From NCBI RefSeq assembly GCF_014202425.1, contig NZ_JACHGT010000023.1, positions 1 to 64,000 of the forward strand: 64,000 bases of DNA, in the 5' to 3' direction. The stretch is from Phytomonospora endophytica. GTDB lineage: Bacteria > Actinomycetota > Actinomycetes > Mycobacteriales > Micromonosporaceae. The position numbers and the translations under genes are program-made. This document shows, one piece after another, positions 1 through 64,000 of the stretch. The number at the start of each line of letters is the position of its first letter. Position 1 is the first letter of the stretch. The notes under the pieces were generated by a model. The model was not told the origin of the DNA and did not search any database. It was given only the letters and a program-made list of their open reading frames with translations.

Positions 1-1
1 C

Positions 2-94
2 GAGGTTGCCGGGGATGCCACGCCTGATGGGATGCAGCGCTTGTTGAACCAGGCGGCGTGGGATGTCGATGGGGTGCGCGATGACCTGCGTGCC
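2..94 (+). mobile_element. IS701-type transposase remnant (internal fragment)
   Basis: The frame starting at base 2 reads about 31 codons that look like part of an IS701-family transposase: a GDATPDGMQRLLNQ-type stretch followed by WDVDGVRDDLRA. After about base 94 the frame stays open to a stop at about 173, but the residues no longer resemble the family. The fragment enters from the left edge, so its upstream extent is unknown. It overlaps the assigned start of the NUDIX gene at 63 in another frame, suggesting that an insertion and later deletion replaced the original 5' end of that gene. The family is assigned by eye from the characteristic motif. Confidence 0.6.
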
Positions 95-611
95 TGGCGA
101 ACGCGAGGTCGACGGTTCCCGTCGGGCGAAGTGGAGTATCGCGCACGCCCGGCTGCCGGATGGGGTCGAGTTTGAGCAATACGTGCTGCGCGCGCCGGCC
201 TCGGCGATGGCCCTCCTGATCGACGCCGAGGAGCGGGTGCTGTTGATGCACAGGCACCGGTGGGTAATCGACCAGTGGGTGTGGGAACTGCCCGGCGGGT
301 ACTGCGATCCGGATGAGGATCCGGTGGCGTGCGCAGCGCGAGAGGTTGAGGACGAGACGGGGTGGCGACCGACCGCGTTGAAGCCGCTGCTGGCTTTCCA
401 GCCGTGGGTAGCGACGGCTGATTCCGCTCAGCACTTGTTCGTCTCCTACGAAGCGACGTTCACCGGAGCGCCCGTAGACGTCAACGAGGCCGAAGAGGTC
501 GCCTGGATCCCGTTGGCGGAAGTTCCGGCGCGGATTGCCTCGGGCGAGATCGTGGGTTCGGCGTCGGTGCTCGGTTTGCAGGCAGTACTACTCGATCGCC
601 AACGTGGCTGA
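63..611 (+). CDS. NUDIX hydrolase, N-terminus fused to IS remnant
   Basis: This 182-residue protein has a NUDIX box at about residues 78-101 (GG-x4-DED-x7-RE-V-E-DE-TGW, matching G-x5-E-x7-RE-U-x-EE-x-GU with one Glu to Asp change). NUDIX enzymes hydrolyse nucleoside diphosphates linked to another group; the substrate cannot be told here. Homology-like sequence begins near residue 12 (the GEREV region). The first dozen residues are read from the IS701-type remnant in another frame, so the start at 63 (or ATG at 69 or 81) is probably not the ancestral one. It converges on the XRE regulator gene 34 bp away. A short hairpin (arms 627-633 and 637-643) lies between the two stops. A second NUDIX gene sits across the regulator. 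Confidence 0.8.
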   Translation: MSMGCAMTCVPGEREVDGSRRAKWSIAHARLPDGVEFEQYVLRAPASAMALLIDAEERVLLMHRHRWVIDQWVWELPGGYCDPDEDPVACAAREVEDETGWRPTALKPLLAFQPWVATADSAQHLFVSYEATFTGAPVDVNEAEEVAWIPLAEVPARIASGEIVGSASVLGLQAVLLDRQRG

Positions 612-645
612 CCATTCGCCGGTATCGGGCGATGCGATCGCCCAA

Positions 646-1863
646 TCATCGAAGGCGTGCCAGCGCCCCAGCCGCGGCGTCGGCGAGTTGCTCGTGTGTC
701 CCTTCCACCAGGCGAGCGATTCGTTGGATCTGTTGGGGCAGGCGATGGACCTCGGCCGAACTGAGCGCTGCTTTGAGCACATGGACGGCATGACTCGCAT
801 CTCCTGCTGCGAGCAACACTTCGCCCGTCGTGATGCGTTCGATGATCCGCCACTGCGGGGCTACCAGGTGCGCGCTGGCCGCCTCGGTGCTGACGAGGTT
901 GATCGCCTCGATGGTGCGGTCGGTTCGCATCAGTCCACGCAGCTGAACCTCGGTCAGCACAGTGGGGTTGAACAACGGGGTTGGGGCCAGGACGTCGCAG
1001 AGCCGGTGGGCGTTGATGAGGGTGTCGACGAAGAGTTGGGCGTGTCCGACTTCGGCTGCGGCTCGGGCGAGTTGGACGAGTGCGGCTGGGCGTTCGTCGT
1101 CGGATGCGATGGCGGCGGCGTGTTGGAGTCGTGTGAGGGCTGCGGTCTCGTTGCCGGCTTTGCGGAGTTCGTTGCCGTGGACGCGGAGTGCGTAGGCGTG
1201 CAGGTTCTGGTCGTCGAGGCGGCTGGTGATGTGGAGGGCGCGGCCGGTCCAGCGGGTGGCGGTGGCGAGGCGTTCTTTGGGGAGGACGTCGCCGAGGAAG
1301 ACTCCGAGTTGGGCGCGGGCTCGGGCGAGGAGATCTAGGACGGCGTGTTCGGCTTGGCCTTCGGCGAGGCGGGCTTCGAGGAGGACGATGAGTGGCCACA
1401 GTTCGTTGATGGCTTCGGCTGGTTTGCCTGCGCCGCGGGCGATGATCGCCAGGCGGAGGGTGGATTCGCCGAACTGAAGCATGGCTTGATAGTCGGCATC
1501 GTGGGGGTCGGTGATGCCGAGGATGTGGCGGGGTAGGCCGAGGTGATCGGCGATGCGGCGGAGATCGGAGACGCTGGTGATGTGGCGGCGTTCGTTTTCC
1601 AGGGCGGAGATGTATGTGACGTCGTAGCCGAGGGCGTCGGCAAGCGCCTTCTGGGTAACGCCGGACAGGGTGCGGTAGGTGCGCAGAATGGCGGCGAGAT
1701 TGCCGGTGGCGATGGCAGCCTTCGCAGCCACTGATGTCCACAGCCACAGCACTGAGCGGGTCGGCGCGGTGGTGGTCGGGAGCGGATGACCGGAGGTTGC
1801 GGTGCAGGCGATGCAACGGGCGTGGCCGGGTTGGACTGTGGCTCCACATTGGTCACACCGCAT
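646..1863 (-). CDS. XRE-family regulator with N-terminal zinc ribbon
   Basis: The 405-residue protein starts with a four-cysteine zinc-ribbon-like segment (Cys 3, 6, 17, 20). An XRE-type helix-turn-helix follows at about residues 55-110 (TQKALADALGYDVTYISALE region). The remaining ~290 residues are Ala/Leu-rich and helical, resembling TPR-type sensor regions of actinomycete XRE proteins. An AAGGGGG ribosome site precedes the ATG. It lies 20 bp downstream of the second NUDIX gene on the same strand and is probably co-transcribed with it. The two palindromes in the spacer upstream of that pair (2386-2406 and 2455-2472) are natural candidates for its operators, which is inference. Ligand and targets are unknown. 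Confidence 0.85.
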   Translation of the reverse strand: MRCDQCGATVQPGHARCIACTATSGHPLPTTTAPTRSVLWLWTSVAAKAAIATGNLAAILRTYRTLSGVTQKALADALGYDVTYISALENERRHITSVSDLRRIADHLGLPRHILGITDPHDADYQAMLQFGESTLRLAIIARGAGKPAEAINELWPLIVLLEARLAEGQAEHAVLDLLARARAQLGVFLGDVLPKERLATATRWTGRALHITSRLDDQNLHAYALRVHGNELRKAGNETAALTRLQHAAAIASDDERPAALVQLARAAAEVGHAQLFVDTLINAHRLCDVLAPTPLFNPTVLTEVQLRGLMRTDRTIEAINLVSTEAASAHLVAPQWRIIERITTGEVLLAAGDASHAVHVLKAALSSAEVHRLPQQIQRIARLVEGTHEQLADAAAGALARLR

Positions 1864-1883
1864 GATGGCCGCCCCCTTGGTGG

Positions 1884-2306
1884 CTAACTCGCGTCGAGCC
1901 GGGTGTACCAGTCGAGGATGGAGCGCTTGTAGCCCTCGGGCATCCGCAAACCTGGGACCTCTGCCCTGGTGAACAGCCCGGCTTCCTTGTGTTCGTGGCT
2001 GACGACGGGTGCCGCATCAGTGTGGACGGTGCAGCCGTAGGTAACGATGAGGACGTCAATGCCGTCGCGGATGTGGTACTGCCAGGAGTCGAGGATGGCC
2101 TCGACGATGACCGGCCAGCCGGATTCTTCTTCGATCTCGCGGGCAACACATGCGGCGGGGTCTTCACCGAGTTCGAGTTTCCCGCCGGGCAGTTCCCACT
2201 CGTCGCGCTCGTTGTGGAGTAGGAGCACCCGCCCGTCCTGGATGCACACGCCCTTGATCGACACGGGGAACGAGTGCGGGCGATACGGCTGCGGGGCTGC
2301 GGACAC
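1884..2306 (-). CDS. NUDIX hydrolase
   Basis: A 140-residue NUDIX protein with the box at about residues 39-62 (GGKLELGED-x6-REIEEESGW), containing the full metal-binding REUxEE core. The frame is open to an ATG at 2348, but the GTG at 2306 is preferred: it has a GGAGG ribosome site nine bases upstream and begins just before the conserved strand of the fold. The gene is small, as expected for a single-domain house-cleaning or nucleotide-sugar type NUDIX enzyme; the substrate is not predictable. It is the first gene of a probable two-gene minus-strand unit with the zinc-ribbon XRE regulator and is divergent from the oxygenase gene at 2557. Confidence 0.85.
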   Translation of the reverse strand: MSAAPQPYRPHSFPVSIKGVCIQDGRVLLLHNERDEWELPGGKLELGEDPAACVAREIEEESGWPVIVEAILDSWQYHIRDGIDVLIVTYGCTVHTDAAPVVSHEHKEAGLFTRAEVPGLRMPEGYKRSILDWYTRLDAS

Positions 2307-2385
2307 GGCGGGAATCCTCCACTTTGTCGGTGGGACGGAACGTAACACGACACAACTGGTGAGAACAGACGCTGTGACGCCGCTG

Positions 2386-2406
2386 GGGTTGACGGTTTGT
2401 CAACCC
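2386..2406. promoter_or_regulatory. Operator-like palindrome 1
   Basis: Perfect inverted repeat GGGTTGAC-n5-GTCAACCC in the divergent spacer between the NUDIX/XRE unit and the oxygenase gene. The same half-site recurs at 2455. The arrangement suits a dimeric regulator; the neighbouring XRE protein is the obvious candidate, by context only. Confidence 0.55.
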
Positions 2407-2454
2407 TGGCACCGTTTACGCCTGCAGATCGGGTTCCGGAGCCGCTTTGGGGCG

Positions 2455-2472
2455 GGGTTGACGTGTTGTCAA
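2455..2472. promoter_or_regulatory. Operator-like palindrome 2
   Basis: Second copy of the motif: GGGTTGAC-n5-GTCAA. The left half-site is identical to the first palindrome and the right half is shortened. The centres of the two copies are 69 bp apart, and this one lies about 85 bp upstream of the oxygenase start. It may also contain a -35-like TTGACG. Confidence 0.5.
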
Positions 2473-2556
2473 TGCGTTTGCCCTTGTCAGCGCCGTTCTC
2501 TGGAACGCAGGGTGTTGCTACGACGACCCGATCGGTCCGACAAGGCGGTGTCCAAC

Positions 2557-3330
2557 ATGGATCACTTCTTCACCCGGTACGCCGTGGACGTGCAGTCTCC
2601 CGACTGCCGGACACGGCTGGCCTCGGCACTCACCAACCACGGCATCGCCACCTTCACCGGGCTCGCGAAACGCGCGCAGGCGCTGCGAGTCGCCGACGAG
2701 GTGCTGACGCTGGTGTCGCATCGTGACGCCGAAGCCGATGGGGTGACGGTGATCCGGGACCTTGGTGGGATCGCCGCTCGGCCCGGCTGTGCTGGGTTCG
2801 GGCATCAGGAGCTGCACCCGCATACCGAAGGCACCACACTCGCCCGTCCCCCGGCGGCGATGATGCTGGTGTGCGCCCGCCCCGCAGTCAGCGGGGGCGA
2901 GTCGCTGCTCGTCGATGCCGCCGCCGTCCACAGTGCACTCTTTTCCGTGGACGCTGACCTTGCGGCGGCACTCGGCGAGCCGCGTTCGGCGCTGTTCGGT
3001 GGGGGCGCCGGGCATCTCGGCACGGTGTTCAGCCCTGGCAAGGCCGGTCGGGTCGTCGTCCGCTTCCGCAGTGATCACCTGGTGAAGTTTCATCCCCGGA
3101 TCGCCTGCAAGCTCCATGTTCTTCGAGAGGTCATCGAGCAGCACACGGTCCGCCTGCGGCTGCGGCACGGGGACGGGTTCTTGATCTCCAACACGCGTTG
3201 GCTGCACGCCCGGAACGCGTTCACCGGCCCGCGAGTCATGTACCGGGTACTCGGAGACCCGCTGCCGGAGCTTGACATCCCCAGCGGGTTCACGCCCACG
3301 AGGTCGGTCGAGTACACGACCGCGAGCTGA
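2557..3330 (+). CDS. Fe(II)/2-oxoglutarate oxygenase, clavaminate-synthase-like (HxE type)
   Basis: The 257-residue protein belongs to the TauD/clavaminate-synthase-like Fe(II)/2-oxoglutarate oxygenases, which hydroxylate small molecules, often free amino acids. Iron ligands appear as H89-T-E91 and H217, with R230 after the distal histidine as the probable 2-oxoglutarate anchor (pattern N-x-R-x-x-H-A-R-x-x-F then YR). The H-x-E triad instead of H-x-D is known from clavaminate synthase, AsnO and VioC. At 257 residues it is shorter than those relatives. The ATG at 2557 is chosen because an AAGG site lies upstream and the reading before it is not protein-like, although the frame is open to 2047. 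It heads a plus-strand series of small genes. The substrate is unknown. Confidence 0.75.
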   Translation: MDHFFTRYAVDVQSPDCRTRLASALTNHGIATFTGLAKRAQALRVADEVLTLVSHRDAEADGVTVIRDLGGIAARPGCAGFGHQELHPHTEGTTLARPPAAMMLVCARPAVSGGESLLVDAAAVHSALFSVDADLAAALGEPRSALFGGGAGHLGTVFSPGKAGRVVVRFRSDHLVKFHPRIACKLHVLREVIEQHTVRLRLRHGDGFLISNTRWLHARNAFTGPRVMYRVLGDPLPELDIPSGFTPTRSVEYTTAS

Positions 3331-3428
3331 ACCCCGCTCTCTGAACGGAGGCGCGGTGGCGTGCTGCCACCGTGGCCGCGTCGCCGCGCCTCAACCAACG
3401 ACACCCACGATCCCTGGAGAGGCCAACG

Positions 3429-3686
3429 ATGATCACCTACGGCTCGTTCCCGTTGCGGCACCGCACCATCAGCGTCCAGGGCGCCGCTGGCGTATCCACC
3501 GTGCAGCTGGTCCGCACCGAGCCGTGGGGCCCGTACGAGCTCGGCGTGGTCAAGCACATGGACACCAACCCCGCCCTGCACCTGCGCCCCTTGATCGCCT
3601 TCACCGAAGAGGAAGAGCGCGACTGCCTCGCAGGCGCTGTCGAGGTGTACCGCTCATGGATCTCAGCTGCATCAAGCCGCTGCTAG
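3429..3686 (+). CDS. Small protein of unknown function
   Basis: An 85-residue protein; I do not recognise the family. The ATG at 3429 has a GGAGAGG site seven bases upstream, which supports it over longer readings of the frame from 3372. The sequence is mixed alpha/beta in character, begins MITYGSFPLRH, and has an acidic TEEEERD stretch near residue 60. There is no signal peptide or membrane segment. It lies about 100 bp after the oxygenase gene on the same strand and could be its partner or accessory protein, which is inference from position only. Confidence 0.6.
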   Translation: MITYGSFPLRHRTISVQGAAGVSTVQLVRTEPWGPYELGVVKHMDTNPALHLRPLIAFTEEEERDCLAGAVEVYRSWISAASSRC

Positions 3687-3699
3687 GAAGGAGTACGTG

Positions 3700-3966
3700 A
3701 TGAGTCTCGCCGAGTCTTTACAGCAGGTGGCAGCTTTCGCGCAGAACGGCTTGCCGTTCGACGGCGTGTCGCTGTTGCGGGAGAAGCTGACTCAATCTCA
3801 AGGCTTCGTGCAGGCCCACGCCGCGGGCGGGATGCAGGTCCAGGGTCTGAATGCGGCGCATCAGGCGTTGGTCCAGGCGCAGGAACACCTCAACACTTGC
3901 GAGCAGATGATGCAGGCCGCGAAGGAGGCTATGGAGGGAGCCGTGCGCATGGTGGGCGGCGGATGA
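3700..3966 (+). CDS. Small helical protein of unknown function
   Basis: An 88-residue, Gln/Ala-rich, probably all-helical protein with heptad-like spacing (LQQVAAF, ALVQAQEHL, MMQAAKEAM), reminiscent of small coiled-coil proteins common in actinomycete accessory regions. GTG at 3697 immediately precedes ATG at 3700; the ATG gives the better distance to the GGAAGGAG ribosome site. It starts 13 bp after the 85-residue gene, so the two are probably co-transcribed. A protein of similar character is encoded at 12286. No enzymatic motif is visible. Confidence 0.65.
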   Translation: MSLAESLQQVAAFAQNGLPFDGVSLLREKLTQSQGFVQAHAAGGMQVQGLNAAHQALVQAQEHLNTCEQMMQAAKEAMEGAVRMVGGG

Positions 3967-4008
3967 AGCGGTCCGGACTCGACCACAGCTCGAAAGGCCG
4001 GGCAAGGA

Positions 4009-4449
4009 ATGAAGGCGACGCACCGTGAGTACGTCAGGGCGATAGCCGTGGGCGACTCGGACAAGATCCGAGAGCTGGACGACCTGATTCCTGAAAGCGA
4101 GTGGGAAGAGTTCCACACGTACGTAGCAGCGTTCTTCTCCCTCATGCTTGAGCAGCGATTCGCGAACGACTCCTCCCGTGACGCCATCTCGGCCTTCGTC
4201 AACGAGATGCGCTCCGACTACCGCAACATGGAACCTCCGATGAAACCTCTCATGGTCGAGGCCGTGATCCGGGCTTCGGCCGGGGAGGAGCACTTGTTTA
4301 GTGAGGTCCCCCCACGGGACACCGTGGACGCTCACTTTCTCGTGATCGGGAAGATCGCCCGGCAGTCCGATGACGTCCAGACCCGCCTGGACCACTACCT
4401 GTCCGAGGCTGAAGGGCTGGCGGCCCAGTGGGCCGTTGAGGACACATAG
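4009..4449 (+). CDS. Hypothetical protein
   Basis: A 146-residue soluble, acidic, mainly helical protein that I do not recognise. It follows the helical small gene after 42 bp on the same strand and may be the last member of that run. There is no signal peptide or transmembrane segment. The ATG at 4009 has an AAGG-type sequence only at awkward spacing, so the start is moderately certain. Directly downstream begins a decayed transposase on the other strand, which marks the end of this gene group. Confidence 0.6.
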   Translation: MKATHREYVRAIAVGDSDKIRELDDLIPESEWEEFHTYVAAFFSLMLEQRFANDSSRDAISAFVNEMRSDYRNMEPPMKPLMVEAVIRASAGEEHLFSEVPPRDTVDAHFLVIGKIARQSDDVQTRLDHYLSEAEGLAAQWAVEDT

Positions 4450-4459
4450 ACACTGACGC

Positions 4460-4845
4460 GTACGGCGAAGCTCCGGTATGTCGCGGGACCAGGTCGCAAA
4501 CTCCAGTGCCCCGAGGACGAGGTCGGTGAGGTCTTCCAGCCGACGAGCCGGTTGGAGAACGCGTCCCGCGCGGTTGCGAGCTAGAGGACGCCTTCACCGG
4601 TGTTGACGCGGGTGGCATCAGCGACCCACAACCGGTTCGGGGCCGGATCGTGACACGGGTTCTGGCGCGTTGACCCGCCCTTTCCAGCCTCTGCGCAGGA
4701 ACGCTCCTTGCATGTCGGGTTCGCGCATCAGGCGCTCGACACGCTTGCGAGACAGGTGGATCTCGCGTCGTTCGAGGATCTGATGGACGCGTGGGCTGCC
4801 ATACGTGTTGCTGGAGTTGTCGCAGATCTCATGGAGAGTTCTCGA
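4460..4845 (-). pseudogene. Decayed IS3-type transposase (OrfB) remnant
   Basis: On the minus strand, reading from about 4840, one frame gives YGSPRVHQILERREIHL then RKRVERLMREPDMQG, the usual HTH-like part of an IS3-family OrfB. After a frameshift near 4640 another frame gives NRLWVADATRVNTGEGVL, the start of the DDE integrase core with its first Asp, followed by an in-frame stop and a DAFSNRLVGW remnant. The N- and C-terminal parts are missing and no terminal inverted repeats were recognised. It is a non-functional relic showing past insertion between the oxygenase group and the cysteine-rich peptide gene. Confidence 0.7.
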
Positions 4846-4893
4846 ACCGACTGCTGCGGCCCAACGTGACGGGCACGTAGAAGACGGCACGAG

Positions 4894-4924
4894 AAAAGCG
4901 CCGGCCCAGAATCGGGCCAGCGCT
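4894..4924 (-). terminator. Rho-independent terminator after cysteine-rich peptide gene
   Basis: Arms AGCGCCGGCCC (4897-4907) and GGGCCAGCGCT (4914-4924) pair with one G-U/mismatch position over a six-base loop. On the minus strand the stem is followed by a TTTT run. It begins 25 bp after the stop of the cysteine-rich peptide gene and supports that this small gene is a real transcription unit. Confidence 0.75.
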
Positions 4925-4948
4925 TCGCCACGGCATAGGCGTACCCGG

Positions 4949-5149
4949 TTACACCGGGCAGCTTCCGATCCTGACCCACGACCCACACCGGGTAGTGCAG
5001 TCGTATTGGACCTGACATGTCATGCGGTACTGGGACGTCCCGATGCATTTGTACCTGTACAAGGTCTCGGCGGGACAGCGTGCCTCCGCCTGAGCCTTCG
5101 GCATGAAACGGAATAGCAGTGCGTCGCCTGCCCTACTGAGAGTCTTCAT
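4949..5149 (-). CDS. Small six-cysteine peptide (possible secreted or modified peptide)
   Basis: This 66-residue product has two parts. Residues 1-24 form a Lys/Ala-rich, weakly amphipathic N-terminal segment with an AEA end. Residues 25-66 are compact and cysteine-rich, with Cys at 25, 35, 45, 51, 55 and 64, enough for three disulfides or other thiol chemistry. Aromatic residues are frequent. The ATG at 5149 has an AGAAGG site nine bases upstream, and a clear terminator follows the stop. The layout is like small Cys-rich peptides of actinomycetes with a leader-like first half, but no modifying enzyme, protease or transporter gene is adjacent. Longer readings upstream lack a ribosome site. 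Function unknown. Confidence 0.7.
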   Translation of the reverse strand: MKTLSRAGDALLFRFMPKAQAEARCPAETLYRYKCIGTSQYRMTCQVQYDCTTRCGSWVRIGSCPV

Positions 5150-5458
5150 AGTGCGGCACCTTCTTCCCAAGACGGACCTAGCCGCCGGTTGGCGGCTGAT
5201 GAGTGTTGCGGGGGTGTTCGCCAGCAGGTGAAGCCTGCGATTTCTTAGCGCGTGAGACATCTCCCGAAGGATCAGTCTTCCCAAACGGGGAGGGATGCAC
5301 GAGGCGCGATACCGGCGGGACAGAGGCAGGATGATCTCGAAGAGTCACCACAGGAATCCAGGGACCGTCCACCCGGACGCGGCCTCCGTACCTCAGGACG
5401 AGCTGCCAGGGCTGCACCCTGTGGACCTGCATAGGATTCGGTACGACCAGGCTGGCGG
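5150..5458. other. Intergenic region between divergent genes
   Basis: This spacer holds the upstream region of the cysteine-rich peptide gene (minus) and of the DUF6892-like gene (plus). An 84-codon frame on the minus strand (5178-5432) has no ribosome site and no recognisable protein character. No clear promoter hexamers or repeats were found. Confidence 0.4.
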
Positions 5459-6352
5459 ATGAGGGCGGGTGGCGACGAGGTGCCGAGGATTCTGGACGTG
5501 GACATCCGGCTCGACGGGATCGAGATCGACGGACGGCTCCACGACTTCCCGATCCCGCTCGCCGATCTGGAGGCGCTGCTCGACGAGGAGCCCGACAAGA
5601 TCGACGGAGCCGGTGGACGACGCGGGGGTTTCTGGTCCTGGCGTGAGACGGGCCTGACGGCGAAGCACACCGACGGGATCCACGTGCTCAACCTGCGGTT
5701 GAGGGTCGACGGTCCCGCCCACCGGGTGCGAATCGAGGGCCGCCCGTTCGACGAGGAGTTCGGCCCGACCGGCCCGACCTACCCGAGCCGCGATCTCGGT
5801 GCCGGGTACGTGGGGGTCCGGCGCACCGACCCGGGACCCGACCAGCACGTCGCGGACGTCATCGTGGAGCAGAAGGTCCGGCGCCCGAAGAAGAAGACCG
5901 CCCCGGCGAAGAAGAAGCCGACACCGGTACCCGACGCGGTCGAGTTCACCGACCTCAACTTCAAGCTCCTCGTCGTGCAGGACCTCATGTACGACAAGGG
6001 TCTGCTCGGCCCCTCCTTCGACCTTCGCGGGTTCGTCGACGGGTTCACCGGCCGCGACATCGACATCGACGCCGAGGGGCACGCCCCGATCCCGGAGGCC
6101 CTCGCGTACTTCGCCGAGCTTCCCGTGCCCCGCGCCTTGCTGAGCGAAGTCGTCGAACTCGAACAGGACGGCGGCAACGACGTCTACATGCAGATCGCCC
6201 CACTGTGGAACGGCGAGGACGACAGCTTCGACGTCACCGACTTCAGCGACGTCGAACTGCTCCCCAACCTCAGGTCGATGACACTGACCGGCGTCGGCGA
6301 GGAGACCCTGGAGTCCCTGCGGAAGAGGGGCATCGAGGCGAACCTGCTCTGA
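5459..6352 (+). CDS. DUF6892-like protein
   Basis: A 297-residue soluble acidic protein with two apparent domains joined by a Lys/Pro/Ala-rich linker at about residues 139-158 (RRPKKKTAPAKKKPTP). The N-terminal part (about 10-110) is beta-rich; the C-terminal part (about 160-295, with FTDLNFKLLVVQDLMYD) resembles DUF6892, a domain of unknown function found in proteins often tied to contact-dependent or immunity-like loci. The family name is from memory and should be treated as tentative. The start could be ATG 5459 or GTG 5480, the latter close to the first conserved strand. It stands alone, divergent from the cysteine-rich peptide gene and convergent with the secreted SH3 protein. Confidence 0.6.
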   Translation: MRAGGDEVPRILDVDIRLDGIEIDGRLHDFPIPLADLEALLDEEPDKIDGAGGRRGGFWSWRETGLTAKHTDGIHVLNLRLRVDGPAHRVRIEGRPFDEEFGPTGPTYPSRDLGAGYVGVRRTDPGPDQHVADVIVEQKVRRPKKKTAPAKKKPTPVPDAVEFTDLNFKLLVVQDLMYDKGLLGPSFDLRGFVDGFTGRDIDIDAEGHAPIPEALAYFAELPVPRALLSEVVELEQDGGNDVYMQIAPLWNGEDDSFDVTDFSDVELLPNLRSMTLTGVGEETLESLRKRGIEANLL

Positions 6353-6504
6353 ACCGGCGGCTTCGACCTGGCGGGGACACCCGCCGCGTTCAATGCGCCC
6401 TCTCACAGCGGGGTGCCATGGTGTTCGTGATCGCGGCCTGGAGTACAGACCACCCACACTGCATGGCCATCGGAGACGCGGACGCTCACGCCAACACTGA
6501 GCCA

Positions 6505-6536
6505 AGCCGCCGCCGTCCAGCTGGACGGCGGCGGCT
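6505..6536. terminator. Bidirectional hairpin between convergent genes
   Basis: A 32-bp perfect palindrome with 16-base arms (AGCCGCCGCCGTCCAG and its complement) and no spacer. It lies between the plus gene ending at 6352 and the minus gene ending at 6609. There is no T-run, as is usual for actinomycete terminators. A palindrome this exact can also form a cruciform. Confidence 0.6.
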
Positions 6537-6608
6537 CCTCATATGGGGAAGGCGCGATGCCGGCGACAGAAACGCCTACCCGGACATCGCACACCAGCCT
6601 CCGCGTCC

Positions 6609-7913
6609 TCAGTCGAGGTACCGGGTCGGGTCCCTCCGAAGAGGGGCCATACTCGTCCCACTGGCCCAGTACTCGCCAGAAGACGGGGGCGCCGCGGGGC
6701 GCGTTCCGGTCGTCGACGTGTTGTGCTGAGCCGTCCCAGCGGGTGAGGGCCGGTACCAGGCGATCGCCGCCTCACCCTCACCGGACGACGCGGTCGAACC
6801 GCACTCCGGCGCGACCATGCCGTTGGTGCCGGTGTGGACCCACGTGTCGGGAAGCCAGCCGCGGTCGGTGCGGTCCCACAGGTCGGAGTCGCCGTAGGGG
6901 CCGCCGGTCACGGTCTCGCCCCTGGTCTGGCACTGGATCTGCACGATCTCCTGGTAGGCGTATGCCGCGCCGACCTTCGCCGAGTCCATCCGTGTCTCGG
7001 CGCGCGCGTAGAGGCCGTTGTCGGAGATGATCGTTCCTGCGATGGTGCGGGGCGGCGCCGAAGAGTCCGAGGAGTCCTTTTCGGGTTCGCCGACCGCGTC
7101 GCCGCCCTTCTCCGACTCGCCGACCGGGTCGCCGCCCTTCTCCGGCTCGTCGACCGGGTCGTCGCTCTTCTCCGGCTCGTCGAGGACCTGCTGCTTGTTG
7201 TCCTTCCAGCCAGGTAGGTACACCAGCCGGTTCGACCAGGACGTGACCGCCGGGTCGATCGGCTTCATGTCGAGGATCTGCACCGCGTCGGCGAAGGGGT
7301 TCCCTGCTGCGTTGAAGGGGGCCCCGACGGTCTTCATCGGCACGGCGTCGGCCACCATCGTCGTGCAGGACTCCATGAGCCTCTCGCCGTACACCGCGTC
7401 CCGGTTCTTCTCCACCAGGGTCCGCATGACCGCGTTGTTGTGCAGGTCCATGGCGTGCGCCCACGGTTCGATCAGACCACTGGGCGCGCCTTCGGGCAGT
7501 TCGTGGGCCCAGCCGAGCTTGTTGGCGTAGGCGAGCGTGGTGTGCCCCGAGACCGCGCCCATCCACAGGCAGTGCCGGGCGGCGTCGGACCGTCCGTTGA
7601 AGACGCCCTCGGGGTCGTTGTAGACCTTGCGGTCGTTCTCCCGAGCCCAGTTGGTGATGCCGTCGGCCTGCAGGCACATGACCCAGTTGTCGTCGCACGC
7701 GTCACGCTCCTGGATGCTGCGCCCGCACCACTTTTCGGCAGTGAGGAGCAGCCCCGCCGGAACATCGGTCTTGTCATCGCACTTGCCCCACTCGGCCGAC
7801 TTCGCAGCCGGAGTCGCCTGTGTCGGCTCTGGCACCGACTCGGCGAGGGCGAGCACACCGGCCGCCAGACCGAGCATCGCCGCTGCCGCGCCGATCGCCT
7901 TCCTTGAGAACAT
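6609..7913 (-). CDS. Secreted protein with DUF6973-like and SH3-type domains
   Basis: The 434-residue product begins with a Sec signal peptide (FSRKAIGAAAAMLGLAAGVLALA, cleavage near residue 30). A cysteine-containing mature domain at about 40-230 includes a DAARHCLWMGAVSGHT/WAHE segment typical of DUF6973-like proteins. Four ten-residue acidic repeats of the EPEKGGDPVG type follow at about 244-280, then an SH3-like module at about 298-365 (NGLYARAE... RGWLPDTWV), suggesting attachment to the cell wall. The ATG at 7913 has an AAAGGA site; an upstream ATG at 7934 lacks one. The last ~50 residues are low-complexity. It is divergent from the anchored HTH-like protein gene, and the pair may form a signalling or cell-envelope unit. 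Enzymatic role unknown. Confidence 0.65.
   Translation of the reverse strand: MFSRKAIGAAAAMLGLAAGVLALAESVPEPTQATPAAKSAEWGKCDDKTDVPAGLLLTAEKWCGRSIQERDACDDNWVMCLQADGITNWARENDRKVYNDPEGVFNGRSDAARHCLWMGAVSGHTTLAYANKLGWAHELPEGAPSGLIEPWAHAMDLHNNAVMRTLVEKNRDAVYGERLMESCTTMVADAVPMKTVGAPFNAAGNPFADAVQILDMKPIDPAVTSWSNRLVYLPGWKDNKQQVLDEPEKSDDPVDEPEKGGDPVGESEKGGDAVGEPEKDSSDSSAPPRTIAGTIISDNGLYARAETRMDSAKVGAAYAYQEIVQIQCQTRGETVTGGPYGDSDLWDRTDRGWLPDTWVHTGTNGMVAPECGSTASSGEGEAAIAWYRPSPAGTAQHNTSTTGTRPAAPPSSGEYWASGTSMAPLRRDPTRYLD
7074..7184. repeat. 30-bp tandem coding repeats (about four units)
   Basis: Four imperfect 30-bp units within the secreted SH3 protein gene encode EPEKxxDPVx-type decapeptides. They form an acidic, extended linker between the two exported domains and could vary in number by slippage. 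Confidence 0.65.
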
Positions 7914-7999
7914 GTGGGATCCTTTCGTGTCCACTGTGGCCGCTCATCCGGCGGCACTGAGCCAAGGCTGTGCCGACACACCCCTTCCGACCAGCCCTT

Positions 8000-8033
8000 T
8001 CGGACACTCGGAAGCCGACTCGGACACTCGGAA
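8000..8033. promoter_or_regulatory. Paired direct repeat upstream of anchored HTH-like gene
   Basis: The 14-bp sequence TCGGACACTCGGAA occurs at 8000-8013 and again at 8020-8033, exactly 20 bp (two helical turns) apart, in the short divergent spacer. It ends about 21 bp before the GTG at 8055. It is a candidate activator or repressor site, possibly for the HTH-like protein encoded just downstream. Confidence 0.5.
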
Positions 8034-8054
8034 TCGAAAAGGACGAGGACCTCC

Positions 8055-9086
8055 GTGCCCACCGAACCCGATGAGCTGCACGCCCGCTTCGCCGCCGACA
8101 TCGCCGCCCTCAAGGGCAAGCTCACCTGGACCCAGGTGCAACACCGGATCCGGAAGACCACCGGGTCGCCGCCACCGAGCGTCTCGATCCTCAGTGCGGC
8201 CGCCGCACCCGACCCGAACCGGCCGCCGACCTGGAACACCGTGCGTCTACTGGTGACCGCGCTGCTGCACGACAAGCTGTCCCAGGAAGAACTGGGTGCG
8301 GCTCTGGACGGGTGGCGGCGGCGATGGGAGGCGTTCCGCCAACCGGTCGCGCACGACATCGCATCGCTCCGGGAGAACCCGCCGCCGCCGGTGTCCGCCC
8401 CGCCCGCCCGTCCACGCCGCACGGCCGCGATCGTCATCGCCACCTCCGTGGTGGCGGCGGTGGTCGGTGGCGCGATCGTGTGGGCGATGCGGGAGGGAGG
8501 GGCCACGGCCGGCGACGAACCCTCGTCGCCGGGATCATCGTCCGGTGGGGACTCCTCGTCACTGGGATCACCGTTCGGTGAGCTGACCGGGTGGTCGCAG
8601 ATCGTCGGTCCCGGTTGCGAGGACCATTACACCGGCCATTTCGCCAACACCATCGACGGCGACGGCTGGCAAGACACCACCGGCGGCTGGGCGCAGGATG
8701 GTTGCGACGGGGCCGCCAAGTGGACCGCCTCGCCCGGACAGTCCGGGCCGAGCATCGACTCCTACGTCTGGCAATGGATGCCACCGGCCGATGCGCCCGG
8801 GGCGCCTGCCGGTTCCGACCTCACCTGCCACGTCGAGGTGTACGTCCCGGCGGTCGAGCAGGCCGCCGGACGAGCCACCTACTCGGTGTCCACAAGGGAT
8901 AACGCGGGATCGGCGGACACGCGGCTGCCCGGATCGACGGTCCAGGTGGTCGACCAGTCCGTCCGGCGCGGCTGGATCGACCTGGGTGCGTTCACCACGA
9001 GCGACCGCACCTTCGCCGTCACCGTCTTCGACGACGACCGGGGCACCGCACCGGTCGCCCTGTCCGCGGCCCGCCTGCGCTGCTGA
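8055..9086 (+). CDS. Membrane-anchored protein with HTH-like cytoplasmic and secreted beta domain
   Basis: A 343-residue protein. The N-terminal cytoplasmic region (about 1-115) has the helical pattern of an HTH-like domain (KLTWTQVQHRIRKTTGSPPPSVSIL). A single transmembrane segment lies at about 122-145, then a Ser/Gly-rich stalk, then an extracytoplasmic beta-rich domain from about 180 that carries four cysteines and resembles golvesin/CBM-like sandwich folds. The GTG at 8055 has a GAGG site six bases upstream and starts the conserved region; the frame is open further upstream but without protein character. The topology suits a one-component transmembrane sensor or regulator. It faces the secreted SH3 protein gene across a 141-bp spacer with a 14-bp direct repeat. 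Confidence 0.6.
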   Translation: MPTEPDELHARFAADIAALKGKLTWTQVQHRIRKTTGSPPPSVSILSAAAAPDPNRPPTWNTVRLLVTALLHDKLSQEELGAALDGWRRRWEAFRQPVAHDIASLRENPPPPVSAPPARPRRTAAIVIATSVVAAVVGGAIVWAMREGGATAGDEPSSPGSSSGGDSSSLGSPFGELTGWSQIVGPGCEDHYTGHFANTIDGDGWQDTTGGWAQDGCDGAAKWTASPGQSGPSIDSYVWQWMPPADAPGAPAGSDLTCHVEVYVPAVEQAAGRATYSVSTRDNAGSADTRLPGSTVQVVDQSVRRGWIDLGAFTTSDRTFAVTVFDDDRGTAPVALSAARLRC

Positions 9087-9204
9087 CCGGCACGCTACGG
9101 GACACGACATCGCTGCAGAACCCGGTTTCACTGGATAGACCGTTCGCAGATACCGCGCCAGCTACGGTATCCCTGGGCGTGTCAGCGGCGGCCAAGGCCA
9201 CGTC

Positions 9205-9650
9205 GTGACCCACCTGCATCACCCGGATTTCCCCGACGACATTCGTCGCGCGGTCGAAGGGCAACGCACCGGCTGGCAACGCCAGGTCAGCGCCCCTGGC
9301 ACCGACATTTCGTTTCAGAACCTACAAAGGACTACTGCGCACCCCCCTCCAAACCGCGCACGCATCCCGGGAGAAACGCCGAACTGCCGCACGCGCACGA
9401 GCCTGCATCGGCGACCCGAGAGGTCTCGGCTGGTACTTCGGCGAACGCGGCATCGCCTTCGGTCCCGACGTCGATGCGCCACCGGAACCAGCCGACCTCT
9501 GGGACTGGTCGTGGGACCTCGGCGGCCAGCGCACCGGTGTTCGAACATGGCGCATCCGGCTGCACCGTGACACCGTGCGCGCCTTCCTGGTGGCGTTCAT
9601 GACCGGCGAGAACCTTGCGAGCGTCGCGTGGGGGCTGCGAGTCCATCGTG
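9205..9650 (+). pseudogene. Possible frameshifted gene of unknown function
   Basis: Between the anchored HTH-like gene and the toxin gene, one frame reads from a GTG at 9205 (HLHHPDFPDDIRRAVEG...) to about 9330. A second frame then continues with protein-like sequence (GLGWYFGERGIAFGPDV, DLWDWSWDLGG, HRDTVRAFLVAFMTGENL) into the frame of the toxin. The two pieces could be one gene broken by a frameshift near 9320, or chance reading. No family was recognised. The rest of the 638-bp stretch from 9087 holds nothing else I can support. Confidence 0.3.
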
Positions 9651-9724
9651 GACGGTCTGCACGGGTGGGTGAATCGCAGCCCGTGGAGGTTCCCAAAGCG
9701 CGCTCGGTCAGGCACCCTGTCGGC

Positions 9725-10366
9725 ATGTCCGCGCAGGAATACGTCTTCGATCCCGGAGTCGCGTTCACGCTGGTGGTGGTGGCCGTGAGCGCGTTCGTCA
9801 TCGGACTGTTCGTCGGCCGCAGCCAGCGCCCCACGCATCGGCCACTGCCGCCGCCGGACTTTCAGCTCTGGCGGCCTACGGCGCCCTTACCTCCGCACGA
9901 GGTCTGGGCTCCGCCCGTGTCCCCACCGGCCCGAGCGCCGCCCTCGCGCGAGGTCTGGGTTCCGCCCGTGTCGCCGACGCGGGCGTCGCCCCCGCGCCGG
10001 CCGGGCATGCCCACCCCGGGCGAGATCTGGTGGGCAACCGTCCCCTACCGCGACGGGACAGGGCAGAAGAGACGCCCATGTCTGGTCCTCCGCACCCATG
10101 CGACCAGCGTCGACGTACTGAGCATCACCAGCCAGGACAAAAGCCATCGTCACGATCACGTCGAGGTGCACCGAACAACGTCGTGGGATCCCAAAGCCAC
10201 CCGCAACAGCTACGTCGACCTCGCCCGGACGATCAACCTGCCCGACACGGCGTTCGAAGCTCGGGCCGGGACCTGCTCCACGCGGACCTGGACATACGTC
10301 ACCCAACACCATGACACCGGATGGGCCGGCGGAGCAGGGCTCGGGCCTGCCCCCAGGCAGTGGTGA
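9725..10366 (+). CDS. Membrane-anchored PemK/MazF-like toxin
   Basis: The 213-residue protein has an N-terminal transmembrane segment (about 10-30, VAFTLVVVAVSAFVIGLFVG), a Pro-rich linker with repeated VWxPPVSP units (about 40-92), and a C-terminal PemK/MazF-like domain from about residue 97 (PGEIWWATVPYRDG, then RPCLVL, then VLSITSQD). Family members are mRNA interferases. The opening strand and the RPCLVL strand are well kept; activity cannot be judged. No antitoxin gene is adjacent on either side. ATG 9725 is chosen because the membrane segment follows directly; the ribosome site is weak and the frame is open to 9575. It converges with the DUF397 gene across a hairpin. Confidence 0.7.
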   Translation: MSAQEYVFDPGVAFTLVVVAVSAFVIGLFVGRSQRPTHRPLPPPDFQLWRPTAPLPPHEVWAPPVSPPARAPPSREVWVPPVSPTRASPPRRPGMPTPGEIWWATVPYRDGTGQKRRPCLVLRTHATSVDVLSITSQDKSHRHDHVEVHRTTSWDPKATRNSYVDLARTINLPDTAFEARAGTCSTRTWTYVTQHHDTGWAGGAGLGPAPRQW

Positions 10367-10401
10367 CTTCCCCCGGCGCGACCGGGCTTGTGGATGCGGA
10401 G

Positions 10402-10435
10402 CGCCCCCGGCTGCGAGAGGTGCGTGCCGGGGGCG
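10402..10435. terminator. Bidirectional hairpin terminator
   Basis: Arms CGCCCCCGGC (10402-10411) and GCCGGGGGCG (10426-10435) with a 14-base loop, located between the stop of the toxin gene (10366) and the stop of the convergent DUF397 gene (10458). Confidence 0.6.
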
Positions 10436-10457
10436 AGGACGTACGGCCGGTGTGACG

Positions 10458-10646
10458 TTAGATGCGGTCGGCCTTCAGCTCGGCCAGGAAGCCCTGGAAC
10501 GAACCGGCGTCGACAAGCAGCGTGGAACCGTTGCGGTCCTTGGTGTCGCGGATTTCCGGGGAGCCGTTGTTCAAGCGCAGCTCAACGCACTGATTCCCGG
10601 AGCCTGCGCCGCTGCGGGTGGACTTCTTCCATGGGGAGGTGGTCAC
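10458..10646 (-). CDS. DUF397 protein (partner of Scr1-type regulator)
   Basis: This 62-residue DUF397 protein has the family pattern W-x-KSTRSG, a central NQCVEL strand, IRDTKD and an FxxFL-type C-terminus. DUF397 proteins are typically encoded next to DUF5753 XRE regulators and bind or modulate them, a pairing well known in streptomycetes (BldB- and WhiJ-like systems). The GTG start overlaps the stop of the regulator gene as GTGA, giving translational coupling, and a GAAGGAG site lies inside the end of that gene. It acts in the cytoplasm. Longer readings upstream are in the regulator's territory and are rejected. Confidence 0.9.
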   Translation of the reverse strand: MTTSPWKKSTRSGAGSGNQCVELRLNNGSPEIRDTKDRNGSTLLVDAGSFQGFLAELKADRI

Positions 10647-11458
10647 AGCTCGAACTCCTTCATCGGAACAGCCAGCTTCAGCGTCTCCGTCCAGGAGCGC
10701 TCGTACAGTGCCAGCACAGCGAGCCGTTCGTGATATTGACACTCGCTCCGTGATTCTAGGTACACGACCTTCGGGTATTCATCCCTATTGAACTCCATGA
10801 TCGTGTACTTGCCCTCCATCGACGGGTGCGGCCCGGCGCTGAAGGGAACGATGAAGATGCTGACCTGCGGTCCGGCATCGAGTTCGCGCAGATGGCCAAC
10901 TTGGGCGGCCATCGCCTCCGGTCCACCGACGATGCGCCTGAGCGCACCCTCGCTCATCACGAGATCGACCACCGGCAGTGGCTTGCGCCCCCAGAAGCGG
11001 TTGATCCGTTGCGTTCGGAACCTCACGTGCGGATCGGCTTGTTCGCCGATGAGGCCGCCAGACTCCTGGACCGCCCGAATGTAGGGCTCAACTTGGAACA
11101 GACCATTGACGTACTCGTTCTCGTAGAACCGCAAGCGCGACGCCGCGCCCTCAAGGTCCAGGTAGGTCTGGAACTGCTGCGGCACGTCGAAGGGCACGTA
11201 CCAGCCGGAGACGAGGCAGGCCTTGGCCATCCGGGCGAGTTCCTTCACCTCGTCGGCCGGTGCCCCGTACAGCTTCGCCAGTTCCTGGATCTCCGGCCAC
11301 GACGGTTTGGGGGACTTGCCGCCTTCGAGCTTGTACATCTTCGGGATCGACATGATGTCGGCCACCTCGATGTCGTCAAGGGACAGACCGGAACGGTTGC
11401 GCCACTTCCGGAGTTTGACCCCGAGCTGGCGCCTGGTAAGGGTAGGTGTCTCCGCCAT
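10643..11458 (-). CDS. Scr1-family XRE regulator (HTH plus DUF5753)
   Basis: A 271-residue protein with an N-terminal XRE helix-turn-helix (about residues 8-65) and a C-terminal DUF5753 domain (about 85-268, including RFYENEYVNGLFQVEPYIRA and FRTQRINRF). The start MAETPTLTRRQLGVKLR aligns with the usual beginning of such proteins, so ATG 11458 is chosen even though the frame is open to 12040 and the ribosome site is weak. It is translationally coupled to DUF397 downstream. The divergent spacer carries a 23-bp palindrome, a likely autoregulatory site. These pairs act as developmental or antibiotic-production switches in relatives; here the target is unknown. Confidence 0.9.
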   Translation of the reverse strand: MAETPTLTRRQLGVKLRKWRNRSGLSLDDIEVADIMSIPKMYKLEGGKSPKPSWPEIQELAKLYGAPADEVKELARMAKACLVSGWYVPFDVPQQFQTYLDLEGAASRLRFYENEYVNGLFQVEPYIRAVQESGGLIGEQADPHVRFRTQRINRFWGRKPLPVVDLVMSEGALRRIVGGPEAMAAQVGHLRELDAGPQVSIFIVPFSAGPHPSMEGKYTIMEFNRDEYPKVVYLESRSECQYHERLAVLALYERSWTETLKLAVPMKEFEL

Positions 11459-11512
11459 TTCGACAGGATGCACGAACAGTGCCCGCAATTGAGTCTTCTC
11501 GTTGACACGCCA

Positions 11513-11535
11513 CGACTTCTCATTTTGATAAGTCG
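11513..11535. promoter_or_regulatory. 23-bp palindrome upstream of Scr1 regulator
   Basis: Symmetrical site CGACTT-n-TCA-n3-TGA-n-AAGTCG, about 55 bp upstream of the regulator start. On the minus strand it follows a TTGTCA hexamer at a spacing usual for a -35 element, so a bound repressor would cover the promoter. Candidate operator. Confidence 0.5.
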
Positions 11536-11724
11536 CGGCATGCGGTTTTGACAAGGCGTGTCGGTCAGATTGAAGTGTGGCTTGAACAGCCGAAACTCCG
11601 TAGCGTCCCCGACCAGAACGCCTCGTTCGATACGTCGGGCAACGTGACGGCAGTGCTTTCTGCCTCGCGGCCGAAACCGAAAGGTGGGGACTATGAAAGA
11701 GAAGCACGCGAGGGGACAGCGGCC

Positions 11725-12000
11725 ATGAACTTCCCGAAACGCTGCTCCTTTCCGGGCGCCGCGACCGTCGCTGGCCGGGCTCGTCAGGCCGTCCGTTGCG
11801 AACAGCACCAAGGCCGTGAATGCCTGAGCGAGCGGACCGCGACGTGGCTGGCGTCGGCCTACGGCTTGCAGCGGTTGCGTTGCGCGGCAACGGGTTCGTG
11901 GCATGTCCGCAACGCCGAGGTACACCGCCGCGACCGCGTCGACGCCCGGATGCCGATGACGCTGCGGCTGGTGTCGATCCGAAAGGAGACGAGGCGGTGA
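11725..12000 (+). CDS. Small hypothetical protein
   Basis: A 91-residue basic protein with several cysteines; the family is not recognised. ATG 11725 has a GAGGGG site at slightly long spacing. The frame is open to 11548, but that extension crosses the likely promoter region. The stop overlaps the GTG of the next gene (GTGA), so translation of the two is coupled. It is the first gene of a four-gene plus-strand operon facing the Scr1 regulator gene. Confidence 0.55.
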   Translation: MNFPKRCSFPGAATVAGRARQAVRCEQHQGRECLSERTATWLASAYGLQRLRCAATGSWHVRNAEVHRRDRVDARMPMTLRLVSIRKETRR

Positions 12001-12302
12001 GCGGGATGCGCGTCATCGAGTTCGTCGCCGGAAACGCCATGGCGAAGGTCTACCGGGCCGAAGGCGCCCGGCTGAGCGAACTCACGGTGTACCGGATCGG
12101 CAGCCTCGGGCATCCCGTGCTCGTCGGAACCCTCCACCACGCCGACGATCCCGACGCCTCCGACTGGACCATCAGCGGCGACTACCCGATCGACCGTGAT
12201 GAACGGGAACGGGTGCGTGTCGTGGCGCTGCTGGCCTGGCGCTCGAAGTTCGGCCACGACGACACCCCCGGAGAGGAACCGAGCCATGTCCACGATCGAT
12301 GA
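11997..12302 (+). CDS. Small hypothetical protein
   Basis: A 101-residue acidic protein of unknown family, starting VSGMRVIEFVAG. The GTG at 11997 overlaps the preceding stop by four bases; an ATG at 12006 is an alternative. It overlaps the next gene by 17 bp. The beta-rich first half (VIEFVAGNAMAKVYRAEG) and the DDPDASDWTISGDYP stretch show no known motif. Confidence 0.55.
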   Translation: MSGMRVIEFVAGNAMAKVYRAEGARLSELTVYRIGSLGHPVLVGTLHHADDPDASDWTISGDYPIDRDERERVRVVALLAWRSKFGHDDTPGEEPSHVHDR

Positions 12303-12540
12303 ACTCACCGGGCTCATCCAGACCACCGAGGACCGCATCACCGACGCGATCAGCGCCGCCAACGCGGCCATCGAGGCGGGAGAGGGCCTGCTGTCGACAT
12401 TCCAGGGAGCCGGTGACAGCGGTTCGTTCGGACGCGCCCGCACCGTCATGGACGGCATCGACGAGCTGACCGGCAAGCTCGTCGGCCTGCAAACTGACAG
12501 CGGGGACCTGCGAGCCGCGGCCGACTCCATCAGGGAGTAG
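12286..12540 (+). CDS. Small helical protein
   Basis: An 84-residue, Ala/Asp/Glu-rich protein predicted to be almost entirely helical, with two ELTG-containing segments (IDELTGLIQ and IDELTGKLV) that look like an internal duplication. A GGAGAGG site lies about nine bases before the ATG. Size and character resemble the 88-residue protein encoded at 3700. It sits in the four-gene operon before the LuxR-type regulator. No catalytic motif; possibly a structural or binding partner. Confidence 0.65.
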   Translation: MSTIDELTGLIQTTEDRITDAISAANAAIEAGEGLLSTFQGAGDSGSFGRARTVMDGIDELTGKLVGLQTDSGDLRAAADSIRE

Positions 12541-12578
12541 CCGCCATGAATGACTTCACTCATTCCGGAGGAGCCGCC

Positions 12579-12983
12579 ATGCGCACCCCAGCCCTGACCA
12601 GACCCATGTCCCGCCGGACCATCTACGATCGCGCCCTGCGTCAGGCCAGCGCCCTGCTCGGAGTCTGCGCTCACGACGGCCAAGCCGACCACGGACGACA
12701 GCTCCTCGACGGTCTCCTGACCGCGTTGCACGACCTCGGCATCAACCCCACACCGATGTCTCTGGGCGATGTCGCCGCGCCGCCGAAGGGGAACCTCACC
12801 GCCCGGCAGATGCAGATTCTGGTCGGCATGAGCCAGGGCAAGAGCAACGCCGAGATCGGGCGGGAACTCTCCGTCTCCGAGGACACCGTCAAGACCCACG
12901 CCCGGCACCTGTTCCGCAACATCGGGGCCAGGGATCGCGCCCACGCGGTGGCCCAGGCTTTCCGTACCGGATTGATCTCGTGA
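12579..12983 (+). CDS. LuxR-type HTH regulator without receiver domain
   Basis: The 134-residue protein ends with a LuxR/GerE helix-turn-helix (about residues 70-130: LTARQMQILVGMSQGKSNAEIGRELSVSEDTVKTHARHLF). The first 65 residues are helical and too short for a receiver or ligand-binding domain. ATG 12579 has a strong GGAGGAG site; ATG 12546 lacks one. It is the last gene of the small-protein operon and is followed by a 14-bp-arm hairpin. Without a phospho-acceptor domain its activity is probably controlled by amount or by a partner, possibly one of the small upstream proteins (inference). Confidence 0.8.
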   Translation: MRTPALTRPMSRRTIYDRALRQASALLGVCAHDGQADHGRQLLDGLLTALHDLGINPTPMSLGDVAAPPKGNLTARQMQILVGMSQGKSNAEIGRELSVSEDTVKTHARHLFRNIGARDRAHAVAQAFRTGLIS

Positions 12984-13063
12984 CCCACCCAGATCACGTC
13001 ACTGGTTGTTCCTACCCGCGCAGCCGTACGCATCGGCGGACCCCGGCGCGCCACATCGGCGAA

Positions 13064-13094
13064 CGCCCCGGCCCGGCAGCGCCGGGCCGGGGCG
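13064..13094. terminator. Bidirectional hairpin terminator
   Basis: Perfect 14-base arms CGCCCCGGCCCGGC / GCCGGGCCGGGGCG around a three-base loop, between the LuxR gene (plus, ends 12983) and the sialidase gene (minus, ends 13114). Confidence 0.7.
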
Positions 13095-13113
13095 CGTGGC
13101 GCTCGCCCGTAAG

Positions 13114-14376
13114 TCAGGCGGGCACGAGCCAGCTCGGCCGGAACCGGCGGAGCACCACGGCGCAGGGCGAGCGGTAGTTCAGGTCGTACTGCGAGGGGTG
13201 GTCCTTGAGGACCCTGCGGGCCTCGACCAGGGCGAGGATGATTCCGGTTCCGGTCGACGTCAGGGCCGCGTAGCCGCCTTCGCGCAGGTTTCCGGCGAGG
13301 TTTCCTTCGCTCGACAAGGGGTCCTCGCTCAGTGCTTCGCGGTACTCGGTCCAGGTTTCGCCGTCGTCGGGGCTGGCGCGCAGCGTCATCGCGTAGCGAT
13401 TGTCGAGCGTCTGGCTCGCGGAGTTGAGGTGGATCAGGTAGGGGGCGCCGTTGATCGAGTGGGAGATCTGTGCGGCGTGGCAACCGGGGTCGATGATCTG
13501 GGCGCGCCAGTACTCGTCGCCGAACATCCGCCAGTCGCCCGGGTTGCCGATGGCGACGCGACGGGCGTGGGGGTAGGTCCCTGCGCCCTTGATCTCGCGG
13601 TTCAACGCCCGGTAGTTCAAGATCAGTTGCCCGTCCGACCGCTCCGCGACAGTTCCCTCGCCGTACGGCAGTCCGGCCAATCCGTTGGGGACGCGGTGAC
13701 CGACCCAGTCGCCGCCGGGCTCCTTGATGATCAGGCGTCCCTTCGCCGGGATGACGAGGCTTCCGTCGGCGCGCTGGATCCCGTTGCCGGGCCCGATGAA
13801 GTCGTTGGTCGGACGGCCGTCGCCGGATCGCCGGTTCAGGTCGTTGCGCACGACCGGATCCGTCCACGTCGCCCCGTTGTCGTCGGAGGTGGTGAGGTAG
13901 ACCTTGGGGTCCTCGTCCTGGAGCGACCCGGGTTGCCGGCGCAGCATGAAGCAGTAGAGACGCCCGGTGGTCCGGTCGTGGACCAGCGTGGAGTTCGCCC
14001 AGCTGTAGAGGGTCGCCCCGGCGAATCCCGTCACCGGGCTCCAGGTCAGCCCGGAGTCGGTCGACCGGCGCATCAGCAGGTTGTGGTTCCCGCTCTCGTC
14101 GGCGACTCCGTCCGGCCGGCCCTGGGCGATCGCCACGACGACGCTCGAACCCGGGATCGCGAAGATCGCGCCCATCCGGACCGAGTGGTAGAAGCCGCTG
14201 CCGCTCGGCTTGGGGATGGCCGCCCCGCCCGCGCGGGCGTCGCCGAAGAGCATCTTGCTCTCCATCCCGTCGGGATCGAGGGCGAACGCCTGTCGCGGGA
14301 ACGCCGCCGCCACCCCGCTGAGCCCGAGTGCGGCGGCCCCGGCCGCTGCGAAAAGTGTGCGACGCGATAACGCCAT
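13114..14376 (-). CDS. Tat-exported exo-alpha-sialidase-like protein
   Basis: A 420-residue secreted glycosidase of the sialidase superfamily (six-bladed beta-propeller). The N-terminus has a Tat signal (SRRTLFAAAGAAALGL, cleavage near residue 32). Three Asp-box repeats, S-x-D-x-G-x-T-W, occur near residues 110 (STDSGLTW), 170 (SDDNGATW) and 335 (SPDDGETW). An RM-x-(A/I) strand near 70 and late Arg residues fit the family's arginine triad, but exact assignment needs alignment. ATG 14376 is chosen for the Tat motif and a GAGG site; the open frame running to 15648 is not protein-like there. The enzyme may cleave terminal sialic acid or KDN from host, soil or wall glycans. Confidence 0.85.
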   Translation of the reverse strand: MALSRRTLFAAAGAAALGLSGVAAAFPRQAFALDPDGMESKMLFGDARAGGAAIPKPSGSGFYHSVRMGAIFAIPGSSVVVAIAQGRPDGVADESGNHNLLMRRSTDSGLTWSPVTGFAGATLYSWANSTLVHDRTTGRLYCFMLRRQPGSLQDEDPKVYLTTSDDNGATWTDPVVRNDLNRRSGDGRPTNDFIGPGNGIQRADGSLVIPAKGRLIIKEPGGDWVGHRVPNGLAGLPYGEGTVAERSDGQLILNYRALNREIKGAGTYPHARRVAIGNPGDWRMFGDEYWRAQIIDPGCHAAQISHSINGAPYLIHLNSASQTLDNRYAMTLRASPDDGETWTEYREALSEDPLSSEGNLAGNLREGGYAALTSTGTGIILALVEARRVLKDHPSQYDLNYRSPCAVVLRRFRPSWLVPA

Positions 14377-14410
14377 GACTCGTCCCTCGCAGACCTCGTA
14401 GGAAGAAAGG

Positions 14411-14437
14411 CCGGGCGAAGCCGTCGGCTTCGCCCGG
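14411..14437 (-). terminator. Hairpin upstream of sialidase gene
   Basis: Perfect 12-base arms CCGGGCGAAGCC / GGCTTCGCCCGG with a three-base loop. On the minus strand it is followed by CCTTTCTTCC. It lies between the isomerase-fold gene and the sialidase start, so it may end upstream transcription or act as a leader structure. Confidence 0.5.
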
Positions 14438-14555
14438 ACCAGCTCAGCCTGCAGGGACGAAGCGGGCGTCACAAGGCGGTGTACCGGCGGGCGGGAGGCA
14501 GTCGGGTCACCTCGCGTCACCGTGCGATGGCGCGTTTCAGGCCACATATGACCGA

Positions 14556-14580
14556 GGACCGACCGCAAAGCGGTCGGTCC
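14556..14580 (-). terminator. Hairpin terminator of isomerase-fold gene
   Basis: Perfect 11-base arms GGACCGACCGC / GCGGTCGGTCC with loop AAA, 20 bp after the stop of the minus-strand gene ending at 14601. Confidence 0.65.
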
Positions 14581-14600
14581 AAGTGGCTGAGCGAGCCGTT

Positions 14601-15389
14601 CTACGCGTTCGGGTCCCACTCCGCGAGCTGGTCCATCGGCGTGGTGTCGCCGGTGACCTCCAGGCTGTCGAACGGGACGCGGTCGTAGAGGTAGAGGACC
14701 ATTTCGCCGGCCGTGCCACGCACCGTCAGGTCGCCGGGTTCGGCGTCGGGGTCGAGGTCGTCGCTGCGGACGCCGTCGGCGTTGAGGGTCAGGCGCCAGG
14801 AGCGGCCCTCGGTCGCGTGCATGTCGATGGTCGCCGGCTTGAACGGCCAGGGGACGTTCGTCGCCGCGACGGTCGTCAGGAACTCGTCGACGCCTTCGAC
14901 CGCGACGTCGGTCGGCAGCGGCTGAGCGGCGCCCTGGGTGAGCTGCGCGTCGTAGGTGTGCACGGCGAGCTCCTGGACCTGGTGCCGGGCCAGGGCCCCG
15001 CAGTTCTCCGGGGCCTGCGAGCGGCCCCACCAGGTCCAGCAGCCACGGTCCGGGCCGGCCTCGCGCATCGCGGCGAGCATGAGCTCGGTCGACTCGGCGA
15101 GCCAGGTGTCCAGGGCCGCGTGGTCGCGGGGCGCGGTCGGGGCGCCCGTCGGGTCCGTCTTCGCCGGGGGCTGCGCGCCCGGGCCCGCCGCGACGATGGC
15201 GGCCTGACGGCGACGGCCGTCGCCGACGTGCTGCGCCAGTTCGCGCAGGTTCCAGTCCGGGCAGGACGGGACCCGGGCGTCGAGGTCGGGGGCGGACGCG
15301 ATCGCGGCGCGGAACGCGGCCGAGCGGTCTTCGATCAGCCGCAGGACCTCGGGGAACTCCAAGATTTTTTGCACGCGTATGTCTATCAC
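14601..15389 (-). CDS. Maleylpyruvate isomerase family protein (DinB-like, mycothiol type)
   Basis: A 262-residue protein of the mycothiol-dependent maleylpyruvate isomerase family, with a DinB-like four-helix domain. The metal triad is visible as H54 (ELAQHVG), E140 and H144 (QELAVHTYD), with the E-x3-H spacing of the family. The C-terminal ~90 residues form the second domain common in actinomycete members. Actual substrates are mostly unknown; many act in mycothiol-dependent detoxification. GTG 15389 is chosen with GTG 15374 as an alternative; neither has a strong ribosome site. It is 44 bp downstream of the phosphotransferase gene on the same strand, so co-transcription is possible. Confidence 0.8.
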   Translation of the reverse strand: MIDIRVQKILEFPEVLRLIEDRSAAFRAAIASAPDLDARVPSCPDWNLRELAQHVGDGRRRQAAIVAAGPGAQPPAKTDPTGAPTAPRDHAALDTWLAESTELMLAAMREAGPDRGCWTWWGRSQAPENCGALARHQVQELAVHTYDAQLTQGAAQPLPTDVAVEGVDEFLTTVAATNVPWPFKPATIDMHATEGRSWRLTLNADGVRSDDLDPDAEPGDLTVRGTAGEMVLYLYDRVPFDSLEVTGDTTPMDQLAEWDPNA

Positions 15390-15433
15390 GGTGCCCCGGG
15401 CGCCGGTAGCGAGTATCTCGGGCGGGGCAGCGG

Positions 15434-16411
15434 TCAGGTGAGCAGGGGTGCGAGGTAGCCGCCCTCGGCGTCGAGCAGGCCGGTGAGCAGGCGGCACGGC
15501 CGCCAGTCCTCGACGCGTTCCTGTGGGTTGTCGATGGCCAGCCAGATGTCGAGGTCGCGGAGCTGGTCGAGTATCGCGGCGCCGTGGATGAGCGCACTGC
15601 CGTGGATCGGGTCCATGGCGCCAGCGGCGATCGCGACCGCGGCGGCACCCGCCTCGGAATCGACGCGCTGGCCTTCGTCGGATACGCGGGCCTCGCATAC
15701 CAGGCGGCACAGGTCGATCTCGACCGGACCGAGCACGGCGAACTCGAAGTCCAGCAAGGCGACGACCTCGCCGTCCCACAGGGCGTTCATCAAGGCGAGG
15801 TCACCGTGGTTGACGACCTGCTCGGCCTCGGGTGCGGCCCGGAAGTAGCCCTCGATGACCTCGTGAAGCCGCGACCGCTGCGCGTTGGACAGTCCCAGTG
15901 CGGCCTCGGCGCGCCTGGCCGCCGCCGTGGCATCGTCGAGTGCCGCCGGTATGTACCCCCCGTGCGATGCGACGTGGGTCTGGAGAGACGGGCTCGCGTC
16001 GTGCACGGTCTGGGCCCGCGCCCACAGCTGACCGACCGCCTGTCGTTGCTGGGCAGGGGTCAGCGCCGGCCATGCCTCGTGCAGGTTCTGGCCGTGGACC
16101 TCCGCGGTCACGATCCAGCCGTGCCCTTCGGTTGTGCCCTCCGCGAGGATCTTCGGGTGCCCGACCGCCGGTGGCAGGGCACGTGCGAGCGCGACCTCGC
16201 GAGCCATGTCAACGGGGGTGTGCGCGATGCGCACGGCGATGCCGTCGCCGACCCACGTCGCGTTGGAGTACCCGTTCGCGCGCCGCATCCGCGCGAGGTC
16301 TCCGCCGTGGTGGGCGGCCACCTCGGCGGCCACACCCTGGACGACGGCCACTCGGGACGGGTCGCGATGCTGGTCGAGTGGGTGGGTTTCCGCGCTGGGC
16401 TCGTGGACCAT
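15434..16411 (-). CDS. Aminoglycoside-phosphotransferase-fold kinase
   Basis: The 325-residue protein shows the APH/choline-kinase phosphotransferase signature: the catalytic loop HGDLALMN near residue 201 (H-x-D-x4-N) and the metal-binding LLDFEF near 219. An N-terminal lobe with a SNATWVG-type nucleotide-binding turn is at about 45-60. Members phosphorylate small hydroxyl compounds, including aminoglycosides, sugars and macrolides. Substrate and any resistance role are not predictable. The start ATG 16411 is uncertain because the ribosome site is weak; the frame is open to 16477. Confidence 0.8.
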   Translation of the reverse strand: MVHEPSAETHPLDQHRDPSRVAVVQGVAAEVAAHHGGDLARMRRANGYSNATWVGDGIAVRIAHTPVDMAREVALARALPPAVGHPKILAEGTTEGHGWIVTAEVHGQNLHEAWPALTPAQQRQAVGQLWARAQTVHDASPSLQTHVASHGGYIPAALDDATAAARRAEAALGLSNAQRSRLHEVIEGYFRAAPEAEQVVNHGDLALMNALWDGEVVALLDFEFAVLGPVEIDLCRLVCEARVSDEGQRVDSEAGAAAVAIAAGAMDPIHGSALIHGAAILDQLRDLDIWLAIDNPQERVEDWRPCRLLTGLLDAEGGYLAPLLT

Positions 16412-16496
16412 GCGGGGATCTTGGCACAGGCGGTGCCGGTGATGATCCGGTGGCCGGGGTGGCGACGGGCTCCTCACCGGCGACTCGGCCCGCCCG

Positions 16497-16661
16497 TCAG
16501 GTCTTCTTCTTGGCCGAGCCTCGGGCGTGGGCGGCGCTCAGGTCGAGGGCGATGGCCAGGATGAGGAAGGCGGCCCAGGCGTTGACCGGGGCGAAGAGGA
16601 GCGGCTCCTGCTCACCGACGCTGTTGGCGATGAGCCAGATGACGAACCAGAGAAATGTCAT
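16497..16661 (-). CDS. Tiny two-helix membrane protein
   Basis: A 54-residue protein with two hydrophobic segments (about 2-14 and 23-41) and a Lys-rich tail (SAKKKT), as in small actinomycete inner-membrane proteins. An AAGGGAA site lies ahead of the ATG. It lies 140 bp downstream of another small membrane protein gene on the same strand. Function unknown. Confidence 0.6.
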   Translation of the reverse strand: MTFLWFVIWLIANSVGEQEPLLFAPVNAWAAFLILAIALDLSAAHARGSAKKKT

Positions 16662-16801
16662 GCCGATTCCCTTCACGGCGGTCCCGGCCGAGTACAGCCG
16701 GAGCCCCCTCGGCGAGGGGGCGTCCACTGTGATCGTGCGGTCCGTGCTCGGAGTGCGGCAAGATGCGAAAGTCCCTTGTGTACAGACGTTCGGTGCTCCG
16801 G

Positions 16802-17029
16802 TCAGGCCCTCTCGTCGGATTCCACCACTTCGCTCGCGCCCTTCCTCGAAAACGCCGCCCACAGGTTGAACGCGATGATCCCCACCCCGAAGGCCCCCCA
16901 CAGCCAGATGAACGCCCCCGCGTCGGTCCCGAAGGTCACGAATCCGAAGACCAGCAGGGCGACTCCCGCGACGGCTCCGAAGACGGCGGCGGGCTTGGAC
17001 GGGCGGATCCTTGAGACGAAACCGGGCAT
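16802..17029 (-). CDS. Small two-helix membrane protein
   Basis: A 75-residue protein with a short basic N-terminus (SRIRPSKP), two transmembrane helices (about 14-33 and 39-59) and a charged C-terminus. A strong GGAGGAG site sits just before ATG 17029. With the 54-residue neighbour it forms a pair of small membrane proteins of a kind frequent in actinomycetes. Not recognised further. Confidence 0.7.
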   Translation of the reverse strand: MPGFVSRIRPSKPAAVFGAVAGVALLVFGFVTFGTDAGAFIWLWGAFGVGIIAFNLWAAFSRKGASEVVESDERA

Positions 17030-17118
17030 GTCTCCTCCTAGGGAAGTCGGTGTTGATCACATGCCCATGACGCGGCGAGCGGAAACCATCCCTTGTGGAC
17101 GCACGGGTGGGACAGAGG

Positions 17119-17143
17119 CCGCGGAGCGCGCCTCCGCGGCCCC
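17119..17143 (-). terminator. Terminator of the NRPS operon
   Basis: Ten-base arms GGCCGCGGAG / CTCCGCGGCC with a five-base loop, starting six bases beyond the stop of the last NRPS gene. It closes the long minus-strand biosynthetic operon. Confidence 0.65.
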
Positions 17144-17148
17144 TGCGT

Positions 17149-20100
17149 CTATCCCCCGAACAGCGCGTTGAGGACGTCGAGGTCGCTGCCGCTGAGGTCG
17201 GTGGCGTCGGTGTCGGACAGCGTCCGCTGTCGGGTGCCGACGCTCGCGCAGTGGTCGGCGAGGTCGCCGAGCGCACGCGGGTAGAGCTCGGCGAAACTGT
17301 CGGCCTGCTCGGGGGTGAGTGTGTGCGTCTCGAAGGCGATGGACGCGGTGAGCCGGCCGTCTTCGAGGAAGACGTTGACGCGGACGCCTTCGAGCAGCCT
17401 GTTGTCGGGGTGGGAGGGGGTGGACTCGTGGGCGAAGGCGTGATCGCCGGTCTGGTCGCCGAGGTAGTTGAAGGTGACCGACGCGGGCAGTTTCGCGTAA
17501 CCGCCGGGGCGAAGCCCGTAGCCGATGCCGCGATGCGGGACGGCGCGGAGGGCTTCCTTCGCCGCGACCAGCGACTTCCCGGGATCGTCGCCGCGGTCGA
17601 GGACGACGGGGTACATGGCGGTGAACCAGCCGACGCTGCGGTCGGCCGCCGGGAGCGCGTCGTGCCCCGAGCGGCCGTGGCCCTCCAGCCGGACGGCGAT
17701 CCGCTCGCGGCCGGTGACCTCCCCGAGGCTCATGGCGAGTGCCGCGAGCAGGACGTCTTCGGTACTGGCGTGGTAGGCGGCGCCCGCGGCCAGGACGGCG
17801 GCGGTGCGGTCGTGGTCCAGTGTGGACAGTCGGATGTCGGAGACGGCCGGGCCGGGGTGCGTGGGCAGGGCGACGGCCCGGGCGCTGTCTTCGACGGCGT
17901 CCCAGTGGGCGCGTTCGGCGGGCACGAGCGTTTCGGCGAGGGTGTCGAGCGCGGTTGCCCAGTCCTTGGTGGACGCCGTCTTCGCGGGGAGGCCGGTCGC
18001 GCCGATTCCGGCGTGGACGTCTTCGACGAGGATCTGCCGGGAGACGGCGTCGACGACGAGGTGGTGCGCGGTCAGGAACAGCCGCGCGGTGCCCGGTGCG
18101 GTGACCAGCGCCGCCGACAGCAGTGGCCCGTCGGTGAGGTCGATCGCCGCGCGGGCACGCCCGGCCGCGGCCTCGATGGCGGCGGGCAGGAGCTCTGGGG
18201 TGCCAGCCTGTTCGTGGGTGAAGGCGTAGCGGGCTTCGCCGCTGGGGCGGATCAGCAGCCGCCGGTCGCGGACGACCGAGCGCAGGGTGTCGTGGTGCGC
18301 CCACACCCCGTCGAGCGCCGCGCGGACCTGCGCGGCGGTGGCGTCGCCGACGTCGATGAGCACGTCCTGGTCGAAGTGCCCGGGGACGGCGAGGTCCCAG
18401 TCGAAGAAGGCGTCGGTGATCGGTGTGCGGCCTTCGACCAGGCCGGTAACCTCACCCTGCTCGCCGGGGGCCGTGGCGCGATCGAGGCGGGCGGCGACGG
18501 CGCGCGCGGTCATACCGGCCATGACGGCGCCGACGGAGACCTCGTGTCCGGCCGCGCGGATGCGGGAGACGACGCGGATCGCCTTGATGGAGTCGCCGCC
18601 CAGTTCGAAGAAGGAGTCGGTCGCGCCGATCGCGTCGATGCCGAGGACGTCGGCGAAGGCGGCGCACACGACACGTTCGGCCTCGCTGGCCGCACTGACG
18701 CCTTCCCGCGCGTCGAGGGCGGGCGCGGGGAGGGCGGCACGGTCGAGTTTCCCGCTGCGGTTGAGCGGAACGGCCGCGATCACGGCGAGGTAGGCGGGGA
18801 TCATGTACCCGGGCAGGCGCTCGGCGAGGAAGGTCCGCAGCCCGTCGTGACCGGCGCCGGCGGTGGGCACGACGTAGGCGGCCAGAGCGGTCGAGCCGTC
18901 GGGCTCGCGGTGGTCGATCACGACGGCGTCGCGGACGGCCGGGTGCTCGCGGATCGCGGTCTCGACCTCGGCGAGTTCGATCCGGTGGCCGCGGATTTTG
19001 ACCTGTTGGTCGTCGATGCGTCCGAGGTATTCGATGGTGCCGTTGTTGAGGCGTCGGGCGCGGTCTCCGGTGCGGTAGAGGCGTCCTGGTCCGTGGGGGT
19101 TGGGGGTGAATTTCTCCGTGGTGAGTTCGGACAGTCCTATGTAGCCGGTGGAGAGGCCGTCGCCGGCGACGCTGAGTTCGCCTGCTTCGCCGATGCCGCA
19201 GAGGCGTTCGCCGTGGAGGATGTGCACTTGGGTGTTGGCGACCGGGACGCCGATGGGGATGCGTGCGGGGTCGACCAGGGCCTCACCGGTGTCGTGCCAG
19301 CCGGTGGCCAGGACGGTGGTTTCGGTGGGGCCGTAGGCGTTGACGTAGGGCACGTTCTCCCGTCGGGCCTTTTCCACGACGGCGAGGCTGGAGGCGCCTC
19401 CTCCGGTGGTGACGATCCGCAACGGCAGACCCTCACAGAGCAGGTAGTACTGGGGCGGCAACAGGCCGAGTGTCACACCTGAACGGTGGCATTCGCCGGC
19501 GAGGAGGGCGGTGTCGTGGACGGTGTCCTGGTCGACGATGACCAGCCCGGCACCGTTGAGCAGCGACAGCGCGATCTCCCACACCGAAGCATCAAAGGTC
19601 AGATTCGAAAACTGCAACACCCGGTCATCGGCCGTCACCGCGTACACCTCTCGCAGGTACGCGCGCAGGTTCACGACACCGCGATGCCGCAGCATCACGC
19701 CCTTGGGCACGCCCGTCGTCCCGGAGGTGTAGATGCAGTAGGCGAGGTCGTCGGACGACGGCGGCCGCAGCGCCAGCACCTCGGCGGCCTCGCGGGCTAC
19801 CGCCAGATCGACGACCGCGACATCGCCCGGCAGACCCGCCGCCATCGCGGCGGCACGCGAACCGTAGGTGAGAACCGCGCGCATCCCACTGTCGGCGACG
19901 ATCCGCGCGGCCCTCCCGGCGGGAGCCGTCACGTCGAGAGGGATGAAGTGGCAGCCGGCGAGCATCGCACCCAGGATCCCGACGATCACGTGCGTGCTGC
20001 GCTCACCGAGCACCCCTACCGCGGCACCGCGCGGCACTCCCCCGGTGATCAACTCCCCGGCGACCGCGCTCGCGGCCTCGGCCAACTCCGCGTAGGTCAT

Positions 20101-23100
20101 CGACCGCTCGCCCCACACCAGCGCCGTCCGCTCGGGATGTGCGCGCACACCGTCCAGGAATAGGCTGACGGCGGTCGCCTCCTCGGCATACGGGATCACG
20201 GTGGCGTTGACGTCGTCGCGCACCGACGTGGCCTCACCGGGGAGCAGCGTGGGCACATCGGTGACGCGCACGTGCGCGTCCTCGGCGAAACGGTCGAGAA
20301 CCTGGACGACCCGCGCCAGCAAACGCTCCACCGTGGACCGCGCCAGGAGGGCGGGGTCGTAGAGCACGCTGAAGGCGAGCTCATCGCCGTCCTGCTGGAC
20401 GACGAGGTTGACGGGGTAGTTGGTCTGTTCGCGCCCTTTCTCGAACTCCAGGCCCGCGCCGTGGATCGTGCCGGTCTCGACGTGGAAGTTCTCGAAGGCG
20501 AAGAGGGTGGAGACGAGCGCGCCCCCACCGGCGAGGGACTGGACGCGGGCGAGGGATCCGTGGTCATGGCCGGCGGAGGCCAGTGCCTGGTCGCGGACGG
20601 CCTCGACCAGGTCCGCGACGGTCGTGCCGCCTTCCGTGCGCACGCGGACGGGGATGGTGTTGATGAACAGCCCGACGGTCTTGTCGATGCCGGGAATGGG
20701 AGCGTCGCGGCCGGAGACGACCTTGCCGAACACGACATCGTCGGATCCGGCCGCGCGGCCGAGCACCAGCGCCCACGCCGCCTCGGTGACGTGGCTCAGG
20801 GTCGCGCCCAGGGCCGCGTACCGCTCGGTCAACCGCCGGGCGAGGCCGCGCGTGCTCGACGCCTCGACACGGCCGGTCCCGCCGGGGTCGGCGTGGGCGG
20901 TGGTCGCGATCGCGGTGTTCGTCGCGTAGCCCGACAGCAGCCGCGACCAGTACGCCTCGAAGGCGTCCTCGTCGCGCGAGGCCAGGTGACGGACGTGGGC
21001 CGCGTACCCGGGGCCCGCGTCACCAGAGAGCACACCGCCCCGCAGGAGCCGCAGGAAGTCGCCGAAGAGTGTGGACAGTGACCAGCCGTCGAGGATGATG
21101 TGGTGGTAGGTCCATGCCAGGCGCAGGACGTCGCGACCGTTGTCGGCCGAGTGGATGGCGGTGACGCGCAGGAGTGGGTCGTGGGTGAGGTCGAATCCGC
21201 GCGTGACTTCTGCGGCGAGCACGTCGTCGACGGTGGTCGTGGCGTGTTGGCGTAGGTCGACGGTGCTGAAGCCGATCTCCCGGTCCCGCAGGACGACCTG
21301 GCGTGGACGGTCCAGGCCCTCGGCGACGAAGGCCGTCCGCAACATCGGATGCCGCTCACCAAGGCCCCGCAGGGCCGCCCGTACGGAGCCGAGATCGAAG
21401 GCGACCTCGTCGGTGACACGGAAGACCTGCTGAACCACGTAGGCGCCACTCGCCTCACCCTCCAGGCCGTGGAACAGCATCCCCTCCTGCATCGGCGTCA
21501 GATCGGCGACGTCCTCCAGACCCGGATGCGCGGCCCGCAACGCGGCCAGGTCCACACGGGACAGTGCCGTGGCGGCCGTGTGGTCCGACGGGGTCGTCTC
21601 CCGCGCCCGCGGGGTCCGGCAGTGCGCGATGAGGACCGCCAGTGCGGCCTCGTAGCGAGCGGCGAACTCGCCGCCGTCGTTGGCGACGGACACGGTCAAC
21701 CGCTCGTCGCGGACGACGACGTTGACGGTGATGCCGGGCAGGGCGCGGTTGCCGGGGTGGGTCGGCGTGCCGGTGCCGGCGAAGGCCACGCCGGTGGAGT
21801 CCTGCCGTCCCAGGTAGTTGAAGGAGACGGCGGCGCTGATGTTGGTGTATCCGCCGGGGCGCAGGCCGTAGCCGATGCCGTCGTGGGGGACGGTTCGCAG
21901 GGTTTCTTTGGTGGTGATGAGGGCTTCGGCGGGGTCGGTGTGGTGGTGCAGGACGATGGGGAACATGGTGGTGAACCACCCGACCGTGCGATCCACCGGC
22001 GGCAGCGCGTCATGCCCGGTCCGGCCGTGCTTTTCGACGCGTACCGCCACCGAGGGCTGCGGAATGCTCATCACCAGCGCGGCGAGGAGCAGGTCCTCGA
22101 CGTCGGCGTGATAGGCCGCGGCGAGCCCGCCGAGAAGCTCGGCGGTGGTCCCGGGATCCAGGGCGAACTCCCGCATCCCGACGCCGACGTCCGGGCCTCG
22201 GCTCGCGGTCATCGCGGTCTCGACGGCGTTCCAGTACGCCTGCTCGGCCGGGACGAGCGTCGCGGTGAGGTCGGCGAGTGCGTTGGTCCAGTCGTGGAGG
22301 GAGGCGGTCTTCTCCGCGAGCTTGATCGGGCGGCCTGTTCGGGTGTCACGGATGCCGGTGAGGACGTCGTCGGTGATGATCTGCCAGGAGACGGCGTCGA
22401 CGACGAGGTGGTGGGCGGCCAGGAACAACCGCGAACCCACCAGAGCCGCCTGGAACAGCGGCCCACCGGCGAAGTCCATGGAGGCGTGCAGACGGTCGGC
22501 CACATCGGCGAGCACGGTGCCGACGTCACCGGCCTGGTGGTGCTCGAAACCGTAGGCGGCCTCGACGCCGCGCAGGTGAACAGCCCGGCCCTTGACAATC
22601 GCACGGAGGGCGTCGTGGTGGGCCCACACCGCGTCGAGCGCGGAGCGGACCTCTTCGACGGTCGCGTCGGCGATGTCGATGAGGATGTCCTGGTTGAAGT
22701 GGGAGGGAACCGTCAGCTCCCAGGCGAAGAACTCCTCGGCGATCGGCCACGATCCGACCGCTCCGGTCACGGCACCCTGCTCGAAGCTGCTCGCGGTGGC
22801 CCGTTCGACGCGTGCGGCCACGCCACGGGCGGTTCCGGCGGCCATCACGGCACCGACCGCCACCTCGAAACCGGCTTGGCGGACGCGGGAGACGACGCGG
22901 ATGGCTTTGATGGAGTCGCCGCCGAGTTCGAAGAAGGAGTCGAGGACACCGACCACCGGCAGGCCGAGCACCTCGGCGAAGGCCGCACACACGACCGCCT
23001 CGACCTCATCGGCGGGCGCCTCACCCTCGGTCGCCGCGGGCGGCTCGGGATCGGGCAGGGCCCGCCGGTCGAGCTTTCCGTTGCGGGTCAAAGGAATCTC

Positions 23101-26100
23101 AGCGATGGGAACCAGATGCGCGGGCACCATGTAGGAGGGCAGCAGCTCATCGAGGAAGAAGCGCAGCTCGGCGGTGTCGACCTCGCCGGCTTCCGCTACG
23201 ACATAGGCGATCAGAGCGGTGGCCTCGGCACGGCGCTCGGCGATGACCACGGCGTCACGGATGTGGGGGTGTCGGCGCAGTGTGGTTTCGATGTCGGGGA
23301 GTTCGATCCGGTAGCCGCGGATCTTGACTTGCTGGTCGTCTTGGCGGCCGAGGTATTCGATGGTGCCGTCGGCCAGGCGCCGGACGCGGTCGCCGGTGCG
23401 GTAGAGACGACCGTAGGGGCTGGAAACGAAGCGTTGGGCGGTGAGTTCGGGCAGACCGAGGTACCCCGTGGACAGTCCGTCGCCTCCGGCGCACAGTTCC
23501 CCGACCTCCCCGATCCCGCAGACGCGGTCGCCGTCGAGGACGACCACGCTCGTCCCACCGATCGCACGACCAATGGGGACGCGGTCGAATCCGCGCGGGA
23601 TCGGGTGCGTGGTCGTGAAAGTCGTGTTCTCCGTGGGGCCGTAACCGTTGATCACCTGCACGTCGGCGTCGGCGTCGTACAGGCGGCGGACCTGGTCGGC
23701 GCCGACGGCCTCACCGCCGATGAACAGCCGTGTGAGTCCCGACAGCTGCTCCGGGGCGGTGACGGCGATGTGGTTGAAGAGGCTGACGGTCAGCCACATG
23801 ACGGTGGCGCCGGTGCGGGTGATGAGGCCCCCGAGACGCTCGGGGGCAAGGAGGTCTTCGCGGTCGGGGATGACGAGGGTGCCGCCGTTGAGCCACATGC
23901 CCCAGATCTCGAAGGTGGAGGCGTCGAAGGCCACCGAACCGGTCTGCACCAGCACATCTTCGGGACCAAGAGGCAGGGAGGGGTTGCCGCACACCAGTCG
24001 CAGCACCGCCCGCTGCGGGATGACGCTGCCTTTAGGGCGACCGGTCGTCCCGGATGTGAACATCACATAGGCGGCATCACCACCACCAGGCGCCCCGGCG
24101 ACCTCGGCACGCCGATAGCCGCCACCGACGGCCACCGCGACATCCACGCATCGCGCGTCCCGGGCCGCCGAGGCGGCGACCTCGGCTCCCCGCTGCCCCG
24201 CCGCGACGATCACGGTGATCCCGGCGTCGGCGATGATCGCGGCACTGCGCGAAGCGGGGGCCTCGACGTCGATCGGCACATACCCCGCCCCGGACAGCGT
24301 GACCCCGAGCAGCCCGACGAACAACTCGACCCCGGCCGCACCCACCAGGCCCACCAGGTCGCCCGTGGCGACACCCGCACCCGCGAGGGCTTCGGCGACG
24401 GCCCCGGCCCGCGCGGCCAGCTCCCGGTAGGTCAAACGCTCATCACCGGCGACCAACGCGACACGCTCACCATGCCCGGCGACGACACCGGCGAACACGC
24501 CACCAATCCACCCATCACGCACATAGCCCACACAGGACGCGTCGAAGACGTCGAGTACGCGCTCGCGCTCCCCCGCCACGAGGCCCGCGACTTTCGTCAG
24601 CGGGCGTACGGCGTCGGCGGCGAACTCCTCCAGCACCGCCAGCAACCGCCCAGACAACCGCCCGGCGTCACCGGTGCCAAGGACGGCCCGGTCGTGGAGA
24701 ACGGTCACCTCCAGCTCGTCGCCGACGCGTTCCACGGTGACGGTCAAGGGGTAGTTCGTGGCCTCCCGGGCTCGCCGGAACACCAGCGCCGTGGCGTCCT
24801 CGGCGACGTGGTAGTTCTCCACGGCGAAGACGCAGCGCACGAGATCTTCGACTCCCGCCACAGACTGGATGCGCGCGAGGGACCCGTGGTCGTGTTCGCC
24901 GGTGGCGACGGCCTGGACGCGAACGGCGTCGACGAGCCCGGCGGCCGTGGTCGCGGGGTCGAGGCGGACGCGTACCGGAACCGTGTTGATGAACAGCCCG
25001 ACCGTCTTGTCCACCCCGGGCAGGGCGACGTCACGGCCCGAGACGACCTTGCCGAACACCACGTCCGGCGTGCCCGTCTGCCGTGACAGCACCAGTCCCC
25101 AGGCCGCCTCGGCGACGTGGGCGAGGGTCGCGCCCCGTGCCGAGAAGGCGCTCTGGAGTCTGCTCGCCAAGCCGGTCGTGCTCGACGCGGCGAGGCGGCC
25201 GGTGCCGGTCCCGTCGGCTTCGACGCCGGTGATCTCGACACCGCCCTCGTGGCCGTCGAGCAGCCGCGACCAGTACGCGTCGAAAGCCTCGCTGCCGCGC
25301 TCAGCGAGCAGGCGTGTGTAGGCGCCGTGCGGGGGGATCGGGCCTCCGTCGGTCTCGCCGTCGGGCATGGCGGCGCCGGAGGTGAGGGCGTCGTGGATCG
25401 CGGTGAAGCGCCGGCAGAGTTCCGACAGGCTCCAGCCGTCGAGGACGGCGTGGTGGTGGGTGAACACCAGGACGTGGGAATCGTCGGCGTGGGTGAACGC
25501 GTCGCAGCGGAACAGCGGTCCTCGGCGCAGGTCGAAAGGCCGATCGTGCTGGCGCGCGCAGTGCTCTTCCAGCGCGGCGCGACGGTCCTGTTCGGACAGT
25601 GCCCGGTGGTCGACGTGAGCGAACTCCACGCCTGTGCCGGGCAGCACCAGCTGGTGTGGCGCGGTGTGTGCGTCCCAGGCGAAGACCGTGCGCAGGGCCG
25701 GGGTCCGTGCCGACAGCTCGGCGAAGGCGCGGGCGAGCCGGTCGGGGTCGGTCGTGGCGGGGAAGGCGTATTCGACCTGGACGACGTGGTCGCCGGTGCC
25801 GCGCATGTGCTCGTAGAGCATCCCTTCCTGCAAAGGGGACAGCGGATGTACCGCGTCGGGGCGGTTGTCGCCGAGCAGGGCGTCGAGCTGGGCGAGGGTC
25901 ACGGTGTCGAGACCGTAGTCGGCGGGGACCGGTGCCAGCCCGGTGCGGGCGGTGCGAGCGGCGTAGCCGGTCAACGCGGCCCGCAAGGTCTCGGTGAAGG
26001 CGGCGGTGTCGTCTGCCGAGGCGGCGTCGTGGCGCACGGCGACGTCGATGAGGAGTTCACCGGCGACGACCGACGCGTCGACGCTCAGGCGGGCGCGGTC

Positions 26101-28809
26101 GACGTTCAGCGGCGAGGACGCCTCGCCGTAGGGGTTGAGGCCGGGTCCGGTGACCTCGCCGAGATAGTTGACGGTCCCGAGGGTCTCGCCGCCGTCGCCG
26201 CCGGGCTCGCCGCCGAGAGCCGCGCGGGCCTCGCGCAGCTGCTCACGCGGGTCGTGGCACACGGGCACGACGACCGGGTAGGTCTCGGTGAACCAGCCGA
26301 CGGCGGCGGCGTCGGCAGCACCGGTGCGGCCGTGCGACTCCAGGGTCAGCGGCACCCGGTCCAGGCCCCAGATCCGGTGCGCGGCGGTGGTGACCGCGGC
26401 GACCAGTAGATCCTGGGCGTCGGGGTCGCGTGCGGTGGCGCGGTCGGCGACCAGGGCCGCCGTCGTCGTGGAGTCGAGGACGATGCGCTCGCGCCTGCGG
26501 CGGCCGTCGGCGGGCCCTTGGGCCGGTGGGAGGGCGGGGATGTCACGGTTCGGGCGTGGCGCGCCTCGCCCGAGGGTCTCGGCGAAGGCGCGGAAGGACG
26601 TCGCGTCCGGGGGCGCGGGCAGGTCCCGTCCCGCGGCCAGGGCGGCGGTCAGGTTCGCGATGTCGCGGGCGATGACGTGCCAGGAGACGCCGTCGACGAC
26701 GAGGTGGTGGATCGCGAGGAACAGGGCGGTGCCGTCCGGTGTGCGCACCACGGCGGCGCGCATGAGCGGGCCCGTGGCCAGGTCGGTGGCGGCGCACAAG
26801 GCCGTGGCGCGGCGGGCGCGTTCGGCCGCGGCATCGTCGGGGCTGTGCTCGGTGAGGTCCCAGTCCTCCAGCACCGGCGGGGCGGCGGCGGTCAGCGGGG
26901 GGACGACGAGCCGGTCGCCGGAGACGACGGCGCTCAAGATCCGGTGCCGGTGCGTCAGCTCGCGCAAGGCACTCCGCAGGTGCGGGATCGCCGCGGGGTC
27001 CAGCGGGAGCTCGGCCGTTTGGTGATGGTGGTGCGGTGCGGGGTAGCCGCGGCCGAAGAAGTCGGCGGTGATCGGGGTCGGTGCCACGACGCCTTCGGGT
27101 GAGACGGCCGCTACGGCGGCCGGGCGCGGCTCGATCCGACGCGCCATCTCGGCGGGTGTCAGCGAGGACATGACGTCGCGGACGCTGAGGCGGTGCCCGG
27201 CGTCGGCGAGCGCGGAGACGAGCAGGATCGCCTTGATGGAGTCACCGCCGAGCATGAAGAAGTTGGCGTCCATGCTGATCGTGTCGAGTTTCAGGACGGC
27301 GCGGATCGCTGCGGCGACGGCCGTCTCTTCTACGGTCGCGGGTTCGACGTGTGCGCCTTTTCGCGGGCGCGGGGCTTGGCGGCGGCGAAGTTCGGCGAGG
27401 TCGAGTTTGCCGTTGGCGGTCAGCGGCATCCGGTCGAGGCGGACGGTGTGGGCCGGCACCATGTGCTCGGGCAGGGCGAGCCGCAGGCCGCTGATCACGT
27501 CGGTGTCGGTGTCGGCGGTGTAGTAGCCGATGAGCAGGCCCTCGCCGGTGACCACGGCGGCGGCCGATCCGATTCCGGGCAGGGATTCCATGGCCCGTGC
27601 GATCTCGGCGGGTTCGATGCGGAAGCCGCGGACCTTGACCTGCTCGTCGAGGCGGCCGAGGTATTCCAGGTTCCCGTCGGGGAGGGTGCGGCCGCGGTCG
27701 CCGGTGCGGTAGAAGCGGCCCGAGCCGGGCCCGAAGGGGTCCTCGGTGAACTTCTCGGCGGTGAGTTCGGGGGCGTCGAGGTAGCCGCGGGCGACGCCGG
27801 CGCCGCCGATCCAGATCTCGCCGGGCAGTCCCCGGCCGAGGGCGCGTCCGTTGCGGACGACGCGGACATCGGCGCCGGGGATCGCCCGCCCGATCGTCAT
27901 GCGGGTGCCCGGTTCGTGGCGGTGGCAGGTGGCGTCGACGGTGGCTTCGGTGGGGCCGTAGACGTTGTAGACGGTGGCGCCGGTGAGGGCGGCGGCGCGG
28001 TCGGCGAGTGCGGTGTCGAGGGCTTCGCCGCCGACGAGGAGGGCGGTGAGGTGGGCGGCCGGGCCTCGTTGCCAGGTGTCGCAGAGGACGCCGAGATAGG
28101 TGGGGGTGCAGTCGAGGGCGTCGACGTTCCAGGCGGCGAGCCGGGCGGCGAGGCCGGTGACGTCGTCGCGTTCGCCGGCGGTGAGCACGCGCAGGTGCCT
28201 GCCGGTGGTGAGGGCACCGTAGATCATCTTGATGGAGGCGTCGAAGGCGAAAGGCGCGATGAGGCCGACGGTGCCGACGCCTTCGGCGGTGAGGAGCGGA
28301 TCGATGAACTCGGCGTGGAGGTTGGTCAGTCCGCGGTCTTCGACGATCACGCCTTTGGGGGTGCCGGAGGTTCCGGAGGTGTAGAGGCAGTAGACGGCCG
28401 TCTCCGGTGTGGTCTCGGCCGGCGGCTGGGCAGCCGTCGACGTCGGGAGTTCGCGCAGGTCGAGCGTCGGCAGCCCGGTGTCGACGGGTTCGTCGCAGGT
28501 GATGACGCAGGCGGGCCGGGAGTCGGCGAGCAGTGCCCGCAGCCGTGCCTCGGGGTTGGCGCGGTCGATGGGGACGAAGGCCGCGCCGATCCACAGCACG
28601 GCGAGTTCGGCGATGATCATGCGCTCGTTGCGGCCGGCGACGATCGCGACCCGGTCCCCCGCCCGTGCGCCCAATGCGGTCAGCGACGCCGCGACGCCGC
28701 CGACGGCATCGGCCAGTTCCCGGTAGGTCAGGGTCCGGTCGCCGCAGGAGAGGGCGGGGCGGTCGGCGTGGTCGGTGGCGCGGCGGGCGAAGGTCGCGGC
28801 GGTGCTCAT
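17149..28809 (-). CDS. NRPS-B: A-PCP-E-C-A-PCP-E-C-A-PCP-E
   Basis: A 3886-residue three-module synthetase. Approximate domains: A 1-490; PCP Ser near 520 (LGGDSIKA); E 570-985 (HHLVVDGVSW near 706, VGWFTETYP near 840); C 985-1420 (HHHAVLDG near 1118); A 1430-1920; PCP near 1963; E 2000-2420 (HHLVVDAVSW near 2138); C 2430-2870 (HHIILDG near 2572); A 2880-3360; PCP near 3400; E 3450-3886 (HHLVVDAVSR near 3587). A-domain pocket residues read by eye are DAKDLGVVD (matches Glu), DAFWFGGTF (Val-like) and DAWLTGAVL (close to a Leu code). All three modules epimerise, so D-Glu, D-Val-like and D-Leu are expected. It starts with A and lacks C: the matching C domain ends NRPS-A, 22 bp upstream. GGAG precedes the ATG. 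There is no thioesterase; it probably passes the chain to NRPS-C. Confidence 0.93.
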   Translation of the reverse strand: MSTAATFARRATDHADRPALSCGDRTLTYRELADAVGGVAASLTALGARAGDRVAIVAGRNERMIIAELAVLWIGAAFVPIDRANPEARLRALLADSRPACVITCDEPVDTGLPTLDLRELPTSTAAQPPAETTPETAVYCLYTSGTSGTPKGVIVEDRGLTNLHAEFIDPLLTAEGVGTVGLIAPFAFDASIKMIYGALTTGRHLRVLTAGERDDVTGLAARLAAWNVDALDCTPTYLGVLCDTWQRGPAAHLTALLVGGEALDTALADRAAALTGATVYNVYGPTEATVDATCHRHEPGTRMTIGRAIPGADVRVVRNGRALGRGLPGEIWIGGAGVARGYLDAPELTAEKFTEDPFGPGSGRFYRTGDRGRTLPDGNLEYLGRLDEQVKVRGFRIEPAEIARAMESLPGIGSAAAVVTGEGLLIGYYTADTDTDVISGLRLALPEHMVPAHTVRLDRMPLTANGKLDLAELRRRQAPRPRKGAHVEPATVEETAVAAAIRAVLKLDTISMDANFFMLGGDSIKAILLVSALADAGHRLSVRDVMSSLTPAEMARRIEPRPAAVAAVSPEGVVAPTPITADFFGRGYPAPHHHHQTAELPLDPAAIPHLRSALRELTHRHRILSAVVSGDRLVVPPLTAAAPPVLEDWDLTEHSPDDAAAERARRATALCAATDLATGPLMRAAVVRTPDGTALFLAIHHLVVDGVSWHVIARDIANLTAALAAGRDLPAPPDATSFRAFAETLGRGAPRPNRDIPALPPAQGPADGRRRRERIVLDSTTTAALVADRATARDPDAQDLLVAAVTTAAHRIWGLDRVPLTLESHGRTGAADAAAVGWFTETYPVVVPVCHDPREQLREARAALGGEPGGDGGETLGTVNYLGEVTGPGLNPYGEASSPLNVDRARLSVDASVVAGELLIDVAVRHDAASADDTAAFTETLRAALTGYAARTARTGLAPVPADYGLDTVTLAQLDALLGDNRPDAVHPLSPLQEGMLYEHMRGTGDHVVQVEYAFPATTDPDRLARAFAELSARTPALRTVFAWDAHTAPHQLVLPGTGVEFAHVDHRALSEQDRRAALEEHCARQHDRPFDLRRGPLFRCDAFTHADDSHVLVFTHHHAVLDGWSLSELCRRFTAIHDALTSGAAMPDGETDGGPIPPHGAYTRLLAERGSEAFDAYWSRLLDGHEGGVEITGVEADGTGTGRLAASSTTGLASRLQSAFSARGATLAHVAEAAWGLVLSRQTGTPDVVFGKVVSGRDVALPGVDKTVGLFINTVPVRVRLDPATTAAGLVDAVRVQAVATGEHDHGSLARIQSVAGVEDLVRCVFAVENYHVAEDATALVFRRAREATNYPLTVTVERVGDELEVTVLHDRAVLGTGDAGRLSGRLLAVLEEFAADAVRPLTKVAGLVAGERERVLDVFDASCVGYVRDGWIGGVFAGVVAGHGERVALVAGDERLTYRELAARAGAVAEALAGAGVATGDLVGLVGAAGVELFVGLLGVTLSGAGYVPIDVEAPASRSAAIIADAGITVIVAAGQRGAEVAASAARDARCVDVAVAVGGGYRRAEVAGAPGGGDAAYVMFTSGTTGRPKGSVIPQRAVLRLVCGNPSLPLGPEDVLVQTGSVAFDASTFEIWGMWLNGGTLVIPDREDLLAPERLGGLITRTGATVMWLTVSLFNHIAVTAPEQLSGLTRLFIGGEAVGADQVRRLYDADADVQVINGYGPTENTTFTTTHPIPRGFDRVPIGRAIGGTSVVVLDGDRVCGIGEVGELCAGGDGLSTGYLGLPELTAQRFVSSPYGRLYRTGDRVRRLADGTIEYLGRQDDQQVKIRGYRIELPDIETTLRRHPHIRDAVVIAERRAEATALIAYVVAEAGEVDTAELRFFLDELLPSYMVPAHLVPIAEIPLTRNGKLDRRALPDPEPPAATEGEAPADEVEAVVCAAFAEVLGLPVVGVLDSFFELGGDSIKAIRVVSRVRQAGFEVAVGAVMAAGTARGVAARVERATASSFEQGAVTGAVGSWPIAEEFFAWELTVPSHFNQDILIDIADATVEEVRSALDAVWAHHDALRAIVKGRAVHLRGVEAAYGFEHHQAGDVGTVLADVADRLHASMDFAGGPLFQAALVGSRLFLAAHHLVVDAVSWQIITDDVLTGIRDTRTGRPIKLAEKTASLHDWTNALADLTATLVPAEQAYWNAVETAMTASRGPDVGVGMREFALDPGTTAELLGGLAAAYHADVEDLLLAALVMSIPQPSVAVRVEKHGRTGHDALPPVDRTVGWFTTMFPIVLHHHTDPAEALITTKETLRTVPHDGIGYGLRPGGYTNISAAVSFNYLGRQDSTGVAFAGTGTPTHPGNRALPGITVNVVVRDERLTVSVANDGGEFAARYEAALAVLIAHCRTPRARETTPSDHTAATALSRVDLAALRAAHPGLEDVADLTPMQEGMLFHGLEGEASGAYVVQQVFRVTDEVAFDLGSVRAALRGLGERHPMLRTAFVAEGLDRPRQVVLRDREIGFSTVDLRQHATTTVDDVLAAEVTRGFDLTHDPLLRVTAIHSADNGRDVLRLAWTYHHIILDGWSLSTLFGDFLRLLRGGVLSGDAGPGYAAHVRHLASRDEDAFEAYWSRLLSGYATNTAIATTAHADPGGTGRVEASSTRGLARRLTERYAALGATLSHVTEAAWALVLGRAAGSDDVVFGKVVSGRDAPIPGIDKTVGLFINTIPVRVRTEGGTTVADLVEAVRDQALASAGHDHGSLARVQSLAGGGALVSTLFAFENFHVETGTIHGAGLEFEKGREQTNYPVNLVVQQDGDELAFSVLYDPALLARSTVERLLARVVQVLDRFAEDAHVRVTDVPTLLPGEATSVRDDVNATVIPYAEEATAVSLFLDGVRAHPERTALVWGERSMTYAELAEAASAVAGELITGGVPRGAAVGVLGERSTHVIVGILGAMLAGCHFIPLDVTAPAGRAARIVADSGMRAVLTYGSRAAAMAAGLPGDVAVVDLAVAREAAEVLALRPPSSDDLAYCIYTSGTTGVPKGVMLRHRGVVNLRAYLREVYAVTADDRVLQFSNLTFDASVWEIALSLLNGAGLVIVDQDTVHDTALLAGECHRSGVTLGLLPPQYYLLCEGLPLRIVTTGGGASSLAVVEKARRENVPYVNAYGPTETTVLATGWHDTGEALVDPARIPIGVPVANTQVHILHGERLCGIGEAGELSVAGDGLSTGYIGLSELTTEKFTPNPHGPGRLYRTGDRARRLNNGTIEYLGRIDDQQVKIRGHRIELAEVETAIREHPAVRDAVVIDHREPDGSTALAAYVVPTAGAGHDGLRTFLAERLPGYMIPAYLAVIAAVPLNRSGKLDRAALPAPALDAREGVSAASEAERVVCAAFADVLGIDAIGATDSFFELGGDSIKAIRVVSRIRAAGHEVSVGAVMAGMTARAVAARLDRATAPGEQGEVTGLVEGRTPITDAFFDWDLAVPGHFDQDVLIDVGDATAAQVRAALDGVWAHHDTLRSVVRDRRLLIRPSGEARYAFTHEQAGTPELLPAAIEAAAGRARAAIDLTDGPLLSAALVTAPGTARLFLTAHHLVVDAVSRQILVEDVHAGIGATGLPAKTASTKDWATALDTLAETLVPAERAHWDAVEDSARAVALPTHPGPAVSDIRLSTLDHDRTAAVLAAGAAYHASTEDVLLAALAMSLGEVTGRERIAVRLEGHGRSGHDALPAADRSVGWFTAMYPVVLDRGDDPGKSLVAAKEALRAVPHRGIGYGLRPGGYAKLPASVTFNYLGDQTGDHAFAHESTPSHPDNRLLEGVRVNVFLEDGRLTASIAFETHTLTPEQADSFAELYPRALGDLADHCASVGTRQRTLSDTDATDLSGSDLDVLNALFGG

Positions 28810-28831
28810 CGTGTCTCCGGGTTCGGGCGGG

Positions 28832-31800
28832 TCAGGTGAGGCCGAGCTCGGCGATGGACGCGTCGGCCGCGCCCGGGAAGGCCGTGAGGATCTCGACGAG
28901 GTGGTCGGTCATGAGTTCGGCCGCGTCGGCGTCGAGGGCGCCGGTGGAGTATTCGAGGCCGAGGACGTCGCCGCCGGGTGCGGCGGTGACGGTGAGTTCG
29001 AGATCGAACTTGGGTTCCAGGCTGATCGGCCCTATCACGGCGGTCCCGGCGTGCTCGCGTGGTGCGTCGCGGTAGGCGAGCATGACGCGAAGGAGGTCGC
29101 GTGGGGCGGGGTGCCCGTCGGCGGTCACGGCGGTGAGCAGCTCGTCGAAGGGCAGCACCTGGTGTTCGAAGGCGGCCAGGACGGTGTCGCGCACCTCGCG
29201 CAGGAGCTCGCGGACGGTCGCGGTGTCGGCCGGGCGCACCCGCAGGGCCACGGTGTTGACGCCCATGCCGACGACTCCGTCGAACTCGCCGACGGCGCGG
29301 TTGTCGACGGGCGTGCCGATGACGAGGTCCTCCAGCATCGTGTACTTCTGCAGCAGCACGGCCAACGCCGCGGTGTAGAGCGCGAAGGGCGTCGCGCTCT
29401 CGCCGGCGGCGAGGACGGCGAGCGCGTCGCGGACCTCGGCGGGCAGGTGGCGGACGGCGACCCCCAGACGGGTGGGGCCGCCGTCCGCGCTCATGGCGAG
29501 CACCACCGGTGCCGGCGGGTGGGTGAGTTCTTTGCGCCAATAGGCCAGGTCGGCGGTGGTGTCGTGGGCGGCCAGGGCGCGGGCGAACGCCGAGTACGGG
29601 GTGGCCTTCGGTAGGGGTGTGCCGTCGAGGTGGGCGGCGAGTTCGGTGTGGAAGATGTCGAGGGCGGCGCCGTCGAAGGCGATGTGGTGGGCGTCGACGA
29701 GCAGGACGTCGTGCTCGGGGCCGTGGGAGAGCGCGGCTCGGATCAGGGGCGGGCGGTCCAGCGGGAAGGGGCGGGCGAAGGCGCGCAGGAGCGCGGTGGG
29801 CTCGCCGGTGGCGTCGGTGGTCTCCAGTTCGCAGCGGGCGCCGGGGACCGGGGACTGTTCGAAGCGTCCGTCGCGGACCTCGTAGCGGCTGTGGAGGGCC
29901 TCGTGGCGGGCGGTGAAGGCGGTGAGGAATCGCGCGAGGGAGGCCTTGTCGGCGCGGCCTTTGAAGGCGACGGCGAAAGGCACGTTGTAGGCGAGGCTGC
30001 CGGGGTGGCGTTGCTGGGCGGTGTAGACGCGCACGGTCGCCGCCGACATCGGCGACGCGGTGGTGCCGCCGGTATCGGCGGGTGCGCCGGGTGGCGGCAG
30101 GGGCGCGCGGGCGGACAGGATCGCGTGCAGGGCCGCCGGGGTGGCCGCGGTGAGCACGTCGCGGATGGTGGCGTCGAGGCCCGCCCTGCGCAGTTCGCCG
30201 ACCAGCCGCATCGCCTTGAGTGAGTCGCCGCCGTGCTCGAAGAAGTTGTCCTCGGCGCCCATGGCCGGGCTGCCGCAGGCGTGGGCGAAGGCCGCGCGGA
30301 CGGCGTCGAGTCCTTCGCCTGCTTGCGGGGGTGGGGCGGGTTGTGTTCGGGGTGCGAGCCTTTCCAGGGCGCGGCGGTCCACTTTGCCCGACGGGGTCAG
30401 TGGCAGGTTGTCGAGCCGGCGCACCTCGGCGGGGACGGCGTAGGCGGGCAGCAGGGCGCCGAGGGCCGTGCGTGCCGCCGCCGGGTCGAGGTCGGCGGCG
30501 CCGACGACGAAGGCGACCAGTTCCCTGGCTCCGGCCGTGGAGTCGCGGGCGATCACGGCCGCCCGGTCGACGCCGGGCAGTGTCCGCAGCGCGGCGGACA
30601 CCTCTTCGGGTTCGACGCGGAATCCGCGAACCTTCACCTGGTCGTCGGCGCGGCCGAGGTAGCCGAGGGTGCCGTCGCCGTTCCAGGCGACCAGGTCACC
30701 GGTGCGGTAGGCGCGGCCGGTGCCGTGGAGGTCGACGAAGCGCTCGGCGGTCAGGTCGGGGTCGTTGACGTAGCCGAGGGCCAGGCCGTCGCCGGTGATC
30801 CACAGTTCGCCGGGCAGTCCGACACCGCGCGGCCCGTCGTCGCCGATGACGTGCACTCCGGCGCGCGGAAGCGGGCGGCCGATGGGGATGTCGGTGACGT
30901 CGCGTTCGATGCGGTGGGTGGTGGCGAAGGTGGTGGTCTCGGTGGGGCCGTACCCGTTGATCAGCACCGTTGCGTGGTTGGCGGCGTAGAAGCGCCGGAC
31001 GTGCTCGGGTGAGAGCCGCTCGCCGCCGATGAGCAGCTCCGCGAGGGGCTCGAACACCGTGGGGTCGGCCTCGACGTGGAGGTTGAACAGGGAACTGGTG
31101 AGCCACATGTGGGTGACGCCGTGGCGGCGGATCGCGGTGCCGAGCGCCGCGGTGTCCAGTTTGGTCTCCAGGTCGTCGAGGACGAGTGTGCCGCCGTTGA
31201 GCCAGGCGCCCCAGATCTCGAAGGTGGCGGCGTCGAAGTCGAGGGCACCGGTCTGGAGGATGACGCTGTCGCCGGACAGGCCGACGTAGTCGACGTCCTC
31301 GACCAGCCCTGTCACCGCCCGGTGCGCGACGGCGACGCCCTTGGGGCGACCGGTGGTGCCGGAGGTGTACATGACGTAGACGGGGTCCTCGGGGGAACCG
31401 GGCACGGGCTCGCAGACCCCCGGCGCGCCTTCGGGATCGACGACGAGCCCGGCGAACGGCTCGGTGAGCGCGGTGTCGGCGGCCGTCGCGACGACCGCGC
31501 TCGCGCCGCTGCTCGACACCAGGTAGGCCAGGCGCTCACGCGGAAGCGCGGGATCGAGGGGTACATAGACGCAGCCCGCCTTCACCACACCGAGCAGGGC
31601 CACCAGGGACGTGACGCTCTTGGTGGCGGGGACACCGACGCTCGCGCCGGGCGCGACTCCCGCGTCGCGGAGGGCGCCGACCACGCGGTCGGAGGCCTCG
31701 TCGAGCTGCGCGTAGGTCACGACCTGCTCGCCTTTGACGAGCGCGGGCCGATCGGCGCGGGCCGCGGCGACCTTCCGGAAGGACACGTCGACCCGAGTGC

Positions 31801-34800
31801 GCGTACCGGTCGCGTCGCCGGGCGGGCGGACCTCGCCGGGGAGCAGGGCCGGGATCGCGTGCAGGGCCACGCCCGGATCGGCCGTCATCGCATCGAGGGT
31901 CTGGGCCATCCGGCGCAGCAGCAGGGTCATGTCGGCGCGGGTGAGGCGGCGCCCGTCGTAGAGGACGGTCAAGGCCTCCTCCCCCGCCACCAGGGTCACC
32001 TCGGCGTCGGTGCGTTCGGTGGAGGCTTGACGCAGGCGCAGACCCGCCGCCCGGGTCCGGGACCGCGCCTGCGACTCACCTTCATGGACGTAGAGGGCGT
32101 TGAGTTCACCGCGACGGCGGCCACCGGCCCGCAAGGCACCCGTCAAAGGGCCACGCGCACGCGCGAAAGTGTCCAGGGACTGCCGGTACAACCCGCCGAT
32201 CAGCTCGGCGGCGGTCGTCGCGGCGGTGGCCCGGGCCCGCACCGCGACGGTGTTGATCACCAGGGCGGCGGTCTCGGCTATCCCCGGGACCGGCAGGTCG
32301 CGTGCGGTGACGACCTTGCCGTAGACGACGTCACGGGCACCGGCGTACTGCTGGAGCGTGACCGCGAAAGCGGCTTCGACGACCGCGCTCGCCGTCACCG
32401 ACAACCGCTCGGCGAGACTCGCCACCGACACCGGCACATCCGGGGCGAGCGGGACGCTGACCGATCCGATCGCGGTCTCATCCGAGCCGCGCGAGCGCCA
32501 CCGGGCCGGCGGCGGCGCGTCCTCATCGGACAGCAGCGCCGACCAGTACGCCTCGTCGACCTCCAGTGCGGCCCAGGCCTGGGCGCGGATCGCGTCGCCA
32601 TAGCGCCGCACCACCGCTTCGACGTCGACGTCGGCGGGGACGCGCCCGGCCCGGTGCGCGTCGTGGCGGTCGACGAGCTCGCCGACGATGAGGTCCTGCG
32701 ACCAGCCGTCGAGGACGAGATGGTGGTAGGTGACGATCAGCACGGCGGCGGTGCCGCAGGTCGCCCAGGTCAGGCGGACCAGGGAGTCGTCGTCGGTGCC
32801 GAAAGGACGGAGCCGCTCGGCGCGAACGGCCTCGTCGAGTGCCTTCGGGTCGTCGACGGTGAGCACCGTCAGCGGCGGCTCGGTCCCGGCGGTGACGACG
32901 TGCAGTTGCCGCCCGTCGTCGGGCGCGGTGAGCACCCGCGACCGCAGCGCCGGGTGCGCGGCGGCGAGGTCGGCCAGAGCGGCTCGCAGCGCCTCGGGCG
33001 ACAGGCGGTCGGGCGTGGTGTCGTAGATCTGCTGGACGACGTAGGCCGTGCCGTCGTCGTCGCGGGCACGGCTGTAGGCGATGCTCTGCTGCATCGGGGT
33101 CAGTGGAAGGACGGCCTCGACGGGCCCGGTCCGGGCGAGGACGTGGCGCCACTCCGCCGGCGCCCGGTGCGGGTCCGGTCGCCAGGCGAACGGTTCCCAG
33201 CCGTCCTGGCGCCACGGGTCGGCAGCGGCGCATGTTGTCGTGGTCAGGTCACGGGCGGCCTCGGCGATGGTGCCCCCGCCGAGCAGGCTCGCCGGTGGGA
33301 GTGCGGCTCCCTCCCCGCGCAGTGCGGCGGTGACGAGGACGGCGTTGAGGGAGTCGCCACCCAGGTCGAGGAAGGTGTCGTCGGCGAAGACGGGGTCGGT
33401 GCCCAGGACACCGCCGACGGCGGCGGCGAGCAATTCCTCCCGCTCCCCGGTGGGTGCCAGGCCGCCGTGGCGGGGGCGGCGTTCGACGAGTCGCGCGAGG
33501 GCCTTGCGGTCGAGTTTGCCGTTGGCGTTGCGGGCCAGCGCGTCGACACGGGTGAAGGTGGCGGGCACCATGTGCGCGGGCACGGCCTCGGTCAGGTGCG
33601 CCCGCGCGCGGGTGACCGTCGCCGGCTCACCGGTCACGAGCAGTGCGTGCAGGGACGTGGCGCCTCCGGTGGTGATCGCGCAGCAGGCGGCCCGGTCGAC
33701 CCCCGGCAGGCCCGCCAGGGCCGTCTCGATCTCGCCGAGTTCGATGCGGTGGCCGCGGACCTTGACCTGGTCGTCGGCACGGCCGAGGTAGTCGAGCTCG
33801 CCCGAGGGGAGCCACCGTCCGATGTCGCCGGTGCGGTACATGACGCCGTCGCCGAAAGGGTCGGCGACGAACTTCTCGGCGTGGAGTTCGGGGCGGTTGA
33901 GGTAGCCCAGGCCGACGCCGGTTCCCGCGACGCAGATCTCGCCTGGTGCGCCGATACCGGCCGGGCGGTCGCCGGGGCCGAGGACGCGGACGGTCACGCC
34001 GGTCAAAGGCCGCCCGACGGTGATGCGCCCGACGTCGCGCGGCACGGGCGTGGCGGTGGCGAAGACGCTGGTCTCGGTCGGTCCGTAGAGGTTCTCCAGC
34101 ACGGCCGCCGAGCCGTGGGCGGCGGCGGTGCGGTGGAACTTCTCGGCGACCTCGGCCGGGAGGGCCTCACCGACGGAGAAGACCGTCCGGAGCGGCGCGA
34201 GGGTGGTGCGCTCCCCGGCGAGTTCGCAGAACAGGTCGATGACGCCCGGGACCATGCTGGCGAGCGTGACGCGGTGGCCTTCGACGAGGTCGACGAGGGC
34301 GCCGACGTCGCCGCCGGCGGGGGCGATGACGATGGCCGTCCCGGCGGCGACGGGGAGGAGAAGCTCGGAGACCGAGGCGTCGAAGGAGAAGCGGGTGTGC
34401 CACAAGACGCGGTCGGCGGGGGTCAGGCCGAAGCGTTCGGCGAGGCCGAGGACGAGGTTGGTGACACCGGCATGGGTGAGGACCGTCCCTTTAGGACGGC
34501 CGGTCGTGCCGGAGGTGTACATGACGTAGACCGGATCCGACGGCCGCGGTTGATGGGCGGGCACCGGTCCGGGCGCGCCGGTCCCGAGCTCGGCCAGCGC
34601 GAGGACCGGGGCGTCGGCGGTGAGGTCGTCGAGGTCGGTGACGACGACGGCCGGGGCGACATCGCCGAGGATGAACGTGCGCCGGGCGGGCGGCTCCTTC
34701 GGGTCGACGGGCACGTAGGCGGCGCCGGTGCGCAGGATCGCGTACAGGGCGCAGACGGTGCGGGCGCCCGGAGACGCGCAGATCGCGACGCGGTCGCCGC

Positions 34801-35401
34801 GACCGGCTCCGGCGGCGGTCAGGCCGCGGCTCATCGCGTCGATGAGCGTGTCGGCCTCGGCGTAGGTGAGGCGGGTGTCGCCGTCGATGAGGAAGGTCGC
34901 CGACGGGTCGCGTCCAAGGGCGCGGTCCCACAGCTCGGTGAAGGTGGTCGGCGGGTGCGCGGGGGCGCCGCGGCCGAAGGTGTCCAAGACGAGGTGCCGC
35001 TCGCTCGCCGGGACGGGATCGACCTCGGCGCAGCGGGTATCGGGCGCCAGGGCGGCCACGCGGGTGATGCGCGCGGCGAGGACGGCGGCGAGGTCGACGG
35101 GGTCGCCGGGGCGTCCGGCGTGGACGGTGACGCCGGCCTCTCCCCGGGCGTGGCGGAAATCCACGCCGACGGGCCCCGGGGTCACGGGTTCGGCGTCGAG
35201 GTCCCAGGTGGTCACCAGGTCGCCCGGCGGAGCGTGGACGGCGGTGGCCAGGTCGGCGAGGGTATCGGCGTCGGCGACGCGCAGACTGACCGGCGGGCCG
35301 TCGGCGATCCGCACCGTCACCGTGTCCGATGTGGACAGTTCGGCCAGCACGAGGGCGGTGGCGGCGAGCAGCGCCTCCGGTGACGGGGGCGCCTGTCTCA
35401 C
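28832..35401 (-). CDS. NRPS-A: partial C-A-PCP-C-A-PCP-C
   Basis: A 2189-residue two-module synthetase. Residues 1-125 look like the C-terminal lobe of a condensation domain without its HHxxxDG half. Then A (about 130-620), PCP (LGGDSLNA near 683), C (760-1190, HHLVLDG near 895), A (1200-1680), PCP (HGGDSLKA near 1723) and a final C (1785-2189, HHIAFDG near 1909). The first A pocket reads DASSFVLVF, which I cannot match; the second reads DAFWLGGTF, a Val code. The terminal C must condense onto the first PCP of NRPS-B. GTG 35401 overlaps the upstream stop as GTGA and is chosen although the frame is open to 36367. It probably starts the peptide or accepts the acyl chain. Confidence 0.92.
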   Translation of the reverse strand: MRQAPPSPEALLAATALVLAELSTSDTVTVRIADGPPVSLRVADADTLADLATAVHAPPGDLVTTWDLDAEPVTPGPVGVDFRHARGEAGVTVHAGRPGDPVDLAAVLAARITRVAALAPDTRCAEVDPVPASERHLVLDTFGRGAPAHPPTTFTELWDRALGRDPSATFLIDGDTRLTYAEADTLIDAMSRGLTAAGAGRGDRVAICASPGARTVCALYAILRTGAAYVPVDPKEPPARRTFILGDVAPAVVVTDLDDLTADAPVLALAELGTGAPGPVPAHQPRPSDPVYVMYTSGTTGRPKGTVLTHAGVTNLVLGLAERFGLTPADRVLWHTRFSFDASVSELLLPVAAGTAIVIAPAGGDVGALVDLVEGHRVTLASMVPGVIDLFCELAGERTTLAPLRTVFSVGEALPAEVAEKFHRTAAAHGSAAVLENLYGPTETSVFATATPVPRDVGRITVGRPLTGVTVRVLGPGDRPAGIGAPGEICVAGTGVGLGYLNRPELHAEKFVADPFGDGVMYRTGDIGRWLPSGELDYLGRADDQVKVRGHRIELGEIETALAGLPGVDRAACCAITTGGATSLHALLVTGEPATVTRARAHLTEAVPAHMVPATFTRVDALARNANGKLDRKALARLVERRPRHGGLAPTGEREELLAAAVGGVLGTDPVFADDTFLDLGGDSLNAVLVTAALRGEGAALPPASLLGGGTIAEAARDLTTTTCAAADPWRQDGWEPFAWRPDPHRAPAEWRHVLARTGPVEAVLPLTPMQQSIAYSRARDDDGTAYVVQQIYDTTPDRLSPEALRAALADLAAAHPALRSRVLTAPDDGRQLHVVTAGTEPPLTVLTVDDPKALDEAVRAERLRPFGTDDDSLVRLTWATCGTAAVLIVTYHHLVLDGWSQDLIVGELVDRHDAHRAGRVPADVDVEAVVRRYGDAIRAQAWAALEVDEAYWSALLSDEDAPPPARWRSRGSDETAIGSVSVPLAPDVPVSVASLAERLSVTASAVVEAAFAVTLQQYAGARDVVYGKVVTARDLPVPGIAETAALVINTVAVRARATAATTAAELIGGLYRQSLDTFARARGPLTGALRAGGRRRGELNALYVHEGESQARSRTRAAGLRLRQASTERTDAEVTLVAGEEALTVLYDGRRLTRADMTLLLRRMAQTLDAMTADPGVALHAIPALLPGEVRPPGDATGTRTRVDVSFRKVAAARADRPALVKGEQVVTYAQLDEASDRVVGALRDAGVAPGASVGVPATKSVTSLVALLGVVKAGCVYVPLDPALPRERLAYLVSSSGASAVVATAADTALTEPFAGLVVDPEGAPGVCEPVPGSPEDPVYVMYTSGTTGRPKGVAVAHRAVTGLVEDVDYVGLSGDSVILQTGALDFDAATFEIWGAWLNGGTLVLDDLETKLDTAALGTAIRRHGVTHMWLTSSLFNLHVEADPTVFEPLAELLIGGERLSPEHVRRFYAANHATVLINGYGPTETTTFATTHRIERDVTDIPIGRPLPRAGVHVIGDDGPRGVGLPGELWITGDGLALGYVNDPDLTAERFVDLHGTGRAYRTGDLVAWNGDGTLGYLGRADDQVKVRGFRVEPEEVSAALRTLPGVDRAAVIARDSTAGARELVAFVVGAADLDPAAARTALGALLPAYAVPAEVRRLDNLPLTPSGKVDRRALERLAPRTQPAPPPQAGEGLDAVRAAFAHACGSPAMGAEDNFFEHGGDSLKAMRLVGELRRAGLDATIRDVLTAATPAALHAILSARAPLPPPGAPADTGGTTASPMSAATVRVYTAQQRHPGSLAYNVPFAVAFKGRADKASLARFLTAFTARHEALHSRYEVRDGRFEQSPVPGARCELETTDATGEPTALLRAFARPFPLDRPPLIRAALSHGPEHDVLLVDAHHIAFDGAALDIFHTELAAHLDGTPLPKATPYSAFARALAAHDTTADLAYWRKELTHPPAPVVLAMSADGGPTRLGVAVRHLPAEVRDALAVLAAGESATPFALYTAALAVLLQKYTMLEDLVIGTPVDNRAVGEFDGVVGMGVNTVALRVRPADTATVRELLREVRDTVLAAFEHQVLPFDELLTAVTADGHPAPRDLLRVMLAYRDAPREHAGTAVIGPISLEPKFDLELTVTAAPGGDVLGLEYSTGALDADAAELMTDHLVEILTAFPGAADASIAELGLT

Positions 35402-36234
35402 GGCGTGCCGCCGGGTGGGAGCGCCACGCGGGCGCGGCGATCGGCGAGCAGCGCTGAGAATCCCGCGAGGGCGACACCGGCGAGGGCGGCGGCGAGCAGG
35501 GCGGTGTCGGTGGCGATGAGCCCGGTGCCGGCCCAGACCACGGCTCCGGCGAAGACGAAGGCGTAGTGGGCGGTCACGGCGGCGGCCACCGAGGCGGTCC
35601 GGTGGCGCAGGACGCCTGCGGCGAGGCCGAAGACGGCGCCGACGATCGCCAGCGGGACGGTCGGCTGGACGATGGCGAACAGCAGCGCCGACACCGCGAC
35701 CACGGCCGGTGCCGACAGCCCGCCCGTGCCGAGCCGGTCGGTGATCACACCCCGGAAGAGCAGTTCGACGGCGACGGGGTGCAGCACGGCGAGCAGCACG
35801 AGCGCCGTCGGGGTGGCGGTCAGGGAGTCGAGTCCGGTGTCCTGGGCGCGGGCGGGGACGACGAGCCATCCGCCGCCGGTGTCGAGGAGGCGGGTGAGGG
35901 CGAAGTAGGCGAGTTGGAGGCCGGTGACCACCGCGAGGACCCAGACCATCAGGTTCCGGTCCAGTGCTGCCGCTCCTGCCGTGGGTGCGCCGAAGGCCCG
36001 CCAGCACAGCAGCAGGACGATCGCGTCGACGGCGATCCAGGCCCAGGGGGAGGCGGTCGGGGCGGTGGCGCCGATCGCCTGCGAGATCGCCGGTCCGGTG
36101 ATCTCCCCGGCCGTGCGCCACTGGTCGACGGCGGTGCGCACGGCGGCGATCACGTATCCGGTGACGGCGACGGCGGCGAGGTAGCCCAGGGCGGTCAGTG
36201 CCGAGATCAGGACCGCCGAGACGCCAGGACGCAT
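35398..36234 (-). CDS. CPBP-family intramembrane protease-like protein
   Basis: A 278-residue polytopic membrane protein with about eight hydrophobic segments and the CPBP/Abi core. Motif 1 reads VELLFRG (family E-E-x3-R, first Glu replaced by Val). The second motif has FAIVQ where F-x3-H is usual, so the His is replaced by Gln. An H-Y-A-F segment follows at motif 3. The lost residues make proteolysis doubtful. It sits between the exporter genes and NRPS-A, overlapping NRPS-A by GTGA. ATG 36234 has an AAAGGAAGAGG site; ATG 36252 would overlap the permease stop as ATGA and is an alternative. A role in self-protection or export is inferred from position only. Confidence 0.75.
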   Translation of the reverse strand: MRPGVSAVLISALTALGYLAAVAVTGYVIAAVRTAVDQWRTAGEITGPAISQAIGATAPTASPWAWIAVDAIVLLLCWRAFGAPTAGAAALDRNLMVWVLAVVTGLQLAYFALTRLLDTGGGWLVVPARAQDTGLDSLTATPTALVLLAVLHPVAVELLFRGVITDRLGTGGLSAPAVVAVSALLFAIVQPTVPLAIVGAVFGLAAGVLRHRTASVAAAVTAHYAFVFAGAVVWAGTGLIATDTALLAAALAGVALAGFSALLADRRARVALPPGGTP

Positions 36235-36248
36235 CGGTCCTCTTCCTT

Positions 36249-37367
36249 TCATCGGAATCGCCGGGCGCGGATGGTGAACCCCAGGACGAGGACCGCCGAG
36301 GCGCCGAGCAGGAGGGCCAGCGGTGTGGCGAGGGTCTGGACGCTCGCGCCGTTGACGGCGAGTTCACCGGCGTTGAGGTACCAGTGGGTCGGGAGGTAGT
36401 CGCCGACGCGTTGCAGCGCGTCGGGCATGATGTCGCGCGGCCACAGCGCGCCGCCGATCATGAGCATCGGCAGGTCGATGAGGGAGTTGACGGTGGCCGC
36501 GACGATCGTCGAGGGCGCGAAGCGGTAGACGAGCATGCTCTTGGCGACGCAGAAGGCGGCGAAGCACAAGGTCGCGGCGATGACGCCGCCGACCTGGCCG
36601 GGTGTCGAGCCGTAGGTGATGCCGGTGGCGAAGGGGATGATCGCCAGAACCGCGACGAGCTGCACGGCGGCGATGACGCCCATGCTGGCGAAGTACTGCA
36701 GGAAGTACGACGACTGCCGTAGCGGGGTGGTGCGCACGCGGTCGAAGACGCCGCGTTTGCGGTCCTCCAGCAGCAGGCCGGCCGCCGAGCCCATCATCAT
36801 CATGAGCCCGAAGGCGAGGTACCCCAGTGTGGACACCGCGCGGGAGACGTCTTCGGCGCTGCCGTCGGCGAAGTTGGTGTACTCCGCGTCGTACTTCTGC
36901 GTCAGGTATTCGCGCAGTCCGGTGTCGAAGCGGGCGGCGTCGCCGTCGGCGGCGGTGCCGACGGCGTTGACGCCGTTGAGGAAGGCGCCCACCCGGGCCT
37001 GGAGGGAGTCGGTGCGGTTGTTGTCGCCGCGGACATGGACCTCGGTGGCGGGCGCGTCACCGGCGATGACGGCGGCGGTGTGCCCGGCGGGGAAGACCAC
37101 GAGCATGTCGTAGTCGGCCGCGAGCAGGTCGTCCTGCCAGGTGCCGGGGTCGGCGACGGGCACGATGTCGCTGTCGCGGCCGAAGGTGTCGGTGAAGGCG
37201 GCGGTCAGGGCGGTGCCGTCCTCGTCGTGGACGCCGATGACCCAGGTGGCCTGCTGGGAGCTGATGGCCACGATGCCGATGTTCAAGGCGATCGGGATGA
37301 GCAGCAGGTACACCCAGCTGGACTTCTTGCCGAGCATGCGGCGCAGGTTGTTTTTCAGGATCGTCAT
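36249..37367 (-). CDS. ABC-2 type exporter permease
   Basis: This 372-residue permease has the ABC-2/YhgE layout: a transmembrane helix at about 20-40, a long extracytoplasmic domain (about 45-200) and five helices in the C-terminal half, with GVFDRVRTTPLRQSSYFLQ on the cytoplasmic side between helices two and three. ATG 37367 overlaps the stop of the sister permease gene as ATGA. It forms a heterodimeric exporter with that protein and the ATPase encoded upstream. In this operon the probable cargo is the lipopeptide product. Confidence 0.88.
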   Translation of the reverse strand: MTILKNNLRRMLGKKSSWVYLLLIPIALNIGIVAISSQQATWVIGVHDEDGTALTAAFTDTFGRDSDIVPVADPGTWQDDLLAADYDMLVVFPAGHTAAVIAGDAPATEVHVRGDNNRTDSLQARVGAFLNGVNAVGTAADGDAARFDTGLREYLTQKYDAEYTNFADGSAEDVSRAVSTLGYLAFGLMMMMGSAAGLLLEDRKRGVFDRVRTTPLRQSSYFLQYFASMGVIAAVQLVAVLAIIPFATGITYGSTPGQVGGVIAATLCFAAFCVAKSMLVYRFAPSTIVAATVNSLIDLPMLMIGGALWPRDIMPDALQRVGDYLPTHWYLNAGELAVNGASVQTLATPLALLLGASAVLVLGFTIRARRFR

Positions 37368-38494
37368 GCCGTCTTCCTCCGGCTCATGAGGACGCCGACG
37401 ACGCCGAGGACGGCCACGACGGCCCACAGGACGCCGACGTTGCGCCAGGTCGTGGCGAGCTGGTCGCCGAAGATGGCGCCGAACAGCGCGTCGCGGGCAT
37501 AGGTGTTCGGCGAGATCTGTTCGGCGCCGCCGAAGCCGGTGGCGATGAATCCGCCGCCGAGGAAGGTGAACCCGATCAGGCACACCTGGATCAGGCCGGT
37601 GGTCTTCTTCATGTCGCCGGTGGCGAGCATCAGGGTCATGCCCAGCGCGATCGCCAGCGCGCCGAAGCTGAACACGACGAGCATCACCACGGGTATGTCA
37701 CCCCAGCGCACGTCGAGCAACACCCCGGTGATCAGGACGTAGAGGCCGCCCTGGGCGAGGGTGACCAGGCTGAAGGCGGCGAGTTTGCCGGTGAACATCT
37801 GCCAGGTCCGCTGGGGCGCCAGCCTGGTCCGGGACGCCAGCGCCCCCAGGTGCTCCTCGCTGACACCGAAGGACCCGAACTCCGCGCCGAACAGCAGCAG
37901 GAACAGCAGCATGCCGACCGCGTAGTAGGTCAGGGCGGTCATCTCCCGGGTCTGCCCGACGGTCTCGACGTCGAGCGCGGTGCCGGTCAGTGCCCCGTCG
38001 GGGAGGGTCTCGCCGAGGGCGTCGACGGCGCGGGCGGTGTTGGCGCCGTAGTTGAAGCCGTCGACGACGGCGCGGACGATGATGGCGTCGACACCGGAGT
38101 ACTTCTCGCCGTAGACGTGGACGGTGGCGTGCCCGCCGCCAGCGGCCAGGTCGGCGCTGTAGTCGGCGGTGACGTGGAGCAGCGCGGCGAGTTCGCCGTC
38201 GGCGACGCGGCGGCGGCCCTCGTCGAAGGACGCGACGTCCTCGAAAGTGGCGACCCCGGCGAAGGCGGGGGTGGCGGTGAGCTGCTGGAAATAGGCGTCG
38301 CCGCCGGTGCCGGCGTCCTCGGAGAGGTAGCCGACGGCGGCCTTGCCGAAGTCCTCCTGCTGAAAGGAGGAGCTGAACGCGGTGCCGAGCACGAAGGTGA
38401 TGCCGACGAAAAGGCCCAGCCGCATCAGCGGGGTGCGCTTCTCCGCCCATGCCTTGAGCAGGGCGAAACGGAAGTGGGTGAGGAGGATGCGCAT
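37364..38494 (-). CDS. ABC-2 type exporter permease
   Basis: A 376-residue permease similar in layout to its neighbour: one helix near 28-45, a large extracytoplasmic loop (about 50-205) and five C-terminal helices (YYAVGMLLFLLLFGAEFG marks the first). It lies four bases after the ATPase stop and overlaps the next permease gene by four bases, so the three exporter genes are translated as a block. Likely export of the cluster product, giving self-resistance. Confidence 0.88.
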   Translation of the reverse strand: MRILLTHFRFALLKAWAEKRTPLMRLGLFVGITFVLGTAFSSSFQQEDFGKAAVGYLSEDAGTGGDAYFQQLTATPAFAGVATFEDVASFDEGRRRVADGELAALLHVTADYSADLAAGGGHATVHVYGEKYSGVDAIIVRAVVDGFNYGANTARAVDALGETLPDGALTGTALDVETVGQTREMTALTYYAVGMLLFLLLFGAEFGSFGVSEEHLGALASRTRLAPQRTWQMFTGKLAAFSLVTLAQGGLYVLITGVLLDVRWGDIPVVMLVVFSFGALAIALGMTLMLATGDMKKTTGLIQVCLIGFTFLGGGFIATGFGGAEQISPNTYARDALFGAIFGDQLATTWRNVGVLWAVVAVLGVVGVLMSRRKTA

Positions 38495-38498
38495 CGTC

Positions 38499-39440
38499 TC
38501 AGTCCCGCAGCTTCTTGCCGGTGAGGGTCAAAAACACCGTCTCCAGGGACGGGCGGCGCTCGCCGATGCTCTCCAGGGTCAGGCCGAGGGCGAGGACGCG
38601 GGCGGCGAGGTCGTTGAAGTCGGCGTCGGGCGGCAGGCGCAGGACGACGGTGGAGCCTTCCACGTCGGTCTCGGCCGCGGCGAGCAGGCCGTGGCGCAGG
38701 ATCTGGTCGGTGGCGTCGCGGGCGGCTTCGGGGCTGGGTGTCTCCAGGAGTACGACGCGTTCGTCGGTGTTGTCGCGGATGACCTTCTCCAGGGCACCGT
38801 CGGCGACGACCTTCCCGCCGTCCATGATGACGACGCGGTCGCAGAGAGCCTGGATCTCCTCCATGTAGTGGGAGGTGTAGACGATCGTGGCGCCGCCCGC
38901 GCTCAGCGTGCGCACCGAGTCGAGGATGTGGTTGCGGGACTGGGGGTCGACACCGACGGTCGGCTCGTCCATGATCAGCAGCTTCGGGTTGTGCACGATG
39001 CCGCAGGAGATGTTCAGGCGCCGCTGCATGCCTCCGGAGTAGGTCTTGGCGGCGTCCTTGCGGCGGTCCCACAGGCCGGTGAACTCCAGCGCGTCGCGGA
39101 CGGCGGTGTCCAGCGCGCGGCGGCGCAGGCCGTAGAGGCGGGCCCAGTAGGTGACGTTGGCCAGGCCCGACAGTTCGGGGAAGAACGCGTACTCCTGCGG
39201 GACGAAGCCGATGGCACGGCGGGCCTCATCCGACAGGCGCCGGGTGTCCTCGCCGAGGATCCGGACCTGTCCGGTGTCGGCGGTGACCAGCCCGAGCAGG
39301 AGGTTGAGGGTGGTGGACTTGCCGGCGCCGTTGGGGCCGAGGAGGCCGACGGTCTCGCCTTCGCCGATCGCGAGGCTGACACCGGCGACGGCCTTGGTCG
39401 CCTTGAAGGACTTGCGCAGGTCCTCGGCCTCAATGATCAC
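38499..39440 (-). CDS. ABC exporter ATP-binding protein
   Basis: The 313-residue DrrA-type ATPase has Walker A GPNGAGKST (about 36-44), signature YSGGMQRR (about 137-144), Walker B LLIMDEP (about 155-161) and a switch His in TSHYMEE. The C-terminal ~90-residue extension is typical of antibiotic and lipid exporters. The start is GTG 39440, which overlaps the end of the thioesterase gene by 11 bp. It powers the two permeases encoded next in the operon. Confidence 0.93.
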   Translation of the reverse strand: MIIEAEDLRKSFKATKAVAGVSLAIGEGETVGLLGPNGAGKSTTLNLLLGLVTADTGQVRILGEDTRRLSDEARRAIGFVPQEYAFFPELSGLANVTYWARLYGLRRRALDTAVRDALEFTGLWDRRKDAAKTYSGGMQRRLNISCGIVHNPKLLIMDEPTVGVDPQSRNHILDSVRTLSAGGATIVYTSHYMEEIQALCDRVVIMDGGKVVADGALEKVIRDNTDERVVLLETPSPEAARDATDQILRHGLLAAAETDVEGSTVVLRLPPDADFNDLAARVLALGLTLESIGERRPSLETVFLTLTGKKLRD

Positions 39441-40179
39441 GGACGGTCCTTTCGGTTGCGGCGGTCGCGAGGCGTGCGTGCACGTCCGCGGCGACGGAGT
39501 TCACCAGCGGCTGGTCGGTGTAGAGGAAGAAGTGGTCGCCGTCGGCGGTGCGGTAGTCCACGCCCGCCGTGGTCAGCTCGTCCCACGCCGACAGGCGGGT
39601 GTGGTCGACGGTGGCGTCGCGGCGGCCGTTGACGATCGTCATCGGGCAGTGCACGTCGGCGGCCCGGGGCGTCCACGCATAGGTCTCCGACAGTGCGAAG
39701 TCGGCGCGCAGGACGGGCAGGAACAACTCGCGCAGGCCCGGGTCGGCCAGGGCTTCGCGGGTTCCGCCGCCGTAGACCTCCAGGGCGGCGATGAACGCGT
39801 CGTCGTCGGCGATCTTGTGCAGTTCGGTGGTCTCACGGTCGGCATGGGGTGCCTGGCGGCCGCTGAAGACCAGGTGACCGGGCAGGTCGTCGGTGCGTTC
39901 CCGCAGCGCGTAGTAGGCCTCGTAGGTGATCAGGGTGCCCATGCTGTGTCCCCAGATCGCGTAGGGGACCCCCGGGCGGCGCAGACCGAGGATGTGTTCG
40001 GCGACGTCGGCGCCGGCCGCGACCGCGTCGGTCGTCAAGGGCTCACCGAGGCGGGGACCGCGACCGGGCAGCTCGATGGGCTGGACGTCGATGCCCGCCG
40101 GGAGCAGCCGCCGCCACTTGTAGAAGGCGGTGGCCGACCCGCCCGCGTGGGGAACGCAGAACAGCTGTGTGGCGGTCAC
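39430..40179 (-). CDS. Type II thioesterase
   Basis: A 249-residue alpha/beta hydrolase of the type II thioesterase family: the FCVPHAGGSA opening with the oxyanion region, nucleophile motif GHSMG near residue 79 and the catalytic His in GDHFFLY near 215. Such enzymes remove stalled or wrong acyl groups from carrier domains. Because no release thioesterase is fused to the NRPSs here, it might also take part in release, which is inference. GTG 40179 overlaps the KS-like gene stop (GTGA) and has a GGGAGG site. Confidence 0.92.
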   Translation of the reverse strand: MTATQLFCVPHAGGSATAFYKWRRLLPAGIDVQPIELPGRGPRLGEPLTTDAVAAGADVAEHILGLRRPGVPYAIWGHSMGTLITYEAYYALRERTDDLPGHLVFSGRQAPHADRETTELHKIADDDAFIAALEVYGGGTREALADPGLRELFLPVLRADFALSETYAWTPRAADVHCPMTIVNGRRDATVDHTRLSAWDELTTAGVDYRTADGDHFFLYTDQPLVNSVAADVHARLATAATERTVRDH

Positions 40180-42134
40180 GAGGCCCTCCCCTTACTGCGG
40201 CTGGCGGCGATCATCCCGAGGATCATGCGGGCGCGCTGGTGGAGCTTGAGGGGCACGGGGTCGACCCAGCAGCGCACCCGGTTCATCCGGTAGCGCGGAA
40301 GGCGGATCATCCGGCGCGCTCCGGGCGGGAACAGGGCGGTCATCTCCGGTGTCGCGCCCTGCGCGAAGGCCGCGGCGAGCTCGCGGACGCCGCGTTTCCC
40401 GGCCGGGACGGACGCGCGGCGGCCCCGGGTCGTGAGGTCCCTGCCCTCCCAGAGGTTGTCGGGGTGGGGAGCGTCGGACAGGTAGGCGCGCAGCGCGTCG
40501 ACGAGTCCTTCGCGATCACGTGCGGCCACGGCCAGGCGGAAGCGGCCGTGCTGGTACTGACGGCAGCTGCTGGTGTGGCAGAGCGCGGCGAAGTCGCCGT
40601 CCTTGGCCTGTTCGGCGAAGGCGAGATCGGCGGTGATCTTGGCGTGGAAGGAGTCGGCGTCGGTCGCCGAGACGCAGTAGGGCAGCTCGCCGTGCTCGTC
40701 CTCGCCGTCGCCCACCGGGGCCTCGACGGGGTCGGGTGCCGGGCCGACGGCCAGGAGGGTGTTGCTGCCGCCGAAGCCGTAGCAGTAGACGACGCCGAGC
40801 CGTTTCCCGTTCGCCGAGGGCTCCCAGTCGCGGGTCTCGGTGGGCACGTAGAAGGGGGTGTCGATGAGGTTCATCAGGTCGGTGGGGGTGTCGAAGTGCG
40901 GCACGGCCGGGATCTTGCGGTCGCGCAGGGCCTGGAGCAGCACGGTCAGGTTCGCCACGCCGATGGCCGAGTGGAGGTAGCCGAGGTTGCCGGTGAGGGC
41001 CGTCAAGGCGCAGAACTGGCTCTTCTGCGTGAACTCCCGCAGCCCGTTGGACAACCCGAGGGTCTCCAGGGCCTCCTCCATGGCGTGGGTGTAGCCCTCG
41101 GCGATGAGCAGGCCGACGTCTTCGGCCTCGACGCCGCTGGAGCGGATCAGGTCCTCCATCGCGCGGGCGACACCGCTGGGGGCGGCCTGGTCGAACTTGC
41201 CCTCGCTGCCGTTGTTGTTGTGCGACCAGCCGTGGATGACGCCGTGGACGGCGTCACCGTCCTCGATGGCCCGGTCGAGGCGTTTGACGACGACGAAACC
41301 GGCGTACTCCCCGTGGAAGGAGCCAACGTTGCGGCGGTCGAAGAGCTTGGTGACGCTGCCCTCGGTGGGCGCGACGAACAGGCCGGGACTGTTGTAGACC
41401 CGCACCGGCGTCAGATCGAGGTAGAGCCCCCCGGCCAGGGCGGTGTCGCAGGACCCGCGCCGGACGGCCTCACACGCCGAGATCATCGCCGCCATCGACG
41501 AGGGGCAACTGGCGTCGATGGTGTAGGCCGGGCCGCGCAGATCGAAGGCCAACGCGACCCTGGTGGCCATGCCACTGGTCCAGTTGCCGAGCATCTCGCT
41601 GACCGGTTCGGCGTAGTGCGTGGCCTTCATGGCCAAGCCGAGATAGGACTGGAGCTGGTCCTTGGTGTAGTTGAAACCGACGTAGACGCCCGTGCGGTGC
41701 CCACGGGAGTACTCCCCCATCAGCCCGGCGTCCTCCAGCGCCCGAAACGCCGTCTCCAGCGCGATGCGCCCCTGCGGGAACAGATGCGCCCCGGCGTCGG
41801 CGTCGAAGCCGAACAGGTCATGGTCGAAGCGCTGGATGTCGTCGATGTAGGAGCCCTTGGCGAACTGCCGGGGCCGGGCGCACATGCCCGGCGGCGCCAC
41901 CGGCGCGACCTGCCGCCCGCGAACGACGGGCGCACGGCGGATCGTGCTGCGCTCCTCCCGGACGGTCCGCCAGACCTCCTGGTAGTCGTCGGTGTCGAAG
42001 GCCCGCGCGCCCATCCCGATCACGGCGACGGGAACACGCTCGTTGAGCTTGCGCAGGATCTTCACGGCCGTCTCGCGTGAGACCGATCCGTCGCGCAGAC
42101 CGTTGAGGACCAGATCGGCGATGTCAGGCTGCAC
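40176..42134 (-). CDS. KS-like protein with Cys but without catalytic histidines
   Basis: A 652-residue ketosynthase-fold protein with an N-terminal docking-like helix pair (about 1-30, LVLNGLRDGSVSRETAVKIL), KS (about 32-435) and a post-KS linker ending IRLPRYRMNRVRCWV. No AT or ACP follows. The nucleophile region is DASCPSS near residue 207, so Cys is kept. The usual HGTGT histidine position reads AEGYTH (near 343), and the second His (N-x-GH) reads NLGY (near 381). Decarboxylative condensation should therefore be lost while acyl transfer may remain, as in non-elongating KS0 domains. GTG 42134 has a GGGAG site and overlaps the AT-like gene by 11 bp. It may hand the polyketide chain over to the NRPS. 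Confidence 0.85.
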   Translation of the reverse strand: MQPDIADLVLNGLRDGSVSRETAVKILRKLNERVPVAVIGMGARAFDTDDYQEVWRTVREERSTIRRAPVVRGRQVAPVAPPGMCARPRQFAKGSYIDDIQRFDHDLFGFDADAGAHLFPQGRIALETAFRALEDAGLMGEYSRGHRTGVYVGFNYTKDQLQSYLGLAMKATHYAEPVSEMLGNWTSGMATRVALAFDLRGPAYTIDASCPSSMAAMISACEAVRRGSCDTALAGGLYLDLTPVRVYNSPGLFVAPTEGSVTKLFDRRNVGSFHGEYAGFVVVKRLDRAIEDGDAVHGVIHGWSHNNNGSEGKFDQAAPSGVARAMEDLIRSSGVEAEDVGLLIAEGYTHAMEEALETLGLSNGLREFTQKSQFCALTALTGNLGYLHSAIGVANLTVLLQALRDRKIPAVPHFDTPTDLMNLIDTPFYVPTETRDWEPSANGKRLGVVYCYGFGGSNTLLAVGPAPDPVEAPVGDGEDEHGELPYCVSATDADSFHAKITADLAFAEQAKDGDFAALCHTSSCRQYQHGRFRLAVAARDREGLVDALRAYLSDAPHPDNLWEGRDLTTRGRRASVPAGKRGVRELAAAFAQGATPEMTALFPPGARRMIRLPRYRMNRVRCWVDPVPLKLHQRARMILGMIAASRSKGRAS

Positions 42135-43152
42135 GGCGGAGTTCTCCCGTCTGGCGGAAAGCGGCGTAGGCATGGACGTCGGCGCCGCCGATGCGCCGCA
42201 CGGGCAACAGCAGCTCGCCCTCCAGCGCACGCAGCGAGGCGTCGATCTCGTCGGGGCTGTGTCCCTTGTGGAGGCCGTTGTCCATCCAGCAGCGGGTCAG
42301 CGTGCGGATCACCGCGGCGTCGGCGCGGGAGACCACCGGCGCCGGGTCCTCGCTCAGCCCGGCCTCGGCGATCAGGCGCTTGACCCGGCGGGCCAGCTCG
42401 TTGACCGCGGCCCGGCTCTCGGGCGTGCCACGCCGGTCGCGCGTCCCGGCGATCTCACCGAGGACGCGCTCGGCGAGGAAACGGGCATTGAAGTACTTGC
42501 CGATGTTGAGGTTGTCCAAGACGACATGGGCGTTGCGCGGCACGTCGAAGGCACCGAGCACGACGTCCTCGGGCAGCAGCGGCCGCACCGCGTCGGCCAG
42601 CACGGCACCCGGCCCGATCTCCAGGACCGTGTCGGCACCGGCCGCACCGATCCGCTCGACGAGGGCCGCGGCGTCGATCGGAGCGCCACACGTCAAACCG
42701 GCGGCGGTGCGCAACATCCCCGGACGGTCCCGGGTCGGCGCCGGACCGCTCGCCTCGAACACATCGCGGGCGATGCGCCGAAACCACTTCCCGCGCACCC
42801 GCTCACCGCGCACGACACGCAGCGCGTTGTCCAGTTCGAGACCACCGGCCACGACCAGCGCGGCGAGATAACCGACGCCCTTGCCGACGAAGACGTGCCC
42901 GGGAACGCCGTAACGCTCCCGGAAGGCACCGTAGAAGCCCACACCCAGCGCGAGCACGGCCGTGGCCCGCTCGGTCTCACCGAGCTCGCGGGCGTCGGGG
43001 CCGCCGTACCAGATCGCGTCCTCCAGCACCGTCGTCAGCCGCCGGTCGTGTTCGCGGACGGCCTCCCACACCGCGTCGTTCTGCTCGAAGAGTTCGAGGC
43101 CCATCCCGACGTGGAAGGAGTCCACGTCGGGGAACAGCACCGCCAGTCGCAC
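42124..43152 (-). CDS. Acyltransferase-like protein lacking the active-site serine
   Basis: A 342-residue protein whose first ~215 residues follow the PKS acyltransferase fold (start AVLFPDVDSFHVGMG matches the FPGQGSQ...GMG entry; a VLEIGPGAVL strand occurs near 190). The nucleophile elbow GHSxG is GKGVG near residue 90, so both the Ser and its preceding His are gone. The C-terminal ~120 residues are helical and unmatched. It cannot act as a normal acyltransferase; a scaffold or binding role with the KS-like protein, whose gene it overlaps by 11 bp, is plausible. GTG 43152 has a GGGAG site. Confidence 0.8.
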   Translation of the reverse strand: MRLAVLFPDVDSFHVGMGLELFEQNDAVWEAVREHDRRLTTVLEDAIWYGGPDARELGETERATAVLALGVGFYGAFRERYGVPGHVFVGKGVGYLAALVVAGGLELDNALRVVRGERVRGKWFRRIARDVFEASGPAPTRDRPGMLRTAAGLTCGAPIDAAALVERIGAAGADTVLEIGPGAVLADAVRPLLPEDVVLGAFDVPRNAHVVLDNLNIGKYFNARFLAERVLGEIAGTRDRRGTPESRAAVNELARRVKRLIAEAGLSEDPAPVVSRADAAVIRTLTRCWMDNGLHKGHSPDEIDASLRALEGELLLPVRRIGGADVHAYAAFRQTGELRRAA

Positions 43153-43177
43153 GTCGTCGTCTCCCGGTTTCCGTCGC

Positions 43178-46100
43178 TCAGCGCTTCTCGTCGGCCAGGA
43201 ACGTGATCAGCGAGTCGGCGTCGATGTCGCCGCTCTCCAGCTTGGTGAGCATGTCCTCATAGGACTCCCGCGGCGCTTCGGCGGCCGCGGGCTCGGCCTC
43301 GGTGGCGGCGCCGGTGAGTTCGGTCAGACGCGCGGCCATCTCGTCGGGTGTGGCGTAGGTGAACATGTCGGAGATGTTGAGGACGTCGTCGAAGCGCGCG
43401 TTGAGGGCCTTCATCACCGCCGTCGCCGAGATCGAATCGCCGCCAAGGGCGGTGAAGCTGTCGAAGATGTCGATCTCCTCCAGCCCCAGGACCGAGGCGT
43501 AGATGTAGGCCACCGCGCGTTCGGTCTCGGTGAACTCCTCGGCGGGCTTGCCCAGCAGCGCGATGTTCTCCACGTCGACCGGCGCGCGACCACCCTCGCC
43601 GGTGGCCGGGTCGGGCCGGTTCGCGGCGTGCCGGCGCACGACCCGGTCGATCGGGCCGGAGTAGGCGAAGGGGAACCAGTCCTCGCCCACCGCGGAGAAC
43701 AGCCCGGCGTTCAACGCACCGGGGACGATGCCGGTGACGTCGTGGACGAGCACGGCGTTGAAAGCGGCGATGCCCGACTGGGTGGTGAGGCTGTCGAAGA
43801 AGGCCTCGGTGTCACCGAGCCCGTTGTCCTTGGCCATGCCCGTCTCGCGCCACCCCGGCCAGTTGATCGACTTGGCGTTGAGGCCGCTCTTGCGCAGCTG
43901 AAGGACCGTGGCGTCCATGAACGCGTTCGCCGCGGCGTAGTCGGACTGGCCGGGACCACCCAGGATCGCCGTCATCGACGAGAAGGTGATCACGAAGTCC
44001 GGGCGATCGCCGTCGAGGGCGGCCAGCAGATTGCGCAGCCCGGTGACCTTCGGCGCGAGGACACGGTCGAACTCCTCGGGCGACTTCGAGTACAAGAACC
44101 CGTCCCCGGCGACACCGGCGGCGTGCACGATGCCGCGCACCGGCCCGTACTTCGCACGCATCCGCTCGACGAGCTCACGCGTCGCGGCGATGTCGGCGAT
44201 GTCGGCGCAGGCGAGTTCGGCCACACCGTCGTGGTCTTCGACATCGAGGATGTTCTCGATGACCTGGGCGGTCTTACCGCCCGGCTCGGCGGCGAGGATC
44301 CCCTCCCACTCGGCGCGATCGGGCAGCGGACGGCGGCTGACCAGGACGAAGTTCGCCTTGTCGATGTAGGACAGCAGCGCCGCCGCGGCCGAACCGAGCG
44401 AACCGGCGCCACCGGTGACGAGGTAGAAACCCTCATCGGTGACATCCACCGGCCGCAGCACGTCACGGTCGAGGGTGCGCTCCTCCAGCTGCGGAACATG
44501 CCGCTCGCCCTTGCGCAGCGCGACCGACACCCGCCCGGGAACAGTGGCCAGAACCTCGGCGGCGACGACGTCGGCGGGGGTCTCGGCGTCGATGTCGACG
44601 GCGGTGAACACGAGGTTGGGCGCCTCGTGACGCAGGGAACGGATCATCGCCAGCTGAGCGGCGTGGGCGGCGTCGACGAACGGTTCGTCGCCGGTGACCT
44701 GGTCGGCGTGGTCGGCGACCACGGCGACCTCGACACGGCCCTTGCAGTGCGTCATCAGGCCCTTGACCAATGCGGTGAACCCCCGCAGGCCCAGCTCAAG
44801 GCCCCGGGTCACCTCCACCTCGGTGAGCTCGCGTCTCCCGGGCCGCGCCGAGGTCAGGTCGACGACCCGCGCCAAGGCACCCACACCGAGTTCGGCCAGT
44901 GCCCAGGCCACGCCCTCGGCGGTCGGCTCGGTGGTCACCAGGTGCGCCGAGGGGACCGAACGCCGCCCGGCGAACACGATCCGGTGCACCTCGGCATCGG
45001 ACAACCTGGCCAGGACGGCGTCCATGTGCGGCCCGGCGTCCCCGACGACCAGCACCGGCCCGCTCGCCGCCTCACTGGCGGGAAGCGCACCCTCGGGGCG
45101 CCATCCGACCCCGTAGTAGGAACTGGCGACGAAGTCGTCCATCTGCGCGATGCGCTTCATCGCGTACTGGTCGATCGAGGCGATGGTGTTGCCGTCCTCG
45201 TCGATCAACGTGGTCTTGAAGCTCATCAACTCGGTGCGCCGGCCCGAGGTCCGCTCGCTCTTGCAGTAGAACCGCGCCGGCAGCGGCCGGTGCATCGTCA
45301 ACCCGGTGTAGAGCATCGGCAGGTACACGATCGGCGACATGAACACCAGGAACGGCACGATCGACACCGCGTTGTCCAGCAGCGCCGGGTGCATCGGGAA
45401 GCGCCCGATCTGGTCGTGGTACTCCTCGGGGAGTTCCATGACGCCGTAGCAGACCTCGGGGTCACGGGTCGACCGCAGCGCGGCGGTGAGGTTGCGCCAG
45501 GTGGGACCGAACTGGGTCAGCGGCGGGAAACTGCGCCTCTCCAAATCGGGGTCGGCGAGCAGTTCGGCGAGCGTCGGGTGCTCCCCCGCCGGCTCCTCGG
45601 TGTGCGCGCGGCCGTGCCCGTGGGCGTGGACGGTCCACGTCCCGTCGCCGGGTTCGACACGGCTGACGACCTCGACGGCGGCGCGGCCGTCCTCGTCGCG
45701 GACGATGATCTGCGCGGTGGCGTCGGTGTTCTCGTCGAGGATCAGCGGTGCCTGGAACACCAGCTCGTCGATGGCGATCCGCTCGACACCGAAGTGGGCG
45801 CGCAGCGTCTCGGTGATCAGCTCGACGAACACCGACCCGGCGATGAGGTTCTTGCTCATCACGATGTGGTCGCGCACCGCCCAGTGCTCACGCATCGACA
45901 GGTCGGCCTCATAGACGCTCACCGACTGCGTGTCGACGACCTGGCGGGTCACCAGCGGCTGCGCCACCGGCGCACCGGTCGCGGCGCGCTCGCCGGTGGT
46001 GGAGTCGGCGGCGGTCAGGCGCGTGGTGCGCGGCTCACCCCAGTGGCGGGTGCGCTCGAAGGGGTAGCCGGGCAGGGGGACGCGGTTGGCCTCGGGGCCG

Positions 46101-48028
46101 GCGAGTTCGTCGAAGGGGATCTGGGCGCCGCGCACGTAGTCGCGGGCCAGTTCGGTGGTGGTCATGGTCCGTGACAGGCCCTCGGCGGCCAGGACGGACT
46201 TGACGCGGGCGGCGCTGTCGGCGTTGAGGTCGCCCAGGGCGCTCTCCTTGATGTCGCCGCGGGCGAGGTCGCTCTTGCGGTCGGAGACCACGCGGTGGGC
46301 GCCGACGAACACGCCACGCGAGGGGTTCTCGGCCCAGCCGGCGTCGCGGCAGGCGTTGAACTTCGCGACGAGTTCGTCCATGGTGGACGCCACGATCGCC
46401 AGGCGGTGGGTGAAGTGGTCCCGGCCGCAGGTGGCGGTGAAGCAGACGTCTTCGAAACGCGCGGGTTCAGCGTTGAGGTAACGGTCGTAGGAGTCGAGGT
46501 AGGCGGCGAAGGCCTCGGCGGTCTTGGCCGAGACGGTGAAGACGCGCGGGCGGCGCTCGGTGTCGTCGGGCCGTGCGGAGGGCCGGTGGTCTTTGAGGAT
46601 CACGTGGGCGTTGGTGCCGCTGAACCCGAAGCCGCTCACCCCGGCGTAGCGGGGGGTGTCGCGCTGCGGCCAGGGGGTGTTGCGGTCGACGACGTAGACC
46701 GGCGAGTTGACGAAGTCGATGTGCGGGTTGGGTTCTTCGAAGTTCAGGCTGGCCGGGATGACCTCGTTCTTCATCGACAGCAGAACCTTGATGACGTTGG
46801 CGATGCCGGCGGCGCCGACGGTGTGGCCGATGTTGCTCTTGACCGAGCCGATACCGCAGATCTGCTTGCGGTCGGTGACCCGCGCGAAGGCGTTGGTCAG
46901 CCCGAGTACCTCGATCGGGTCGCCCAGCGGGGTCCCGGTGCCGTGCGTCTCGACGTACTCGACCTCGCCACCGTCGATGCCGGCGCGCCGCCAGGCGTCG
47001 AGGACGAGCTCCTCCTGGGCGCGCGGGTTGGGCGCGGTGACACCGTTGGAGGCGCCATCGTTGTTGGTGGCGGTGGCGGCGATGACGCCGTAGATGTGGT
47101 CGCCGTCGCGTTCGGCGGCCTTGAGCGGCTTGAGGATCAGCGCACCGGCGCCTTCACCGAACACCGAGCCCGAGGCCTTGGCGTCGAAGGCGCGGACCCG
47201 GTTGTCGGGGGCGACGACCGCGCCGGGTGTGGCCGTGCGGACCATGATGTCGTCGATGTCGACGTGGTCGGTGTCGGCGCCCTTGTAGCTCAAGGTGATG
47301 CCGCCGGCGATGGCCATGTCGCACTCGCCGTTGTGCAGTGCCTGGATGGCCATGTGCATCGCCACGAGGCTGGAGGAGCAGGCGGTGTCGACGACGTAGG
47401 CGGGGCCGCGCAGGTCGAGGTGGTAGTTGATCCGGCTGGCGAGGATGCCCTCCCAGACGCCGCTGAGCTGGTTGCGGTCGAACTGGATCATGTACCGGTA
47501 GTAGTTGGAGTTCGTGCCGTCGCGGCCGACGAAGCAGCCGGTGCGGCTGCCGCGCATCTTCTCACCGGGGTAACCGGCGTCCTCCAGCGCGCTCCACGCC
47601 TGTTCGAGGAAGACCCGGTGCTGCGGGTCCATGCCCGCCGCCTCGTGCGGGGTGATCCCGAAGAAGCGGGCGTCGAACTTGTCGATGTCGTGGAGGTAGG
47701 CGCCCACGAAGCGTTCGAGGTCCTCGGAGGCCTCGGTGTGGTGGACGTGGTCGTAGAACTCGGCGTAGTGCGGGTTGGCGAAGACCTGCTCCTCAAGGAG
47801 CTTGTCGGCCGGTTTCGACACGTAGCAGTTGCGGTTGCCGAGCAGGTTGTCCCAGTAGTGGCCGACGTCGGGCGACATCGGCAGGCGGCAGGACATCCCG
47901 ATCACGGCGATCTCCGCCGCGGCCGGGCCCTGCCCGTCCGAGAGCGCTTCGAGGGCCTCCACCGCGTCCTGCTTGGACAGCGCGCCCTCGGCGAGCTTCT
48001 CAAGGATCACGTGCCTCACGGCCTTCAT
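43178..48028 (-). CDS. PKS-2: AT-less module KS-DH-KR-ACP
   Basis: A 1616-residue polyketide synthase with no acyltransferase. N-terminal docking-like helices (ILEKLAEGALSKQDAVEAL) precede KS (about 35-460) with the complete triad: DTACSSS near 215, HGTGT near 361, NIGHT near 401. A post-KS linker follows, then a hot-dog DH (about 690-960) whose H-x3-G-x4-P motif is altered (RDHIVMSKNLIAG), with HPALLDNAV as the Asp region. KR lies at about 1000-1460 (VTGGAGSLG near 1205; SSMTAI Ser and QSDYAAANAF Tyr present), ACP near 1528 (LGGDSISA) and a C-terminal docking-like helix (MLTKLESGDIDADSLITFL). ATG 48028 has a GAAGGAG site. Malonyl units must come from the stand-alone transferase. Whether the DH works is uncertain. 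Confidence 0.9.
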   Translation of the reverse strand: MKAVRHVILEKLAEGALSKQDAVEALEALSDGQGPAAAEIAVIGMSCRLPMSPDVGHYWDNLLGNRNCYVSKPADKLLEEQVFANPHYAEFYDHVHHTEASEDLERFVGAYLHDIDKFDARFFGITPHEAAGMDPQHRVFLEQAWSALEDAGYPGEKMRGSRTGCFVGRDGTNSNYYRYMIQFDRNQLSGVWEGILASRINYHLDLRGPAYVVDTACSSSLVAMHMAIQALHNGECDMAIAGGITLSYKGADTDHVDIDDIMVRTATPGAVVAPDNRVRAFDAKASGSVFGEGAGALILKPLKAAERDGDHIYGVIAATATNNDGASNGVTAPNPRAQEELVLDAWRRAGIDGGEVEYVETHGTGTPLGDPIEVLGLTNAFARVTDRKQICGIGSVKSNIGHTVGAAGIANVIKVLLSMKNEVIPASLNFEEPNPHIDFVNSPVYVVDRNTPWPQRDTPRYAGVSGFGFSGTNAHVILKDHRPSARPDDTERRPRVFTVSAKTAEAFAAYLDSYDRYLNAEPARFEDVCFTATCGRDHFTHRLAIVASTMDELVAKFNACRDAGWAENPSRGVFVGAHRVVSDRKSDLARGDIKESALGDLNADSAARVKSVLAAEGLSRTMTTTELARDYVRGAQIPFDELAGPEANRVPLPGYPFERTRHWGEPRTTRLTAADSTTGERAATGAPVAQPLVTRQVVDTQSVSVYEADLSMREHWAVRDHIVMSKNLIAGSVFVELITETLRAHFGVERIAIDELVFQAPLILDENTDATAQIIVRDEDGRAAVEVVSRVEPGDGTWTVHAHGHGRAHTEEPAGEHPTLAELLADPDLERRSFPPLTQFGPTWRNLTAALRSTRDPEVCYGVMELPEEYHDQIGRFPMHPALLDNAVSIVPFLVFMSPIVYLPMLYTGLTMHRPLPARFYCKSERTSGRRTELMSFKTTLIDEDGNTIASIDQYAMKRIAQMDDFVASSYYGVGWRPEGALPASEAASGPVLVVGDAGPHMDAVLARLSDAEVHRIVFAGRRSVPSAHLVTTEPTAEGVAWALAELGVGALARVVDLTSARPGRRELTEVEVTRGLELGLRGFTALVKGLMTHCKGRVEVAVVADHADQVTGDEPFVDAAHAAQLAMIRSLRHEAPNLVFTAVDIDAETPADVVAAEVLATVPGRVSVALRKGERHVPQLEERTLDRDVLRPVDVTDEGFYLVTGGAGSLGSAAAALLSYIDKANFVLVSRRPLPDRAEWEGILAAEPGGKTAQVIENILDVEDHDGVAELACADIADIAATRELVERMRAKYGPVRGIVHAAGVAGDGFLYSKSPEEFDRVLAPKVTGLRNLLAALDGDRPDFVITFSSMTAILGGPGQSDYAAANAFMDATVLQLRKSGLNAKSINWPGWRETGMAKDNGLGDTEAFFDSLTTQSGIAAFNAVLVHDVTGIVPGALNAGLFSAVGEDWFPFAYSGPIDRVVRRHAANRPDPATGEGGRAPVDVENIALLGKPAEEFTETERAVAYIYASVLGLEEIDIFDSFTALGGDSISATAVMKALNARFDDVLNISDMFTYATPDEMAARLTELTGAATEAEPAAAEAPRESYEDMLTKLESGDIDADSLITFLADEKR

Positions 48029-48084
48029 GCTGTCGGCTCCTTCTAGGCGGTTCTGCGGGCGTTGGTCGGACGGGAGCGGTGAGG

Positions 48085-51000
48085 TCACGAGTCGACGACC
48101 TCCTGGATGCTGACCTTGCCCGCGAGGAAGTCGTCGAGCAGATCGGACAGCGAGGAGGCGGCCGGCGCGGGCCGCCGGGCGGCGACCGGCGCGGGCGGCG
48201 CGGTCTTGGCGGTGACGTGGTCGCTGAGCTGCACGACCGTCGGGTAGGCGAAGATGTCGGCGATGTTGACCACGCCGGGGAAGCGCCGGTCGAGTTCGAG
48301 TTGCAGGCGCGAGGCGAGCAGCGAGTTGCCGCCCGACTCGAAGAAGAGGTCGTGGACGTCGACCTCGCGGGTGTCGAGGGTGGTGCACCAGGCGACGGTC
48401 ACGGCCCGCTGGACGCCGGTGAGTTGCCGGGCGGGGAGTCCGCGGACGGTCAGGTCGTCGAAGTCGACGGTCTCGGTTGCCGGCGGGGCGGTGCCCGTGG
48501 CCGCCTCGGCGGCTCCGGGAAGGTCGATGAGTTCGCCGATCTCGGCGCGACGGCGGCGGACCTCCTCGCCGACGAAGGCACCGGCGAGGACGTGTGCGCC
48601 GGCGGCGGTGAGCGCCTCGTCGAGCAGGGCGCAGCCTTCGGTGTCGCCGACGAAGGCGGTGAGCTGCCCGGTGCCGGTGATGCCGTGCCGCCAGGCCATG
48701 CCGGAGTCGCGCCAGCCGGTCCAGCCCACGGCCAGCGCCGGGCGGCCTTCGGCGCGCATCCGGGCGGCGTAGGCGTCGAGGTAGGCGTTGGCGGCGGCGT
48801 AGTCGCTCTGCCCGGGTGCGCCCAGGACGGCCGTCATCGACGAGCACAGCGCGAAGAAGCGCAGCGGGTCGGCGCGGGTGGCGCGGTCGAGGAGCCGCAC
48901 ACCGGCGGTCTTGGGTGCCAGCACGCGGGCGAACTCCTCCCAGGTCTTGGTGATGGCGAAGCCGTCGCCGGGCAGACCGGCGGCGTGCACGACGCCGGTG
49001 ATGGGGCCGTGGGCCGCTCTGATCTCGTCGAGGCGGGCTTCGAGGTCCGGGCCGTCGGTGACGTCGGCGCGCCACAGGCCGACGCGGCCGCGCGCGTCGC
49101 CGAGCGCGTCGAGGACCGAGGCGATCTCGGCCGGGAGCGTGCTGGTGTCGCGGTCGTCGTGGCGGCGGTTGAGCAGCGCCACCCGCACGCCGGGGTTGGC
49201 GGCGGTGAGGTGGGCGGCCAAAGCCAGGCCCATGCCGCCGGTGCCGCCGGTGACCACGACGGTCCCGTCGAGGACGGCGAAGACCGAGGGGGCGGTGGTC
49301 GCCGGAAGCGCGGTGACCGCCGGCTGGAAGACGCGGCCGTCGCGGACGGCGACGACGGTGCGGCGGCGTGGACCGAGCAGCGCGGCGGCGACGTCGGCTG
49401 GCGCCGCGTCGTCGGTGTCGATGACCCGCAGGCGGATGTTGGCGTACTCGGCGTCGAGACAGGTCGCCGCGGCGGCGACCGCGCGGGCGGCGGGGTCGGG
49501 GACGTCCTCGCCGAGAACGCACTGCCCGTCGCGGGTGACGATCGCGTAGTCCACCGGTTCGGGTAGCGAGCGCAGGGCGAGCGCCCGGATGAGGTCGAAG
49601 ACGGGCCGCAGGGCCTCGTCGGGCAGTGCGGCCGGGTCCGCCGTCGGTTCGGCGGCGGCGACGATGTGGACGATCCGGCGTACGCCGGTGCGGGCGATCT
49701 GTTCGGCCCAGTTCTCGTCGGCGGCGGCCTCGGTGAGGCTGCGCACGGCCGCGCCCCGGGCGGCGAGGTGCTCGGCGAGGGGGTGTCGACCGTCGGTGAG
49801 GACGACGGTGGCGTCGGCATCGGACACGGGGGTGCCGGTGTCGGTCGCGGGCTTCCAGGTGATCTCGTGGAGGCGCGCGGGTGACCCGGCGAGGAAGGTG
49901 GCGGGGTCGGGGACGCGTCCGACCGAGTAGCCGGTGACGGTCCCGGTGACCGCGCCATCGACGTCGGTGAAGGTCGCGTCAAAGGTGCGCACACCCGACT
50001 GCTCGCGCCGGTCTGTGGGGACGATCAGGCAGTACCCGGCGTCGGGCATGCCCCGGCCGAAGACCGCGCGTTCGAAGGCCAGCGGGAGGAAGGGTTCCTT
50101 CTCGCGGAGCAGGCCGAGGTTGACGCCGGAGTCGAGGATCGGCGGGAAGAGGGTGTAGGCGCCTTTGGCGGCACTGGTGGCGGGGTCGGCCTCGTAGCGC
50201 AGCAGGGTCTCGCCGCCGTCGCCGAAGTACAGCTCGCGCGAGGAGCGCCACAGGCGGCCTTCGGTCTGCACCATCTCGCGGTGGTAGGACACCGCTTCGA
50301 GGACCGGTTCGCAGCGCGACAGGAGCGCGGCGAGGTCGATGTCGGCCGGTGCCGGGCCGCCGGGCGCGGGGGTGGCGTCGACGCGGCAGTGCTCGGTCCA
50401 TTCGGGGGCGTCGGCCAGGCGGCTGCGGAACTCCAGGGTCAGGCTCTCGCTCGTCCCGGTGGCGACGCACTGGAGGCGGCGCGTCTGTTCGCCGTCGGTG
50501 ACCAGCGGATCGCGGTAGTGCAGGTTCGTCAGGACCGGTGGGCGGCCCAGCACCCGGGCGGCGATGAACTGCGCCATCTCGACCAGGGCGGTGCCGACCA
50601 GGACGTGGCGGCCGTTGATGACGTGCTCGCCGAGCTCGAAGCAGGTGGGCGCCGACAGTTCCGATTCGAAGACGTCGAGGCCGCGTCCTTCGACGGTGTG
50701 GCGGTGGACGAGGGGGTGCAGTTTCGGCGCGGGTGGGGCCGCGACGGCGGTGGGGGCGGGGCGCCAGATGCGGCGGGGGCTGCCGTCGTAGGCGGGCAGC
50801 GGTACCCGGCGCAGGTCGCGGCCTTCGTACAGGCGGGCCCAGGGGACACGCGCGCCGGTGGTGTACAGCCTGGCCAGGTCGTGCACGGCGGTCCGGCGTT
50901 TCGTGCGGGGTGCGGCGTCGCGGCAGGTCTTTGCGGCTTCGTCCGACAGGCGTTGGCAGGTGTCGGCGTCGATGTAGCCCTCGCCGAGGCCGGTGGCGTC

Positions 51001-52653
51001 GGCGACGACGCGCACCGATCCGGTGTGGACGTCGTCGTGGGCCTTCCCGGTGAGGTGGGCGTCGATGCGTTCGGTGAGTTCGGTGCGGGTGGCGGCGGTG
51101 AAGCAGACGCGGTGTTCGTAGGTGCCGCGGCCGGTGCCGGCGGTGAAGCAGACGTCGGCGAGGTCGAGGTCGGGGTGGGCGGCCAGGTGCCGGTGCAGGT
51201 CACCGATGGACGCGTGGAGTTCGGTGGCCGTGCGGGCCGACAGGACCAGGATCTCCTCGCGCGGGTGGGTGTGGCGTTCTGCGGGGGCTGGGGCCTCTTC
51301 GACGAGGACGTGGCAGTTGGTGCCGCTGATGCCGAAGGAGCTGACCCCGGCGCGCAGCGGGAACGGGCCGGTCCAGTCCTGGAGACGGTCGCTCGGGTGG
51401 ACGGGGCTGTCGGCGAAGTCGATGCGCGGGTTGGGGGTGGAGAAGTGCAGCGAGGGCGGGATGCTGCGGTGTTTGAGCATCAGCAGGGTCTTGAGCAGTC
51501 CGGTGATCCCGGCGGCGGCGTCGAGGTGCCCGACGTTGGTCTTCACCGAGCCCAGGGCGCAGAACTGGCGCCGGTCGGTGTAGGCGGCGAAGGCCTCGGT
51601 GAGGCCGGTGATCTCCACCGGGTCGCCGAGGGCGGTGGCGGTGCCGTGCGCCTCGATGTAGCTCACCGACAGCGGGTCGACGTTCGCGTCGCGCCAGGCG
51701 TCGCGGATGACCTCGGCCTGGGCGGCGGCGTTGGGGGCGGTGATGCCGGCCGAGGCACCGTCCTGGTTCATCGCCCAGCCGCGGATCACGCCGTGCACGT
51801 GGTCGCCGTCGGCGATGGCCGCGGCGAGGGGCTTCAAGACCAGGGCGATGACGCCTTCTCCCCCGCCGGTGCCTTCGGCCTCACCGGAGAAGGCGCGGGT
51901 GCGCCCGGAGGGGGCTTCGATGCCGAAGCGGTGTTCGGCGTGCTCGGGCGGGATCAGCGTGACACGCACGCCGCCGGCCACGGCGGTGTCGACGACGCCG
52001 TCGCGCAGATCGCGGCAGGCCGTGATCACCGCCGCGAGCGAGGAGGAGCAGGCGGTGTCGACGAGCAGGGCGGGGCCGCGCAGGTCGAGGAAGTGGCTGA
52101 TGCGGGAGGCGGCCACGGCGTGGGCGGTGCCCGCGGCGGCCATACCGGCCGCGGCCGGGTCGGTGGGCCGGTGTCCGGCGAGGTACAGGCCCGGGGACGC
52201 GCCCGAGGCGAGGTACACGCCGGTCCGGGTGCCGCGCAGCGCGTCGCCGCCGTATCCGGCGTCTTCGATGGAGGTCATCGCCGCGGCGAGGAACAGGCGC
52301 TGGTGGGGGTCCATCAGGGCCGCTTCACCGGGGGCGATGGCGAAGCGTTCGGGGTCGAAGAGGTCGATGTGGTCGAGGTAGCCGTACGGGAGGGCCTGCC
52401 CGAGTGGTTCGCCCGCCGCTGCGGCCTTGAGTTCCCCCGCGTCGGCGCGGCGCCGCTCGGGGAACCCGCCGATGAGGTCGGCTCCGCCTTTCAGCGCGTT
52501 CCAGAACTCCTCGGGGCTCGCCGTGGGGCCTACGCGCGCCGACATCCCGATGACGGCCACGCCCTGCTCGCGCGGATCGGGTTCGGCCTCGGGGAGGTCG
52601 AAGCCGTCGCCGGCCATCTCGGCGAGCAGCCGGTCGAGGTTCACACCGTCCAC
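48085..52653 (-). CDS. PKS-1: AT-less module KS-DH-KR-ACP
   Basis: A 1522-residue polyketide synthase without acyltransferase. KS is at about 30-455 with DTACSSS near 201, HGTAT near 335 and NVGH near 373. A linker ends VPLPAYDGSPRRIW, then DH (about 645-930, HVINGRHVLVG in place of H-x3-G-x4-P, Asp in PPILDSG), KR (about 950-1380, VTGGTGGMG near 1137, SSMTAV and QSDYAAANAY), ACP near 1443 with the motif SGGNSLLA, and a C-terminal docking-like helix (LLDDFLAGKVSIQEVVDS). The GTG start at 52653 has GAGG overlapping the transferase stop, so the genes are coupled. Probably the first elongating module. Confidence 0.9.
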   Translation of the reverse strand: MDGVNLDRLLAEMAGDGFDLPEAEPDPREQGVAVIGMSARVGPTASPEEFWNALKGGADLIGGFPERRRADAGELKAAAAGEPLGQALPYGYLDHIDLFDPERFAIAPGEAALMDPHQRLFLAAAMTSIEDAGYGGDALRGTRTGVYLASGASPGLYLAGHRPTDPAAAGMAAAGTAHAVAASRISHFLDLRGPALLVDTACSSSLAAVITACRDLRDGVVDTAVAGGVRVTLIPPEHAEHRFGIEAPSGRTRAFSGEAEGTGGGEGVIALVLKPLAAAIADGDHVHGVIRGWAMNQDGASAGITAPNAAAQAEVIRDAWRDANVDPLSVSYIEAHGTATALGDPVEITGLTEAFAAYTDRRQFCALGSVKTNVGHLDAAAGITGLLKTLLMLKHRSIPPSLHFSTPNPRIDFADSPVHPSDRLQDWTGPFPLRAGVSSFGISGTNCHVLVEEAPAPAERHTHPREEILVLSARTATELHASIGDLHRHLAAHPDLDLADVCFTAGTGRGTYEHRVCFTAATRTELTERIDAHLTGKAHDDVHTGSVRVVADATGLGEGYIDADTCQRLSDEAAKTCRDAAPRTKRRTAVHDLARLYTTGARVPWARLYEGRDLRRVPLPAYDGSPRRIWRPAPTAVAAPPAPKLHPLVHRHTVEGRGLDVFESELSAPTCFELGEHVINGRHVLVGTALVEMAQFIAARVLGRPPVLTNLHYRDPLVTDGEQTRRLQCVATGTSESLTLEFRSRLADAPEWTEHCRVDATPAPGGPAPADIDLAALLSRCEPVLEAVSYHREMVQTEGRLWRSSRELYFGDGGETLLRYEADPATSAAKGAYTLFPPILDSGVNLGLLREKEPFLPLAFERAVFGRGMPDAGYCLIVPTDRREQSGVRTFDATFTDVDGAVTGTVTGYSVGRVPDPATFLAGSPARLHEITWKPATDTGTPVSDADATVVLTDGRHPLAEHLAARGAAVRSLTEAAADENWAEQIARTGVRRIVHIVAAAEPTADPAALPDEALRPVFDLIRALALRSLPEPVDYAIVTRDGQCVLGEDVPDPAARAVAAAATCLDAEYANIRLRVIDTDDAAPADVAAALLGPRRRTVVAVRDGRVFQPAVTALPATTAPSVFAVLDGTVVVTGGTGGMGLALAAHLTAANPGVRVALLNRRHDDRDTSTLPAEIASVLDALGDARGRVGLWRADVTDGPDLEARLDEIRAAHGPITGVVHAAGLPGDGFAITKTWEEFARVLAPKTAGVRLLDRATRADPLRFFALCSSMTAVLGAPGQSDYAAANAYLDAYAARMRAEGRPALAVGWTGWRDSGMAWRHGITGTGQLTAFVGDTEGCALLDEALTAAGAHVLAGAFVGEEVRRRRAEIGELIDLPGAAEAATGTAPPATETVDFDDLTVRGLPARQLTGVQRAVTVAWCTTLDTREVDVHDLFFESGGNSLLASRLQLELDRRFPGVVNIADIFAYPTVVQLSDHVTAKTAPPAPVAARRPAPAASSLSDLLDDFLAGKVSIQEVVDS

Positions 52654-52660
52654 CGGGGCC

Positions 52661-53914
52661 TCAGGGTCCGCTCGGGTCGAGCGCGGCGAAGACGTCGGCG
52701 GTGCGGGTGTCGCGCAGGAGTTCCTCGACGCGCACCCGGCGCTCCTCGGGCCGCACGCCCTTGGTCCGCAGGATGGTCAGCAGCAGGTCCATCGCCTCGC
52801 GCATCTCCTCGGTGGTGGCGGCGCGTTCTTCGCGGCCGAGGGCGGTGTTCATGCGCCGCAGCCGGTGGTAGGGCTTGACCACACCGGTGTCGTAGGCCTC
52901 GGCGTCGAAGTTGGTGTTGCGGGTGGCCGCCGCGACGCCCAGGGCGCGGGAGACGAAGGGGAAGGTGGTGCGCTCGATCATGCGGTGGAGATCGGTGCGG
53001 CCCTGCTCCCGGTCGTAGGGGAAGGTGCGGATCTCGGAGTAGGTGTGCCGGCTGAACTTGGCCAGGGTGTCGCCGGGGCCGAGCTCGACGGCGTAGTTGA
53101 AGCCGTTCATGCGCAGGTAGGTCAGGTCGTCGACCCAGCGCACGGGTTCGACGACCTGCCGGGCGAGCAGGTCGGGGACCTCGGCGGCCGAACCGTAGGG
53201 ACGGCCGGTCACGTTCGACAGGACCGGGATGCGCGGTTCGGCGATGGCGATGCCGGCCAGATCCTCCCGCAGCGCGGCGGCGACGGGTTCCATGAGCGCG
53301 CAGTGGAAGGGGACGCTGACGTTGAGGATCACCGCGCGCAGCCCGCGCTCCTCGGCGATCTCGTGCACGCGCAGGACGGCCGCGCGATGTCCGGCGACGA
53401 CGATCTGCGTGTTGGAGTTGAGGTTGGAGACGCTGACGACCTCGTGGGTCTCTTCGGCGACGGTGGCGCACAGGGCGGCGATCTCGGCGTGGTCGCGGGT
53501 GCGGATCGCCAGCATCAGGCCGCGTCCCTCGGGGACGGCCTGCTGCATGTACTGGCCCCGGCGGCGGGCCAGGCGCACGGCGTCGGGGAAGGCGATCGCA
53601 CCGGCGATGGTCAGCGCGGTGATCTCGCCGAGGCTGTGACCGGCGACGAGGTCGACGTCGAGATCCTCGCGTTCCATGAGGACGCGGAACTGGGCCATGC
53701 TGTGTGTGAGAATCGCCGGCTGGGTGTTCTCGGTGCGGGCGAGTTCGGCATTCGTCGACGCGAAACACAGTTGGCGCATATCGAGACCGAGAGCATCGCT
53801 GGCCTCTTGGAATGTGTCGTCGGCGACTTTTTCAGAAGCGCACAGGTCGCGTCCCATACCGACGTACTGCGCGCCCTGCCCCGAGCACAGCAAGGCTTTC
53901 TTGATCAATGACAT
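52661..53914 (-). CDS. Stand-alone malonyl transferase (trans-AT)
   Basis: A 417-residue discrete acyltransferase of the FabD/trans-AT type, expected to load malonyl units onto the ACPs of the two AT-less modules. It shows the entry motif CSGQGAQ near residue 10, nucleophile GHSLGE near 93, an Arg in the R-x-x-x-M region, and PFHC near 200 where the Phe-His pair indicates malonyl rather than methylmalonyl. A VELGPGDTL strand occurs near 285. The C-terminal ~110 residues extend beyond the usual catalytic core. ATG 53914 begins the conserved strand; ATG 53929 is an alternative. It is the first gene of the long minus-strand operon. Confidence 0.9.
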   Translation of the reverse strand: MSLIKKALLCSGQGAQYVGMGRDLCASEKVADDTFQEASDALGLDMRQLCFASTNAELARTENTQPAILTHSMAQFRVLMEREDLDVDLVAGHSLGEITALTIAGAIAFPDAVRLARRRGQYMQQAVPEGRGLMLAIRTRDHAEIAALCATVAEETHEVVSVSNLNSNTQIVVAGHRAAVLRVHEIAEERGLRAVILNVSVPFHCALMEPVAAALREDLAGIAIAEPRIPVLSNVTGRPYGSAAEVPDLLARQVVEPVRWVDDLTYLRMNGFNYAVELGPGDTLAKFSRHTYSEIRTFPYDREQGRTDLHRMIERTTFPFVSRALGVAAATRNTNFDAEAYDTGVVKPYHRLRRMNTALGREERAATTEEMREAMDLLLTILRTKGVRPEERRVRVEELLRDTRTADVFAALDPSGP

Positions 53915-54397
53915 GCGGGCTCGCGCCATCCCTTTCGGAGTCGAATGACCAGCGAGCAACACGACGGTTGCGACCTTTGGGCAAGGATCGCCAGGGCGCG
54001 TCCCACCAGTCGAGCGCGGCCTGCCTAGCTGGTGCGCTCATGATGTCCGATGCCGACAGTACGGGCATCGGTCGTTCAACCGATGTCCCGTGAACGCAAA
54101 TCGGGCGTCCGGCGCCAACCACGCGAAGTACGAATTAGCCGTCGGGATCGCTAAATACGCCACCCTACAGTGGACAGTGCCTTTGGTGAATAGAATGCTG
54201 TGGCTAAACTCGTCTCGCACCGACCTTTTCGCGACCCGCCACGAGCGGTTTTCGGCGAACCCGCGGTGAACAATTCGCCAACGGTCGCGAGGAATTGACC
54301 GAGGCACCCGATCGCGATCATCATGGCCACCTCGGCCTTTACCCGCCGCGCCCTCTCCCCCGGCCCGCCCCTTCTTTGACGACCTTCGGAGCACACG
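53915..54397. promoter_or_regulatory. Divergent control region of the biosynthetic cluster
   Basis: This 483-bp gene-free region separates the minus-strand operon from NRPS-C. It is less G/C-rich than its surroundings (AT-rich patches near 54120-54200) and must carry promoters in both directions. A TAGAAT hexamer near 54190 and several TTGAC-like hexamers are present, but no confident -35/-10 pair could be assigned. It contains a cluster of CCGATG-based inverted repeats, listed separately. No small coding gene was recognised. Confidence 0.6.
54047..54091. promoter_or_regulatory. Clustered CCGATG inverted repeats (candidate operator)
   Basis: Three related half-sites lie in 45 bp: CCGATGCC (54047-54054), GGCATCGG (54064-54071) and ACCGATG (54079-54085). 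The first two form an 8-bp inverted repeat. The second and third form ACGGGCATCGGT / ACCGATG-t-CCCGT, 12-bp arms with one bulged T and a six-base loop. They are placed about 135-175 bp from the operon's first gene, suitable for a regulator of one or both divergent promoters. Confidence 0.5.
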
Positions 54398-57300
54398 ATG
54401 TCGCAGCAGTTGGTCACCGCCCGCATCGACAACGTCGGCGACCTCTCGCCCCTGCAGGAGGGGATGCTGTTCCACGCACTGGCCGATCCCGGCGGAGGCG
54501 CCTACGTGGTGCAGCAGGTGTTCACCGCCGGCGACGCCGAGGGCCCTTTCGCGGTGGCCGATGTCGAGGCGGCCTTGGGCGGTCTGCCGGTGAAGCACGC
54601 GATCCTGCGCACGGCCTTCGTCGCCGAAGGACTGGACCGTCCGCGCCAGGTGGTGCTGCGCGAGCGCGGAATCGGCTTCGCGGTGGTGGATCTGCGCACC
54701 GCCGGGCCCGCCGCCGCGCCGGCCGTCGACAGGTTCTTGACCGAGGACGTCGCCCGCGGCTTCGACCTCGCGCGCGATCCGCTGCTGCGGGTCACCGCGA
54801 TCCGCACCGTCGACGACGAACGGGAACACGTGCGTCTGGTGTGGACCTACCACCACATCGTCCTCGACGGCTGGTCGCTGTCGACGTTGTTCGGTGACTT
54901 CCTGCGCTACCACCGCCTCGCCGCCGACGGCGCGAACGCCTCCACGATCATCGCCCTCGCCGAACGGGAGCGCGGCGAGGCACCCGACTACGCCTCCTAC
55001 GTCCGGCATCTGGCCGAACGGCCCACCCGCGCCTTCGAGAAGTACTGGCGGGAACTGCTCGCCGACTGCGGCGGCTCACCCGCGCCGCTGCCCGCGACCG
55101 CCGCGACGCTCCATGGCGGTGCCGGGAGGTTCACCGCGTCGAGCCGAAGCGGGCTGGCGCGGCGTTTGACCGAGGGGTTCTCCGCGCGGGGCGCGACCCT
55201 CGCCCACGTCGCCGAGGCGGCCTGGGGACTGGTGCTGTCACGGCAGACGGGAACACCCGATGTCGTGTTCGGCAAGGTCGTCTCCGGCCGCGACGTCGCC
55301 CTGCCCGGGGTGGAGCAGACCGTCGGGTTGTTCATCAACACCATCCCCGTGCGGGTCACCGTCGACGACACCGCGAGCGTGCACGGCCTCGTCGGCGAGG
55401 TCCGCGACCAGGCGATCGCCTCCGCCGAGCACGACCACGGGTCCCTCGCCCGGGTGCAGACGCTGGCCGGGGTGGAAGGCCTGGTGTCGAGCCTGTTCGC
55501 GTTCGAGAACTTCCAGGTCGACGAGGGCGTCATCGACGGCGGCGGCCTGTCCTTCGAGCGGGGCCGGGAGCAGACCGACTATCCGCTGACGATGACCGTG
55601 CAGCGCACCGGCGACGAGCTGGACCTCATCGTGCTGCACGACGAAGGCGTACTGGCGCGAGAGGACGCGCGGCGGTTGTCCGGGCGGTTGCTGGCGGTGC
55701 TGGAGGAGTTCGCCGCCGACGCCGAGCGGCCGCTGGTTGAGGTGTCGAGTCTTCTGCCGGGTGAGGCCGAGACGGTCGCGGGCGTCTGCGACGCGTCCTG
55801 TGTGGGCTATGCGCGTGATGGGTGGATCGGTGGCGTGTTCACCGGTGTCGTCGCCGAGCACGGTGAGCGTGTCGCGCTGGTCGCCGGTGATGAGCGTTTG
55901 ACCTACCGGGAGCTGGCCGCGCGGGCAGGGCGGGTCGCCGAAAGCCTTGCGGGTGCGGGGATCGGGACCGGCGACGTCGTCGGGGTCACCGGACAGGCCG
56001 GGGTCGAGTTGTTCGTCGGGCTGCTCGGGGTCACGCTGTCCGGGGCGGGGTATGTGCCGATCGACGTCGACACCCCGGTGTCGCGTGCCGCGGCCGTCGC
56101 CGCCGACGCCGGTGTCGCGGCGGTCGTTGCCGCCGGTGGACGCGCGGTCGCTTTCGCGCGCGAACTCGCCGCGGATGCGCCGGTGTTCGATGTCGCGGTG
56201 GCGGTCGGTGGCGGGTACCGGCGTGCCGCAGTCGCCGGGGCGCCTGGTGGTGGTGATGTCGCCTATGTGATGTTCACATCGGGTACGACCGGTCGCCCTA
56301 AAGGCAGTGTCATCCCGCAGCGGGCGGTGCTGCGACTGGTGTGCGGCAACCCCTCCCTGCCTTTGTCGTGCGATGACGTATTGATCCAGACCGGTTCGGT
56401 GGCCTTCGACGCCTCCACCTTCGAGATCTGGGGCATGTGGCTCAACGGCGGCACCCTCGTCATCCCCGACCGCGAAGACCTCCTCCACCCGCAGCGCTTC
56501 GCCGCAATGGTCGCCGAGCATCGCGCGACGACGATGTGGCTGACGGTCTCGCTGTTCAACCAGATCGCCGTCGGCGACCCGGCCGCGTTCACCGGTCTCG
56601 ACCACCTGCTCATCGGCGGTGAGGCCGTCAGCGCCGAGCACGTTCACCGCGTCTACGACGCCGTACCCTCGATCACGATCGTCAACGGCTACGGCCCCAC
56701 CGAGAACACCACCTTCACCACGACTCACCCGATCCCCAGGGCCCGCACCCGCACCGTCCCGATTGGTCGGGCGATCGGTGGGACGAGCGTGGTCGTCCTC
56801 GACGGTGACCGCGTCTGCGGGATCGGGGAGGTCGGGGAACTGTGCGCCGGTGGCGACGGCCTGTCTACGGGCTATCTCGGGCTGCCCGAACTCACCGCCC
56901 AACGCTTCACCGACACCCCCTACGGTCGTCTCTACCGCACCGGGGACCGCGTCCGGCGCCTGGCCGACGGCACCATCGAATACCTCGGCCGCATCGATGA
57001 CCAGCAGGTCAAGATCCGCGGCTACCGGATCGAACTCCCCGACATCGAAACCACACTGCGCCGACACCCCCACATCCGTGACGCGGTCGTCCTGCCCCAC
57101 CGGGAGGCAGGGCGCGTGTCGGCCCTGGCCGCCTACATCGTCGCCGAGGGCGCCCTGGTCCCGGCCGACGTGCGGGCGTTTTTGTCGGCGAGCCTGCCCT
57201 CCTACATGGTCCCCGCCCACGTCATCGCGATCCCGTCGATCCCGTTGACCCGCAACGGGAAGATCGACCGCGCCGCCCTCCCCGCGCCGGTGCCCGTCGC

Positions 57301-60300
57301 GGCCGGTGCGGGCCCCGCGCCCGCCGATGAGGTCGAGGCGGTCGTGTGTGCGGCCTTCGCCGAGGTGCTCGGCCTGCCGGTGGTCGGTGTCCTCGACTCC
57401 TTCTTCGAACTCGGCGGCGACTCCATCAAAGCCATCCGCGTCGTCTCCCGCGTCCGCCAGGCCGGATACGACGTCGCCGTCGGCGCCGTCATGGCGGGGA
57501 TGACACCGCGCGCGGTGGCCACACGCGTCGAACGGAAAGCCGTCAGCGCCTTCGAGCAGGGCGCCGTGACCGGAACGGTCGGCACGTGGCCGATCATCGA
57601 GGAGTTCTTCGCCTGGGACCTCACCGTTCCCGCCCACTTCAACCAAGACATCCTCATCGACGTCGGCTACAGCGCCCCCGAACACGTCCGCTCCGCCCTG
57701 GATGCCGTGTGGGCTCACCACGACGCCCTCCGCGCGATCGTGACCGACCGGACCCTTCACCTGCGCGACAACAAGGCCGCCTACGGCTTCGAGCACCACC
57801 AGGTGACCGACCCGGCCGAACTGGACCTGGCCGTCAACTCCGTCGCCGACCGTTTGCACGCTTCGATGGATCTGGCGGGCGGGCCGCTGTTCCAGGCGGG
57901 CCTCGTGGTCGGCCCGGGCGGTTCGCGGTTGTTCCTGGCCGCCCACCACCTCGTCGTCGACGCCGTCTCCTGGCAGATCATCACCGACGACGTCCTCACC
58001 GGCATCCGCGACGCCCAAGCGAACCGCCCCATCAGACTCGCGGAGAAGACCGCCTCCCTCCACGACTGGTCGGCGGCCCTGGACGAGCTGTCCGCGACGC
58101 TCGTCCCGGCCGAGCAGGCGTACTGGGACGCCGTCGACGCCGCGGCCGCCGACGCGCACCTGACCGGAGGCGGCGAAGGCGGCATGTCGGTGCGAAAGAT
58201 CGTGCTCGACCCCGCATCGACCGCTGATCTCGGGCGGGCCGCCACGGCCTATCACGCCTCGATGGAGGACGTCCTGCTCGCCGGTCTTGCGATCAGCGTC
58301 CAGGGGCCCGACCGGATCGCGATCCGCCTGGAACGCCACGGCCGGACCGGGCACGACGCGCTGCCGCCGGTGGATCGCACGGTCGGCTGGTTCACCACCA
58401 TGTTCCCCATCGTCCTGCACCACCACACCGACCCCGCCGAAGCCCTCATCACCACCAAGGAAACCCTGCGAACCGTCCCCCACGACGGCATCGGCTACGG
58501 CCTGCGCCCCGGCGGATACGCCAACATCACCGCCTCGGTGACCTTCAACTACCTCGCCGAGCAGGACACCCGCGAGACCGAAGGCTTCGGCGCCACGGTC
58601 TTCGCACGCACCGGGACGCCCTCCCACCCCGGCAACCGTCACCTCACCGGCCTCGCCGTCAACGCCATGGTCACAGACGGGCGGCTGGTCATCGTCTTGA
58701 GCGCCGAGGCCGCCACCCTCACCGAGGCCGAACTGTCCCGTCTCGCCGACCGCTACCGGCGCGGTCTCCAGACCTTGACCGGCGAAGCGGGCCGCCCGCG
58801 CCGCAAGACCCCCTCCGACCACCCGGTCGCCGTCGGCCTCTCCCGCGACGACCTGGCCCGCATCGAGGCCCGCCATCCGCGGCTCGACGAGATCACCGAT
58901 CTGACGCCTCTCCAGGAGGGGATGCTGTTCCACGGCCTGGAAGACGCCGCGAGCGGCGCCTACGTGGTCCAGCAGGTCTTCGTCGCCGCCGACGAGAACG
59001 GACCTTTCGATGTCGACGCCGTCGAGACGGCCCTGCACGCGTTGGGGCGGCAGCATCCGATGTTGCGGACGGCCTTCGTCGCCGAGGGCCTGGACCGTCC
59101 ACGCCAGGTCGTCCTTCGCGACCGGGAGATCGGCTTCACCACCGTCGACCTACGCCACGACTCCACCACCACCATCGACGACGTGCTCGCCGCAGAAGTC
59201 ACCCGCGGATTCGACCTCACCCACGACCCACTCCTGCGCGTCACCGCCATCCACTCGGCCGACAACGGTCGCGACGTCCTGCGCCTGGCATGGACCTACC
59301 ACCACATCATCCTCGACGGCTGGTCACTGTCCACACTCTTCGGCGACTTCCTGCGGCTCTACCGTGCTGCCACCCAAGGACGCGAAGACGCGGGAACCCC
59401 GGGCGCGCCCGCCTTCTCCGCCTACGTCGGCCATGTCGCCCGACGCGACACCGCCGCCTTCGACGCCTACTGGTCGCGCCTCCTCGACGGCTACGACACC
59501 GGCGCCGGGCTGGCCACGGCCGCACCCGTGGCCGAACGCGAAGGCCGGGGCGTGGGGCGCATAGCCGTGTCGAGCACCGGCGGACTCGCGCGCCGGCTGA
59601 CCGAGGCCTACGCGCCGCGCGGCGTCACCTTGAGCCACATCACCGAGGCCGCCTGGGGCCTGATCCTGGCGCGGGCATGCGGGACCGATGACGTCGTGTT
59701 CGGCAAGGTCGTCTCCGGCCGCGACGCCCCCATCCCCGGCATCGACAAGACCGTCGGGCTGTTCATCAACACCATCCCCGTCCGCGTCCACACCCCACCC
59801 GGCACCACCGTCACCGCACTCCTCGAAGCCGTCCGCGACCAGGCACTCGCCTCCGCCGAGCACGACCACGGATCCCTCGCCCGCATCCAGCGCGCGCTAC
59901 CCGTGGAAGGCCTGATCCAATCCCTCTTCGCCTTCGAGAACTACCACGTCGAAGCGGGCACCATCCATGGCGGCGGCCTCACCTTCGAACGCGGCCGGGA
60001 AGAAGAAACGAACTACCCCGTCAACCTCGTCGTCCAGCAAGACAGCGATGAGCTCGCCTTCAGCGTCCTCTACGACCGCCGCGCGCTCGCACGGTCCGAT
60101 GTGGACCGGGTGCTCGCCCGGATCCTGTACTTCCTCGATGCTGTGGCCGACGGCGCCGACAGGTCGCTGGGCCAGGTCGCGTCCCTACCGCCGACCGAGG
60201 AACAGACGGTGCGCGAAGGCTTCAACCAGACCGCGCTGGACTATCGGCCGGAGATGACCGCCGTCAGCCTTTTCCTGGACGGTGTGCGCGCACATCCTGA

Positions 60301-62494
60301 GCGGACGGCGCTGGTGTGGGGCGAGCGGTCGATGACCTACGCGGAGTTGGCCGGCGCGGCCGCCGCCGTCGCGCGGCGGCTGGTCGCCGACGGCACACCG
60401 CGAGGAGCGGCGGTCGGGATCATCGGTGAACGCAGTACGCATGTGATCGTCGGGATCCTGGGTGCGATGCTCGCCGGCTGCCACTTCGTTCCCCTCGACG
60501 TCGGCTCTCCCCCGGCTCGCATCGCTCGGATCGTCGCCGACAGTTCGATGGCGGCGCTGCTGACCTACGGGTCACGTGCCGCCGAGACGGCTTCGGCGCT
60601 GGGCGAGGCCCTGTCCGGGACGTCCGTGCACGACCTCGCCTCCTTCGGGGCGGCGGCCTGGGATCTCGGGGAGTTCGCCGGGCGGCTCCCCTCCCCCGAT
60701 GATCCGGCCTACTGCATCTACACCTCGGGTACGACCGGGACTCCCAAGGGCGTGCTGCTCGTTCACCGTGGAGTAGCCAACCTCCGGGCCCACCTCCGCG
60801 CGGCATACGGGGTGACGGCCGATGATCGGGTGTTGCAGTTTTCGAACCTGACCTTCGATGCTTCGGTGTGGGAGATCGCGCTGTCGCTGCTCAACGGCGC
60901 CGGGCTGGTCATCGTCGACCAGGACACCGTCCACGACACCACCCTCCTCGCCCGCGAATGCCACCGTGCAGGCGTGACACTCGGCCTGTTGCCGCCCCAG
61001 TACTACCTGCTCTGTGAAGGCCTGCCCCTGCGGATCGTCACCACCGGAGGAGGCGCCTCCAGCCTCGCCGTCGTCGACAAAGCCCGGCGGGAGAACGTGC
61101 CCTACGTCAACGCCTACGGCCCCACCGAAACCACCGTCCTGGCCACCGGCTGGCACGACACCGGTGAAGCCCTGGTCGACCCCGCACGCATCCCCATCGG
61201 GGTCCCGGTCGCCAACACCCAAGTGCACATCCTCCACGGCGAACGCCTCTGCGGCATCGGCGAAGCAGGCGAACTCAGCGTCGCCGGCGACGGCCTCTCC
61301 ACCGGCTACATAGGACTGTCCGAACTCACCACGGAGAAATTCACCCCCAACCCCCACGGACCAGGACGCCTCTACCACACCGGAGACCGCGCCCGACGCC
61401 TCAACAACGGCACCATCGAATACCTCGGACGCATCAACGACCAACAAGTCAAGATCCGCGGGTTTCGCATCGAGGTCGGCGATGTCGAGTCGGCGCTGCG
61501 CGAGCACCCGGATGTCAGTGACGCCGCCGTCGTCGCCCATCAGGAACGCGACGGCTCGACCGCTTTGGCGGCCTATGTGACACCGAACGGTCACTCCGAT
61601 GTGGACACCGCCGGGGTGCGCGTCTTTCTCACCGAGCGGCTGCCCGGGTACATGGTCCCCGCCTACCTCGCCGTGATCGCGGCGATCCCGCTGAACCGGT
61701 CGGGGAAAGTCGACGCCGCCGCCCTGCCTCCACCGGTTCCCGCCGGCACCGGGACACGCATCGCTGCCGCCGATGAGGTCGAGGCCGCGATCGCGGCGAT
61801 CTGGGCCGAAGTCCTCGGCCACACCCAGTTCGGGACGGGTGAGAACTTCTTCGAACTGGGCGGGACCTCGCTGACGATCGTGCAGGTCCACGGACGCCTC
61901 GGGAAGGCCTATCCGGGAATCCTCACCGTCGGCGACCTGTTCGCGATGCCGACGGTGCGCGCCACCGCCGCCGGGATCCGCGCCCGCCTCACCGAGCGGA
62001 TCGCGCTGACGCGCGTGGAGCTGCGCCGCCCGGCCGATGCCCGCCCGGGACCGTCCACGGTGGCCTTGGCACGACAGTGGCGCGATGATCAGTCGCCCGA
62101 GGCCGTTTACGCCTTCACGCTCGCCCTGGCCTCCATGTCGAAGGCGCCACCGACGACGCTGCTCGTCTGGCACGAAGGCGGCCTCACCGCCGTCGACGTG
62201 CCCGACTCCGGCGAGCACGGTGCGCGGCTCGCCCAGCTCCGCCGGGACCTGTCGGCGTCGGTTCCGCTGGCGGCCGAACGGCGGATGCGGGTGACCGGGG
62301 CCGGTGTCCTGGCTTCACTGAAGCTTCCGGGCGCCGCCGCGCGGCTGCCTCATCCGGTCCTGCGCGATGTGGACGTGACCGTGGAGCTCTCCTCCACCGA
62401 GGCCCGCCGGGTCACGGCGGGCCGCCACCTCGATGCGACGGCGGCGGCGCTGCTCGCGCGTTTCACCGTGCTCTTCGGGCAGTTGACGGCCTGA
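54398..62494 (+). CDS. NRPS-C: C-A-PCP-E-C-A-PCP-tail
   Basis: A 2698-residue two-module synthetase transcribed opposite to the rest. Domains: C 10-450 (LSPLQEGMLFH near 20, HHIVLDG near 153); A 460-960; PCP near 1007 (LGGDSIKA); E 1040-1480 (HHLVVDAVSW near 1185, VGWFTTMFP near 1330); C 1500-1940 (HHIILDG near 1636); A 1950-2440; PCP near 2488 (LGGTSLTI); tail 2530-2698. A pockets read DAFWLGGTF (Val code) and DAWLTGAVL (Leu-like). The first C follows an E domain in the proposed order, so it should be of the D-accepting type. The tail has no GxSxG nucleophile and resembles half of a condensation domain, so release is unexplained. GGAG precedes ATG 54398. Large parts are nearly identical to NRPS-B modules. 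Confidence 0.93.
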   Translation: MSQQLVTARIDNVGDLSPLQEGMLFHALADPGGGAYVVQQVFTAGDAEGPFAVADVEAALGGLPVKHAILRTAFVAEGLDRPRQVVLRERGIGFAVVDLRTAGPAAAPAVDRFLTEDVARGFDLARDPLLRVTAIRTVDDEREHVRLVWTYHHIVLDGWSLSTLFGDFLRYHRLAADGANASTIIALAERERGEAPDYASYVRHLAERPTRAFEKYWRELLADCGGSPAPLPATAATLHGGAGRFTASSRSGLARRLTEGFSARGATLAHVAEAAWGLVLSRQTGTPDVVFGKVVSGRDVALPGVEQTVGLFINTIPVRVTVDDTASVHGLVGEVRDQAIASAEHDHGSLARVQTLAGVEGLVSSLFAFENFQVDEGVIDGGGLSFERGREQTDYPLTMTVQRTGDELDLIVLHDEGVLAREDARRLSGRLLAVLEEFAADAERPLVEVSSLLPGEAETVAGVCDASCVGYARDGWIGGVFTGVVAEHGERVALVAGDERLTYRELAARAGRVAESLAGAGIGTGDVVGVTGQAGVELFVGLLGVTLSGAGYVPIDVDTPVSRAAAVAADAGVAAVVAAGGRAVAFARELAADAPVFDVAVAVGGGYRRAAVAGAPGGGDVAYVMFTSGTTGRPKGSVIPQRAVLRLVCGNPSLPLSCDDVLIQTGSVAFDASTFEIWGMWLNGGTLVIPDREDLLHPQRFAAMVAEHRATTMWLTVSLFNQIAVGDPAAFTGLDHLLIGGEAVSAEHVHRVYDAVPSITIVNGYGPTENTTFTTTHPIPRARTRTVPIGRAIGGTSVVVLDGDRVCGIGEVGELCAGGDGLSTGYLGLPELTAQRFTDTPYGRLYRTGDRVRRLADGTIEYLGRIDDQQVKIRGYRIELPDIETTLRRHPHIRDAVVLPHREAGRVSALAAYIVAEGALVPADVRAFLSASLPSYMVPAHVIAIPSIPLTRNGKIDRAALPAPVPVAAGAGPAPADEVEAVVCAAFAEVLGLPVVGVLDSFFELGGDSIKAIRVVSRVRQAGYDVAVGAVMAGMTPRAVATRVERKAVSAFEQGAVTGTVGTWPIIEEFFAWDLTVPAHFNQDILIDVGYSAPEHVRSALDAVWAHHDALRAIVTDRTLHLRDNKAAYGFEHHQVTDPAELDLAVNSVADRLHASMDLAGGPLFQAGLVVGPGGSRLFLAAHHLVVDAVSWQIITDDVLTGIRDAQANRPIRLAEKTASLHDWSAALDELSATLVPAEQAYWDAVDAAAADAHLTGGGEGGMSVRKIVLDPASTADLGRAATAYHASMEDVLLAGLAISVQGPDRIAIRLERHGRTGHDALPPVDRTVGWFTTMFPIVLHHHTDPAEALITTKETLRTVPHDGIGYGLRPGGYANITASVTFNYLAEQDTRETEGFGATVFARTGTPSHPGNRHLTGLAVNAMVTDGRLVIVLSAEAATLTEAELSRLADRYRRGLQTLTGEAGRPRRKTPSDHPVAVGLSRDDLARIEARHPRLDEITDLTPLQEGMLFHGLEDAASGAYVVQQVFVAADENGPFDVDAVETALHALGRQHPMLRTAFVAEGLDRPRQVVLRDREIGFTTVDLRHDSTTTIDDVLAAEVTRGFDLTHDPLLRVTAIHSADNGRDVLRLAWTYHHIILDGWSLSTLFGDFLRLYRAATQGREDAGTPGAPAFSAYVGHVARRDTAAFDAYWSRLLDGYDTGAGLATAAPVAEREGRGVGRIAVSSTGGLARRLTEAYAPRGVTLSHITEAAWGLILARACGTDDVVFGKVVSGRDAPIPGIDKTVGLFINTIPVRVHTPPGTTVTALLEAVRDQALASAEHDHGSLARIQRALPVEGLIQSLFAFENYHVEAGTIHGGGLTFERGREEETNYPVNLVVQQDSDELAFSVLYDRRALARSDVDRVLARILYFLDAVADGADRSLGQVASLPPTEEQTVREGFNQTALDYRPEMTAVSLFLDGVRAHPERTALVWGERSMTYAELAGAAAAVARRLVADGTPRGAAVGIIGERSTHVIVGILGAMLAGCHFVPLDVGSPPARIARIVADSSMAALLTYGSRAAETASALGEALSGTSVHDLASFGAAAWDLGEFAGRLPSPDDPAYCIYTSGTTGTPKGVLLVHRGVANLRAHLRAAYGVTADDRVLQFSNLTFDASVWEIALSLLNGAGLVIVDQDTVHDTTLLARECHRAGVTLGLLPPQYYLLCEGLPLRIVTTGGGASSLAVVDKARRENVPYVNAYGPTETTVLATGWHDTGEALVDPARIPIGVPVANTQVHILHGERLCGIGEAGELSVAGDGLSTGYIGLSELTTEKFTPNPHGPGRLYHTGDRARRLNNGTIEYLGRINDQQVKIRGFRIEVGDVESALREHPDVSDAAVVAHQERDGSTALAAYVTPNGHSDVDTAGVRVFLTERLPGYMVPAYLAVIAAIPLNRSGKVDAAALPPPVPAGTGTRIAAADEVEAAIAAIWAEVLGHTQFGTGENFFELGGTSLTIVQVHGRLGKAYPGILTVGDLFAMPTVRATAAGIRARLTERIALTRVELRRPADARPGPSTVALARQWRDDQSPEAVYAFTLALASMSKAPPTTLLVWHEGGLTAVDVPDSGEHGARLAQLRRDLSASVPLAAERRMRVTGAGVLASLKLPGAAARLPHPVLRDVDVTVELSSTEARRVTAGRHLDATAAALLARFTVLFGQLTA

Positions 62495-62539
62495 GCCGCC
62501 GGTCAGCCGCAGACCGGAACCGGCGAGCGCGCCGTGCAC

Positions 62540-62935
62540 GGCGGGGAGTGCGGGCGCCCACGCTGTACTGGTACATCAAGAACAAGTCCGGGCTCCTCGA
62601 CGCCGTCGCCGACGCGATCATGGACGACGCGATCGCCGCGGCGCCCGAGCCGTCGGGAGACGACGGGCGCGTCTGGTTGCTCGACACCCTCACGGCGCTG
62701 CGGGCCGCGCTGCTCGCACACCGCGACGGCGCCCGGATCGTCTCAGGCGCGAGGTAGTCACTGCGGCGCGCGGGCGTCTCCGAGCTGGCGATGGCCACCC
62801 TCGTCGCCTTTCGCCGCCCCGCCCACGAGGCGCGGCTGCTCGTGCGGGCCCGCTTCCCGGTGATGACGCGAGCGATCGGCGACTACTTCACCGGACCGGC
62901 CGCACGCCGGACGCCAGGTGCTGGGGATCGCCGGG
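62540..62935 (+). pseudogene. Decayed TetR-family regulator
   Basis: Sequence after NRPS-C reads as pieces of a TetR regulator. RAPTLYWYIKNKSGLLDAVADAIM is the recognition helix and following helix, then a C-terminal ligand-binding region (LLDTLTALRAALLAHRDGARIVSGAR) ending at a TAG at 62755. Beyond the stop the same frame continues with LRRAGVSELAMATLVAF and RFPVMTRAIGDYF. The first half of the HTH is frameshifted or missing, and about 15 residues are absent around the stop. It looks like a lost regulator at the cluster border. An ORF of 69 codons remains open (62548-62757). Confidence 0.65.
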
Positions 62936-62943
62936 ACGTGAAC

Positions 62944-63000
62944 GTCGCGGGACGGATCGGATGGACCGAGGGGGGTCGTCCATCCGGTCCGTCCCGCGAC
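62944..63000. terminator. Long hairpin at the right border of the cluster
   Basis: Two 23-base arms (62944-62966 and 62978-63000) pair at 22 of 23 positions around an 11-base loop. It lies downstream of the TetR remnant and of NRPS-C, converging with the peptidoglycan-binding protein gene, and is probably a bidirectional terminator. Being so long, it may also be a relic of a mobile element. Confidence 0.6.
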
Positions 63001-63009
63001 GAGGGGATG

Positions 63010-63036
63010 CCGGCCGGGCGCCGGGTGCCCGGCCGG
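63010..63036 (-). terminator. Hairpin after peptidoglycan-binding protein gene
   Basis: Ten-base arms CCGGCCGGGC / GCCCGGCCGG with a seven-base loop, 15 bp beyond the stop of the minus-strand gene at 63052. Confidence 0.5.
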
Positions 63037-63051
63037 CTCTCAGGGAAGGTC

Positions 63052-63957
63052 TTAAGCGCCGGAGAGCTCGCGGGCCTGCGCGATCAGGGCCAGCGCGGTC
63101 GCCTGGGCGGCGTCGTAGCGGTCGGGGTAGGCCGAGATCTGGACGGCCTGGGCGACGCGGCCGGCACTCCAGTCGGGGTGGGCGGCGGCGACGTTGATCG
63201 CGCGGGTGAAGAAGGAGTTGGACGCATAGGCCACGTCCAGGATCTGAGCGGGCGTGCCCCAGCCCTGCGAGGGGCGCTGCTGGAAGACACCGAGGGAGTC
63301 GCGGTCGCCGCAGTTGACGTTGTTCATGCGCGACTCGACCCACCCGGCCTCGAAACCGGCGAGCAGGACGCGGTCGTCGGCGCCCAGGCCGGTGGCGACA
63401 CGCAGGACGGTGACCAGGACCTGCGGGTCGGCCTGCGGGGGCACCGAGCAGCCGCCGCCGAGCCCGTCGAGGAGGTGCTGCCAGGTCTGCGGTCCGACGG
63501 TCCCGTCGGCGGTCAGGCTCTTCGCGGTCTGGAACGCGCGCACGGCCGCGGCGGTGGCCGGGCCGAAGCCGCCGTCGACGGCGAGCCCGTAGTCGTGGGC
63601 GTTGAGCGCGGTCTGGGCCGCGGCCACGGCGTCACCACTGGCCCCCTGCCGCAGCGTGACGATCAGGCCACCCCAGGTCTGGGCGCCGACGATCCCGTCG
63701 GCGGTGAACCCGCGCGCGGTCTGGAAGGCGACCACGGCGTTCTTCGTCTGCGGCCCGAAGGCCCCGTCGGTGTCGAGGGTGTACCCGTGGGAACGCAGTA
63801 AGTACTGGGCGGCCGTCACTCCTGGGCCGCCGTCGCCGTCGGCGAGGACGGGCCAGCTCGCCGCCGCAGCGGAGCCGGGTGCGGCGATCGTGGCCGTCGC
63901 GGCCGCCACGAGCACCGCCATGCCGCCGGTCAGCCAATGTCGTCGGGTGAGTGTCAC
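63052..63957 (-). CDS. Secreted protein with two peptidoglycan-binding domains
   Basis: A 301-residue exported protein: a signal peptide (RRHWLTGGMAVLVAAATATIA, cleavage near 32-35), two PG_binding_1 repeats (about 38-100 and 102-165, each with YxLxxDGxFGPxT and F-Q-T-A), and a C-terminal lysozyme-like domain (about 180-300, LAGFEAGWVESRMNN with a candidate catalytic Glu, then LGVFQQRPSQGWG). This layout is common in actinomycete wall hydrolases and resuscitation-type proteins. GTG 63957 has a GAGAGG site; the frame is open to 63993. It is not obviously part of the biosynthetic cluster. Confidence 0.85.
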   Translation of the reverse strand: MTLTRRHWLTGGMAVLVAAATATIAAPGSAAAASWPVLADGDGGPGVTAAQYLLRSHGYTLDTDGAFGPQTKNAVVAFQTARGFTADGIVGAQTWGGLIVTLRQGASGDAVAAAQTALNAHDYGLAVDGGFGPATAAAVRAFQTAKSLTADGTVGPQTWQHLLDGLGGGCSVPPQADPQVLVTVLRVATGLGADDRVLLAGFEAGWVESRMNNVNCGDRDSLGVFQQRPSQGWGTPAQILDVAYASNSFFTRAINVAAAHPDWSAGRVAQAVQISAYPDRYDAAQATALALIAQARELSGA

Positions 63958-64000
63958 GATGCACGCCTCTCCTCGGCGGTGGCCTGAGGTCACCGGCTCG

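Follow-up and report, generated by a model that had tools for sequence, protein, structure and literature searches.

The locus at positions 17149-62494 is most likely a variant of the epifadin kind of assembly line, in a phylum absent from the list of relatives in the epifadin paper, which names Bacillota only (PMC11310079). A probability of roughly 65% is assigned to the reading, drawn from the sequence, that it is an actinobacterial form of this kind in which an NRPS heptapeptide would be handed to a short, AT-less and possibly iterative PKS. Epifadin itself combines an N-terminal NRPS peptide, a polyene made by an iterative AT-less PKS that relies on a single discrete AT, and a tetramic acid; epifadin-type peptide-polyenes are broad-spectrum antimicrobials (PMC11310079). 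Together with three relatives in the same family, the locus places the epifadin assembly logic in actinobacteria, with different peptides, while its ending differs from that of epifadin and from that of these relatives.

Gene content and NRPS proteins

The window, a stretch of 64,000 nucleotides, is the first part of a 114,836-bp contig in an 8.35-Mb genome, and GC content is 69.5% over the 100 kb analysed. The locus comprises 13 intact genes in the window and, given the length of the contig, is not cut by a contig end. The initial annotation had described a complete hybrid NRPS/AT-less PKS locus in which one KS and one AT are degenerate, and this description holds, although its count of 14 adjacent genes does not. 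All of the components that it listed are present: three NRPSs, one discrete malonyltransferase, two AT-less KS-DH-KR-ACP proteins (PKSa and PKSb), an altered KS (KS-like), an altered AT (AT-like), a thioesterase (TE), a three-gene exporter, and a CPBP-type protein, with domain content that agrees between Pfam, NCBIfam, and local HMMs. In the direction of transcription, the minus-strand genes are the discrete AT, PKSa, PKSb, AT-like, KS-like, the TE (39430..40179), a DrrA-like ABC transporter ATPase (38499..39440), two ABC-2 permeases (37364..38494 and 36249..37367), an Rce1-like/CPBP membrane protein of 278 aa (35398..36234; PF02517, 1.9e-10), NRPS2 (28832..35401), and NRPS1 (17149..28809). 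Since most of these neighbors overlap or nearly touch, they look like one coupled unit. NRPS3 (54398..62494) is divergent and stands alone on the plus strand. Export would be carried out by the products of the ABC genes. The locus has no MbtH gene of its own; the two MbtH genes of the genome are found on other contigs (C17:213873 and C15:159134).

The architecture is A-T-E-C-A-T-E-C-A-T-E for NRPS1 (3886 aa), which ends in a full E domain with a C-terminal COM-like tail, and (partial C)-A-T-C-A-T-C for NRPS2 (2189 aa), which ends in a full C domain, while NRPS3 (2698 aa) is organized as C-A-T-E-C-A-T-tail. The 2511-aa ORF of NRPS2, with a GTG start, begins out of frame with the coding sequence, and the gene actually starts near 35401, where it overlaps the CPBP gene by 4 bases. 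In total there are seven A, four E, and six catalytic C domains, in line with the seven A and four E domains first reported, and HHxxxDG is kept in all six full C domains and HHxxxD in all four E domains. The NRPS ends had also been described as half-condensation domains. This stands for the head of NRPS2 (34937..35401, minus strand, about 155 aa), a putative C domain remnant without HHxxxDG that has weak HMM support, with 0 of 188 shuffles scoring as well. It fails for the full E and C domains that end NRPS1 and NRPS2, and as a C-like remnant the tail of NRPS3 (61985..62491, plus strand) scores more weakly, with 5 of 234 shuffles as good. Fold prediction of the NRPS2 head and the NRPS3 tail was uninformative (pLDDT 33-35).

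The pocket codes are DASSFVLVF (no residue match) and DAFWLGGTF (Val-like) in NRPS2; DAKDLGVVD (Glu/Gln-like), DAFWFGGTF (Val-like), and DAWLTGAVL (hydrophobic, unsure) in NRPS1; and DAFWLGGTF (Val-like) and DAWLTGAVL in NRPS3. DAWLTGAVL is an ungapped reading, as the aligned code of the repeated DAW domain held a misplaced gap that was corrected by hand. These codes suggest a first residue without prediction followed by Val, D-Glu/Gln, D-Val, a D-hydrophobic residue, D-Val, and a hydrophobic residue. Modules 2-3 of NRPS1 and modules 1-2 of NRPS3, judged by a DNA identity of 81-82% over approximately 6 kb, are a recent duplication inside the cluster.

The PKS proteins and their relatives

PKSa (48085..52644, minus strand) and PKSb (43178..48028, minus strand) are both KS-DH-KR-ACP proteins without an AT. 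Their KS triads are intact (DTACSSS, HGT, and NxGH), the KR motifs TGGxGxxG and YxxxN and the ACP Ser are present, and the DH domains keep the His with changes elsewhere in the motif. The discrete malonyltransferase (52661..53962, minus strand; the true start may be about 53914) features a C-terminal tail of about 115 aa (52664..53017) that is common to EfiB, Paenibacillus, and the same-family relatives. The architecture, a discrete AT with AT-less modules, fits extender loading in trans, as in a canonical trans-AT PKS.

PKSb is the counterpart of EfiD, with a single alignment across 1608 aa (755 bits, compared with 574 bits for PKSa against EfiD), and the discrete AT is the counterpart of EfiB, aligned across 411 aa with the tail included; the two tails match at z = 20. 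A search of 72,556 plasmids with the AT tail (E<0.1) returned the two epifadin plasmids only, and an epifadin plasmid gave the best coverage among the plasmid matches to PKSa, the EfiC counterpart by position. The gene order AT-PKSa-PKSb-terminal KS is the EfiB-C-D-E order of epifadin. Docking-type helices are distributed over PKSa, PKSb (at both ends), and KS-like as they are over EfiC, EfiD, and EfiE; the start helices of PKSa and EfiC match at z = 5.5, while the match of KS-like to the start of EfiE (z = 3.8) is weak, since it is no better than the best shuffle. The locus had been thought to match no cluster that could be named. A described cluster with an identical gene set was indeed not found in the open-access literature and the genomes and plasmids searched, but PKSa, PKSb, and the AT are homologous to EfiC, EfiD, and EfiB in the same order.

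The KS tree points in the same direction. When compared with 31 other sampled KSs of canonical trans-AT and cis-AT type, PKSa, PKSb, EfiC/D/E, ten Paenibacillus KSs, and three KSs located beside iturin-type ATs (including bacillomycin BamA) form one clade with a support of 100/100, and PKSa and PKSb therefore lie outside the canonical trans-AT KS clades. The split persists after the same-family relatives and KS-like are added (95/76). PKSb is grouped with the PKSb of a same-family genome (96/75). PKSa falls in a subclade (97/99) that also contains EfiC, the Paenibacillus KSs, and the iturin KSs, its nearest KSs within the clade being those of Paenibacillus and not EfiC. KS-like forms a very long end branch (3.3) and is too diverged to place further. 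The locus thus combines a discrete AT with AT-less KS-DH-KR-ACP proteins whose KSs belong to the epifadin lineage. That the iturin-type AT-less KS and discrete AT share this lineage suggests one separate origin of in-trans loading.

A direct search with the AT tail identified epifadin-like clusters in three same-family genomes (G284, G250, and G232), which are closely similar to one another and have the gene order NRPS(C-A-T-tail)-AT-PKSa-like-PKSb-like-EfiE-like. No description of these actinobacterial epifadin relatives was found in the open-access literature. Seven further same-family genomes contain weaker AT-tail matches (30-35% identity) beside PKS genes. Across 84,980 species genomes, an AT-tail profile led to two Paenibacillus genomes with a large NRPS/AT-less PKS cluster. 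In that of Paenibacillus lutrae (contig 187-273 kb), several NRPSs that immediately precede PKS proteins end in a carrier and a partial C-like tail, and this combination is possibly an NRPS-to-PKS junction element. Among the actinobacteria sampled, this system is rare, and no AT-like or KS-like orthologue occurs in the genomes sampled: the full AT gave no match reaching the tail in 396 phylum genomes except the locus itself, AT-like retrieved ordinary AT domains only in 355 family and 399 order genomes, and KS-like had no near relative at E<=1e-75 in 395 class genomes. A KS-like scan of the 84,980 species genomes also returned nothing; its search patterns were poorly chosen, so this result is weak evidence of absence.

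Direction of the assembly line and predicted product

The product was initially predicted to be an acylated heptapeptide, which is probably the wrong way round because the order evidence favors a peptide made first and a polyketide second. NRPS2 ends in a C domain and NRPS1 starts with an A domain, so NRPS2 would precede NRPS1. The first C domain of NRPS3 shares 54-59% identity with the three C domains located after an E domain and 31-33% with the other two; given this resemblance, and since NRPS1 ends in an E domain and a COM-like tail, NRPS1 would in turn precede NRPS3. The first module of NRPS2, which has no catalytic C lobe, fits a chain start, and the starter C domain that marks the first module of an acyl-first lipopeptide NRPS is not found there. 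At the other end, the last carrier of NRPS3 (GGTSLTIVQVHGRLGKAYPGILTVGDLFAMPTV) is of PKS type (GGTSL) and resembles the carriers that precede a tail and a PKS in the Paenibacillus, epifadin, and same-family clusters. The tail behind it is like the tails at the relatives' NRPS-to-PKS junctions in place and size, while homology is putative: its similarity to these tails does not rise above noise (5 of 234 shuffles score as well), and pairwise alignment shows no significant similarity to the EfiA tail. As in epifadin and its relatives, the NRPS with the carrier-tail end adjoins the AT. A docking of the NRPS3 tail to the NRPS2 head in an iterating NRPS was also considered and rejected, as no evidence for it was found.

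The minus-strand gene order, which reads the PKS genes before NRPS2 and NRPS1, runs contrary to the peptide-first direction and would suit an acyl-first lipopeptide. There, PKSa and PKSb would produce a short unsaturated acyl group that is joined to the first residue on NRPS2, with KS-like taking over amide formation from the absent C lobe. In favor of this, KS-like begins with a docking-type N-terminus and lacks a carrier, and amide-forming ketosynthases are known (CalA3 and BomK; PMC10006239); however, KS-like has lost both of the His residues that CalA3 needs for amidation (PMC10006239). The lack of a catalytic C lobe in module 1 of NRPS2, the grouping of the PKSa KS with KSs of NRPS-fed PKSs, and the likeness of the last carrier and tail of NRPS3 to NRPS-to-PKS junctions also argue against this arrangement, and epifadin, which is the nearest relative that has been characterised, starts with the peptide (PMC11310079). 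An acyl-first assembly line is considered distinctly unlikely, and the locus makes the choice between the two directions directly testable.

In the peptide-first direction, the A-T of NRPS2 would start the chain, the last C domain of NRPS2 would feed NRPS1, the terminal E domain of NRPS1 would feed the first C domain of NRPS3 by a COM-type contact, and the last carrier of NRPS3 would pass the peptide to PKSa and then to PKSb, for an inferred protein order of NRPS2, NRPS1, NRPS3, PKSa, and PKSb. The discrete AT would load both PKS proteins in trans, and every PKS round (KS-KR-DH) would add one conjugated double bond. The predicted product is aa1-Val-D-Glu/Gln-D-Val-D-aa5-D-Val-aa7 with at least a diene, as expected from two PKS proteins. 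By analogy with epifadin, whose three PKS modules make nine rounds (PMC11310079), a polyene may be formed here if the PKS iterates in the same way.

Chain ending and comparison with known systems

The EfiE-type KS-T-C-A-T-CT protein is absent from the locus, which thus counts as a variant of the epifadin assembly line and not as a member of the tetramate class. Instead, the carrier-less KS-like protein (40176..42134, minus strand) takes the position of EfiE's KS, and the pair of KS-like and AT-like (42124..43140, minus strand), along with the TE (GHSMG / D / DH; predicted editing or release), stands where the carrier-C-A-T-CT part of EfiE would be. KS-like aligns with EfiE from residue 1 and keeps its Cys (DASCPSS), while AEGYTH replaces EAHGTG and NLGYLH replaces NxGH, so that Glu and Tyr take the place of the two His residues. 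AT-like, the N-terminal 112 aa of which match the AT lineage, has lost its Ser and has GKGVG where homologues have GHSLGE. Codon-position GC and place in the operon make both look like real genes. The C-terminus of AT-like was also considered as a copy of the AT tail, for which the similarity was not significant.

In the proposed pathway, KS-like would take the docking position behind PKSb that the KS of EfiE has in epifadin and would act with the TE at the final step, where its role would most likely be transfer or release without elongation. A possible parallel is CalA3 of calcimycin, a terminal carrier-less KS that frees the chain through amidation or hydrolysis; when its Cys or one of its two His residues was mutated, amidation was lost and hydrolysis increased (PMC10006239). 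Like KS-like, CalA3 is a terminal KS without a carrier and with inactive neighbors; unlike KS-like, it keeps Cys-His-His and is a single five-domain protein, and the likeness is one of possible function only. By this analogy, KS-like could pass on or release the chain together with the TE.

It is tentatively possible that KS-like and AT-like represent a new kind of chain-terminating enzyme, a carrier-less KS descendant with a Cys-Glu-Tyr site that would release or transfer the peptidyl-polyene and replace the tetramate-forming module. If the ending is enzymatic, it would be a new release mechanism, possibly with a product that lacks tetramic acid. A more doubtful explanation is that both proteins are decaying remnants of an EfiE-type module and that the TE alone releases a free acid or a ring, as the loss of catalytic residues, the very long KS-like branch, and the EfiE-like module present in relatives may indicate; yet both are full-length, coding-biased, and translationally coupled ORFs inside the operon, and the KS-like Cys is retained. 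It seems unlikely that KS-like, instead of releasing the chain, sets chain length or acts as a gatekeeper for PKSa and PKSb, as a partner of the chain-length factor or non-elongating KS0 type. The non-condensing KS0s of trans-AT systems have the Cys and lack the His pair, as does the KS fold of KS-like, which is also discrete and in the same operon. Chain-length factors, however, normally lack the Cys, and the N-terminal helices of KS-like place it, weakly, behind PKSb.

The epifadin cluster efiA-G,O,P,T (Staphylococcus epidermidis pIVK83; PMC11310079) has in common with the locus a discrete AT with a tail, two KS-DH-KR-ACP proteins in order with a terminal KS behind them, an NRPS ending in T plus a tail, a TE, ABC export, and D-residues in the peptide. 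Only epifadin has a single NRPS (four A domains found), the EfiE KS-T-C-A-T-CT module for tetramic acid, an oxidoreductase, and a PPTase, whereas the locus has three NRPSs with seven A domains, KS-like and AT-like in place of the EfiE module, a different exporter, and a CPBP protein. The three same-family clusters share with the locus the NRPS C-A-T-tail, AT, PKSa-like, and PKSb-like genes in one order, but they retain the EfiE-like KS-T-C-A-T-CT module and contain cis-AT-type KS, C-A-T, and KS-T-C proteins and acyl-CoA dehydrogenase/HAD-type genes as extras. The Paenibacillus lutrae cluster (NZ_RHLK01000002.1) has the same KS lineage, an AT tail with 42% identity, NRPSs that end in T plus a tail ahead of PKS proteins, and a partial-C NRPS head, although its modular line is much larger and includes two discrete ATs. 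Bacillomycin D, of the iturin type, likewise uses a discrete AT and an AT-less KS of the same lineage as those of the locus (BamD and BamA); it differs as an acyl-first lipopeptide with no KS-DH-KR protein pair and a shortened AT tail. Ultimately, while epifadin and the same-family relatives finish with KS-T-C-A-T-CT, the locus finishes with a lone KS without the His pair, followed by a TE.

What the first reader, a model, noticed from the sequence alone, without database searches (positions are those of the whole stretch)
40176..42134. KS-like protein that keeps Cys but loses both catalytic His
The nucleophile region reads DASCPSS, while HGTGT is replaced by EGYTH and N-x-GH by NLGY. In KS enzymes these histidines drive malonyl decarboxylation, so this protein should bind and transfer an acyl chain without extending it. 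It has no AT or ACP behind it and is encoded right before the thioesterase. It could act as a gate passing the polyketide to the NRPS.
Basis: partly seen in the sequence, partly recalled or inferred. Interest (0 to 1): 0.75.

Follow-up and report, generated by a model that had tools for sequence, protein, structure and literature searches.

The report
Paired inactive-looking polyketide enzymes
Next to a peptide-polyene antibiotic-type assembly line sits a conserved pair of genes whose proteins look like a chain-building enzyme and its loading partner but have lost the parts needed for that chemistry, and the same pair occurs in unrelated ruminant-gut bacteria, so it probably does a new job that has not been described.

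Summary
A 652-aa discrete ketosynthase-like (KS-like) protein is encoded at 40176-42134 (-). It keeps the nucleophile Cys210 (DASCPSS). His1 is Glu346, the catalytic Lys is Thr381 and His2 is Tyr386. Orthologous pairs occur in three MAGs of one Oscillospiraceae genus, in nearly the same gene context. All four KS-likes keep Cys, Glu and Tyr and form one clade (100/100); 16 neighbouring or epifadin KSs keep the full catalytic set. This looks like refunctionalisation, not decay. The assembly line (discrete AT, two KS-DH-KR-ACP proteins, TE, ABC exporter, NRPSs) resembles the iterative trans-AT PKS of epifadin (EfiB/C/D), which lacks the pair. By the epifadin analogy the peptide feeds the PKS, so 'gate to the NRPS' is not supported. 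Best guess: a docked, non-elongating acyl-holding/transfer protein at the end of the polyene PKS, acting with the pseudo-AT. Loss of PPant-side Thr residues and gate loop makes a purely structural (chain-length-factor-like) role a serious rival. Function is untested.

The parts
40176..42134 (-). KS-like protein, 652 aa, discrete, with N-terminal helical docking segment (res 1-33), KS fold and post-KS linker; no ACP
41505..41507 (-). codon of retained nucleophile Cys210 (DASCPSS); invariant in 4/4 family members
41097..41099 (-). codon of Glu346 at the HGTGT His position (EGYTH); Glu in 4/4
40992..40994 (-). codon of Thr381 at the catalytic Lys position (T, S, S or deleted in the four)
40977..40979 (-). 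codon of Tyr386 at the N-x-GH His position; Tyr in 4/4
42124..43152 (-). Discrete pseudo-acyltransferase (AT-like), 342 aa: GHSLG is GKGVG, small subdomain with catalytic His deleted, C-terminal extension of the EfiB-type ATs kept; overlaps the KS-like gene by 11 nt
42877..42879 (-). Gly codon in place of the AT catalytic Ser
39430..40179 (-). Thioesterase (PF00975; orthologs beside the KS-like genes or in the same cluster)
43178..48028 (-). PKS2: KS-DH-KR-ACP without AT; its KS clades with the PKS2 KSs of the other KS-like-bearing clusters (96/99)
48085..52653 (-). PKS1: KS-DH-KR-ACP without AT
52661..53962 (-). Discrete trans-acting acyltransferase with intact GHSLG and catalytic His (EfiB-like)
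38499..39440 (-). ABC transporter ATPase
   Evidence: same gene type in G1158, G1159, G1211 clusters by sequence inspection
37364..38494 (-). ABC-2 membrane protein
36249..37433 (-). ABC-2 membrane protein
35398..36252 (-). CAAX-protease-like (Rce1-like) membrane protein
28832..35401 (-). NRPS, A-T-C-A-T-C (real start near 35401; starts with an A domain after a C remnant)
17149..28809 (-). NRPS, A-T-E-C-A-T-E-C-A-T-E by motifs
54398..62494 (+). NRPS, C-A-T-E-C-A-T plus a non-catalytic C-terminal tail as in EfiA; probably hands the peptide to PKS1

Best explanation
SHOWN: the KS-like protein and the AT-like protein are a conserved, co-encoded pair in an epifadin-type, AT-less PKS/NRPS cluster. 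The pair has lost, in all four known members, the residues for malonyl decarboxylation (KS) and malonyl loading (AT), while the KS-like keeps its Cys, a KS fold and an N-terminal docking-type helix pair. It also acquired a new set of invariant residues (S209, P211, E346, E353, Y386). INFERRED: the KS-like docks at the end of the two-protein polyene PKS through its N-terminal segment. It takes the finished polyenoyl(-peptide) chain from the PKS2 ACP onto Cys210, or holds it non-covalently, without extending it. It thereby ends iteration and presents the chain for release, most simply to the thioesterase encoded next to it. The pseudo-AT is its dedicated structural partner, occupying the place an AT would take beside a KS. 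Steps inferred and untested: docking partner, acylation of Cys, hand-over to the TE, KS-like:AT-like complex.
For: Family: 4 members; one KS-like clade with support 100/100; residue pattern 4/4 against 0/16 in the other KSs; EfiE, read directly, also has HGTGT/NIGH. 18 positions invariant in 16 active KSs are lost in all four, and 22 KS-like-specific invariant positions exist. AT-like next to KS-like in 4/4, with Ser to Gly and the subdomain deletion in 4/4. Synteny across phyla. PKS2 of the window clades with PKS2s of KS-like-bearing sets, not with the second, pair-less sets in the same clusters. Purifying selection between G1158 and G1159: dN 0.27 against dS 2.4, dS saturated. KS fold with post-KS linker: AF2 pLDDT 70.5, Z about 50 to trans-AT KSs. 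Precedent for Cys-only transacylation: HTM KS3 (PMC8456789).
Against: Both HGTGT threonines, the conserved loop Asp (D308 to N), P317/N318 and H460 are also lost in all four. These lie on the gate and PPant side of the active site (loop roles in PMC7138838; assignment of the Thr residues to PPant, and of D308 to the loop-2 Asp of FabF, is from general knowledge). The KS0 read here (HTM KS3) lost only His1. There is no ACP in the protein. G1158's PKS2 lacks the C-terminal docking tail that would meet the KS-like N-terminus. No biochemical data; product unknown. Cys conservation in four sequences is weak evidence by itself (other, structural Cys are conserved too).
Confidence: 0.42

Rival explanations
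1. The pair is non-catalytic: KS-like and AT-like form a structural/regulatory partner of PKS2 (analogous in role to the chain-length factor of type II PKS), setting chain length or organising the iterative assembly; Cys210 is kept for structure or by chance.
For: Complete loss of catalytic residues in both proteins, apart from the KS Cys, 4/4. Loss of HGTGT Thr and gate-loop residues. Strict linkage to one PKS2 subtype. Identity of the pair to the window falls faster than that of the active KS/AT (KS-like 37-38% vs PKS2 KS 49-51%; AT-like 26-30% vs AT 44-48%).
Against: CLFs lack the Cys, whereas here it is kept 4/4 with a newly invariant S209 and P211 around it. Epifadin iterates without such a partner (PMC11310079).
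Confidence: 0.33
2. The KS-like is a release/cyclisation enzyme: Cys210 is acylated and Glu346 (with Tyr386) acts as base for an intramolecular attack, as the TAS1 KS makes a tetramic acid.
For: TAS1 shows that a terminal KS can catalyse Dieckmann release (PMC7698770), and TAS1 KS appears among the structural matches (6kog). E346 is invariant. The product class is tetramate-forming in epifadin, and the window has no EfiE.
Against: TAS1 needs a catalytic His (H322) that is absent here. No substrate evidence. A TE gene is next door.
Confidence: 0.13
3. Gate from polyketide to NRPS.
For: Cys is retained and NRPS genes follow downstream (parts list).
Against: The downstream NRPS starts with an A domain and all C domains have plausible donors. 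In epifadin the flow is peptide to polyketide (PMC11310079). In G1211 the TE lies at the other end of the block, so 'right before the TE' is not a fixed feature.
Confidence: 0.06
4. It still elongates, with other residues in place of His/Lys.
For: KS fold and Cys kept.
Against: No invariant His other than H297; Lys lost; the malonyl-side loops are rewritten.
Confidence: 0.03
5. Decaying gene or assembly artefact.
For: Loss of catalytic residues.
Against: Intact ORFs in four genomes of two phyla, same substitutions, purifying selection.
Confidence: 0.03

Closest known systems
Epifadin gene cluster (efi), Staphylococcus epidermidis IVK83 plasmid pIVK83
   Same: Discrete AT (EfiB) with the same C-terminal extension, two AT-less KS-DH-KR-ACP proteins (EfiC, EfiD), NRPS upstream, thioesterase, ABC export.
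   Different: Epifadin has no KS-like/AT-like pair; its third KS (EfiE) is intact and fused to ACP-C-A-PCP-CT. It also has EfiO and EfiP, which I did not see in the window.
Non-elongating ketosynthases (KS0) of trans-AT PKSs, e.g. hangtaimycin KS3
   Same: Cys kept, HGTGT His lost, trans-AT KS fold with linker.
   Different: HTM KS3 keeps His2 and sits in a polypeptide with an ACP; here His1, Lys and His2 and the surrounding PPant-side residues are gone, the protein is free-standing and paired with a pseudo-AT.
Chain-length factors (KS-beta) of type II PKS
   Same: KS fold without condensing activity, encoded beside an active KS.
   Different: CLFs lack the Cys and are type II (general knowledge); here the Cys is kept and the relatives are trans-AT type I KSs.
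TAS1 KS (tenuazonic acid synthetase)
   Same: KS with altered catalytic set at the end of an NRPS/PKS line.
   Different: TAS1 keeps a catalytic His; fused to an NRPS module; fungal.

Membership tests
Type I (trans-AT) ketosynthase fold family | KS sequence family and thiolase-like fold with KS linker | tested here: met
   PF00109/PF02801; AF2 model matches trans-AT KSs, Z about 50
KS0 (non-elongating KS) | nucleophile Cys retained | tested here: met
   C210, 4/4
KS0 (non-elongating KS) | His of HGTGT lost | tested here: met
   E346, 4/4
KS0 (non-elongating KS) | rest of the triad (His2) retained, as in the Cys-Asn-His motif of HTM KS3 | tested here: not met
   Y386 and no Lys, 4/4; PMC8456789
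KS0 (non-elongating KS) | followed by an ACP to receive the chain | tested here: not met
   protein ends after the KS linker; G1211 has a free-standing ACP two genes before KS-like
KS0 (non-elongating KS) | transacylase activity | not testable with these tools
   needs intact-protein MS
Chain-length factor (KS-beta) | active-site Cys replaced | tested here: not met
   Cys kept 4/4
Chain-length factor (KS-beta) | heterodimer with an active KS that sets chain length | not testable with these tools
   needs complex reconstitution
KSQ loading ketosynthase | Cys replaced by Gln, His retained | tested here: not met
TAS1-type cyclising KS | catalytic His (H322 of TAS1) retained | tested here: not met
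   no equivalent His; PMC7698770
Active acyltransferase (for 42124-43152) | GHSxG serine and catalytic His | tested here: not met
   GKGVG and subdomain deletion, 4/4
Epifadin-type cluster | discrete AT plus AT-less KS-DH-KR-ACP pair with an NRPS | tested here: met
Epifadin-type cluster | EfiE (KS-ACP-C-A-PCP-CT) terminal protein | tested here: not met
   none among the large ORFs of the window; the only KSs on this contig are PKS1, PKS2 and KS-like

The most novel reading that the evidence does not exclude
A conserved, previously undescribed pseudo-KS/pseudo-AT pair that works as a new terminating or chain-length-setting device for iterative trans-AT polyene PKSs, with a Cys-Glu-Tyr active site in place of Cys-His-His(-Lys).
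Probability: 0.4. Interest if true: 0.75.

Novelty: new variant of a known kind. Interest (0 to 1): 0.62.

Why it matters
How an iterative trans-AT PKS counts its rounds and stops is, as far as I know, not understood (the epifadin authors knew of only one other iterative trans-AT PKS, chejuenolide; PMC11310079). A conserved protein pair that cannot extend chains but is retained next to one PKS2 subtype is a testable candidate for the stop or release step. The Cys-Glu-Tyr arrangement would also be a new way to use the KS fold. It marks a family of unexplored peptide-polyene clusters in a high-GC, actinobacterium-like genome and in Oscillospiraceae, including ruminant-gut species.

Tried and rejected
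(1) Close orthologs: none in about 100 relatives, 397 order-level and 394 class-level genomes, none by exact 8-mer scan of 84,980 species, none in plasmid records (best listed 33% identity, ordinary KSs) or viral contigs. (2) AT-like protein in 396 phylum-level genomes: only itself. (3) A custom NxGY-KS DNA pattern gave 7 hits; two are orthologs (L008, L012), five are ordinary KSs with HGTGT/HGNGT kept. The pattern missed G1211 (one-residue deletion), so the family is under-counted. (4) AF2 of the AT-like is too poor (pLDDT 52) to use. (5) No model coordinates were available, so pocket geometry was not measured. (6) dS saturated, so dN/dS is only indicative. (7) G1706 carries the PKS2 subtype, but its contig ends just after that gene, so presence of the pair cannot be told. 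(8) A full-text search for a discrete ketosynthase-like/acyltransferase-like trans-AT pair returned no paper, and a search for stand-alone ketosynthase-like proteins lacking His returned only two unrelated ones. (9) The idea that another His fills the catalytic positions: rejected by conservation.

Full report
Observation. The KS-like gene runs from GTG 42134 to 40176 on the minus strand, 652 aa, inside a tight operon. It overlaps the upstream gene by 11 nt and its stop overlaps the TE start. Pfam recognises both halves of a ketoacyl synthase. Aligned with active KSs of the same clusters, it keeps Cys210 (DASCPSS), has Glu346 for the HGTGT His, Thr381 for the catalytic Lys and Tyr386 for the N-x-GH His.

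Partner. Directly upstream (42124-43152) is a discrete acyltransferase-like protein. Against the eight active discrete ATs of these clusters it has Gly in place of the Ser of GHSLG (GKGVG) and lacks the small subdomain that carries the catalytic His; it keeps the C-terminal extension typical of EfiB-like ATs. It is a pseudo-acyltransferase.

Relatives. No close ortholog was found in about 890 related genomes (with overlap between draws) with the KS-like query, nor in a peptide-pattern scan. A DNA pattern for KSs with N-x-G-Y found two orthologs in Oscillospiraceae MAGs, L012 (G1158) and L008 (G1159). A search of the family gave a third, G1211, at 40% identity to L012. All three lie in one genus of 17 genomes. 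All carry AT-like beside KS-like, with GSGVG, GNGVG or GRGIG. G1158 and G1159 also share the order PKS2, AT-like, KS-like, TE, followed by an A-first NRPS, and all three carry ABC-exporter-type genes (an ATPase and two membrane proteins by sequence inspection). G1211 has the same kinds of genes in another order, and a free-standing ACP stands before the pair where PKS1 would be.

Not decay. The four KS-likes form one clade, 100/100, apart from 17 other KSs. All four have Cys, Glu and Tyr at the key positions, while the 16 other KSs read, and EfiE, have the full set. Eighteen positions invariant in 16 active KSs are lost in all four and 22 positions are invariant in the KS-likes and absent from the active KSs, including S209 and P211 around the Cys, E346, E353 and Y386. 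Between G1158 and G1159, dN is 0.27 with dS saturated. KS-like identity across clusters (37-38% to the window) is lower than for the PKS2 KS (49-51%), so the pair evolves faster but under constraint.

What the assembly line is. The best characterised match is epifadin of S. epidermidis: EfiB (discrete AT), EfiC and EfiD (KS-DH-KR-ACP), an iterative trans-AT polyene PKS fed by a peptide from EfiA (PMC11310079). The window has AT (52661-53962), PKS1 and PKS2 of the same build, and the + strand NRPS ends in a carrier domain plus a non-catalytic tail as EfiA does. By motif order the NRPS proteins read 28832 (A-T-C-A-T-C), 17149 (A-T-E-C-A-T-E-C-A-T-E), then the + strand protein (C-A-T-E-C-A-T), then PKS1 and PKS2. 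This order is inferred. Epifadin has no KS-like/AT-like pair; instead its last protein EfiE has an intact KS.

Structure. AF2 on an 11-row alignment gives a KS fold (mean pLDDT 70.5, many core blocks 80-96, weak C-terminal part) with Z about 50 to trans-AT KSs, and two N-terminal helices at residues 3-15 and 20-30 in the position of the docking segments of PKS2 and EfiD/EfiE. The AT-like model is too weak to use.

Mechanism. Elongation is very unlikely: His1, Lys and His2 are gone, and no conserved His replaces them. Acyl transfer through Cys210 is possible: a KS0 with only His1 missing works as a transacylase, and its Cys is essential (PMC8456789). The GFGG loop that forms the oxyanion hole with the Cys amide (PMC7138838) is kept as GFGG or GYGG. 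Against this, both HGTGT Thr, the loop residues D308, P317 and N318, and H460 are lost in all four, which is far more than in the KS0 examined. I therefore put acyl holding or transfer at the end of the polyene PKS at 0.42, a structural chain-length-factor-like role at 0.33, and a TAS1-like cyclising release at 0.13.

Novelty. It is not a member of the KS0 class as usually defined (His2 and ACP tests not met), nor of CLF, KSQ or TAS1-type KSs. It may still work like one of them. I rate it a new variant of a known kind: a conserved pseudo-KS/pseudo-AT pair of iterative trans-AT peptide-polyene clusters. The existence of the family is well supported; the function is not tested.

Noticed in passing
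L009 1381-1517, L010 2434-2570, L011 7034-7170, L013 2710-2846, L014 5150-5286: Five other KSs (four Streptomyces, one Archangium) have NIGH changed to NIGY but keep HGTGT/HGNGT and the Cys; the four Streptomyces ones look related to each other. Possible separate group of His2-less KSs.
   Followed up: no
L031 (G1211:C4 162364-162759): In G1211 the first PKS of the pair-bearing set is reduced to a free-standing ACP with a C-terminal docking tail, next to AT-like and KS-like.
   Followed up: partly
L024-L026 (G1158:C47): The Oscillospiraceae cluster carries two AT-PKS1-PKS2 sets; only the second is followed by the pseudo-pair and TE.
   Followed up: partly
window 35398-36252: CAAX-protease-like membrane protein gene between the ABC-2 genes and the NRPS; its position suggests export or self-protection.
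   Followed up: no
window 17149-28809 and 54398-62494: No thioesterase domain found in any NRPS of the window; 17149 ends in an E-type domain with HHLVVDA instead of HHxxxDG.
   Followed up: partly
window 15434-16477: Aminoglycoside-phosphotransferase-family kinase at the cluster edge.
   Followed up: no
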